Assembly: GCA_902783595.1 (NCBI GenBank)
Contig: CACZRR010000008.1
Span: 1-34,706, forward strand
Source: an uncultured Bacteroidota bacterium
GTDB taxonomy: Bacteria; Bacteroidota; Bacteroidia; Bacteroidales; P3
Length of the DNA: 34,706 nt
Direction: 5' to 3'
The notes beneath the pieces were generated by a model that was not told the origin of the DNA, did no database searches, and saw only the letters and a program-made list of their open reading frames with translations. Positions 1 through 34,706 of the stretch are shown one piece after another. Both the position numbers and the translations under genes were made by a program. Each line of letters begins with the position of its first letter. The stretch's first letter is position 1.

Positions 1-36
1 AAGCTTTTCAATATAGGTGTCTCGTTGTACTATCAT
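1..36 (-). CDS. N-terminal start of a gene running off the left edge (possibly AAA/DUF4143-type ATPase)
   Basis: Reading leftward, an ATG at 34-36 opens a frame of 12 codons that stays open to base 1 and gives MIVQRDTYIEKL. A Bacteroidota-type promoter (-7 at 79-86) lies at the right distance upstream, and twin palindromes sit just behind it, so a real gene is likely although only its first codons are visible. The peptide resembles the opening of the AAA_14/DUF4143 ATP-binding proteins common in Bacteroidales, which often start with a hydrophobic residue, an Arg, and a Tyr-x-x-Lys-Leu run. Twelve residues cannot prove that family, so the call is inference. Confidence 0.45.
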   Translation of the reverse strand, partial: MIVQRDTYIEKL

Positions 37-50
37 CCTGTTCGATTTTT

Positions 51-66
51 TTGCGTATTTACGCAA
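51..66. promoter_or_regulatory. Palindrome in the leader of the left-edge gene
   Basis: TTGCGTA (51-57) and TACGCAA (60-66) are perfect inverted arms separated by TT. The site lies between the predicted transcription start (about 72) and the ATG at 34-36 of the leftward gene. It could be an operator or a small mRNA hairpin over the ribosome binding region. No family of binding protein can be named from it. Confidence 0.4.
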
Positions 67-78
67 TTATTTCGACTG

Positions 79-108
79 CAAAGATACAAAATGTTTTTAA
101 TATGCACT
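79..108 (-). promoter_or_regulatory. Bacteroidota-type promoter driving the left-edge gene
   Basis: On the minus strand, TATCTTTG (79-86) matches the Bacteroidota -7 consensus TAnnTTTG. About 19-20 bases upstream is a T-rich TTTAG sequence that is a weak match to the -33 element. This -33 region overlaps the left palindrome (103-120), so a protein bound there should affect this promoter. The predicted start is near 72, giving a leader of roughly 36 bases. Confidence 0.6.
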
Positions 109-152
109 AAAAAAAGTGCATCTGCATTAAAATTTGCACTAAAAAAAGTGCA
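103..152. promoter_or_regulatory. Twin identical 18-bp palindromes, candidate operator
   Basis: The sequence TGCACTAAAAAAAGTGCA occurs exactly twice, at 103-120 and 135-152. Each copy is TGCACT, an A-run, then AGTGCA. The start-to-start distance is 32 bp, about three helical turns, so both sites would face the same side of the DNA. The left copy overlaps the -33 region of the leftward promoter and the right copy sits upstream of it. This is the geometry of a two-site operator for a dimeric regulator, possibly the off-window gene product itself. Confidence 0.6.
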
Positions 153-199
153 TTATATTCAAGGCGTTAATGCGTTTTTCGCTTGATTTGATTAATTTC

Positions 200-294
200 A
201 GTGGTGCTGACTCGCTACATATGTTCTTTTAGCGGTGCTATTCGCTGTATTAATTCGTATTAAAGCGGTGCCCATCACACTTTCAGTGGTCGCA
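200..294 (+). repeat. Degenerate AGYGGTGCY repeats, spacing 31, 33 and 21 bp
   Basis: Related words begin at 200 (AGTGGTGCT), 231 (AGCGGTGCT), 264 (AGCGGTGCC) and 285 (AGTGGTCGC). The first two units also share a following TCGCT. A similar GCGGTG word recurs at 5849 in another gap. The last unit overlaps the coding-like remnant. The copies are diverged and may partly be chance, so confidence is modest. Confidence 0.35.
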
Positions 295-361
295 GGCATA
301 CCTCAAGGCCTCTATCGAGGAGGGTACAGGGGACTGGCACCTGTTCCACAACAATAATTAG
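254..361 (+). pseudogene. Possible C-terminal remnant of a lost gene
   Basis: A plus-strand frame with no start codon runs from 254 to a TAG at 359-361, just after an in-frame TAA at 251-253. From about 278 its codons look like those of the real genes here (GAG, GAC, CTG, TTC, CAC, AAC), and it ends EEGTGDWHLFHNNN. The base composition also jumps from AT-rich to GC-rich at about 265. I cannot recognise the family. It may be the tail of a deleted gene or a chance open stretch. Confidence 0.3.
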
Positions 362-386
362 CCAGCGGAAAAGGGGGAGGGGGGGG

Positions 387-419
387 AAAAAAGACGCCGC
401 GACGGAGGTGTCGCGGCGT
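387..419 (-). terminator. Intrinsic terminator of the queA-rarA-nfn-PAP2 run
   Basis: ACGCCGCGAC (394-403) and GTCGCGGCGT (410-419) form a perfect 10-bp GC-rich stem with a 6-base loop. On the minus strand the stem is followed by one C and six Ts (387-392). It begins 28 bases past the stop codon of the phosphatase gene. Immediately beyond lies a G5-A-G8 tract (373-386). Confidence 0.85.
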
Positions 420-446
420 GATATTTCTATGTGGGGCGGTGGGGGG

Positions 447-1151
447 TCACCGACTCTGCTGGAACTCTTGGCGTGCTTGGTCGATGAGGTCGCGGAAGCG
501 CTGGTCGGCATGGAGGCGTGCCACTGCGGCGCTGGCGACGAGGCGGCCGGCGTCGACGTCGCTCTGCCAGTGGTATCCCGCGATGACGCGGCTCTGACCG
601 AAGGCGTAGCCGCGGGCAAGGATGTCGTTGGCGCGGAGGGGGTTGATCTCGGTGAGGAGGAGTGCTGCCGTCCATCCACGGATGGTATGTCCGGAGGGGT
701 AGGAGCCGTTGTTGCGCAGGTCGTCCTCGTCGCCGGGCACGAGGGAGGGCTCGTCATAGTAGACGTAGGGGCGTGTGCGGCGGTAGTGGTCCTTAGGCAG
801 CGTGCCTGCCTGGTCGGCGGTCCAAATAGCAGCATGGAGCAGTCGGAAGAGGGCAGGGGTGGAGTCCTGCGAGATGGTGCGCCCGAAGGCGTCGCTGAAG
901 ACGTTGCAGATGGTCTCGAGTGTCCACACGGCATCTGTGACTGCCATGGCGCTGCGTGCGCTGTCGGCGCGTTGCTGCTTGCCCCAGGCGTACTGGCTCT
1001 TGTCGTAGGCGAAGGCGTCGCTCTGTTCGGCGGGAGGTGGCGGCAGGAAGAAGACGGCGTTGGGCATCTGCTCGGAGGTGAGGAGGGGTTCCTGAGCCAC
1101 AAGATGGGTGGCGAGGAGTAGTAAGGCGGAGAGTGTGATGATTTTTTTCAT
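447..1151 (-). CDS. Secreted PAP2-family (class A-like) acid phosphatase
   Basis: This 234-residue protein starts with a Sec signal peptide (about residues 1-20, cleaved after VAQ) and is probably periplasmic. It carries the full PAP2 signature: KX6RP at Lys120-Arg127-Pro128, PSGH at 152-155, and SRX5HX3D with Ser187, Arg188, His194 and Asp198. The conserved histidines form and resolve a phosphohistidine intermediate during phosphomonoester hydrolysis. Its length, lack of membrane helices and the YPSGHT/GYHWQSD wording fit soluble class A nonspecific acid phosphatases (PhoC/PhoN) better than lipid phosphatases. It lies 18 bases after the nfn fusion and is the last gene before a strong terminator. 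The natural substrate cannot be read from sequence. Confidence 0.9.
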   Translation of the reverse strand: MKKIITLSALLLLATHLVAQEPLLTSEQMPNAVFFLPPPPAEQSDAFAYDKSQYAWGKQQRADSARSAMAVTDAVWTLETICNVFSDAFGRTISQDSTPALFRLLHAAIWTADQAGTLPKDHYRRTRPYVYYDEPSLVPGDEDDLRNNGSYPSGHTIRGWTAALLLTEINPLRANDILARGYAFGQSRVIAGYHWQSDVDAGRLVASAAVARLHADQRFRDLIDQARQEFQQSR

Positions 1152-1169
1152 GGCGGTGGTGGGGAGTTT

Positions 1170-3431
1170 TTATTGCTTGTCGAGGGCGTTGATGATGGCC
1201 TGTGCAGCCTTGCGTCCGGCGCCCATGGCGAGGATGACGGTAGCGGCGCCGCTGACGGCGTCGCCGCCGGCGAAGATGAATTTGCGGCTTGTCTGCCCGT
1301 TTTCGTCGGCCACTATGCCGCCCCAGGGCTGGCATTCGAGACCTGGCGTGGTGGTGCGTATGAGAGGGTTGGGAGAGGTGCCGAGGGCCGCCACAATGGT
1401 GTCGGCCTCGATGTCGAACTCGCTGCCCTCGATGGTGGTGAAGGAGCGTCGTCCGCGTTCGTCGGGTGCTCCCATCTCCATCTTGACGCAGCGCAGAGCG
1501 CGCACGGTGTCGTCGTCGTTGCCGAGTATCTCGACGGGTGCTGTCTGGAAGAGGAACTGCACGCCTTCTTGCATGGCGTGGTGCACCTCTTCGCGTCGTG
1601 CGGGCATATCCTGCTGGCCGCGGCGGTATACCACCGTAACGTCGCTGCCGAGCCGCAGGGCTGTGCGTGCGGCGTCCATAGCCACGTTGCCGCCGCCGAC
1701 GACGATGACCTTCTTGCCGAGGAAGATGGGAGTGTCGTAGGCTTCGTCATAGCCGTGCATGAGGTTGGTGCGTGTGAGCAGCTCGTTGGCGCTGATGACG
1801 CCGACGAGAGTCTCGCCCTTGACGCCCATGAATTTGGGCAGGCCTGCGCCTGAGGCAATGTATATGGCGTCGTACTCCATATCGCGGAAGAGCTGGTCGA
1901 TGGTGAGGCTCTTGCCTATGATGACGTTGGTGCGTATCTCCACGCCGAGGCGTCGCAGTCCTTCGATCTCTGGTTCCACGACTTTCTGCTTGGGGAGTCG
2001 GAATTCGGGAATGCCGTAGACGAGCACGCCGCCGGCGTGGTGGAGAGCTTCGAAGATGGTGACCTGGAAACCGTGCTTGGCGAGGTCGCCGGCGCATGTG
2101 AGTCCGCTGGGACCGGAGCCTATTACCGCCACCTTACGTCCGGCGGGATAGCACTGGCTCTGAGGTTTGGCGTTGGCGCGGTGGTTGTCGGCCACGAAGC
2201 GTTCGAGTGCGCCGATGGCTATGGGCTCGTGTTTGGCGCCCATGATGCAGGACCCTTCGCACTGGCTCTCCTGCGGGCACACGCGGCCGCATACGGCGGG
2301 GAGTGCGGAATCCATGGAGATGGTGTGGAAGGCCTGGTTGAAGTTCTCCTCGCGGATGTCCTGGATGAAGCGGGGTATGTTGATGCCCACGGGGCATGCC
2401 TCCACGCAGCGCGGCTTCTTGCACTGCAGGCAGCGCTGTGCTTCGGCGATGGCCTGTTTCTTGGTGAATCCGAAGGATACCTCGTCGAAGTTGTGTGCGC
2501 GCACCTGAGGATCTTGCTCTTGAGGGTGCTGACGTGCTGTGGCGTCCTTGGCTATCTGGCTGTCGACGGCGGGAGCGAGGTTGCAGTGGTGTCCGCTCTC
2601 TGCTGTGGCTATGCGGTAGCGTCGGGCGTCGGGCGTCTTGAGCTTGCGTGCCGCGGCGTCGAAGTCGACGAGATGTCCGTCGAATTCGGGTCCGTCGACG
2701 CAGCAGAACTTCACCTCGTCGCCCACGCGCACACGGCAGGCGCCGCACATGCCTGTGCCGTCGACCATCATGCAGTTGAGGCTGACGATGGTGGGTAGGT
2801 TGTACTTCTTAGTGGTGAGGCTGACGAACTTCATCATGGGCAGCGGACCTATGGCCACGCAGTGCGAGTACTCCACGCCTTGTGAGCATAGCTGGTCGAC
2901 CTTGGCGGTGACGAGGCCATGTTCGCCGTAGGAGCCGTCGTCGGTCATGATGTGGAGGTTGTGGCACACGGCGCGCAGCTCGTCCTCGTAGAAGAGGAGG
3001 TCTTTGGAGCGTGCGCCGATGATGACGTCGGTGGGTATGCCGTGGCGGAAGGCCCATTTGACCTGCGGAAATACGGGTGCTATGCCCACGCCGCCGGCCA
3101 CGAAGAGGAGGCGCTTGAGTTCGCCGTGCTCATGTTTCTCGATGAGCTCGCTGGGTCGTCCGAGGGGTCCCACGATAGTGTATAGGTCGTCGCCCTCGTT
3201 CATGGCGGCGAGTGCGCGTGTGGTGTCGCCGACGACCTGGAAGACGATGACGACGGACTGCCGCTGGTAGACGATGTCGCTGATGGTGAGAGGTATGCGT
3301 TCGCCGTGCTCGTGGGGTATCACGATGACGAACTGGCCGGGTTTGCCGCTGAGTGATATCCAAGGGGCGTGGATCTCCATCAGGTAGATCTCGTTGCTGT
3401 TGAGCAGTCGTTTGCTTATGATTTCGTACAT
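1170..3431 (-). CDS. Fused NfnA-NfnB-type flavoenzyme (FNR/PyrK-like plus GltD-like)
   Basis: This 753-residue protein joins two modules. Residues 1-270 form an FAD/NAD(P)-binding ferredoxin-reductase-like domain with a [2Fe-2S] site at DGTGMCGAC (Asp224, Cys229, Cys232) plus Cys243/244. Residues 310-753 are like the glutamate synthase small subunit, with eight Cys for two [4Fe-4S] clusters (334, 337, 342, 346; 381, 385, 391, 395), an FAD Rossmann motif at 434-444 and an NAD(P) motif near 575. The two halves correspond to the small and large subunits of NADH-dependent ferredoxin:NADP oxidoreductase (Nfn), which bifurcates electrons. Databases often label the fusion as dihydroorotate dehydrogenase electron-transfer subunit/glutamate synthase. 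No gltB or pyrD is adjacent, which favours the Nfn role. Five bases separate it from rarA. Confidence 0.88.
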   Translation of the reverse strand: MYEIISKRLLNSNEIYLMEIHAPWISLSGKPGQFVIVIPHEHGERIPLTISDIVYQRQSVVIVFQVVGDTTRALAAMNEGDDLYTIVGPLGRPSELIEKHEHGELKRLLFVAGGVGIAPVFPQVKWAFRHGIPTDVIIGARSKDLLFYEDELRAVCHNLHIMTDDGSYGEHGLVTAKVDQLCSQGVEYSHCVAIGPLPMMKFVSLTTKKYNLPTIVSLNCMMVDGTGMCGACRVRVGDEVKFCCVDGPEFDGHLVDFDAAARKLKTPDARRYRIATAESGHHCNLAPAVDSQIAKDATARQHPQEQDPQVRAHNFDEVSFGFTKKQAIAEAQRCLQCKKPRCVEACPVGINIPRFIQDIREENFNQAFHTISMDSALPAVCGRVCPQESQCEGSCIMGAKHEPIAIGALERFVADNHRANAKPQSQCYPAGRKVAVIGSGPSGLTCAGDLAKHGFQVTIFEALHHAGGVLVYGIPEFRLPKQKVVEPEIEGLRRLGVEIRTNVIIGKSLTIDQLFRDMEYDAIYIASGAGLPKFMGVKGETLVGVISANELLTRTNLMHGYDEAYDTPIFLGKKVIVVGGGNVAMDAARTALRLGSDVTVVYRRGQQDMPARREEVHHAMQEGVQFLFQTAPVEILGNDDDTVRALRCVKMEMGAPDERGRRSFTTIEGSEFDIEADTIVAALGTSPNPLIRTTTPGLECQPWGGIVADENGQTSRKFIFAGGDAVSGAATVILAMGAGRKAAQAIINALDKQ

Positions 3432-3436
3432 AGTCC

Positions 3437-4696
3437 TTAATACTGATATTTTTGTTGCCAGCGTGCTGCGAGGAGACGTCGTGTCTCGTTCTCGCGTGGT
3501 GTGTCAGCGGGGTCGTAGAAGCGGCTCCCTTCGAGCCCTTGTGGCAGATATTCCTGTTGTGTGAAAGCGCCCTCGTAGTCGTGTGCATACTTGTATCCGC
3601 TGCCGTAGCCCATCTCCTTCATGAGTGAAGTGGGAGCGTTGCGTATGTGCAGCGGCACGGGCAGGTCGCCGTAGCGTCGTACGGCTGCTGAGGCGTTTTC
3701 GAGGGCCATATAGGTGGCGTTGCTCTTGAGCGAGCAGGCGAGGTAGATGGCGCACTGGGAGAGGTTGATGCGGCATTCGGGCATGCCTATCTTGCTGACG
3801 GCGTTGAAGGTGGCGTCAGCCAGCAGGAGCGCGTTGGGGTTGGCGTTGCCGATGTCCTCGCTGGCGAAGATGAGCATGCGGCGTGCTATGAAGAGGGGGT
3901 CTTCGCCTCCGGCGAGCATGCGTGCCAGCCAGTAGACGGCGCCGTTGGGGTCGCTGCCGCGCATACTCTTGATGAATGCCGAGATGATGTCGTAGTGCAT
4001 CTCGCCGCCCTTGTCGTAGTATGCCAGGTTCTGCTGTATGACGGTGGTGACGGAGGCGTTGTCGATGACGATGGGTGATGCCGAGCCCCTCATCTTGTTC
4101 ACCGCCAGTTCGAGTGCGTTGAGCAGCTTGCGTGCGTCGCCGCCGCTGATGCGCATCAGCGCCTCGTCTTCGCGTACCTCTATGGTTGTTCCTGTGGAGG
4201 CGTAGTAGGCCACTGCCGAGTTAATGAGTTGCTTCATATCGTCGACGCTAAACTCCTTGAGCACATATACTTGACATCTGCTCAGGAGTGCCGAAATGAT
4301 CTCGAAGCTGGGGTTCTCTGTTGTGGCGCCGATGAGGGTGATGGTGCCGCGCTCGACGGCACCGAGGAGTGAGTCCTGCTGTGCTTTATTGAAGCGGTGT
4401 ATCTCGTCGATGAAGAGTATGGCGCCCTCTTCCTGTCCGGCTTGTGTGATGACCTCGCGCACCTCCTTCACGCCGCTGCTGATGGCGCTGAGGGTGTGGA
4501 AGGGGCGGTTGAGAGTAGTGGAGATGATGGATGCAAGGGTTGTCTTGCCGATGCCCGGGGGACCCCAGAATATCATGCTGGGTATCTGTCCGCTCTCGAT
4601 GAGCGTGCGCAGCACTGCCCCGTGTCCCACGAGGTGTTGCTGGCCGATGTACTGGTCGAGGTTCTTCGGCCGTAGGATCTCGGCGAGGGGCGTCAT
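3437..4696 (-). CDS. rarA: Replication-associated recombination protein A (RarA/MgsA)
   Basis: This AAA+ ATPase of 419 residues acts at stalled replication forks. It has Walker A GPPGIGKT (45-52), Walker B ILFIDEIH (93-100), a sensor-1 GATTENPSF motif just downstream, and the long C-terminal helical/tetramerisation region typical of the MgsA/WRNIP1 family. Length is normal for the family. Its ATG lies one base after the queA stop codon, so it is probably translated from the same message. Its neighbours do not share its pathway; pairing with tRNA and metabolic genes looks like ordinary operon packing. Confidence 0.95.
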   Translation of the reverse strand: MTPLAEILRPKNLDQYIGQQHLVGHGAVLRTLIESGQIPSMIFWGPPGIGKTTLASIISTTLNRPFHTLSAISSGVKEVREVITQAGQEEGAILFIDEIHRFNKAQQDSLLGAVERGTITLIGATTENPSFEIISALLSRCQVYVLKEFSVDDMKQLINSAVAYYASTGTTIEVREDEALMRISGGDARKLLNALELAVNKMRGSASPIVIDNASVTTVIQQNLAYYDKGGEMHYDIISAFIKSMRGSDPNGAVYWLARMLAGGEDPLFIARRMLIFASEDIGNANPNALLLADATFNAVSKIGMPECRINLSQCAIYLACSLKSNATYMALENASAAVRRYGDLPVPLHIRNAPTSLMKEMGYGSGYKYAHDYEGAFTQQEYLPQGLEGSRFYDPADTPRENETRRLLAARWQQKYQY

Positions 4697-4697
4697 A

Positions 4698-5753
4698 TCA
4701 GATAATAAGCATGGCGTCGCCGTAGGTTGAGAAACGGTATTTTTCCTTGATGGCCGTCTGGTAGGTCTGCATGGTGAGTTCGGGGCCTGCGAAGGCAGAC
4801 ACCATGATGAACTGTGACGACATGGGGTGGTGGAAATTGGTGACCATCATGTCGGCGATGGTGAACTCGTAGGGCGGGAATATGAACTTGTTGGTCCATC
4901 CGTCGTAGGGGAAGAGGTGACCTGGGATGGTGACGGCGCTCTCGAGGGCGCGCATCGTCGTGGTGCCCACGCAGCATATCTTGTGACCTTCCTGTTTGGC
5001 TTTTTCGACTATCTGGCATGTGGTGTCGGGGAGGTGCATCTCCTCGGCGTCCATGCGGTGCTTGGAGAGGTCTTCGACGTCGATGCTTTTGAACTCGCCC
5101 ATGCCGGCATGCAGCGTCAGCTCGGCCCAGCGGACATCCTTGATCTCGAGGCGTTTGAGCAGCTCGCGGCTGAAGTGGAGGCCTGCGATAGGTGCCGCCA
5201 CGGCGCCTTCGTTTTTGGCGTAGAGCGTTTGGTAGTTGTCGGTGTCGCTCTTCTCAATGTCGCGCAGTTTGCGCAGTTCCTCGGGCAGGGGGGTGCGTCC
5301 CATGCTCTTGATCAGCGAGATGAAATCCTCGTGGGGGCCGTCGTAGAGGAAGCGTATGGTGCGTCCGCGCGACGTTGTGTTGTCCACCACCTCGGCGACG
5401 AGGGCGTCGTTGGCGCCGAAATAGAGCTTGTTGCCGATGCGTATCTTGCGTGCGGGATCGACTATGACGTCCCAGAGGCACATCTCTTCGTTGAGCTCGC
5501 GGAGGAGGAACACCTGGATGTGGGCGCCTGTCTTCTCCTTTTCGCCCTCGAGGAGGGCGGGGAAGACCTTGGTGTTGTTGGCCACCACGACGTCGTCGGC
5601 ATCGACATAGTCGATGAAGTCTTTGAAGATACGATGTTCCACCTTGCCGGTGTCGCGATGGAGTACCAGCATACGTGCATCGTCGCGGTTGCGCGGGGGT
5701 TTCTCGGCGATGAGTTCCTTGGGGAGGTTGAATCGGAATTGGGACAGTTTCAT
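4698..5753 (-). CDS. queA: S-adenosylmethionine:tRNA ribosyltransferase-isomerase
   Basis: QueA transfers and isomerises the ribosyl part of SAM onto preQ1 in tRNA, forming epoxyqueuosine at the wobble position of GUN anticodons. The 351-residue protein matches the family along its length: an N-terminal [12 protein letters not shown] start, a central [11 protein letters not shown] motif, and a C-terminal [15 protein letters not shown] stretch. It is the first gene of a minus-strand run with rarA. The ATG at 5751-5753 is directly preceded in the mRNA by A-rich heptamer repeats, the last of which ends inside the start codon; no Shine-Dalgarno is obvious. Confidence 0.96.
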
Positions 5754-5780
5754 TTGGGGTTTGACGTTTGACGTTTTACG
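5753..5780. repeat. Heptamer tandem repeat at the queA start (locus 1)
   Basis: Four 7-bp units run in tandem on the plus strand, two of them exactly TTTGACG (5760-5766, 5767-5773), flanked by TTTGGGG (5753-5759) and TTTTACG (5774-5780). Read in the queA sense these are words of the form NNNNAAA, including CGTCAAA and CGTAAAA. CGTAAAA recurs twice at 26306-26333. The tract forms the last part of the queA leader. Confidence 0.75.
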
Positions 5781-6032
5781 GCTGTTATTTTTAACGGCGA
5801 ATGACTTGAATTACTCTAAGCTTATTCACTTTATTTGACTTATTTCTGCGGTGTTCATCGCCCCTTGTGGGGGTCGCGGGTCAATTATGAGCGAGTTACT
5901 CGAATTGCTGGCGCAGGCATTTATGAAATAAATCATTTTGTGGTGTGTAACGTCATTTTAAAAAAAATTGTATGCGTGGCAAAAAAAAAATACATAATGA
6001 AATAATTATAATAAAAATACGTTACGGAGGTC
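5781..6032. other. Divergent intergenic region between queA and the transglycosylase gene
   Basis: This AT-rich gap holds an 11-mer, TAACGGCGAAT (5792-5802), that recurs exactly at 19246-19256 beside another heptamer tract. It also holds a small GC-rich hairpin (CCCC-TTGT-GGGG, 5861-5872), a CGAGT-T-ACTCG palindrome (5892-5902), and an inverted pair GTAACGT (5947-5953) / ACGTTAC (6019-6025). I find no convincing -33/-7 promoter on either strand, although both flanking genes need one. Confidence 0.5.
5947..6025. promoter_or_regulatory. Separated inverted repeat upstream of the transglycosylase gene
   Basis: GTAACGT (5947-5953) is matched by ACGTTAC (6019-6025), with the similarity extending through the adjoining AT-rich bases to about 15 imperfect positions per arm (5947-5961 and 6011-6025). 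The right arm runs into CGGAGG (6025-6030), the probable ribosome binding site, just before the ATG at 6033. It could be paired protein sites or a long-range leader stem that hides the ribosome site. Confidence 0.35.
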
Positions 6033-7295
6033 ATGAGATGTAAATATTGTATTATCTTTACTCTTCTGCTAGCATCGTTGCCGGTCAGTGTCTACGATGT
6101 TCACTCACAAGACATTACTTTTCTCTCAGAGGGTGAGATTATGGCTCGTCGTTATGCCGAGAGCTACGACAGCCTGCTGAACAGTTACTACCTTCACCGC
6201 TATGCGTCGCGTCGCCACGGTGGCGGAGGACTGAACCTGGAGGCTTTTGATGCGCTGCCCGATTCTGTGCTTGCCGCGCGTCTGGCTGCGTTGCACACCA
6301 TCATCCCTATGACCTACAATGGCGATGTGCGGTCGCACATTCGTCTCTACCTGCGCGTGATGGAACGGCGTCTTGACCTGACGTTGCTGCAGCAGGAGAC
6401 CTTCTTTCCGATGTTTGAGACGGTGCTTGACCGCTATGGTGTTCCTGGCGAGCTGAAGTATCTGGCCATCGTCGAGTCGGCCCTCAACCCGCAGGCCACC
6501 TCGCGTGTTGGTGCCGCGGGGTTGTGGCAGTTCATGTATAACACCGGCAAGCTCTACGGTCTTGAGGTGAACTCGCTTGTCGACGAGCGTCGCGACCCCT
6601 ACAAATCCACCCATGCTGCGGCGCGCTATCTGAGGAGCCTGTACCGTCTCTACGACGACTGGGCGTTGGCGTTGGCAGCCTACAACTGTGGTCCCGGCAA
6701 CATCAACAAAGCCATTGCGCGTTCAGGCGGCCATCGTGATTTCTGGCGCATCTATCCCTACCTGCCGCGTGAGACGCGCGGATATGTGCCTGCTTTCATC
6801 GCCGTGAACTATGTGATGAATTACTACCACCTCCACGGGCTTCATCCCGCGGCGTTGGAGTTGCCGGTGCGCAGCGACACGGTGCATGTGAGTGGCGACG
6901 TGCTGTTCCACTATGTGCGTGAATCCCTCGCCGTCGACAGTGGAGCCCTGGCCACCCTCAATCCGCAGTTTCGTGCCGAATATATCCCTGCCTCTACGGG
7001 CAACTACCATATCACGCTGCCGTCGTCGCTGGTGCACGCATTCATCGTCAACCAGGACAGCATCTATGCCCGCAGTGCCGACAGCCTTGCGCGGCGTCCC
7101 GTCACTGTAGAGCCTTATAGGGCGAAGAAAAGTGCCAAGAGCGCTAAAGTCGGCGGCACGAGCCATGTGGTGAAGAAAGGGGAGACGCTGTCGAGCATAG
7201 CCCGCCGCTATGGTGTGTCGGTGAAGCAGCTGAAAAAGGATAACGGCATCAAGAAGGACAATATCCACGTGGGACAGCGACTGAAAATCAGATAG
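6033..7295 (+). CDS. MltD-like lytic transglycosylase with LysM domain
   Basis: This 420-residue exported enzyme cleaves peptidoglycan glycan strands, forming 1,6-anhydro-muramic ends. After a signal peptide (about 1-26) comes an SLT domain with the catalytic Glu148 in [10 protein letters not shown], then GAAGLWQFM (160-168) and AAYNCGPGN (215-223), all hallmarks of family 1 transglycosylases. A C-terminal LysM domain (about 376-419, starting [14 protein letters not shown]) binds peptidoglycan. The ATG at 6033 follows a CGGAGG. The stop codon is one base before the next ATG, so it is co-transcribed with an FtsB-like gene and an NlpC/P60 gene, forming a small cell-wall cluster. Confidence 0.93.
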
Positions 7296-7296
7296 C

Positions 7297-7584
7297 ATGG
7301 ATTGGAAGCATATCTATAAGATAAAGGGGTTCAAATACTGGGTGGCCACGGCTGTTTTCGTCGTCGTCATCCTCTTCATCGACCCCAACAACCTGCTCGT
7401 CACCCACCGGCTGCACCGCCAGGTGTCAGAGCTGCACGATGAGGAGCGCCAGTTGCGAGTGGACATACATCAGGATTCCATCAATGCTGCCGCCATAGAG
7501 CAGAACCTCGACGCCATAGAGCATTACGGTCGCGAGAACTACTACATGAAACGTACGAACGAAGATATTTTTGTTGTGAGATGA
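7297..7584 (+). CDS. FtsB/DivIC-like septum formation initiator protein
   Basis: This 95-residue protein has one membrane helix near the N-terminus (about residues 14-30), then a periplasmic coiled coil rich in Leu, Glu and Gln, and a conserved tail resembling the AREKYMKR-type end of DivIC/FtsB (here GRENYYMKRTNEDIF). Family members link FtsL and FtsQ in the division complex. It starts one base after the transglycosylase stop and its TGA overlaps the start of the next gene (ATGA). Confidence 0.85.
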   Translation: MDWKHIYKIKGFKYWVATAVFVVVILFIDPNNLLVTHRLHRQVSELHDEERQLRVDIHQDSINAAAIEQNLDAIEHYGRENYYMKRTNEDIFVVR

Positions 7585-8183
7585 GCCGTCGCATCCATAT
7601 TGTCGTCCTTCTTTTTGCCGCTGTGCTCTTCACGGGTTGTGAGGCGCTGAAGGGCTTCATGTCTCGCGACCTTGCCGATGAGGATTTCATCATCGGGCAG
7701 CTCTATGTCGACGAGATGGTGCGCGAGACCCCTGTCATCTCGTCGCGCACGCTGGCGGAGCAGAGGCCCGTCGGTGGCCGCAGCAACGCCCTGGGTCTCA
7801 CCTACAGTGCTTCCGACAATGCCGCCCTCTACGAGGCTGTGGCATCGTGGTTGGGGGTACCCTATAAATATGGTGGCGACGACCGGTCGGGCATCGACTG
7901 CTCCGCCTTTGTGGGCGCCATCTATAATGAGGTCTACAAGGTGACGTTGCGACGTACGACCAATGATATGTTGCGCGACGTGACCCTCGTGGCCAAGAGG
8001 GACCTCCAGGAGGGCGACCTGCTCTTCTTCACCAATTCGAAGGGCAAGGTGGCACATGTGGGCATCTACCTTAAGGACAACCTCTTCGCCCATGCCAGCA
8101 CCTCCAATGGCGTCAGCGTGAGTCGTCTGAGTGACAATTACTGGCAGAGCCACTTCTACAAGGGTGGAAGGGTAAATCGATAA
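7581..8183 (+). CDS. NlpC/P60 (C40) peptidase lipoprotein
   Basis: A 200-residue cell-wall endopeptidase predicted to cut stem peptides of peptidoglycan. A lipobox (LFTGC, Cys20) predicts lipid anchoring in an envelope membrane. The C40 domain spans about 82-195 with catalytic Cys107 in GIDCSAF, His159 in KVAHVGIYL, and a third polar residue, His171. The substrate-site region SWLGVPYKYGG precedes the Cys as in other members. The ATG overlaps the FtsB-like stop (ATGA), so translation is probably coupled. It is the last gene of this plus-strand cluster. Confidence 0.92.
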   Translation: MSRRIHIVVLLFAAVLFTGCEALKGFMSRDLADEDFIIGQLYVDEMVRETPVISSRTLAEQRPVGGRSNALGLTYSASDNAALYEAVASWLGVPYKYGGDDRSGIDCSAFVGAIYNEVYKVTLRRTTNDMLRDVTLVAKRDLQEGDLLFFTNSKGKVAHVGIYLKDNLFAHASTSNGVSVSRLSDNYWQSHFYKGGRVNR

Positions 8184-8202
8184 CAGAAAACAGATTTACT
8201 GG

Positions 8203-8240
8203 GCTTTCCGGTCACGCGGTGCTGGAAAGCTCTTATTTTG
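8203..8240. terminator. Hairpin between convergent genes
   Basis: GCTTTCC (8203-8209) and GGAAAGC (8224-8230) pair with a 14-base loop that can itself form CAC-GCG-GTG. On the plus strand it is followed by TCTTATTTTG, a weak T tract, so it can end the transglycosylase-FtsB-NlpC message. The T tract overlaps the last codons of the opposing SUI1 gene. Confidence 0.55.
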
Positions 8241-8535
8241 TGCGGCTATACCCCATGGTGCGCAGAAGGGTGGTGACTTTTTCTTTGAGCTCGCCCTGGA
8301 TGACGATCTCGCCCTCTTTGGCGCTGCCGCCCACACCACATTTGTTTTTGAGTGACCGCGCGAGGTCGTTGAGGTCGTCGTCCGTGCCCACGAAGCCACG
8401 CACGAGTGTGACTGTTTTGCCGCCACGATGGTGACGTTCGATGCTTACGCGCAGCTGCTGCCGGTCGGGGGAAAGGGTCTCTACCGTCTCTTCCTCCTCA
8501 CACATCAGATCGGGATTGGTGGAGTATACGAGCAT
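8233..8535 (-). CDS. SUI1/YciH-family translation initiation factor homologue
   Basis: This 100-residue protein is a bacterial YciH, homologue of eukaryotic eIF1/SUI1. The conserved core is RGGKTVTLVRGF (around 38-49), a KNKCGVGGSAKEG stretch (around 63-75), and a C-terminal amphipathic helix. In E. coli YciH is linked to start-site discrimination; its role in Bacteroidota is inferred only. It lies 13 bases after the lipid kinase gene and is the last of the minus run from the DUF349 gene. Confidence 0.9.
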   Translation of the reverse strand: MLVYSTNPDLMCEEEETVETLSPDRQQLRVSIERHHRGGKTVTLVRGFVGTDDDLNDLARSLKNKCGVGGSAKEGEIVIQGELKEKVTTLLRTMGYSRTK

Positions 8536-8548
8536 GGGTGTGGTATAA

Positions 8549-9421
8549 TTACATGATGGTGATGGCGCCCGGCTGTATGGCGAAACGGAGGGGGGCGCCT
8601 ATCTTCATGGCTTCGCCGTCGACGTTGACCCAACTGCCGACATTGCCTTCGACGACGATGTCGCGAGCTTGGTACATTTCGGCATGCTGCGAGTGGTCGA
8701 GGTGGCCGCTGAAGGCCAGAGGTGCCGTGATGGCGAGGTGGTCGAGCGGTATCTTGTCGATGATGCTAAGGTCCATGAGGCCGTCATCGACCTGGGCTTT
8801 GGGGGCGATGATGAGGTTGTTGCCGTACTGGCGGCTGTTGGCGATGGCCATGATCCATGCGTTGCGCACGATGGTCTGTCCGTCGACGGTGATGGTGTAG
8901 GATGCCGAGGGATAGGAGGTGTATTCGCGGAGGAAGAGGCTGGTATATGCCGCCATACCGCGATGTTTGGCCAGCTTCATGAGGCGTGCGAGATGCGCGT
9001 CGAAGCCCACGCCCGATGCGTTGATGGAGAGCGTCTTGTCGTTGATGAGGATGGCGTCGATGGTGCGTGCCTGGGAGTGCCCGAACCGTTGGATAGCCTT
9101 GGTAGGGGAGAGAGGTATCTCGAGTGTGCGCGCCAGCCCGTTGCCGCTGCCGCAAGGTATGATGCCGAGGGCCAGGGGGGTGCCGCGGAGCCCTTGTACG
9201 ATGTCGTTGACACTGCCGTCGCCGCCGACAGCCACCACGATGTCGTAGCCCTCGTCGGCAGCGTCGCGTGTGAGGGTGGTGCCGTGGTGCTCATGCTCGG
9301 TGTAGACGATGTGATGGTCGAAGAGGTCGTGGTCGAGGTGGCTGGAGAGCAAAGACTCGATATTTTTCTGGCGTCCGACGCCGGAAACGGGGTTGACGAT
9401 GACGAGCATCTTTTTTTTCAT
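8549..9421 (-). CDS. Diacylglycerol/lipid kinase-family protein (DagK/YegS type)
   Basis: The 290-residue protein belongs to the DAGK catalytic family, which phosphorylates diacylglycerol or related lipids with ATP. It shows the N-terminal VIVNPVSG motif (about 7-14), the nucleotide-binding GGDGSVND (66-73), and IIPCGSGNGLAR just after, followed by the C-terminal beta-sandwich domain with a DGLMDLSI motif. Length is normal. It sits 18 bases after gldB. Whether the substrate is diacylglycerol or another lipid cannot be told from sequence. Confidence 0.92.
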   Translation of the reverse strand: MKKKMLVIVNPVSGVGRQKNIESLLSSHLDHDLFDHHIVYTEHEHHGTTLTRDAADEGYDIVVAVGGDGSVNDIVQGLRGTPLALGIIPCGSGNGLARTLEIPLSPTKAIQRFGHSQARTIDAILINDKTLSINASGVGFDAHLARLMKLAKHRGMAAYTSLFLREYTSYPSASYTITVDGQTIVRNAWIMAIANSRQYGNNLIIAPKAQVDDGLMDLSIIDKIPLDHLAITAPLAFSGHLDHSQHAEMYQARDIVVEGNVGSWVNVDGEAMKIGAPLRFAIQPGAITIM

Positions 9422-9439
9422 AGTGCAGCGTGGTAGGGG

Positions 9440-10399
9440 TTAGGGTCTCCAACCCGAGGTGGTGAGTATCTTGCGGCTGTCGGTCTCATCGAGGAGGTCG
9501 GTGGGTGTGGCGCCGGTCTTTTTCATGTAGCGTTCCACGATCTGCCAGCCGATGTACGCGGGTGTGCGCGGTGCCGACCCATCGCCGAAGGCGTTGGTCT
9601 TGGGTGCTTCGCCCACGAGGGCGCGCAGACGAGACGGGTCGCTGCTGTAGAGCAGGTCGCCGTCGATGAAGAAGGCCCACACGTTCTTCACGTTGTTTTC
9701 CATCCACTCGGTTTGTGCGGCGGTGTAGCGCAGCAGTATGCTGTCGGGGGTGTCGGGGAGTGCACGGCGGAGGAACCACAGCGTTTTGCCTTCGAGGATG
9801 GCATAGTCGAGGAGCGTCGGCTCGTCGACGTCGGGCAGCGCTATCTGGCTGCGCACGACAGCGGCAACGGCGTCGGCCGTCAGGTAATCGCTGCTGCACA
9901 GCGCCGTGATGTAGGCGGGGATGCCGAAGTGGCCGTATTTCTTCATGGCAGGGAGGGCGTAGTGGTCGATGGAGATGACCAGGTCGCCCTGGAAGCACAC
10001 CGCCCGCCTGTCGTAGTTGTCGTAGTCAGCGGTGAGGAGGGTGTATACACGGTTCACCTTCATCTCGGGGCAGAGGTCGGCGAGGCGTGGCAAGGCGTCC
10101 CCCAGGTTCTTCTCGAGCCAGGAGAGGTCGTGGTACAGGCTGTCGGTGGTGCGGTAGATGTAGCGGATGGTCTCGTCGTCGACAAAGCCGAGCAGCATCT
10201 CCATGAACTCGTCGTCGTCGGGAAGGAGGTTGATGAGCGGGCTGTCGTAGGTTTCGCGCTGGCGTGCCAGTACGTAGGGGAGCTCCTCTTCGGGTGTTTC
10301 GAAAAGGAGCTGCTCGTAGCGGTTTATGCGTATGTGTACGCTGTCGCCGCCGCATGCTGCCAGCAGTGCCGCCGCGATGACGAGGAACAGTTTTCTCAT
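9440..10399 (-). CDS. gldB: GldB-family lipoprotein
   Basis: A 319-residue lipoprotein with lipobox LAAC (Cys16) and the GldB-family body, including the ISIDHYALPAMKKYGHFGIP region and a C-terminal GWQIVERYMK motif. GldB was defined as needed for gliding in Flavobacterium, but homologues occur in many non-motile Bacteroidales, where the role is probably another envelope function. No other gld genes are in the window. Its ATG overlaps the TGA of the DUF349 gene (ATGA), so it is translationally coupled to it. Confidence 0.87.
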   Translation of the reverse strand: MRKLFLVIAAALLAACGGDSVHIRINRYEQLLFETPEEELPYVLARQRETYDSPLINLLPDDDEFMEMLLGFVDDETIRYIYRTTDSLYHDLSWLEKNLGDALPRLADLCPEMKVNRVYTLLTADYDNYDRRAVCFQGDLVISIDHYALPAMKKYGHFGIPAYITALCSSDYLTADAVAAVVRSQIALPDVDEPTLLDYAILEGKTLWFLRRALPDTPDSILLRYTAAQTEWMENNVKNVWAFFIDGDLLYSSDPSRLRALVGEAPKTNAFGDGSAPRTPAYIGWQIVERYMKKTGATPTDLLDETDSRKILTTSGWRP

Positions 10400-12339
10400 T
10401 GGTTGTCTGAGTTTTTGTCTGCCTTCTCAGCTTTCTCTGCGTCGATGAGGATGCGTATCTTGGCCTGCAGGAGGGCTATCTGCTGGCGGGCGCCCTGCAT
10501 CTTCTTCTCGAACTCCTGCTTGAGTAGGTCGGCCTGCTTGGAGTTTGCCAGGAAGCCCAGGTTGTTCTCCCAGAGAGCGAGGTCGCTGCGCAGCTTCTCT
10601 ATGCGCTCCTGCAGTTCCTGTTTCTCGTTCATCACGAAGCGTGCCGCGTCGCCGCCTGCGTTTTGTATGCGCTGGCGGTAGGCCGTCTCCTCGGCCTCGC
10701 GGGCGTTGATCTTGAGTTGCTCGAAGATGCGGTCAATCTCGCCGCGGAACTCTTTGTGCAGGCGTTCCTTGTCGGCCATAGGCACGAAGCCCACCTCCGC
10801 CCAGCGGCGCTGGAAGTCCTTGATAGCGCTGAGGTTCTCGTCCTTGTTGTCGCCGAAGACATGAGCCTTGAGCTCGGCGAGGATAGCCTCTTTCTTGGCC
10901 AGGTTCTCCTCTTCGGAGGAACGGCGTTCCTCGAAGAATTCACTCTTTTTCGCGAAGAAAGCGTCGCATGCCTTGCGGAAGCGGTGCCACACCTTCTCGC
11001 TGACCTTGCGGCTCGTGGCGCCTATAGTCTTCCACTCTTGCTGGAGCTCTATGAGTTCCTGTGTAGCCTTCTTCCAGTCCTCGCGGCCCACAATGGCCTC
11101 GGCCTTGAGGCACAGCTCCACCTTCTTTTGGTAGTTGGCTTCCTGTTCGTCGCGGATGGAGGAGAAATACTCCTTCTTGTCGCTGTAGTGCTTGTCGATG
11201 AGGCCTTTGAAGCGTTGCCATATTTCCTCGTTGACTTCGCGGGGCACGGGACCTATTGTCTTCCACATCTTGAGCAGTTCGTCGAGTGCCGTTGTAACCT
11301 CGTTCCACTCCTTGGTGCTGTCGGGACGTTTCTCTGTGAGTTCTGTTGCCTTCTCCACGAGTGCCTGCTTGGCGAGGAGGTTGTTGTCGTACTCTTCCTT
11401 GCGCTGTTCGTAGTATTCGCGGCGGCGGCGGTCCACCTCGTTGGCGGCGGCGCAGAAACGCTGCCATATCTCCTCGTTCTGCTCTACGGGTACGGGGCCT
11501 ATCTCCTTCCAGCGCGCGCGCAGTTCTTGCAGACCTTTGAAAGCCTTGTTCACTGAGGGCTCCATTATGAGCTCTTCGGCGCGTTCGCATAGTACGATCT
11601 TCTCCTCGAGATTGCGTTTCTGGTCGAGGGCGCGCAGTTCGCGATTTATTTTCAGCTTGCCGAAGAACTGTTCTATCTGGAAGTGGTAGTTCTGCCACAG
11701 GTCGTTCATCTCCTCGCGTGGCACATCGCCGATGGCCTTCCAGCGCTCCTGTATGCTGTTGAAGCGATCCAGTGCCGGGCGCACCTGCTCTTCGGCGTTC
11801 TCCACCAGTTCGCGCAGCTCTTCGATGAGGGCCTGTTTGCTTGCCAGGTTGCGACGTTTCTGCTCTTCGAGTTGCTCGATGTAGCGGTTACGCATCTCGC
11901 GGTAGCGTGCCACGAGCTTGCGAAATTCGTGCGCCACAGCATCTTCCTTGTCGTCGTTTTGGGAGGGCTGGTCGTTCTCTGACGTCGTGTCGTCGGAAGG
12001 TACGTTTTGTTCCTCAGCCTCTGTGGCAGGAGCTGCCTCGGCCGCGTGCTGCACGTTATTGTTCTCATCCATCATGAGTTTATCCCAATGTGAACGTATG
12101 GCTGCCACCCTGTGTTTGATGTTCTGTACCTCGTCGGTGAGGAGTGCACGTAGCGCCTCTACCAGTTCCTCGCGGCTCATCGCGGAATAATCGACCTCGG
12201 GTTCTGCCGGAGTGACGGCGGGTGTTTCGGTGGCTTCGGGACCTTGCTGATTAGCGGCTTCCATGTCGCTCACGTTCGTTGTTACGTCGACCATAGCGTC
12301 CTGCATCGTGTCGACCTGCATGGGATTGTTCTCTTCCAT
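10396..12339 (-). CDS. DUF349 repeat protein
   Basis: A highly charged 647-residue protein made largely of five DUF349 modules, each with a W-K/A-x-I/V-G-x-V/T-P-type motif and long helices (RWKAIGDVP, RWKEIGPVP, MWKTIGPVP, EWKTIGATS, RWAEVGFVP). It has an acidic, low-complexity N-terminus and a coiled-coil C-terminus, with no signal peptide or membrane segment. Function is unknown. I chose the ATG at 12337-12339 over an in-frame TTG two codons upstream. Its own promoter (-7 at 12428-12435) and a leader with two hairpins precede it, and gldB overlaps its stop. Confidence 0.9.
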   Translation of the reverse strand: MEENNPMQVDTMQDAMVDVTTNVSDMEAANQQGPEATETPAVTPAEPEVDYSAMSREELVEALRALLTDEVQNIKHRVAAIRSHWDKLMMDENNNVQHAAEAAPATEAEEQNVPSDDTTSENDQPSQNDDKEDAVAHEFRKLVARYREMRNRYIEQLEEQKRRNLASKQALIEELRELVENAEEQVRPALDRFNSIQERWKAIGDVPREEMNDLWQNYHFQIEQFFGKLKINRELRALDQKRNLEEKIVLCERAEELIMEPSVNKAFKGLQELRARWKEIGPVPVEQNEEIWQRFCAAANEVDRRRREYYEQRKEEYDNNLLAKQALVEKATELTEKRPDSTKEWNEVTTALDELLKMWKTIGPVPREVNEEIWQRFKGLIDKHYSDKKEYFSSIRDEQEANYQKKVELCLKAEAIVGREDWKKATQELIELQQEWKTIGATSRKVSEKVWHRFRKACDAFFAKKSEFFEERRSSEEENLAKKEAILAELKAHVFGDNKDENLSAIKDFQRRWAEVGFVPMADKERLHKEFRGEIDRIFEQLKINAREAEETAYRQRIQNAGGDAARFVMNEKQELQERIEKLRSDLALWENNLGFLANSKQADLLKQEFEKKMQGARQQIALLQAKIRILIDAEKAEKADKNSDNQ

Positions 12340-12370
12340 TTTCAATGGGTTTTGTTTGTTAGAATTACTT

Positions 12371-12421
12371 CTGTAGCAAAATGTTACAGGATATTTACCA
12401 TGCGCCGCACCTGTGCGGCGC
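12371..12421 (-). promoter_or_regulatory. Structured 5' leader of the DUF349 gene
   Basis: Two hairpins lie in the 80-base leader. The first is a perfect 9-bp GC-rich pair, GCGCCGCAC (12402-12410) / GTGCGGCGC (12413-12421), which falls at or within one or two bases of the predicted mRNA 5' end. The second pairs CTGTAGC (12371-12377) with GTTACAG (12383-12389), including one G-U. A 5'-terminal stem could protect the message from decay; an operator function at DNA level is equally possible. Confidence 0.5.
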
Positions 12422-12427
12422 TAAATG

Positions 12428-12457
12428 CAAAGATACAAAAAAATATAGAGATGGCAA
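12428..12457 (-). promoter_or_regulatory. Bacteroidota-type promoter of the DUF349-gldB-kinase-SUI1 run
   Basis: On the minus strand TTG (12455-12457) is followed after exactly 19 bases by TATCTTTG (12428-12435), a full match to the -7 consensus TAnnTTTG. The predicted start is near 12421-12423. The -33 TTG lies inside the right arm of the priA terminator hairpin, so terminator and promoter share bases. Confidence 0.8.
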
Positions 12458-12480
12458 TAAATTCGCATTTTGCCATCTCT
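12437..12480 (-). terminator. Intrinsic terminator of priA
   Basis: AGAGATGGCA (12447-12456) and TGCCATCTCT (12471-12480) form a perfect 10-bp stem with a 14-base loop, beginning 25 bases past the priA stop. On the minus strand the stem is followed by ATATTTTTTT (to about 12437). The T tract leads straight into the -7 box of the next promoter. Confidence 0.85.
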
Positions 12481-12504
12481 TGTGTGTTTTTTATGGCGCA
12501 GTTA

Positions 12505-15000
12505 TCATACGGGATCTACGTCGTAGTGGATAGAGAGCGCTGTCATTCCTTGCTGCTTTTTGAGGTCGTCGCCAGCCTGCATGATGAGGGGTTTTGCGTC
12601 GGCGATGGGTTCGCTCTTCTCAAAACGCAACATAATCGTTTTGAGGTAAAGTCCGCGTATGCGTGTCACCAGCGGGTATTCGGGTCCCACGACGCGAGGT
12701 CCGAAGAGGGTGCGAAGTTGTGCGGCGAGGCTGTCGGCGGCGCTATTGAGGGTTTCTGGGGAGCGGTGACGCAGGGTGATGGTGATGAGGCGGTGGTAGG
12801 GTGGGTAGCGGAACATCTGGCGCTCGCGGAGGAGGAGGGATGTGAGGTCGGACTCAGAGGTCGGAGTTCGGATGTCGGATTCGGAGGACGGAGTATGGAG
12901 GTAGGAGAGGGGTAGCTGAGCGGGGTTGAATGTCTGGATGATGACTTGGGCGCCGCTGGCGTGACGTCCGGCGCGTCCTGCCACCTGCTGTATGACCTGG
13001 TAGGCGCGCTCCACGGCGCGGAAGTCGGGGTAGTTGATGATGCTGTCGGCGGCGGGGATGGCCACGAGTGCGACATGCTGGAAATCAAGTCCCTTGGTGA
13101 CCATCTGTGTACCCACCAGGATGTCGATACGGCGGTTGGCGAAATCGTCGACCGTCTGGAAATGGGTGTTTTTATTGTTGGCGCTGTCGAGGTCGAGGCG
13201 TGCAATACGTGCGTCGGGGAAGAGTATCTGCAGGTCTTCCTCTATGCGTTCTGTCCCGGCTCCATCCATCTTGAGGTGTGAGGAGTGGCAGGCGGGGCAC
13301 TGCTCGGGCACGGGGATGGAATAGCCACAGTAGTGGCAGCGTAGCGTGGCGGTGGACTTGTGATAGACGAGAGAGACATCGCAATGGATGCACTGCGGGA
13401 TGTGGTGACAGTCGTCGCATACGAGATGGGGTGCGAACCCGCGGCGGTTTTGGAATATGATGCACTGCTTGCCGGCGGCGAGTGTTTGCGTGATAGCGTC
13501 GAGGAGCTGCTGTGAGAAATGGCCGTGCATGTGATGGTCACGGTAGGCCTGCCGCAGGTCGACGATGTGCAGTGTGGGCAGTGGCATCCCTGCATAGCGG
13601 TGTTTTAGTGTGGCAAGGGTGTACTTGCCTGTGGCGGCGTTGAGGATGCTCTCGAGGGATGGCGTTGCGCTGCCAAGTAGTGTGGCGGCGTGCCACTGTG
13701 ACGCCAGGAGCAGCGCGGCGTCGCGTGCATGGTAGCGTGGTGCGGGGTCCTGCTGCTTGTAGGAGGCGTCGTGTTCTTCGTCGACAATGACAAGGCGCAG
13801 ATCCTGGAAAGGGAGGAAGAGAGCGCTACGTGCTCCGAGGAGCAGACGGTAGCGGGATGCCGGCGGTGCGGCGGTGCGGCGCCACACCTCTATACGCTGG
13901 CTGCTGGCGAGGCGCGAGTGGTAGACGCCTATGGTGGTGCCGAAGTAGCGGCGCAGGCGCTGGATGAGGTGCTCGGTGAGTGCTATCTCGGGGAGGAGGA
14001 GGAGCGCTTGAGATCCTGCCGGCGTGGTGGCGAGGATATGGTGTATGAGGCAGATGTAAACTTCCGTTTTGCCGGACGACGTGACGCCGTGGAGCAGTGT
14101 GGGGCGCGAAGACGAGCGGATGGTGTCGAGCGCCTGCTGCTGCTCGTCGGAGAGGGTGGGGAGGGATTGTGTGGTAGGCGGCTGGGGGTCGGAGGTAGGC
14201 GCTGTGTTCTGTATGGTGAGAGGATCGCGCTGTTCGACAAGAAGGATGCCGTTTTTGATGAGTGTGATGAGAGGAGATCCCTGGGGGAGGTCGCGGCGTG
14301 GTATAGCGTCGTAGTGGAAATGGGAGAGCTGGAGGTAGCGCATGAGTATGTCGCTCTGCGCTGTACGGCGATGACGCTCGAGGTCGTCGAACAGTAGCTT
14401 CAGGGCCTCCTCGTCGCGGTAGTCCTCGGCGAGGACGACATAGGGTATAGTGCGCGGCCGATAGGTGTCGCGCAGTTCCTCGGTGAGGAGTATCACCTCA
14501 TTCTCCACCATTGTCTTGACGAGGGGGAGTATTTTCTGCTGCCCTACGGCGGTGGCGATGTCGGCGAGGCGCATGGTAGGGTGGCTGCTGAGTAACGTTA
14601 CCACCTGCATCTGTTGTTTGCTGAGGGCGGAGAGGTCGCCGCTCCACTGGGGGTTGATGGCTACGGTGGTCTCGCTGGCGAGCTTGAAAGCGCCGGGTAG
14701 GGCCACACTCATGACGTCGCCAGGATAGCACATATAGTAGCGTGCGAGCCACTCCCAAAAAGAGAATTGGTGCTCGTCGACGATGGGTGCCAGGTCGAGG
14801 ACGGAAAGAATATACTTACAACGATAGGGAGGTGCCTGGTCGTGGATGCGCCGCACAAGGGCGGAATAGAGGCGTGACCCACTGTTGCCGAACTGCACAA
14901 CGACACGCACGCCGACGGCGACAGATGCCTCGAGGTCGCGGGGTACACGATAGGTGTAGGTGGCGGGGATATGCAGTGGCAAGAGGAGGTCGACAAACAT
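12505..15000 (-). CDS. priA: Primosomal protein N' (PriA helicase)
   Basis: PriA recognises stalled forks and reloads the replisome. The 831-residue protein has the N-terminal DNA-binding domain, Walker A GVTSSGKT (305-312), a DEEH Walker B box in VIVDEEHDASYKQ, and eight zinc-binding Cys in four CxxC pairs at about 527-573. It is roughly 100 residues longer than E. coli PriA. Part of the excess is two low-complexity stretches, 267-276 before the helicase core and 698-718 before the C-terminal domain, both encoded by DNA with a 7-bp period. It has a candidate promoter upstream (15027-15034) and its own terminator. Confidence 0.95.
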   Translation of the reverse strand: MFVDLLLPLHIPATYTYRVPRDLEASVAVGVRVVVQFGNSGSRLYSALVRRIHDQAPPYRCKYILSVLDLAPIVDEHQFSFWEWLARYYMCYPGDVMSVALPGAFKLASETTVAINPQWSGDLSALSKQQMQVVTLLSSHPTMRLADIATAVGQQKILPLVKTMVENEVILLTEELRDTYRPRTIPYVVLAEDYRDEEALKLLFDDLERHRRTAQSDILMRYLQLSHFHYDAIPRRDLPQGSPLITLIKNGILLVEQRDPLTIQNTAPTSDPQPPTTQSLPTLSDEQQQALDTIRSSSRPTLLHGVTSSGKTEVYICLIHHILATTPAGSQALLLLPEIALTEHLIQRLRRYFGTTIGVYHSRLASSQRIEVWRRTAAPPASRYRLLLGARSALFLPFQDLRLVIVDEEHDASYKQQDPAPRYHARDAALLLASQWHAATLLGSATPSLESILNAATGKYTLATLKHRYAGMPLPTLHIVDLRQAYRDHHMHGHFSQQLLDAITQTLAAGKQCIIFQNRRGFAPHLVCDDCHHIPQCIHCDVSLVYHKSTATLRCHYCGYSIPVPEQCPACHSSHLKMDGAGTERIEEDLQILFPDARIARLDLDSANNKNTHFQTVDDFANRRIDILVGTQMVTKGLDFQHVALVAIPAADSIINYPDFRAVERAYQVIQQVAGRAGRHASGAQVIIQTFNPAQLPLSYLHTPSSESDIRTPTSESDLTSLLLRERQMFRYPPYHRLITITLRHRSPETLNSAADSLAAQLRTLFGPRVVGPEYPLVTRIRGLYLKTIMLRFEKSEPIADAKPLIMQAGDDLKKQQGMTALSIHYDVDPV
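12847..12907. repeat. GC-rich heptamer repeat inside priA (residues 698-718)
   Basis: Nine near-tandem units, seven of 7 bp and two of 6 bp, cover 61 bp. On the coding strand most have the form NTCCGAN or CTCCNNN (for example CTCCGAC, ATCCGAC, ATCCGAA, CTCCTAC). They encode a Ser/Glu/Asp/Thr-rich stretch with SSESD and TSESD repeats, just before the conserved RERQMFRYPPYHRL segment. The same word CTCCGAC occurs in the second priA tract at 14188-14194. Confidence 0.7.
14174..14201. repeat. Second heptamer repeat inside priA (residues 267-276)
   Basis: Four exact 7-bp units in tandem; on the plus strand the first and last are both GTAGGCG (14174-14180, 14195-14201) and the third is GTCGGAG (14188-14194). 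They encode a Pro/Thr/Ser-rich linker (APTSDPQPPT) immediately before the helicase core. GTCGGAG also occurs in the other priA tract. Confidence 0.65.
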
Positions 15001-15081
15001 GAAGAAGAGAGGTTCAAAAAGCGGGACAAAGGTACTAAAAAAGATTTTTTTCGTATTTTTGTTTTTTTAAAAAGATATATA
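15001..15081. promoter_or_regulatory. Divergent promoter region of priA and argS
   Basis: Leftward, TACCTTTG (15027-15034, minus) matches the -7 consensus and would start priA mRNA near 15020, about 20 bases before the ATG. Rightward, TATTTTTG (15054-15061) matches it too and would start argS mRNA about 15 bases before its ATG. No good -33 TTTG is visible for either. The two promoters lie within 35 bp and may compete. Confidence 0.5.
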
Positions 15082-16869
15082 ATGAATATTATAGACTCCC
15101 TTAATGATGCTATAGCACAAGCACTTAATAATCTTTACGACATTCATGTTACGGCGGCAGATGTTGTGCTTCAGGAGACACGAAAAGAGTTTGTTGGCGA
15201 CTATACACTGGTTGTTTTCCCCTATGTGAAACAGGCCCGCAAGTCGCCGGAGGCTGTGGCTTCGGAAATTGGCGCCGCTGTGAAAAACCTCCTGCCCCTG
15301 GTTAAGGGCTATAACGTGGTGAAGGGTTTTCTCAACCTCGAGGTTGCCGACGAATACTGGGCTTCTTACGTGTGGGATCATGTTGGCGAGGAAAGCTACG
15401 GCTATGCTGCGGCTCCCGAGGATGCTGCCCCCGTGGTGGTGGAGTATTCGTCGCCCAACACCAACAAACCCTTACATTTGGGACACATACGCAACAACCT
15501 GCTGGGATGGTCGGTGAGTCGTCTACTGGAGGCTGCCGGATCCCGGGTGAAGAAAGTAAACCTGGTGAACGACAGGGGCATACACATCTGCAAGAGTATG
15601 CTCGCCTGGCAACGCTGGGGTAATGGGGAGACTCCGTCGTCCTGCGGCATGAAAGGCGACCACCTGGTAGGTAAATACTACGTGGAATTTGACAAGCACT
15701 ACAAGGCGGAGGTAAAGGAGATGATGGAGCAGGGTATGGATGAGGAGCAAGCCAAACGGGAGGCCCCGTTGATGGTGGAGGCACAAAACATGTTGAAGCG
15801 CTGGGAAGAGGGCGACGAGGATGTGCGTCAGCTGTGGACAATGATGAATGGATGGGTGTATGAGGGATTTGACGAGACCTATCGCCGTCTGGGGGTGGGA
15901 TTCGACAAGGTGTACTATGAATCGAACACCTACCTTCTCGGCAAAGAGCTCGTGCAGAAGGGATTGGATATGGGTGTGTTGTTCCGCAAAGACGATGGTT
16001 CGGTGTGGTGCGACCTGACGGGCGACGGTCTCGACGAGAAGCTGTTGCTGCGTCGCGACGGCACATCGGTATATATGACCCAAGATCTCGGCACGGCGCT
16101 GCTGCGTCACAAAGACTTCGGTGCAGAGAGGCTCATTTACGTGGTGGGCAACGAGCAGGACTACCACTTCAAAGTGTTGAAACTCATACTCAGCAAGTTG
16201 GGATTCGAGTGGGCCGACAAAGTGTACCACTTGAGTTATGGTATGGTGGAGTTGCCTAATGGCAAGATGAAGAGCCGCGAAGGCACGGTGGTGGACGCCG
16301 ACGACCTGATGGACGAGATGGAGCGCACAGCAGAGACCATGAGCCGCGAACATGGCAAGAACGACGACCTGGGCGACGAGGAGCGTCGCGAGCTCTACCA
16401 CATTCTGGCACTGGGGGCACTGAAATACTTCATCCTAAAAGTAGACCCCACAAAGAATATGCTGTTCAACCCTGCAGAGAGTATTGACTTCAATGGCAAC
16501 ACCGGTCCTTTCATCCAATACACCTACGCCCGTATTCGCAGCATTGTGAGGAAAGCAGGGGAAGAGAAGGGTGCTGCCGCACAGGACGGCGTCACATCGT
16601 TGGGCTCCAAGGAGCGCGAAGTGGTGAAAGTGCTGCACGCCTTCCCTACGGCTGTACGTAGCGCCGCTGCGGCATACAGCCCCGCGATGGTGGCAGGGTA
16701 TGCCTACGACCTGGCCAAGGCTTTCAATAGTTTTTATCAGGACACCCCCATACTGCGCGAAGAGGACGACCAGTTGCGCGCTTTCCGCGTAGCGCTGTGC
16801 TCCTTCACGGCGACAACCATTAAGAACGCTATGGACATCCTCGGCATAGAGGTGCCCGAACGGATGTGA
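15082..16869 (+). CDS. argS: Arginyl-tRNA synthetase
   Basis: A class I synthetase of 595 residues that charges tRNA-Arg. It has the HIGH-type motif HLGH (132-135), a KMKSREGTVV signature loop near 394-403, and the C-terminal anticodon-binding domain ending at the usual Met. Only the ATG at 15082 fits the family N-terminus; upstream in-frame sequence would run back through the argS and priA promoters. A TATTTTTG -7 element ends 20 bases before the start, giving a very short leader. The thioesterase gene begins 4 bases after its stop. Confidence 0.96.
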   Translation: MNIIDSLNDAIAQALNNLYDIHVTAADVVLQETRKEFVGDYTLVVFPYVKQARKSPEAVASEIGAAVKNLLPLVKGYNVVKGFLNLEVADEYWASYVWDHVGEESYGYAAAPEDAAPVVVEYSSPNTNKPLHLGHIRNNLLGWSVSRLLEAAGSRVKKVNLVNDRGIHICKSMLAWQRWGNGETPSSCGMKGDHLVGKYYVEFDKHYKAEVKEMMEQGMDEEQAKREAPLMVEAQNMLKRWEEGDEDVRQLWTMMNGWVYEGFDETYRRLGVGFDKVYYESNTYLLGKELVQKGLDMGVLFRKDDGSVWCDLTGDGLDEKLLLRRDGTSVYMTQDLGTALLRHKDFGAERLIYVVGNEQDYHFKVLKLILSKLGFEWADKVYHLSYGMVELPNGKMKSREGTVVDADDLMDEMERTAETMSREHGKNDDLGDEERRELYHILALGALKYFILKVDPTKNMLFNPAESIDFNGNTGPFIQYTYARIRSIVRKAGEEKGAAAQDGVTSLGSKEREVVKVLHAFPTAVRSAAAAYSPAMVAGYAYDLAKAFNSFYQDTPILREEDDQLRAFRVALCSFTATTIKNAMDILGIEVPERM

Positions 16870-16873
16870 CGTT

Positions 16874-17608
16874 ATGAATTCTTTTGAACGACAGATCACC
16901 ATCCCCGACTATCTTTGCGACCGTCACGACCGTCTGCATCCTTGGGCGGCACTGAGGCTCTGCCAGGAGGTGTCGGAAGGACACAGCAAGGCGACAGGCA
17001 TCGGGTACGAGACGATGATACAGCGTGGGTTGATATGGATACTTTCTCGCGCGTACTATATATTTTATAGACGTCCACAAGAAGGGGAGGAGGTGGTGTT
17101 TCGCACTTGGTCGCGTGGATGCGACGGTCTGTTTGCCTGGCGCGACTATGAAGCGATGAGCAGCAAGGGAGAGTGCCTGTTGGCAGGGACCTCATACTGG
17201 CCTCTCATCGACTATGCCACACGGCGACCGCAGAGGCTGCGCGAGTTGCTTGCAGGCTACGACTATCTGGAGCGCACGGCAACAGAGAAAAGCGCGTTGG
17301 AGAAGCTCCCCATACCGACGATGGGGGAGGGAGCGCTACGTATGGAACGTAACGTATACTACTCAATGTTGGACCATGTGGGTCATGTGAACAACGCAGA
17401 ATACACACGCTTGATTGTCGATGCTCTCGCCGATCGAGGGCTTGATCTCGACCGTCCCTTCGGTTTGGAACTGGGATATCAGCACGAGACGCTGCCTGAC
17501 GAGACTCTTGTAGTGGAGAGCCAGCGCCACGAGGACGTATTCAATATTCTTATCAGCAATAATAGGGGCACTAGTGTAGTGGCCCAAATCACACAGCACA
17601 ATGATTAA
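16874..17608 (+). CDS. Acyl-ACP thioesterase family protein
   Basis: A 244-residue double-hotdog protein of the bacterial acyl-[acyl-carrier-protein] thioesterase family, related to plant FatA/FatB. The N-terminal hotdog includes GYETMIQRGLIWILSR and the RTWSRGCDGLFAWRDY strand pattern. The second hotdog contains HVGHVNNAEYTRLI (about 175-188), where conserved Asn and His contribute to catalysis in the family. It probably releases fatty acids from ACP in the cytoplasm. It follows argS by 4 bases, and its stop lies 8 bases inside the next gene. Confidence 0.88.
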   Translation: MNSFERQITIPDYLCDRHDRLHPWAALRLCQEVSEGHSKATGIGYETMIQRGLIWILSRAYYIFYRRPQEGEEVVFRTWSRGCDGLFAWRDYEAMSSKGECLLAGTSYWPLIDYATRRPQRLRELLAGYDYLERTATEKSALEKLPIPTMGEGALRMERNVYYSMLDHVGHVNNAEYTRLIVDALADRGLDLDRPFGLELGYQHETLPDETLVVESQRHEDVFNILISNNRGTSVVAQITQHND

Positions 17609-18494
17609 AAAAGACAATGTCTCTCCCGTCAAATCCTCTGTCAAAGGTGAGAGAAGGGAAGTGAAAAAAACGTTTTCTCAACCGAAGGGGAGAACAAAGA
17701 AGAATCCGTCGAGGATGGATGGAGACCGAAATATCGCACCGAGGAAAAATAGTGGCGCGAGAGATGATAAGGCGGACGATAGCATCCGTCTGAACAAATA
17801 CATTGCCCATGCTGGTATCTGCTCTCGTCGTGAAGCCGACGAACTCATCGCCGCAGGTAGCGTTAAGGTGAACGGCAAGGTGGTGACAGAGATGGGGTAC
17901 AAGGTGATGCCTGGCGACGAGGTGCAGTATGGTGGCGAGCGCCTGCGCAGCGAGCACCTGCGCTATTTCCTTCTGAACAAGCCCAAGGGGTTTATCACCA
18001 CCACCGACGATCCTCAGGAACGTCGCACCGTAATGATGCTCATGGATGGCTGCTGCGCCGAGCGTATCTACCCCGTGGGGCGCCTCGACCGCGCCACGAC
18101 GGGATTGCTTCTCTTCACCAACGACGGTGAGTTGGCGAAGAAGCTCACGCATCCGTCTACTCAGGTATACAAGATTTACCAGGTGGAACTCAACAAACCC
18201 GTGAGCCGCGAGGACATGAAGAAGTTGCTGGAGGGCATAGAACTGGATGACGGTCCGATGCATGTCGACGATATTCAGTATGCCTCCGTCGGCGGCCAGG
18301 TGGACAAACGCATTGTGGGCGTAGAGCTGCACAGCGGGCGCAACCGCATTGTGCGCCGACTCTTTGAGGCGCTGGGTTACGATGTGCACAAACTAGATCG
18401 CACTGTTTTTGCCGGTCTCACCAAGAAGGATCTCCCGCGGGGCCGCTGGCGCGAACTGACTGAGAAGGAAGTGGGCTACCTCAAGATGATTTGA
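17601..18494 (+). CDS. rRNA pseudouridine synthase (RsuA/RluB family)
   Basis: This 297-residue enzyme isomerises a uridine in rRNA to pseudouridine. A very basic, Ser/Lys/Arg-rich tail (1-60) is probably disordered and RNA-binding. An S4 RNA-binding domain follows (about 62-110), then the catalytic domain with Asp163 in GRLDRATTGLLLFTNDG and the closing GRNRIVRRLFEALGY motif. Whether it is an RluB-, RluE- or RluF-type enzyme cannot be settled here; RluB is most likely. The ATG lies inside the end of the thioesterase gene (8-base overlap). Confidence 0.92.
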   Translation: MIKKDNVSPVKSSVKGERREVKKTFSQPKGRTKKNPSRMDGDRNIAPRKNSGARDDKADDSIRLNKYIAHAGICSRREADELIAAGSVKVNGKVVTEMGYKVMPGDEVQYGGERLRSEHLRYFLLNKPKGFITTTDDPQERRTVMMLMDGCCAERIYPVGRLDRATTGLLLFTNDGELAKKLTHPSTQVYKIYQVELNKPVSREDMKKLLEGIELDDGPMHVDDIQYASVGGQVDKRIVGVELHSGRNRIVRRLFEALGYDVHKLDRTVFAGLTKKDLPRGRWRELTEKEVGYLKMI

Positions 18495-18495
18495 T

Positions 18496-18524
18496 GGTAG
18501 CCAACTGTTTTACTGGGGGCTACC
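18496..18524. terminator. Weak hairpin between convergent genes
   Basis: GGTAGCC (18496-18502) and GGCTACC (18518-18524) can pair across a 15-base loop right after the pseudouridine synthase stop and over the end of the opposing methyltransferase gene. There is no T tract on the plus strand, so its terminator activity is uncertain. Confidence 0.3.
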
Positions 18525-19229
18525 TATTAAGAAAACTGTGTTGTGCTTGTGCAGGTTGAGAGCGAGGCGCTCTGTTTTCCATTGCGAGCAGGGTAGGGTG
18601 CGAATAATCTGCGAGGGCAGGGTGATGTCGCATGCCACGCAGATGAGCGTGTCGCTGCGCAGCGTTGCGCAAAGAGCTTCAAGCATCTGGTTGTTGCGAT
18701 AGGGCGCCTCGATGAAGAGTTGCGTCTGATGTTCACGCCACACACGGTCCTCGAGATGACGCAGTGCGGCGTATCGTCGCGAACGGTCGACGGGGAGGTA
18801 GCCATTGAAAGCGAAAGATTGCCCATTAAGGCCACTGGCCATAAGTGCCAGAAGCAATGACGAAGGGCCGACGAGAGGCAGCACCTCGATGGCGCGCTGC
18901 TGAGCAATGGCGACGATGGCGGCGCCAGGATCGGCAATGCAGGGGAGACCTGCTTCGGAGAGCAAACCTACATTGTTTCCGTCGGCTATGGGGTCGAGAT
19001 ACGATCCAATATCGCTGGTCGACGTATGTTCGTTGAGTTCGAAGAAAGCAACGTCATCAATCGGGATTGGATAACCGGCACGCTTCAGAAAACGGCGGGC
19101 TGTGCGTATTTCTTCGACGATAAAGGTGTGGCAGGTCTCCAGCCAACGTTTGTTTTCTGTTGGGAGCACAGCATCGAGCAGTTCGCCACCGATGGCGACA
19201 GGGAAGAGTATGAGTTTACCTTTTTTCAA
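18510..19229 (-). CDS. Tetrapyrrole-methylase-fold SAM methyltransferase (RsmI-like)
   Basis: A 239-residue member of the family that includes RsmI, which 2'-O-methylates C1402 of 16S rRNA. Visible family marks are the N-terminal LILFPVAIGG (RsmI has LYLVPTPIGN), GLLSEAGLPCIADPGA (about 88-103), LPLVGPSSLLLALMASGL, and the FIEAPYRNN motif near 172. It is shorter and more diverged than E. coli RsmI, as in the Bacteroidota paralogue, so the target is not certain. The only plausible start is TTG (19227-19229), which lies within a heptamer repeat. Confidence 0.85.
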   Translation of the reverse strand: MKKGKLILFPVAIGGELLDAVLPTENKRWLETCHTFIVEEIRTARRFLKRAGYPIPIDDVAFFELNEHTSTSDIGSYLDPIADGNNVGLLSEAGLPCIADPGAAIVAIAQQRAIEVLPLVGPSSLLLALMASGLNGQSFAFNGYLPVDRSRRYAALRHLEDRVWREHQTQLFIEAPYRNNQMLEALCATLRSDTLICVACDITLPSQIIRTLPCSQWKTERLALNLHKHNTVFLIGSPQ

Positions 19230-19256
19230 GTTTGAGGTTTTATTATAACGGCGAAT
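19224..19256. repeat. Heptamer repeat plus TAACGGCGAAT word (locus 2)
   Basis: Three 7-bp units (TTTCAAG 19224-19230, TTTGAGG 19231-19237, TTTTATT 19238-19244) are followed after one base by TAACGGCGAAT (19246-19256). Read leftward the units have the NNNNAAA form; CCTCAAA recurs at 26320-26326. The TTG start of the methyltransferase lies in the first unit. The same composite (heptamers then TAACGGCGAAT) precedes queA. Confidence 0.65.
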
Positions 19257-19289
19257 TACACCAATTTCTATTTAACATAACTAGCATAT

Positions 19290-19790
19290 TCATTCATTTG
19301 GGTTTAGGGTTTTAGGGGGTGTTTGTAACGCATTGCTCCATTCTTCAAGTTGCATGATGGCGCGGTGGTGGCCACCGAAGTGCATCACATAGGGCCAAGT
19401 ATATTCCTTTTCCTGGTACTTGAGGAATCGTTGCACTTCGCGTACGATGAAAAGCAATGCGCCCCATTTATTAGCCAGCAGCCATTTGAGTGAATCTACA
19501 TCTTTCTGACAAGCCATAGCGAAACGTAGATTGACGGTGGTCATTGCGTGGCGAATCCAGTCGATAGCCTTATTGTCTCCGTCACAGGCGTTGCTGAGGA
19601 TGGCGAGCCAGGCATAGTTGTTTTTGAAAAGCCAAACCATGGCGTCGTCGTCGCCGCGGACGGCGTTGCTGAAGGCTGCCAGCTGTGGGTATCCTGCATC
19701 CAGCAGCCAGTGGAAGAAATCGCTGCGACCGGCAATGCTCTTGGATAACGCGAGAAGCACTTTGACGGGATACTGCTCGAGGCCTTTCAT
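19290..19790 (-). CDS. Unknown protein of five 25-residue helical repeats
   Basis: I do not recognise a named family. The 166 residues divide exactly into five 25-residue units (1-125) plus a 41-residue tail. Units 2-5 each have Trp at position 3 followed by Leu or Ile. Units 1-3 keep a hydrophobic-Ala-x-Ser/Ala pattern at positions 12-18, and the first three also share Gly at 21. Unit 2 (FHWLLDAGYPQLAAFSNAV) and unit 3 (MVWLFKNNYAWLAILSNAC) are the closest pair. Predicted structure is a helical-hairpin solenoid, suggesting a binding role. There is no signal peptide or membrane segment. Its ATG overlaps the TrmH stop (ATGA). Its last codons are encoded by a heptamer tract. Confidence 0.8.
   Translation of the reverse strand: MKGLEQYPVKVLLALSKSIAGRSDFFHWLLDAGYPQLAAFSNAVRGDDDAMVWLFKNNYAWLAILSNACDGDNKAIDWIRHAMTTVNLRFAMACQKDVDSLKWLLANKWGALLFIVREVQRFLKYQEKEYTWPYVMHFGGHHRAIMQLEEWSNALQTPPKTLNPNE
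19296..19316. repeat. Heptamer tract in the 3' end of the repeat-protein gene (locus 3)
   Basis: ATTTGGG (19296-19302), TTTAGGG (19303-19309) and TTTTAGG (19310-19316) run in tandem. On the coding strand they read as A/C-rich heptamers of the NNNNAAA kind and supply the tail residues PKTLNPN just before the stop. The repeat therefore forms the C-terminus of the protein. Confidence 0.55.
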
Positions 19791-20338
19791 GTTTTATGGG
19801 TTATGAGTTTATATATTTCCCAGATTACGATGGCGGCGGCGCAGCTGACGTTGAGTGAATGTTTGGTGCCGCTCTGTGGTATCTCGATGAAGGCATCGCA
19901 GAGAGCCATCACCTCCTCAGCTACGCCGTCGATTTCGTTGCCGAAGACGACAGCCACCTTCTCGCCTGCGCGCTGCAGAGCGATGCGGGCATCCTCCTCG
20001 CCTAACTTGATACTGCCGTGGGCGATTTCGACGGCGAAGACCCGATAGCCGTTGTCCTTGAGGTTACGCACATAATGAGCTGTGTCGTCATGATGGCTCC
20101 ACGCCACGCTGTCTTCGGCGCCGAGGGCCGTCTTGTGGATCTCGCGATGTGGCGGTGTGGCGGTGATGCCACAAAGTGCTATGTGATCAACACGGAAAGC
20201 GTCGGCGGTGCGGAACACGGAGCCGATATTGTTCAGCGACCGCACATTGTCAAGCACAACTGTGAGGGGCAGTTTTTCTGCCTTGCGGAACTCCTCGACG
20301 CTCATGCGCTGCATCTCTTCTGTCGTCAATTTCTTCAT
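19787..20338 (-). CDS. TrmH/SpoU-family RNA 2'-O-methyltransferase
   Basis: A 183-residue SPOUT methyltransferase. It carries the three SpoU motifs: DNVRSLNNIGSVFRTADAF (about 30-48, with the conserved Asn and Arg), VVFGNEIDGV (about 128-137), and the knot-forming IPQSGTKHSLNVSCAAAI (about 153-170). The target could be tRNA (as for TrmH/TrmL) or rRNA. A GGAGG lies 8 bases before the ATG. It starts 13 bases after sufB, and its TGA overlaps the next ATG. Confidence 0.93.
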   Translation of the reverse strand: MKKLTTEEMQRMSVEEFRKAEKLPLTVVLDNVRSLNNIGSVFRTADAFRVDHIALCGITATPPHREIHKTALGAEDSVAWSHHDDTAHYVRNLKDNGYRVFAVEIAHGSIKLGEEDARIALQRAGEKVAVVFGNEIDGVAEEVMALCDAFIEIPQSGTKHSLNVSCAAAIVIWEIYKLITHKT

Positions 20339-20351
20339 ATTAGATCCTCCC

Positions 20352-21812
20352 TCATCCGACGCTACCCTCGAGGCTTATCGAGAGGAGTTTCTGTGCTTCA
20401 ACGGCGAACTCCATAGGGAGTTTTTTAAGCACGTCTTTGGCGTATCCGTTGACGATGAGACCTACGGCGCTCTCGGGGCTTATGCCGCGCTGCTGACAGT
20501 AAAACAGCTGGTCTTCAGAGATCTTGCTGGTGGTAGCTTCGTGCTCGAGGATGGCGGTATGGTTGTCGGCCTTGATGTAGGGCCACGTGTGCGCGCCGCA
20601 CTGGTCGCCCAGCAGTAGTGAGTCGCACTGTGAGTAGTTGCGAGCCCCGACGGCGTGGGGTGCCACCTGCACAAGGCCGCGGTACGAGTTGTGGCTATGA
20701 CCTGCCGAGATGCCCTTGGAGATGATGGTGGAGCGTGTGTCGGCGCCGAGGTGTATCATCTTGGTGCCTGTGTCAGCCTGTTGGTAGTTGTTGGTGACGG
20801 CGACGGAGTAGAATTCAGCCGAGGAGTGGTCGCCCTGCAGGATGCAGGAGGGGTATTTCCACGTCACCGCGGAGCCTGTCTCGACCTGAGTCCAAGAGAG
20901 TCGGGCGTGCGACCCCTTGCAGATGCCGCGCTTGGTGACGAAATTATAGATACCACCCCTACCCTCTTTGTCGCCAGGGTACCAGTTTTGCACGGTTGAA
21001 TACTTCACTTCGGCGTCCTTGAGTACGACGATCTCGACGATGGCGGCGTGCAGTTGGTTTTCGTCGCGCTGCGGCGCCGTGCAGCCCTCGAGGTAGGAGA
21101 CGTACGATCCTTCATCGGCAATAATGAGGGTGCGTTCGAACTGACCTGTGCCACGGGCATTGATGCGGAAATAGGACGAGAGCTCCATCGGGCAGCGCAC
21201 ACCTTTGGGGATGTAGCAGAAGGAACCGTCGGAGAAGACAGCCGAGTTGAGTGCGGCGAAGAAGTTGTCGCCGGCGGGCACCACGCTGCCAAGGTACTGC
21301 CGCACCAGGTCAGAGTGCTTCTGCACGGCTTCGCTGATGGGCATAAAAATAATACCTTTCTCCTCCAGCGCTTTCTGGCTTGTCGTCTTCACCGACACGG
21401 AATCCATAATGGCATCGTAGGCCACGCCGACATTGGCGTCGTCCTTCACACCTGCCAGCACTTCCCGCTCACGCAGTGGTATGCCCAACTTGTCGAAGGT
21501 GGCCAGAAGTTCGGGATCCACGTCGTCAATACTCTTTTTCTTTTCCTGCTTGGGGGCAGCGAAATAGATGATATCCTGATAGTTGGGCGTTTCATACTCA
21601 AGGTGTGCCCAGTCGGGTTCCTTCATTTGCTGCCAACGTCGGAAAGCTTTGAGGCGGAATTCCAAAAGCCATTCGGGCTCTTCTTTCTTCTGGGAGATAA
21701 GACGCACGACATCCTCATCGAGCCCCTTGCGGATGGTATCGGTGGCAATGTCGGTAGTGAAACCCCACTTGTATTCTTCGTTGGCTATGTTGTCGAGGGT
21801 GTTATTATTCAT
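20352..21812 (-). CDS. sufB: Fe-S cluster assembly scaffold SufB
   Basis: The 486-residue SufB normally works with SufC (ATPase) and SufD to build and deliver Fe-S clusters. It is full-length and well conserved, with [20 protein letters not shown], the cluster-region SYLEGCTAP with its Cys, and the C-terminal [16 protein letters not shown]. Unusually, no sufC, sufD or sufS lies next to it: it is preceded by a MATE transporter, whose stop overlaps its ATG (ATGA), and followed by trmH. The partner genes are probably elsewhere in the genome. Confidence 0.97.
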
Positions 21813-23164
21813 GCTGTTTGCAATTGTCTATTTATTTTAATGATATAGGGTAATGCCAAAAGGAAGGTGAGCACGTCGGCAATGCCCTGCGCCATCTCCA
21901 CACCGTGCAGTCCTAGCAGTAATGGCAGTAGCAGTACGGCGGGCAGAAAGAAGAGACCATTGCGACAAATACTCAAAAGAGTGGCGGGAGCCGTCATACG
22001 GATATTTTGGAAGAGCATACCTGTGGCCGTAAACGATGCCACCAAGGGAAATGCACCACACTGCCACCGAAGGGTACGTGATCCTATGGATATCACAACA
22101 GGGTCGTCGGCACGAAAAAGGGCCACTATCTCTGGCGCAAAAACAATACCTATCGCTGAGGCCACCAGCAAAAAGGCTGTGCCCATCGTGATGGCAAAAA
22201 GCCACGACTGGCGTACTCTCCCGTAGAGGCCTGCACCGTAATTGTAGCCACAGACGGGCTGGAACCCCTGGCAGAATCCCAGCACAACGCTGAAAACAAA
22301 CATCATGACACGCGACACAATGGCAAAAGCCGCCACAGCCGCCGCCGCTTGCCCTGGCCCAGCATAGCGCGCCGCCTGGTGGTTGAGGATGATGACAGCA
22401 GCACAGTTGAACGCCTGGCGGAACAATGATGGCAAGCCCCCACGCACTATCTCGTAGTAGATATGCAGCGAAGGACGGAAATTTAACAGCCGCAGGTGCA
22501 CACTCTCGGGCCTAAAAGTGCCCGCAAGCAATAGGCTCCACGACAATGTCTGACTGATGGCGGTGGCTAACGAGGCTCCCGACACGCCCATATCAAAACC
22601 AAAAATAAGTATAGGGTCAAGGACAATATTAATGATGGCGCCACCAACAATACCCACCATACCCAGCCGCGCATTGCCTTGCAGGCGCAATTGGTTATTG
22701 AGCGTCAGTGCCGACATCATGAAGGGCGACGCTAGAACAATATAGCGCAAGTAGTCAGATGCGAAAGGCACCACTTCGGATGGAGCTCCTAGCATTCGAC
22801 TCAAACCATCTAGACTCGGAAGACACACCACGACGACGATAAACCCAAGCAGCAAAGGTGTGAAGAAACCTACACTGGCCATCACGCCCGCCTCGTCACG
22901 CCGACGCGCCCCAAGTGCTCGTGAAATGAAGTTGCCGCTCCCGTGCCCAAAGAAAAAACCCAATGCCTGGATGAAGGTCATGAAGGCAAACGACACACCC
23001 ACTCCAGCGGTACCCTCTGTGGAGAGACGCCCGACAAAAGCGGCGTCGACCACATTGTAGAACGCCGTGGTAACCATAGCCACCACCGTCGGCAACGCCA
23101 TGCGGCACACCAACCGTCGTACGGGCTGCTGCGTCATCTCTGCATATTTGTCGTCGAGGGTCAC
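21809..23164 (-). CDS. MATE-family efflux transporter
   Basis: A 451-residue inner-membrane protein with about 12 hydrophobic helices and the two-fold MATE repeat. It resembles the DinF/NorM-like group that exports drugs or metabolites using Na+ or H+ gradients. Typical pieces are [15 protein letters not shown] at the N-terminus, [20 protein letters not shown], and [17 protein letters not shown] in the second half. The assigned start is a GTG sharing one base with the protease stop (TAGTG); an ATG nine codons inside (23135-23137) is the alternative. Its stop overlaps the sufB start. The substrate is unknown. Confidence 0.9.
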
Positions 23165-24306
23165 TATCTAAGAATATCCGTAGTTCCTTTTATATTCAGC
23201 AGCTGCGCTTTGACGGTCCGCGTATGACCGTCGCGCACAAATTCGACATCCACGCTGTCGCCGGGACTGAACAAGCCCAACTCTTCCGTGAGCTCTGCGA
23301 AGGTGTTCACCTCCTTGCCCTCTATGCGCAAAATCACGTCGCCTCCCTGCAGACCGGCACGCTCGGCTGCACACTCTTTCGTGAGATTCACCAAAAAGAG
23401 GCCTTTCGTGTCGCGCAGACCTACACGACGCGCCACCGTGGCGTCCACCTCAGTGACCTGAATGCCCAGATAGGCGCGTTGCACTCGTCCGTAACGTTGC
23501 AGGTCGGCAGCCACCTTGGCGGCGATATTGCTTGGGATCGCAAACGAATAGCCGATATAGTTGCCGCTATTGCCTCCCGCTATGGCCGTCACGATGCCCA
23601 CTAATGTGCCGTCGGCAGCCACCAATGCCCCTCCACTGTTGCCCGAGTTGACAGCAGCGTCGGTCTGTAGAAACGACTCCAACGGTGTGTCGTTGGTCTT
23701 GTTGTTTTCGATGATGTGCATGTTGCGAGCTTTTGCACTGATGATGCCACTGGTCACCGTAGAGGTCAGGTTGAAGGGGTTGCCAATGGCAAGCACAGGC
23801 TCCCCTACCCGCACAGCATCACTGTTGCCAAAAGGTATAAACGTCAGCCCTTCGGCATCTATCTTGATCACCGCCAAGTCGGTGGCTGGATCATGTCCAA
23901 CAAGACGCGCCGGCAACTCTCGCCGGTCGTTGAGGGTGACAACTATGCGTTCGGCATCCTGTACCACATGGTTATTGGTGACAATGTAGCCATCACTGGT
24001 GATGATAACACCCGACCCATAGGCGTTGTACACCTGTTTCTGAACACCCTGCTGGATGATAAAACCAAAAAACGATTGGTAGAGGGGCGTGAGCTGCGTC
24101 ATCTCCGTACGGATATGCACTACCCCATCGATCGTAGATGCCGCCACCTCCGTAAAGTCCATCACACGACAGCGCCCTAGTTCGGCATACTCCTTTCCTC
24201 GCTCTCCTCCAACTACAGCAACGTCCCTCGTGTCCGCTCTCTCCTCCTGTGCATCGCACGACATCGTAAGGAACGCCATCATCAATGCAAAAACAACCTT
24301 TTTCAT
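23164..24306 (-). CDS. HtrA/DegP-like serine protease lipoprotein with one PDZ domain
   Basis: A 380-residue S1C protease for envelope protein quality control. The lipobox LTMSC (Cys17) predicts a lipid anchor. The trypsin-like domain has His113 in VTNNHVV, Asp143 in ATDLAVI and Ser224 in GNSGGAL, a complete triad. A single PDZ domain follows (about 285-370), making it DegS-like in layout, whereas the usual Bacteroidota DegP has two PDZs and about 500 residues. It begins 52 bases after dxs and its TAG overlaps the MATE GTG. Confidence 0.92.
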   Translation of the reverse strand: MKKVVFALMMAFLTMSCDAQEERADTRDVAVVGGERGKEYAELGRCRVMDFTEVAASTIDGVVHIRTEMTQLTPLYQSFFGFIIQQGVQKQVYNAYGSGVIITSDGYIVTNNHVVQDAERIVVTLNDRRELPARLVGHDPATDLAVIKIDAEGLTFIPFGNSDAVRVGEPVLAIGNPFNLTSTVTSGIISAKARNMHIIENNKTNDTPLESFLQTDAAVNSGNSGGALVAADGTLVGIVTAIAGGNSGNYIGYSFAIPSNIAAKVAADLQRYGRVQRAYLGIQVTEVDATVARRVGLRDTKGLFLVNLTKECAAERAGLQGGDVILRIEGKEVNTFAELTEELGLFSPGDSVDVEFVRDGHTRTVKAQLLNIKGTTDILR

Positions 24307-24335
24307 ATCGCTATATCCTCTATTTTAATTACAAA

Positions 24336-24370
24336 TCTCCACTTTCCACTTTTAACTTTTATATTTCCAC
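24336..24370. repeat. Heptamer tract between dxs and the HtrA-like gene (locus 4)
   Basis: Five consecutive 7-bp units, with TTTCCAC at 24343-24349 and again at 24364-24370, and related words such as TTTTAAC and TTTTATA. The tract covers the dxs stop codon and its last codons (GVEI) as well as part of the 52-base gap. Read leftward, several units fit the NNNNAAA form. Confidence 0.65.
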
Positions 24371-26269
24371 ACCCATAACTCTCCCATATATTCCCTCTGC
24401 ATCGATACCGCAAAGATGCTTTAGCTCACCCACGCTGCCGTGCATCACAAACGTGTCGTCGATACCCAGCACCGTCGTCTTCCCCGTCATCTCGGGGTGT
24501 TTGTCGGCAAAGTAGCACATCACCGCCTCTCCAAAGCCTCCTTTCTTCACACCGTCTTCCACAGTCACCACCTTCTCATAGGCGCCTTGCGCCACCTCGT
24601 CCAGCAGGTCTTCATCCAAGGGCTTCAAAAAGCGGATATCATAGACATCCGTTGACCAACCCTCTCCACGCAGCCTCTCGGCAGCCTGCAACGCGTCATG
24701 CAGCACGGCACCTATGCACACCAACGCCACACTCCTCCTCGCCTCCATTCCCCCGACATTTGCCGAGCCTTTGCCATTAGCGGACATGAAAATCTTCCTG
24801 CCTTTTCCTACCTCCAACGCCTCCAGCTCACAGCGCCAGTCGGCGAGTACTCCCGCGCCTCGAGGATAACGTATGACGAAAGCCCCATCCCCGGACACAC
24901 AGGCAGTATACATCATGCGGCGTAACTCGTGCTCATCGCTCGGCGCCGCTATGGTGAGGTTGGGAATGGGACGCAACATGGCCAAATCAAAAGCCCCATG
25001 ATGCGTGGCTCCGTCCTCCCCCACCAATCCTGCACGATCCAGGCAGAGCACAACATGCAGCTTCTGTAACGCCACGTCGTGCACAATCTGGTCATAGGCC
25101 CTCTGCGCAAAAGAGGAGTATATGTTGCAAAATGGCGTCATACCACCCGCCGCCAGCCCCGCGGCAAAGGTGACAGCATGTTGCTCCGCAATGCCTACAT
25201 CAAAAGTGCGCTCCGGAAAGCACTCCATCATCCCCGTCATCCCACAGCCCGTAGCCATCGCCGGCGTGATGCCCACCACCGTCGCAAAGCGCTCCGCCAG
25301 CTCCACAAGGGTGGCGCCAAACACATCCTGGTACTTCGGCCCCTTCCCTTCACTCCGCTGCGCAATCCGCTCTCCTGTGGCGGCATTGTAACGTCCGGGA
25401 GAGTGGTAGGTCACCGGGTTCTCCTCGGCACGCCGCAAGCCCCTCCCCTTGCGGGTCACCACGTGCAGCAGCACCGGTCCCTCTATGCCCTTCAGGCGCT
25501 GCAACGTCGCCACTAGGTGCGGCAAATCGTGCCCGTCGATGGGACCGAAATAGCGTATGCCTAACGCCTCAAAAAGGTTCGTGCGACCCAACGCCAGCGC
25601 CTTCGCCGTCTGCGTCAGCCGCGATAGCCAGCGCCGCCACCACTCACGTCCCTCAGTGTGCTGCCACACCTGTCTCTTCAACTCATTGTAGCGACGCGAC
25701 GAGGTTACCTTCAGTAAGTATCCATTCAACCCCCCCACGGCCTTGTCTATCGAGATGCCGTTGTCGTTAAGCACAACAAGGAGGTTGGCCTTCGAGGTGC
25801 CTGCGTTGTTCAAAGCCTCAAAGGCCTCGCCACCCGTCAGCGCACCGTCACCAATCACAGCAATATGTTTGCGTCCCACATTCCCCGCCAGCCGAGAGGC
25901 CGTAGCCATCCCCAACGCCGCAGAAATCGACGTCGAGCTGTGTCCCGTGCCGAAAGCGTCATATTCGCTCTCCTCGCGGCGCGGAAAACCACTGATGCCA
26001 CCCATCGTGCGTATGCCAGCAAAGGCCTCCCGCCGTCCGGTCAAAATCTTGTGACCGTAGGCTTGATGACCCACGTCCCACACTAACTTGTCGTCGGGCG
26101 TATTGAAGACATAGTGCAACGCCACCGTCAACTCCACCGTCCCCAAACTCGACGCCAGGTGTCCCGGATGCGTCGACAAGGTCTCTATGATATATCCGCG
26201 TAACTCGTCAGCTACGCCACGCAGTGCCTCTACAGGCAACCGCCGCAATTCTTCTGGACTGTCTATCAA
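24359..26269 (-). CDS. dxs: 1-deoxy-D-xylulose-5-phosphate synthase
   Basis: Dxs makes DXP from pyruvate and glyceraldehyde-3-phosphate, the first step of the MEP isoprenoid pathway and of thiamine and pyridoxal supply. The 636-residue protein has the N-terminal HPGHLASSLGTVELTVAL, the catalytic-loop WDVGHQAYGHK, the thiamine-diphosphate GDG motif in GDGALTGGEAFEALNNAG, and the C-terminal transketolase domains. The start is TTG (26267-26269) preceded by AGAGGAG at good spacing; an in-frame TAA lies six codons upstream, so there is no ATG option. It is about a dozen residues shorter at the N-terminus than typical homologues. Confidence 0.95.
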   Translation of the reverse strand: MIDSPEELRRLPVEALRGVADELRGYIIETLSTHPGHLASSLGTVELTVALHYVFNTPDDKLVWDVGHQAYGHKILTGRREAFAGIRTMGGISGFPRREESEYDAFGTGHSSTSISAALGMATASRLAGNVGRKHIAVIGDGALTGGEAFEALNNAGTSKANLLVVLNDNGISIDKAVGGLNGYLLKVTSSRRYNELKRQVWQHTEGREWWRRWLSRLTQTAKALALGRTNLFEALGIRYFGPIDGHDLPHLVATLQRLKGIEGPVLLHVVTRKGRGLRRAEENPVTYHSPGRYNAATGERIAQRSEGKGPKYQDVFGATLVELAERFATVVGITPAMATGCGMTGMMECFPERTFDVGIAEQHAVTFAAGLAAGGMTPFCNIYSSFAQRAYDQIVHDVALQKLHVVLCLDRAGLVGEDGATHHGAFDLAMLRPIPNLTIAAPSDEHELRRMMYTACVSGDGAFVIRYPRGAGVLADWRCELEALEVGKGRKIFMSANGKGSANVGGMEARRSVALVCIGAVLHDALQAAERLRGEGWSTDVYDIRFLKPLDEDLLDEVAQGAYEKVVTVEDGVKKGGFGEAVMCYFADKHPEMTGKTTVLGIDDTFVMHGSVGELKHLCGIDAEGIYGRVMGVEI

Positions 26270-26291
26270 CTCTGTCTCCTCTATTTAATTC

Positions 26292-26333
26292 TTATAAACC
26301 TTAAACGTAAAACTCAAAACCTCAAACGTAAAA
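26292..26333. repeat. Heptamer tract upstream of dxs (locus 5)
   Basis: Six in-phase 7-bp units of the form NNNNAAA. CGTAAAA occurs at 26306-26312 and 26327-26333, and CCTCAAA at 26320-26326 next to the related CCTTAAA at 26299-26305, so three units also make a 21-bp higher-order repeat. CGTAAAA is shared with locus 1 (queA) and CCTCAAA with locus 2. On the minus strand, TACGTTTG (26323-26330) matches the -7 consensus and could start dxs mRNA within the tract. The rest of the gap to 26375 is AT-rich with weaker repeats. Confidence 0.75.
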
Positions 26334-26375
26334 CATCACTTAGAACTTAAAAATTATGATTTAGGACTAAAAGAC

Positions 26376-27293
26376 TTACAATTTAGAGCCCCTCCCCTGC
26401 GCCCCCTCCACGCGCTGCCATTTGCCGTCTACCCACTGCCACGCAACCTCCGTGCCAGAGGGATAGTACCACTCGAACAGGCCCTCCATTCCAGCCACCT
26501 GGGCCTCCACTTCGTCATATAATATCACCCTCTCCTTCCTCTCCTTCACCTTCTCCACTGTGCGGTGGCGCTTCGTGCCCCTCACCTTCTCTCGCTTCCG
26601 CTCCACCGTCTGTATCACCCGGTCGCCATAGCTTAGGTTCACCACAGCCTCATTGCTGTATTCCAAGACAATGCGGCGCAGATTGCGCTCGCGGCGGAAG
26701 ATCGGCGCGCCGAACTGCACCCTGCCGCCGCGCAGCGTCACAGGTTCTACAATCTTGCGCTCCGTGAGGTTGTCCACGCCGTTCCACCCCAGCAGGGTGT
26801 AGTACGTTCTGTCGCCCGCGCGTGTCTCTATCAAGGATTGGTATACCGCGCCCAGCCAGTGGCTCGCGTCGAGGACAGTCTCCTCTCGGTTCACGATTTC
26901 GTCACTCTTGTCCGTCAGCACCGTGTGTCGGTACTCTTCCTCACGCTCGTCGTAGTACTGCATCACACCGAAGCATTCGAACTCCCCGTCGTCGCGTACC
27001 ACAGCCCACGAGAAAACACGCAACTTGCCATCCCCCGACGTTAACACGGAGACATAGTCCCCCAACTCCCAGCGCCACCGTTGGCTGCTCTCCTCATCCA
27101 ACGCCGCCAGTAACTGCTGCATGGCTTCCTCCGAGGCCAGGTAGCGCTCGTTGTCCGTGGCGGCACCTTCCACTCGGGTGAACAAGGTCTTCAGCACCCG
27201 CTGATGACGCCCCATAGCATCCTTGTCTTGTCCGCAGACAGACGAGGAGATCATCACATGCAGAAGTGCAAGAAGGAGCATTTTTTTCATCAT
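26376..27293 (-). CDS. Secreted protein of unknown function
   Basis: I do not recognise a named family. The 305-residue protein has a Sec signal peptide (about 1-22, ending VCGQ). The body is mainly beta-strand-like with Trp/Tyr-rich stretches (WRWELGDYVSVLTSGDGKL, YYTLLGWNGVDNLTERK). A strongly basic segment lies at about 233-256 (KREKVRGTKRHRTVEKVKER), and the C-terminus has an FEWYYPSGTEVAWQWVDGKWQ segment. It is probably periplasmic. It is divergent from clpC and upstream of dxs, and it has a candidate promoter -7 at 27379-27386. Confidence 0.85.
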   Translation of the reverse strand: MMKKMLLLALLHVMISSSVCGQDKDAMGRHQRVLKTLFTRVEGAATDNERYLASEEAMQQLLAALDEESSQRWRWELGDYVSVLTSGDGKLRVFSWAVVRDDGEFECFGVMQYYDEREEEYRHTVLTDKSDEIVNREETVLDASHWLGAVYQSLIETRAGDRTYYTLLGWNGVDNLTERKIVEPVTLRGGRVQFGAPIFRRERNLRRIVLEYSNEAVVNLSYGDRVIQTVERKREKVRGTKRHRTVEKVKERKERVILYDEVEAQVAGMEGLFEWYYPSGTEVAWQWVDGKWQRVEGAQGRGSKL

Positions 27294-27324
27294 ACGCTAA
27301 AACTAAAAAAAAGATGGTTTATTG

Positions 27325-27366
27325 TTCTAAATTCTAAATTTTGATTTCTAAATTCTAAATTATGAA
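27325..27366. repeat. Heptamer tract between the secreted-protein gene and clpC (locus 6)
   Basis: Six consecutive 7-bp units; four are exactly TTCTAAA (27325-27331, 27332-27338, 27346-27352, 27353-27359). The arrangement gives two identical 16-bp copies 21 bp apart. The tract would lie in the leader of the leftward gene. Confidence 0.8.
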
Positions 27367-27378
27367 TAGGGGGTTGTT

Positions 27379-27430
27379 CAAAAGTATTTTTTGGCACGGG
27401 TTTTGTTAGGGTTTTTAAGTTGTATTTTTG
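27379..27430. promoter_or_regulatory. Divergent promoters for clpC and the secreted-protein gene
   Basis: Rightward, TTTTG (27401-27405) and TATTTTTG (27423-27430) resemble -33 and -7 with 17-base spacing, slightly short. They would start clpC mRNA near 27436, about 10 bases before the ATG. Leftward, TACTTTTG (27379-27386, minus) matches the -7 consensus without a clear -33. The argS promoter has the same TATTTTTG and equally short leader. Confidence 0.5.
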
Positions 27431-27445
27431 CAAAAAATTTTATAT

Positions 27446-30007
27446 ATGGAAGCGAATCTTAGTGAACATATGCGGCAAGCGATAGGTTTCAGTCGTGACG
27501 AGGCGATGCGGCTGAAGAATGGTGGTATTGCGGTGGAGCATCTCTTCCTTGGAATGATGCGCGTGGGGGACTGCGGAGGAACGCGGCTGCTGGAGGAGAT
27601 GGGCATCGACGCCATCAGCGTGCGCGAACGCATAGAGGCGCAGGTGGGGCAGACGTCGGCGGAGATACGCTATAATTCGGACAGCGAGCTGCCGATGCTG
27701 CGCCAGACGGAAAAGGTGTTGCGCTTAAGCTACCTGGAGAGCGTGAAGCAGAAAGCGAAAGAAATAGGCACGGAGCATCTGCTACTGGCAATGCTGCAGG
27801 AGGGCGACAACCTGGTGGCGTCGCTGCTGACGAAGGGTGGTGCGAGCTATGAGGAGGGGGCGCGGCGGCTGCGTACGGAGAGGGGCGACGCCTACGGCGA
27901 CCAGACGTCGGACGACGACAACGACGACGCCTATGCGGATCCGGACATGGAGGCGGCCTCGATGGCTCCCTTGTCACGAGGAACGAAAGGGGGTGAGGGC
28001 GCCAAGAGCGGCACACCGGCATTGGAGAATTTCGGGCGCGACCTGACGACGCTGGCCGAGGAGGGTAAGCTGGACCCCATCGTGGGCAGGGAGCGCGAGA
28101 TGGACAGGATAGCGCAGATCCTGAGCCGGAGGAAGAAAAACAACCCGATACTGATCGGCGAAAGCGGCGTAGGAAAGAGTGCCATAGCCGAGGGCTTGGC
28201 AATAAGGATGGCTGAAGGACGTGTGCCGCGGACGCTCTACGGGAAGAGGCTGGTGAGCCTGGACCTTGCCTCGCTGGTGGCGGGCACGAAGTACCGTGGG
28301 CAGTTTGAGGAGCGAATGAAGGCCATCATCGGGGAACTGGAGGCGCACCGAGAGATAGTGATATTCATTGACGAGATACACACCATTGTGGGTGCCGGTA
28401 GCGCGAGTGGAAGCCTGGACGCGAGCAACATGTTCAAGCCGGCGCTGGCGCGAGGTGTGATACAGTGCATAGGCACGACGACGTTGGACGAGTACCGCCA
28501 ATACATAGAGAAAGACACGGCCCTGGAGCGTCGGTTCCAGAAGGTGCTTGTGGAGCCCTCGACGCCGGAGGAGACGATGGAGATACTGGAGAACATCAAG
28601 GACAAATATGAAGATCATCACCGTGTGAACTATACGACGGCTGCACTGCAGGCGTGTGTGGACCTGACGGAACGCTACGTGAGCGACCGGCTGCAGCCGG
28701 ACAAAGCCATCGACGCGCTGGACGAGGCGGGTGCGCGGGTGCGCATCGCCAACCTGCAGGTGCCCGAGGAGGTGGTGGCGCTAGAGAGGGAGCTTGCGGA
28801 AGTGGTGAAGAAGAAAAAAGAGGTGCTGGCTGCGAAGCGCTACAGCGAGGCTGCGGAGTTACGAGACCGCGAGCGGGACCTGGAGGCGAAGTTGCAGACA
28901 ACACGTGGGCAGTGGGACGAGCGGGAACGCGCGCTGGGCATCCAGGTGACGGAGGGTGATGTGGCTGCCGTGGTGGCGATGATGACAGGAGTGCCTGTGG
29001 AGCGCATAGCTCAGAACGAGAGCGACCGACTACTGCAGATGGAAGAAGAGCTGAGGGGCAGCGTGGTGGGTCAGGACGACGCTATAGCGCAAATAGCCAA
29101 AGCGATACGTCGCAACCGTGCGGGATTGAAGGATCCCGGGCGTCCTATCGGCAGCTTCCTCTTCCTGGGACCTACGGGCGTGGGCAAGACGTACCTGACG
29201 AAGATACTGGCACGTTACCTTTTCGACAGCGAGGCGGCGATGATACGCATCGACATGAGCGAATATATGGAGAAATTTGCTGTGAGCCGTCTGATTGGCG
29301 CCCCTCCGGGCTATGTGGGCTATGAGGAGGGGGGACAGCTGACTGAGAAAGTACGGAGGAAGCCCTACTCGATTGTGCTGCTGGACGAGATAGAGAAAGC
29401 GCACCCCGACGTGTTCAATGTGCTGCTGCAGGTGCTGGACGACGGGCAGCTGACAGACGGGATAGGACGGAAGGTGGACTTCCGCAACACGATCATCATC
29501 ATGACCTCGAACATCGGCAGCCGGCGGCTGAAAGACTTCGGTACGGGTGCGGGCTTTGCCACCGCCGCCCGCGAAGCGGAACGCGAGAATATGCAACGCG
29601 ACGTCATCGAGAAGAGCCTGAAGAAGAGTTTCGCGCCGGAATTCCTGAACCGTATAGACGATATCGTCTACTTCAACTCCCTTGGGAGGGAGGAGATTCA
29701 TAAAATCATCGACATCGAGCTGCGGAGCTTGTTTGGGAGGATTCGCAAGATGGGCTTCGAGGTGGATATCGACGAGAAGGCGAAGGATTTCATCGTCCGC
29801 AAAGGCTGGGACGAGCAGTACGGCGCACGGCCGCTGCGACGTGCGCTGCAACGATACATCGAGGACGAGGTGGCGGACCAAATACTGCGCGCCGCCCTGT
29901 TGCCAGGTGACACGCTGCACATCACGGCGGAGGAGGACCACATTGCCTTCAACACAGAAAAGGGTGCGACGAGCCAGCAACTGGACGCCGCAGTGCAAGA
30001 GGTATGA
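27446..30007 (+). CDS. clpC: ClpC-type AAA+ protease ATPase
   Basis: The 853-residue unfoldase pairs with ClpP. Two Clp-N repeats lie at the N-terminus (about 7-140), then a variable linker, AAA domain 1 with GESGVGKS and Walker B VIFIDEIH, a UVR motif in the middle domain (AKRYSEAAELRDRERDL) that marks ClpC rather than ClpA/B, and AAA domain 2 with GPTGVGKT. I take the ATG at 27446 (MEANLSEHMRQ); a TTG six codons upstream lies within the -7 element and is unlikely. The linker contains PLSRGTKGGEG, encoded by a small palindrome-like sequence. Its TGA overlaps the next ATG. Confidence 0.95.
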   Translation: MEANLSEHMRQAIGFSRDEAMRLKNGGIAVEHLFLGMMRVGDCGGTRLLEEMGIDAISVRERIEAQVGQTSAEIRYNSDSELPMLRQTEKVLRLSYLESVKQKAKEIGTEHLLLAMLQEGDNLVASLLTKGGASYEEGARRLRTERGDAYGDQTSDDDNDDAYADPDMEAASMAPLSRGTKGGEGAKSGTPALENFGRDLTTLAEEGKLDPIVGREREMDRIAQILSRRKKNNPILIGESGVGKSAIAEGLAIRMAEGRVPRTLYGKRLVSLDLASLVAGTKYRGQFEERMKAIIGELEAHREIVIFIDEIHTIVGAGSASGSLDASNMFKPALARGVIQCIGTTTLDEYRQYIEKDTALERRFQKVLVEPSTPEETMEILENIKDKYEDHHRVNYTTAALQACVDLTERYVSDRLQPDKAIDALDEAGARVRIANLQVPEEVVALERELAEVVKKKKEVLAAKRYSEAAELRDRERDLEAKLQTTRGQWDERERALGIQVTEGDVAAVVAMMTGVPVERIAQNESDRLLQMEEELRGSVVGQDDAIAQIAKAIRRNRAGLKDPGRPIGSFLFLGPTGVGKTYLTKILARYLFDSEAAMIRIDMSEYMEKFAVSRLIGAPPGYVGYEEGGQLTEKVRRKPYSIVLLDEIEKAHPDVFNVLLQVLDDGQLTDGIGRKVDFRNTIIIMTSNIGSRRLKDFGTGAGFATAAREAERENMQRDVIEKSLKKSFAPEFLNRIDDIVYFNSLGREEIHKIIDIELRSLFGRIRKMGFEVDIDEKAKDFIVRKGWDEQYGARPLRRALQRYIEDEVADQILRAALLPGDTLHITAEEDHIAFNTEKGATSQQLDAAVQEV

Positions 30008-31815
30008 GCGATGCACTGCTAACAGTAGAGGGCCTGACCAAGACGTATGGCGACAAGGTTCTCTTTGAAGACATCTCGTTCGGCATAGTAGCGGGCCAGA
30101 AGTCGGCGCTGATAGCGCGCAACGGTAGCGGGAAGAGCACGCTGCTGGACATCATCACCACGGCTGCGGGCCTTCCGGGGCGTGGGACGCTGCAGGATAG
30201 CGGCAAGGTGACGCTGCGGGGAGACCTGCGCCTGGCATACCTGCCACAGGGTGGCGCCCTCGACGCATCGGCCAAGACGGTGCGTGAGTTCGTATACGAC
30301 GTGCAACGCCCCGAGACAGAGGACGAGTGGACATTCCACCAGCGCATCGAAGAGATAGTGAGCCGCATGAAGGTGGAGGGCCTGCTGGAGCGCCCGCTGG
30401 AGAGCCTCAGCGGCGGGGAGCAGAAGAAAGTGGCGCTGTGCCACCTGCTGATGGACAACAGCAACCTGCTGATTCTCGACGAGCCCACCAACCACCTCGA
30501 CATAGAGATGATCGAATGGCTCGAGGAGTTCTTGTCGCGCCAACGGTTGGCGATACTGATGGTCACTCACGACCGCTACTTTCTCGACCGCGTATGCGAC
30601 AATATCTATGAACTGGACCACGGGCAGCTGTACCACTACAAGGGAGGCTACGACTACTACCTGGAGAAGAAGGCCGAACGGGAGTCTACGCAGCGTGCCG
30701 AGGTGGAGAAAGCACGCAACCTGTACCGTACGGAGCTGGAATGGATGCGCCGTATGCCGCAGGCCCGCGGCACAAAGTCGCGGGCGCGTATCGATGCCTT
30801 CTACGACCTTGAGAAGAAGGCGCACACACGTTTCGAGACAGAACGGCCTCAACTGACGGTGAAGACCGAGCGACTGGGAGGCAAGGTGCTGGAGTTGTAC
30901 AACATCTGCTACAAAGAGCTCATCGACGACTACAGCTATGTGTTCAAACGCGGCGAGAAAGCCGGCATTGTGGGTCCTAACGGCATAGGCAAGAGCACGT
31001 TCCTGAACATCATCACCGAGCGGCTGCGGCCGACCTCGGGGCATGTGGTGGTGGGACAGACCATACGCTTCGGATACTACACCCAGAACGGAATGCAGGC
31101 GGCTCCCGACCGTCGGGTGATAGACCTCGTCAAGGACATTGCCGAAGAGATAGAGATTGAGGGCGGCAAGAGGCTCTCGGCGCACCAGTTTCTCAGCCAC
31201 TTCGGCTTCGACGACACAACACAGTACAACTACTTTGGCAACCTCAGCGGCGGCGAACGTCGGCGCCTATATCTGTTGCAGGTGCTCATGGGCAATCCCA
31301 ATTTTCTCATTCTCGACGAGCCGACCAACGACCTGGACATCTACACCATCCAAATCCTCGAACAATTCCTGATGTCGTACCGCGGATGTCTGATCATCGT
31401 GAGCCACGACCGCTCGTTTATGGATCATATCGTCGACCACCTGTTGGTATTCGAGGGTGGAGGAAAAATACGTGATTACCACAGCACGTACAGCGAGTAC
31501 CGGCAGCAGCGCACCTACGAGGAGCGCCAGCGCCACAAGGAGGAGAAGAAGAACAGGAACCTGGCCGACGCGCCAGCCCCTGCGGCCCCGACGACACAAC
31601 GCAGAGCTTCCTACAAGGAGAAGAAAGAATACGAAGCGCTCACGGCCGAGATCGAGGCTCTCAGCGCCGAGCGGCAGCAGATAGAGACGCTGCTGGCTAA
31701 TGGCACCCTGGTAGAAGGCGCAGAAATAAGCCGGGTGACGACACGCTACGGCGAACTGAAGACGCTGCTCGACGAGAAGGAGCTGCGCTGGCTCGAACTC
31801 GACGAAATAATGTAA
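30004..31815 (+). CDS. ABC-F family ATPase (Uup-like)
   Basis: A 603-residue soluble protein with two ABC domains and no membrane segments. Domain 1 has Walker A NGSGKST (about 40-46), signature LSGGEQKKV and Walker B LLILDEPTNHLD. Domain 2 has GPNGIGKST, LSGGERRRL and FLILDEPTNDLD. The linker between them is charged and helical, and a C-terminal coiled coil (about 545-600) is typical of Uup. ABC-F proteins act on ribosomes or on DNA-related processes. The ATG overlaps the clpC stop (ATGA), suggesting coupled translation. A resistance-type role is unlikely given the housekeeping setting. Confidence 0.92.
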   Translation: MSDALLTVEGLTKTYGDKVLFEDISFGIVAGQKSALIARNGSGKSTLLDIITTAAGLPGRGTLQDSGKVTLRGDLRLAYLPQGGALDASAKTVREFVYDVQRPETEDEWTFHQRIEEIVSRMKVEGLLERPLESLSGGEQKKVALCHLLMDNSNLLILDEPTNHLDIEMIEWLEEFLSRQRLAILMVTHDRYFLDRVCDNIYELDHGQLYHYKGGYDYYLEKKAERESTQRAEVEKARNLYRTELEWMRRMPQARGTKSRARIDAFYDLEKKAHTRFETERPQLTVKTERLGGKVLELYNICYKELIDDYSYVFKRGEKAGIVGPNGIGKSTFLNIITERLRPTSGHVVVGQTIRFGYYTQNGMQAAPDRRVIDLVKDIAEEIEIEGGKRLSAHQFLSHFGFDDTTQYNYFGNLSGGERRRLYLLQVLMGNPNFLILDEPTNDLDIYTIQILEQFLMSYRGCLIIVSHDRSFMDHIVDHLLVFEGGGKIRDYHSTYSEYRQQRTYEERQRHKEEKKNRNLADAPAPAAPTTQRRASYKEKKEYEALTAEIEALSAERQQIETLLANGTLVEGAEISRVTTRYGELKTLLDEKELRWLELDEIM

Positions 31816-31856
31816 AAAGAGAGCCGTGAGCATTTACTCGAAAACGCTCACGGCTC
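31815..31856 (-). terminator. Intrinsic terminator of gcvP at a convergent junction
   Basis: GAGCCGTGAGC (31821-31831) and GCTCACGGCTC (31846-31856) form a perfect 11-bp stem with a 14-base loop. On the minus strand it is followed by TCTTTTTAC, a usable T tract that reaches the stop codon of the opposing ABC-F gene. On the plus side no T tract follows, so it mainly serves gcvP. Confidence 0.85.
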
Positions 31857-31873
31857 AAGGGGAAAGTTACTGT

Positions 31874-34706
31874 TTACTCAGCCCAGACGGCCTGCAAGTT
31901 GCGGTCGCCGTAGGCGTCGTCAATCTTGCTGATGGTGGGCCAGTACTTCTCCGTATGAGGCTGCGGGAAGGCTGCTTTCTGGCGGCTGTAGGGCAGCGTC
32001 CACTCGTCGGCACAGACGGTCTGCATGGTGTGGGGAGCGTTGCAGATGGGGTTGTTGTGCTCGTCGCTGCGGCCGGTCATGATGTCGTCGATCTCCTGAC
32101 GGATGGCAATCATGGCGTCGCAGAAGCGATCCATCTCGCTGAGGGGCTCACTCTCGGTGGGCTCGACCATGAGGGTGTTGTGCACAGGGAAGGCGACGGT
32201 GGGAGCATGGAATCCATAGTCCATGAGGCGCTTGGCGATATCGCCCACGCCGACCTTAAGGCTGAACTCGTTGAAGTCGACAATGAACTCGTGACCACAC
32301 ATACCATTCTGGTTGGTGTAGAGGATCTTGTAGTACTTCTTCAGGCGTGCCTTCATGTAGTTGGCATTGAGGATGGCGTGCTTGGTAGCATCGGCCAAAC
32401 CTTCGCCACCGAGCATCAGGAGGTAGCCATAAGTGATGGGAAGGAGCATAGCGCTGCCATAAGGAGCAGCAGCCATCGTGTTGCCCTTGGCGCCACCGAC
32501 CTTGACGACGGGGTGAGAGGGAAGGAATTCAACCAGATGTTTGGCTACGCAGATGGGGCCGACACCGGGGCCGCCGCCGCCGTGAGGCATTGCGAAGGTC
32601 TTGTGGAGGTTCAGATGGCAGACATCGGCGCCCATGGTACCGGGGCTGGTGAGACCCACCTGACCGTTCATGTTGGCACCGTCCATATACACCTGTCCAC
32701 CATACTGGTGGATGATGTTGATGATGTCGAGGATGCCATCTTCGAAGGCACCATGCGTGGAAGGATAGGTGATCATCAGGCAGGATAGCGTATCCATGTA
32801 CTGCTCGGCTTTTGCACGCAGATCTTCGACATCGACCTCACCCTTATCATTGCACTTGACAACGACCACCACCATGCCGGCTTTGGCGGCAGAGGCGGGG
32901 TTGGTGCCGTGGGCGCTGGCGGGGATAAGACAGACGTTGCGCTGCGACTGGCCGTTGCTGATGTGATAGTTGCGGATGACAGTGAGACCGCTGTATTCGC
33001 CGTAGGCACCGCTGTTGGGCTGCAGGGAGCAGCCGGCAAAACCGGTGATGACGCTGAGACGACGCTCCATATCGTGAATCATCTCGAGGTATCCCTCGGC
33101 CTGCTCGGCGGGGACGAAAGGATGCAGACCGCCGAATTTGCTCCAGCTGAGGGGCATCATCTCGGCAGCGGCATTGAGCTTCATGGTGCAGGAACCCAGA
33201 GGTATCATAGCACGGTTGAGGCTCAGGTCTTTCTCCTCGAGGCGCTTGATATAGCGCATCATGGAGGTCTCGTCGTGGTACTGGTTGAAGACCTTCTGTG
33301 TGAGGTAGGCGGAGGTGCGCTTCAGGTTGGCGGGGATAGCCTCGTCGGCAAACTTGCAGCAGCAGCCCTTGCACTCCAAGGCGGCAGCCGTCTTACCGGC
33401 AGCTTCGGCCAGGCAGGCGACGATGGCGTCGAGGTCGCACTTCTCAGTGAGCTCGTCGATGGAGATGCCGATGCATTCGTCACAGATATAGCGGAAGTTG
33501 ATCTCGTGCTTCTCGGCTACTTCCTTCACTTTGGCGGTGGGCACAGGGCACTGCAGCGCCAGGGTGTCGAAATAGACTTTGTTCCACTGCTTGTAACCGT
33601 ACTGCTCGAGCTCCTGTGCCAGGCGATGGGCACGGGCGCAGATACGGGTGGCGATATGGCGGATGCCTTCGGGACCATGATAGACGGCATAGAAGCCGGT
33701 CATATTGGCAACAAGAGCAGCCGAGGTGCAGATGTTGGAGGTGGCTTTGTCGCGCTTGATGTGCTGTTCGCGCATACCGAGGGCCATACGCAGGGCGGGG
33801 TTGCCCTTGGCGTCGATGCTCCAGCCTATGATACGGCCGGGGAAAGCACGCTTGAAGGCCTCCGTGAAGGCAAAGAAACCTGCATGAGGACCGCCAAAAC
33901 CCATGGGCAGACCGAAGCGCTGGGCGTTGCCAACGGCACAGTCGGCACCCATCTCGCCAGGAGTCTTCATCAGCGCCAACGCCATGAGGTCGGTGGCCAT
34001 GCAGACGAAGATACCCTTCTCGTGGCACTTGGCGATGAAGCCGGTCCAATCCTGAGCCTCACCAAACTGGTTGGGGTACTGCACAAAGGCGGCGAAGAAG
34101 CTGCCGTCGAGCTCGGTCTGTGCGGCTTTGCCGGTGACGATCTCGATGCCGCGGGGAGCGGCGTTGGTCTGCATAACGGCCAGCGTCTGGGGCAGGATGC
34201 CCTCATCGACGAAGACCTTGCAGACACCGTCCTTGACGGCCTGGCGCGAACGGCTGTTGAAGAACATGATCATAGCCTCGCCGGCAGCTGTGGCCTCGTC
34301 AAGCAGACAGGCATTGCTCAGCGGCATACCCGTCATGCTGGCCACCATGGTCTGATAGTTCATCAACGCCTCGAGGCGCCCCTGCGAAATCTCGGTCTGG
34401 TAAGGAGTGTAGCTGGTGTACCAACCCGGATTCTCAAAGACGTTACGCATGATGACGGCAGGCGTCACAGCGCCATAGTAACCCATGCCGATGTAAGTGC
34501 GATAAAGTTTGTTCTTCTGCGCCAACATGCGCACACGAGCCGTAAAGGCCTGCTCGCTGATGCCACCCTCAAGGGCCAAGGGCTCCTTCAGACGGATTGC
34601 CGCGGGAACAGCCTTCTCTATAAGTTCGTCCATGCTGCTGACGCCGATGGTCTCGAGCATCTTCTTCACGTCGGCCTCTTTCGAGACACCGTTGTGACGC
34701 GATGCA
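31874..34706 (-). CDS. gcvP: Glycine dehydrogenase (decarboxylating), P-protein, N-terminus beyond the window
   Basis: The P-protein of the glycine cleavage system decarboxylates glycine with PLP and passes the aminomethyl group to the H-protein lipoyl arm. The frame stays open past a GTG at 34667-34669 to the right edge, and the added residues (ASRHNGVSKEADV) match the family's conserved RHIGV-type N-terminus, so the gene is cut only by a few codons. The visible 944 residues form two homologous PLP-enzyme halves. The PLP lysine lies in NLHKTFAMPHGGGGPG in the second half, and EISQGRLEAL and GSCTMKLNAA are conserved. A strong terminator follows. No gcvT or gcvH is in view. Confidence 0.96.
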   Translation of the reverse strand, partial: ASRHNGVSKEADVKKMLETIGVSSMDELIEKAVPAAIRLKEPLALEGGISEQAFTARVRMLAQKNKLYRTYIGMGYYGAVTPAVIMRNVFENPGWYTSYTPYQTEISQGRLEALMNYQTMVASMTGMPLSNACLLDEATAAGEAMIMFFNSRSRQAVKDGVCKVFVDEGILPQTLAVMQTNAAPRGIEIVTGKAAQTELDGSFFAAFVQYPNQFGEAQDWTGFIAKCHEKGIFVCMATDLMALALMKTPGEMGADCAVGNAQRFGLPMGFGGPHAGFFAFTEAFKRAFPGRIIGWSIDAKGNPALRMALGMREQHIKRDKATSNICTSAALVANMTGFYAVYHGPEGIRHIATRICARAHRLAQELEQYGYKQWNKVYFDTLALQCPVPTAKVKEVAEKHEINFRYICDECIGISIDELTEKCDLDAIVACLAEAAGKTAAALECKGCCCKFADEAIPANLKRTSAYLTQKVFNQYHDETSMMRYIKRLEEKDLSLNRAMIPLGSCTMKLNAAAEMMPLSWSKFGGLHPFVPAEQAEGYLEMIHDMERRLSVITGFAGCSLQPNSGAYGEYSGLTVIRNYHISNGQSQRNVCLIPASAHGTNPASAAKAGMVVVVVKCNDKGEVDVEDLRAKAEQYMDTLSCLMITYPSTHGAFEDGILDIINIIHQYGGQVYMDGANMNGQVGLTSPGTMGADVCHLNLHKTFAMPHGGGGPGVGPICVAKHLVEFLPSHPVVKVGGAKGNTMAAAPYGSAMLLPITYGYLLMLGGEGLADATKHAILNANYMKARLKKYYKILYTNQNGMCGHEFIVDFNEFSLKVGVGDIAKRLMDYGFHAPTVAFPVHNTLMVEPTESEPLSEMDRFCDAMIAIRQEIDDIMTGRSDEHNNPICNAPHTMQTVCADEWTLPYSRQKAAFPQPHTEKYWPTISKIDDAYGDRNLQAVWAE

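Follow-up and report, generated by a model that had tools for sequence, protein, structure and literature searches.

Tandem heptanucleotides are dispersed through cyanobacterial genomes as the strain-variable STRR sequences, whose word is CCCCAGT, and the longer Rickettsia palindromic elements occur as in-frame insertions in protein-coding genes. Heptamers are also known as TAACTGA direct repeats in Beggiatoaceae, Cyanobacteria and some Bacteroidetes (MacGregor, 2015; PMC4679880) and as GGGNATC-type repeats in Xanthomonas and Nostoc (Rehm, 2015; PMC4692102). According to MacGregor (2015), the former are short dispersed arrays, mostly intergenic with some in ORFs, which carry stops in three frames, are patchily distributed and have no evident mechanism; the arrays described here resemble them in all these respects. 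They also resemble the GGGNATC-type heptamers, which Rehm (2015) describes as dispersed, both intergenic and intragenic, and frequently paired in inverted orientation (70 cases in Xcc).

The origin and spread of dispersed bacterial heptamers are unsettled in the literature. Array load varies among 120 genomes of the genus studied here, some orthologous sites are free of arrays and some conserved genes have been invaded, which makes the question of origin directly testable.

Period-7 tracts in the window

The window is the whole 34,706-nucleotide stretch analysed (CACZRR010000008.1:1-34,706) from an uncultured Bacteroidota bacterium of the lineage P3 (Bacteroidales; GCA_902783595.1). The original prediction listed six tracts with an exact 7-bp period filling most AT-rich gaps. 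The letters at all six positions are as described and four of the tracts stand out (scores 13.2-18.4), but the remaining two are at background level, and an exact period is found in none.

The tract at 5753..5780 (units TTTGGGG, TTTGACG, TTTGACG and TTTTACG; lag-7 self-matches 18/21; score 14.4) lies between queA (-) and an SLT/LysM gene (+), as assigned by Pfam Queuosine_synth and SLT/LysM. Its word family is CGTMAAA on the minus strand, where three consecutive units match at 5760-5780; in a pattern scan the same three-unit pattern also matches other sites of the genome. The tract at 24327..24366 (ACTTTCC and ACTTTTA units; 19/28 self-matches from 24336) scores 13.2, or 9.6 when trimmed to the gap, and includes the stop codon of dxs (ORF 24359-26269 on the minus strand, Pfam DXP_synthase_N, ending in ...GGAAATATAA). 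The longest tract of the window, 26295..26366 (CCTTAAA, CGTAAAA, CTCAAAA, CCTCAAA, CGTAAAA and further units; 23/35 self-matches from 26292; score 16.6), separates dxs from a 305-aa ORF, both on the minus strand. The highest-scoring one, 27325..27367 (TTCTAAA, TTCTAAA, TTTTGAT, TTCTAAA, TTCTAAA and TTATGAA; 27/35; score 18.4), contains a 21-bp higher-order copy (TRF: period 21, 95% matches).

The tracts at 19224..19244 (TTTCAAG, TTTGAGG and TTTTATT; 9/14 self-matches; score 5.6) and 19296..19316 (ATTTGGG, TTTAGGG and TTTTAGG; 10/14; score 6.8) are regarded as background because, in the whole window, lag-8 segments scoring at least 5 are as common as lag-7 segments (44 versus 46). The latter lies within the C-terminal codons of the ORF 19290-19790 (-), outside any gap. 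The words CGTAAAA and CCTCAAA do recur at distant sites as predicted, except that one CCTCAAA copy falls in a background tract. Dinucleotide shuffling of the 10 window gaps (500 shuffles each) yields on average 0.13 segments scoring at least 8 and 0.014 scoring at least 11. Lag-7 tracts scoring at least 11 occupy just 3 of the 10 gaps in the window; of 282 gaps sampled from the genome, 30 contain one. Period-7 tracts are thus real, though fewer and rougher than had been claimed.

Period-7 excess and word reuse in the genome

The period-7 scan of the genome covered 656 kb of the 1.77-Mb assembly, comprising 282 gaps (47 kb). These gaps contain 34 lag-7 tracts, as compared with a mean of 1.17 and a maximum of 5 in 30 shuffles. 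Seven is the commonest unit length within the range of 5-11: lags 11, 9 and 10 give 17, 13 and 8 tracts, above the shuffled means of 0.8-0.9 but raised less than lag 7, and lags 5, 6 and 8 give at most 5 each. Words are reused between sites, as 81 pairs of arrays share a word compared with a letter-permuted mean of 5.5 and maximum of 16 (56 arrays, 2000 permutations; one low-complexity array was removed from the word-sharing analysis). The period-7 excess and the word sharing together support a dispersed family with a limited set of reused words, and independent chance slippage fits them poorly. The family withstands comparison with shuffled gaps over this 656 kb.

Words across the genus and the phylum

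Similar excesses of word-sharing pairs are seen in congeners: 77 versus 5.0 expected in G064, 90 versus 13.6 in G028 and 13 versus 1.4 in G002. Pairs of arrays with the same word come from the same genome in 275 of 530 cases, compared with a label-permuted mean of 102 and a maximum of 154 (2000 permutations). Among the 120 genomes of the genus, the source genome included, a three-unit CGTMAAA array is present in 3 and a three-unit TTTCCAC array in 30, the source genome being counted in both. The four-unit TTKA array is missing from 16 of the 120, and array matches per genome range from zero to several hundred. Words are largely lineage-specific, and lexicons differ between congeners. Words also vary between sites inside one genome, so that no single genome-wide dialect exists.

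Other species may have units of 8 or 9, so the unit length is not fixed; period 8 is frequent in some congeners, G075 among them. Orthologous gaps differ as well. The gap corresponding to the 26295..26366 tract has other words or no clear array in 29 congeners; at this dxs gap, 23 of 30 genomes lack a clear array. The original prediction had not noticed the species dependence of the words, the units of 8 or 9, or the arrays inside genes described below.

Arrays inside genes

Arrays occur in this bacterium and in many relatives, and outside the window they also lie in frame inside genes, including essential ones. The gene for MurD is the clearest case. In one clade of 30 MurD genes, which cluster with support 100/99, 28 genes carry a total of 85 lag-7 tracts, other lags giving 0-6; none is found in the MurD genes of 20 other congeners, which were hand-chosen from a longer list and represent both array-rich and array-free species. 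The MurD genes of the TTKA-rich species G028, G030, G143 and G122 have no arrays. At MurD site 2 the arrays span 33-36 nt, and the same place in array-free genes spans 27-39 nt. At site 5, one of the sisters G090 and G108 carries a period-7 array and the other a period-8 array. Sister species have different words at one and the same loop, and array-free orthologous loops exist.

The location of words is related to their stop codons. A count over nine genomes (excluding the G036 sample, 35 kb of small contigs with no lag-7 run) gave 169 arrays, 92 in gaps and 77 in coding sequence. Words with stops on both strands make up 44 of the 92 gap arrays versus 9 of the 77 coding arrays. AAAGTGG (TTTCCAC), a word free of stops on both strands, forms arrays that are inside ORFs in 21 of 21 cases.

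Origin and spread of the arrays

We propose, at about even chances, that the arrays are Bacteroidota-wide short tandem repeats, mostly heptamers, which are neutral or selfish, grow by slippage, are copied by template switching and are filtered by selection. They probably have no enzyme of their own, RVT_1 being the sole enzyme searched for. An array would grow and be homogenised through replication slippage. New arrays would be seeded by short template switches in replication, in which the growing strand anneals to one arm of a hairpin or to a second array, is extended there by about 20-40 nt and switches back, overwriting the local sequence. Selection would retain only harmless arrays: stop-bearing words would persist in gaps and at gene ends, and stop-free words, such as TTTCCAC, which is open in six frames, in protein loops and signal-peptide cores. 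There, three units, or 21 nt, would make seven codons.

Copying by some mechanism is plausible. Adjacent arrays are inverted in 18 of 47 pairs, about three times the 5.9 expected, and direct in 10 of 47 versus 6.3 expected; such adjacent pairs, 47 in a set of 246 arrays, cover a minority of the arrays. In yeast coding DNA, template switching has been studied between inverted repeats that match imperfectly (PMC8604942). A fresh insertion together with its donor was not encountered; the top-scoring dxs match in the genus is 71% identical in DNA. Copying of long blocks of units was rejected, as the eight pairs of long arrays in the source genome with a common block of at least 21 nt fall within the range of unit shuffles, the block length being equalled in 11-88 of 100. 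The array-free MurD genes of the TTKA-rich species and the variation of words between sites of one genome also count against the proposal.

A stronger form of this proposal is offered tentatively, at somewhat less than even chances: in one clade, a replication-borne process may repeatedly overwrite 20-40 nt in gaps and essential-gene loops with a lineage-specific lexicon. Such a transposase-free parasite would have rewritten MurD loops at five sites, as well as signal-peptide cores, with words that turn over about as fast as species form. If so, signal peptides and internal peptides of essential enzymes have come from a mutational process that uses no mobile-element enzyme, and peptides of the VESGKWK, STFHFPL, SIFNFQF and NYELRVK types may be mistaken for signs of kinship in homology searches.

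Local slippage alone, in which certain heptamers slip readily and the same words recur from chance seeds with no copying between sites, is possible though somewhat doubtful. In most genomes, long simple repeats have seven as their commonest unit length, and the footprint of a polymerase has been suggested as an explanation (Mrazek, 2007, as reported in PMC4679880). TTTCCAC and TTTCAAC appear across the phylum in genera that are unrelated (their combined pattern matches 23 of 395 genomes, the source genome included), arrays have no common unit order, and a single unit separates the dxs gap of G066 from that of G096, all of which is consistent with slippage. However, the lineage specificity of the dominant words is not predicted by intrinsic propensity, the MurD arrays replace native loops at similar length rather than adding to them, and sisters differ in both word and period at one site.

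A dedicated mobile or templated writer, such as a transposase, a reverse transcriptase or a MITE-like carrier, would account for the wide, lineage-specific dispersal, and the G028 arrays lie among longer repeated modules; even so, we consider it unlikely. No cross-flank match was found between 10 array sites of the source genome, and 13 sites of G064 gave a single matching pair (L210 and L213). Dispersal by a MITE was rejected, as the copies at these sites lack the common ends and flanks of a MITE- or IS-borne repeat. RVT_1 occurs in 46 of the 120 genomes; it was not found in the source genome (80% complete) or in the array-rich G064, and is present in G029, G082, G103, G131 and G132, all of which lack the TTKA array. 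When genomes are compared by eye, RVT_1 does not follow array load, and a reverse transcriptase was dropped as the candidate writer.

Orientation and possible functions

The arrays might instead be functional sites, bound by a regulator or nucleoid protein or seeding promoters, with words kept by selection. This explanation is improbable. In its favour, the CGTMAAA arrays contain TTTG-N(19-21)-TAnnTTTG by virtue of their register, with 10 matches near six arrays of this type in the source genome. Four of these six are flanked by a gene on either side; in two of the four the match is directed at a gene start, and in the other two it runs against the gene. Tract density is similar in the three gap classes of the source genome: co-directional gaps contain 14 tracts in 19.7 kb, divergent gaps 12 in 13.0 kb and convergent gaps 6 in 6.7 kb. 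This agrees with the predicted independence of orientation from transcription and speaks against the seeding of promoters, which convergent gaps do not need; moreover, many words, for example TTTCCAC, lack TTTG. With no gap-class preference and mixed match directions, the Bacteroidota promoter element was set aside. The species dependence of the words, the arrays within enzymes and the absence of arrays from many orthologous dxs gaps and from the 16 genomes without TTKA also argue against function. A-tracts repeated every 7 bp come into phase with the 10.5-bp helical turn just every third unit, and the suggested DNA-bending role is not supported.

Chance or assembly artefact can practically be dismissed: the source assembly is fragmented (112 contigs), but the tracts far exceed shuffles, in-frame arrays recur in orthologues from many different assemblies, and a lag-7 tract is also present in a sequence recorded under a named strain, Hufsiella ginkgonis (L095).

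Comparison with known systems

The cyanobacterial STRR sequences belong to another host group, and CCCCAGT is found in 0 of the 169 present arrays. The Rickettsia palindromic elements are likewise in frame within genes, whereas the present elements are heptamer arrays without common ends. The peptide FNFQFSIFN and the strings STFHFPLSTF, KWKVESGKWKVE, NYELRIKNYELRI and ACTTTCCACTTTCCACTTTCC were not found in the literature searched. No multi-word heptamer invasion of Bacteroidota genes was noticed in the titles and abstract openings among the matches listed, in a search lying mostly outside the subscription literature.

The long simple repeats of Mrazek (2007) are similar in that seven is the commonest unit and slippage the proposed cause; as reported in PMC4679880, they are a statistical class, without shared words between sites or turnover in coding loops. 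The GGGNATC heptamers are G-rich and quadruplex-forming, whereas the present words are mostly A/T- or pyrimidine-rich, and GGGAATC, GGGGACT and GGGGATT are absent from all 169 arrays. Rehm (2015; PMC4692102) gives 83% of positions as kept between two species; the present arrays turn over, but across far more distant species.

According to MacGregor (2015; PMC4679880), the TAACTGA system has one word, whereas here words are many and lineage-specific, TAACTGA occurring in 0 of the 169 arrays. The Maribeggiatoa repeats are described there as mostly just upstream of start codons, in contrast to the lack of gap-class preference seen here. TAACTGA repeats within ORFs are located mainly at protein ends, unlike the present arrays in internal loops of essential enzymes. 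Dispersed heptamers as such are therefore already known; the present arrays differ from them in their many lineage-specific words and in their presence in internal enzyme loops.

Period-7 arrays in the window and in its genome

The original prediction described six tandem tracts with an exact 7-bp period. The letters at all six positions agree with that description; none of the tracts is exactly periodic when examined by lag-7 self-matching (0/6), and four stand out by the lag-7 segment score (self-match at a 7-nt offset): 5753-5780, 24327-24366, which includes the dxs stop codon, 26295-26366 and 27325-27367. The tracts at 19224-19244 and 19296-19316 (scores 5.6 and 6.8) lie at the level of the window background, in which 46 segments at lag 7 and 44 at lag 8 score at least 5. 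As assigned by Pfam, the genes flanking the tracts encode QueA, an SLT/LysM protein, a TP_methylase protein, a trypsin/PDZ protease, Dxs and a Clp-type AAA protein; the Pfam search gave no match for the ORFs 19290-19790 and 26376-27293. Lag-7 stretches are also present inside ORFs of the window at 2619-2637, 12854-12880 and 19785-19809 (scores 12, 11.2 and 9.2; the shuffle controls cover gaps only).

The assembly holding the window (1.77 Mb in 112 contigs, 80% complete; the window is contig 8) was sampled in 40 stretches (656 kb), in which a crude ORF caller delimited 282 gaps (47 kb). At a score of at least 11, these gaps contain 34 lag-7 tracts versus a mean of 1.17 and a maximum of 5 in 30 shuffles. 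Lags 11, 9 and 10 yield 17, 13 and 8 tracts (0.8-0.9 in shuffles), and lags 5, 6, 8, 12 and 13 at most five each. The idea that such repeats fill most gaps is incorrect, because a lag-7 tract is present in just 30/282 gaps of the sample and 3/10 gaps of the window. Independence from the direction of transcription holds, with 14 tracts in 19.7 kb of co-directional, 12 in 13.0 kb of divergent and 6 in 6.7 kb of convergent gaps. The longest arrays in this genome have about 22 units and mix a few words (heptamer unit consensuses): CGTAAAA, CGTCAAA, CATAAAA and CCTCAAA.

Lineage specificity of the words

Words were collected from nine sampled genomes (169 arrays scoring at least 13, each reduced to a consensus). 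Exact word sharing exceeds that of letter-permuted words in all four genomes tested (81 pairs versus 5.5, maximum 16 of 2000 permutations, in the genome of the window; 77 versus 5.0 in G064; 90 versus 13.6 in G028; 13 versus 1.4 in G002), supporting the predicted reuse of words across sites. Same-word pairs are concentrated within genomes (275/530; label-permuted mean 102, maximum 154).

Among 120 genomes of the genus, three, including that of the window, contain CGTMAAA x3, for which the reversed control is zero everywhere. TTTCCAC x3 is found in 30/120, again including this genome; its reversed control is a related word, CACCTTT, likewise with many matches. The looser pattern TTKANNN x4 occurs in 104/120 (79 matches in the genome of the window versus 13 for the reversed control), its reversed control being high too in many genomes of the genus. 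Phylum-wide, the combined pattern TTTCMAY x3 occurs in 23/395 genomes, including this one. A period-8 pattern with the same core is present in 87/120 genomes of the genus and has no match in the genome of the window; thus, period 7 is a habit of this genome and no law of the genus. Period-8 arrays of the TTGATATG type are abundant in some congeners, and G075 has 635 matches to the period-8 pattern. In 80 dxs loci (974 kb; nearly all Bacteroidota, as judged by title), 34, 18 and 13 tracts are found at lags 7, 8 and 9, and at most five at each of lags 5, 6, 10 and 11. A Chitinophagaceae locus (L098) has hairpin-capable inverted pairs of heptamer arrays at 2341-2481 and 3899-3959, with CGTGAGT/ACTCACG words.

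The gap between dxs and a 305-aa ORF was compared in 30 genomes including that of the window. Scores of at least 9 are seen in four: this genome, G012, G066 and G096. The words differ among this genome, G012 and the pair G066/G096, the last two having the same words and being one unit apart. Three more arrangements were recognized by eye: a GTGTTCA/GTGGTTA array in G010, and an inverted pair of period 9 in each of G002 and G126; a clear array was not found in this gap in the other 23 genomes.

Arrays within genes

In the nine genomes, 77/169 arrays lie mostly within ORFs as defined by the crude caller. Several occupy, by eye, a putative signal-peptide core in G064, G001, G002 and the genome of the window (e.g., IFNFQFSIFN preceding AQAQ), and some form C-terminal tails ending at the stop codon. 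Host genes that could be named, from NCBIfam equivalogs above cut-off, include MurD, AlaS and LeuS. All 21 AAAGTGG (TTTCCAC) arrays are coding, and this word is stop-free in all six frames. Of the 92 gap arrays, 44 have a word that contains stops on both strands, as do 9 of the 77 coding arrays (21.5 and 9.8 expected from letter permutation); words stop-free on both strands make up 5/92 and 30/77 (14.2 and 17.0 expected), a split that is partly built in because ORF calling favours stop-free arrays.

For MurD, the 30 genes closest to the G064 protein (best 30 of 116 genomes matched) contain 85 lag-7 tracts versus none in 20 hand-picked, more distant genes; the other lags from 5 to 13 give 0-6 tracts. 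The 30 genes, 28 of which have a lag-7 tract, form one group in a midpoint-rooted tree (support 100/99). Five loop sites were examined at the DNA level. At site 2, lag-7 identity is at least 0.6 in 18/30 genes, with lengths of 33-36 nt; the site measures 27 nt in seven of the remaining 12 genes and 33 nt in the other five. In 19 outside genes it is 30-39 nt long and never reaches 0.6. At site 5, 20/30 genes have period 7, G096, G098, G025, G114 and G108 reach at least 0.6 at another lag (period 8 by eye), and the sisters G090 and G108 (support 99/93) differ in period. Solved MurD relatives align over the array sites, with gaps at some. In two related genes, at sites 5 (L245) and 3 (L244), a palindromic GATGCCAGTGGCATC-type insert lies in frame in or beside the heptamer array, and is perhaps a second in-frame repeat element.

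At AlaS site A, the words are TTGAAAA, GGAAAGT or GAGTTAA, and five genes have an array-free 24-nt loop; six of the 30 loci lack the anchor and fall outside this classing. GTTGCAAC-type repeats are located at site A of L283, L286 and L296 and at site B of L297, where relatives have heptamer arrays. The AlaS match is interrupted near residue 90 by ~55 nucleotides in G066 and G010, probably by another in-frame insert.

The MurD gene of the window's assembly is on contig 33 (L015) and encodes a protein 96% identical to G064 MurD; the best-scoring congener match to its dxs has 71% DNA identity. As contig 33 is a mosaic with 70-94% identity to G064, it may have been transferred or mis-binned, and the present case is not built on its MurD.

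Possible origin of the arrays

Flanks are not shared among same-word sites at 10 sites in the genome of the window, and are shared by one locus pair among 13 sites in G064. Of 47 pairs of neighbouring arrays no more than 200 bp apart, 18 are inverted (5.9 for random pairs) and 10 are direct (6.3), nine of these 10 being in G028 or G002. Inverted pairs are reported also for Xanthomonas heptamers (PMC4692102). In G028, the arrays at L104, L105 and L107 stand amid longer interspersed modules, some inverted in order: a GGGTGGG link, a repeat containing GCCCAATGGCAACGCCTTGGG, and CACGGATTGCACGAAT.

Short template switches, in part via hairpins, would be a source of arrays; we infer that template switching accounts for the lineage-specific words, loop replacement, period change and inverted pairs. 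Selection against stops and misfolding would afterwards partition the words into genes or gaps. Slippage alone explains how arrays grow, form higher-order repeats and change by single units; it does not explain well the lineage-specific words, the replacement of native loops by arrays of similar length, or the change of period at one site. Regulatory roles are possible for single arrays and do not explain the family as a whole. The reverse-transcriptase profile RVT_1 is present in 46/120 genomes, including several without TTKA arrays, and was not found in the genome of the window (80% complete) or G064. Block copying between long arrays was rejected, as common unit runs fall inside the shuffle range.

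Dispersed bacterial heptamers, including cases within ORFs, are already described in two publications (PMC4679880; PMC4692102). In a literature search, we found no account of repeated invasion of the internal loops of essential enzymes by a lineage-specific lexicon of several words.
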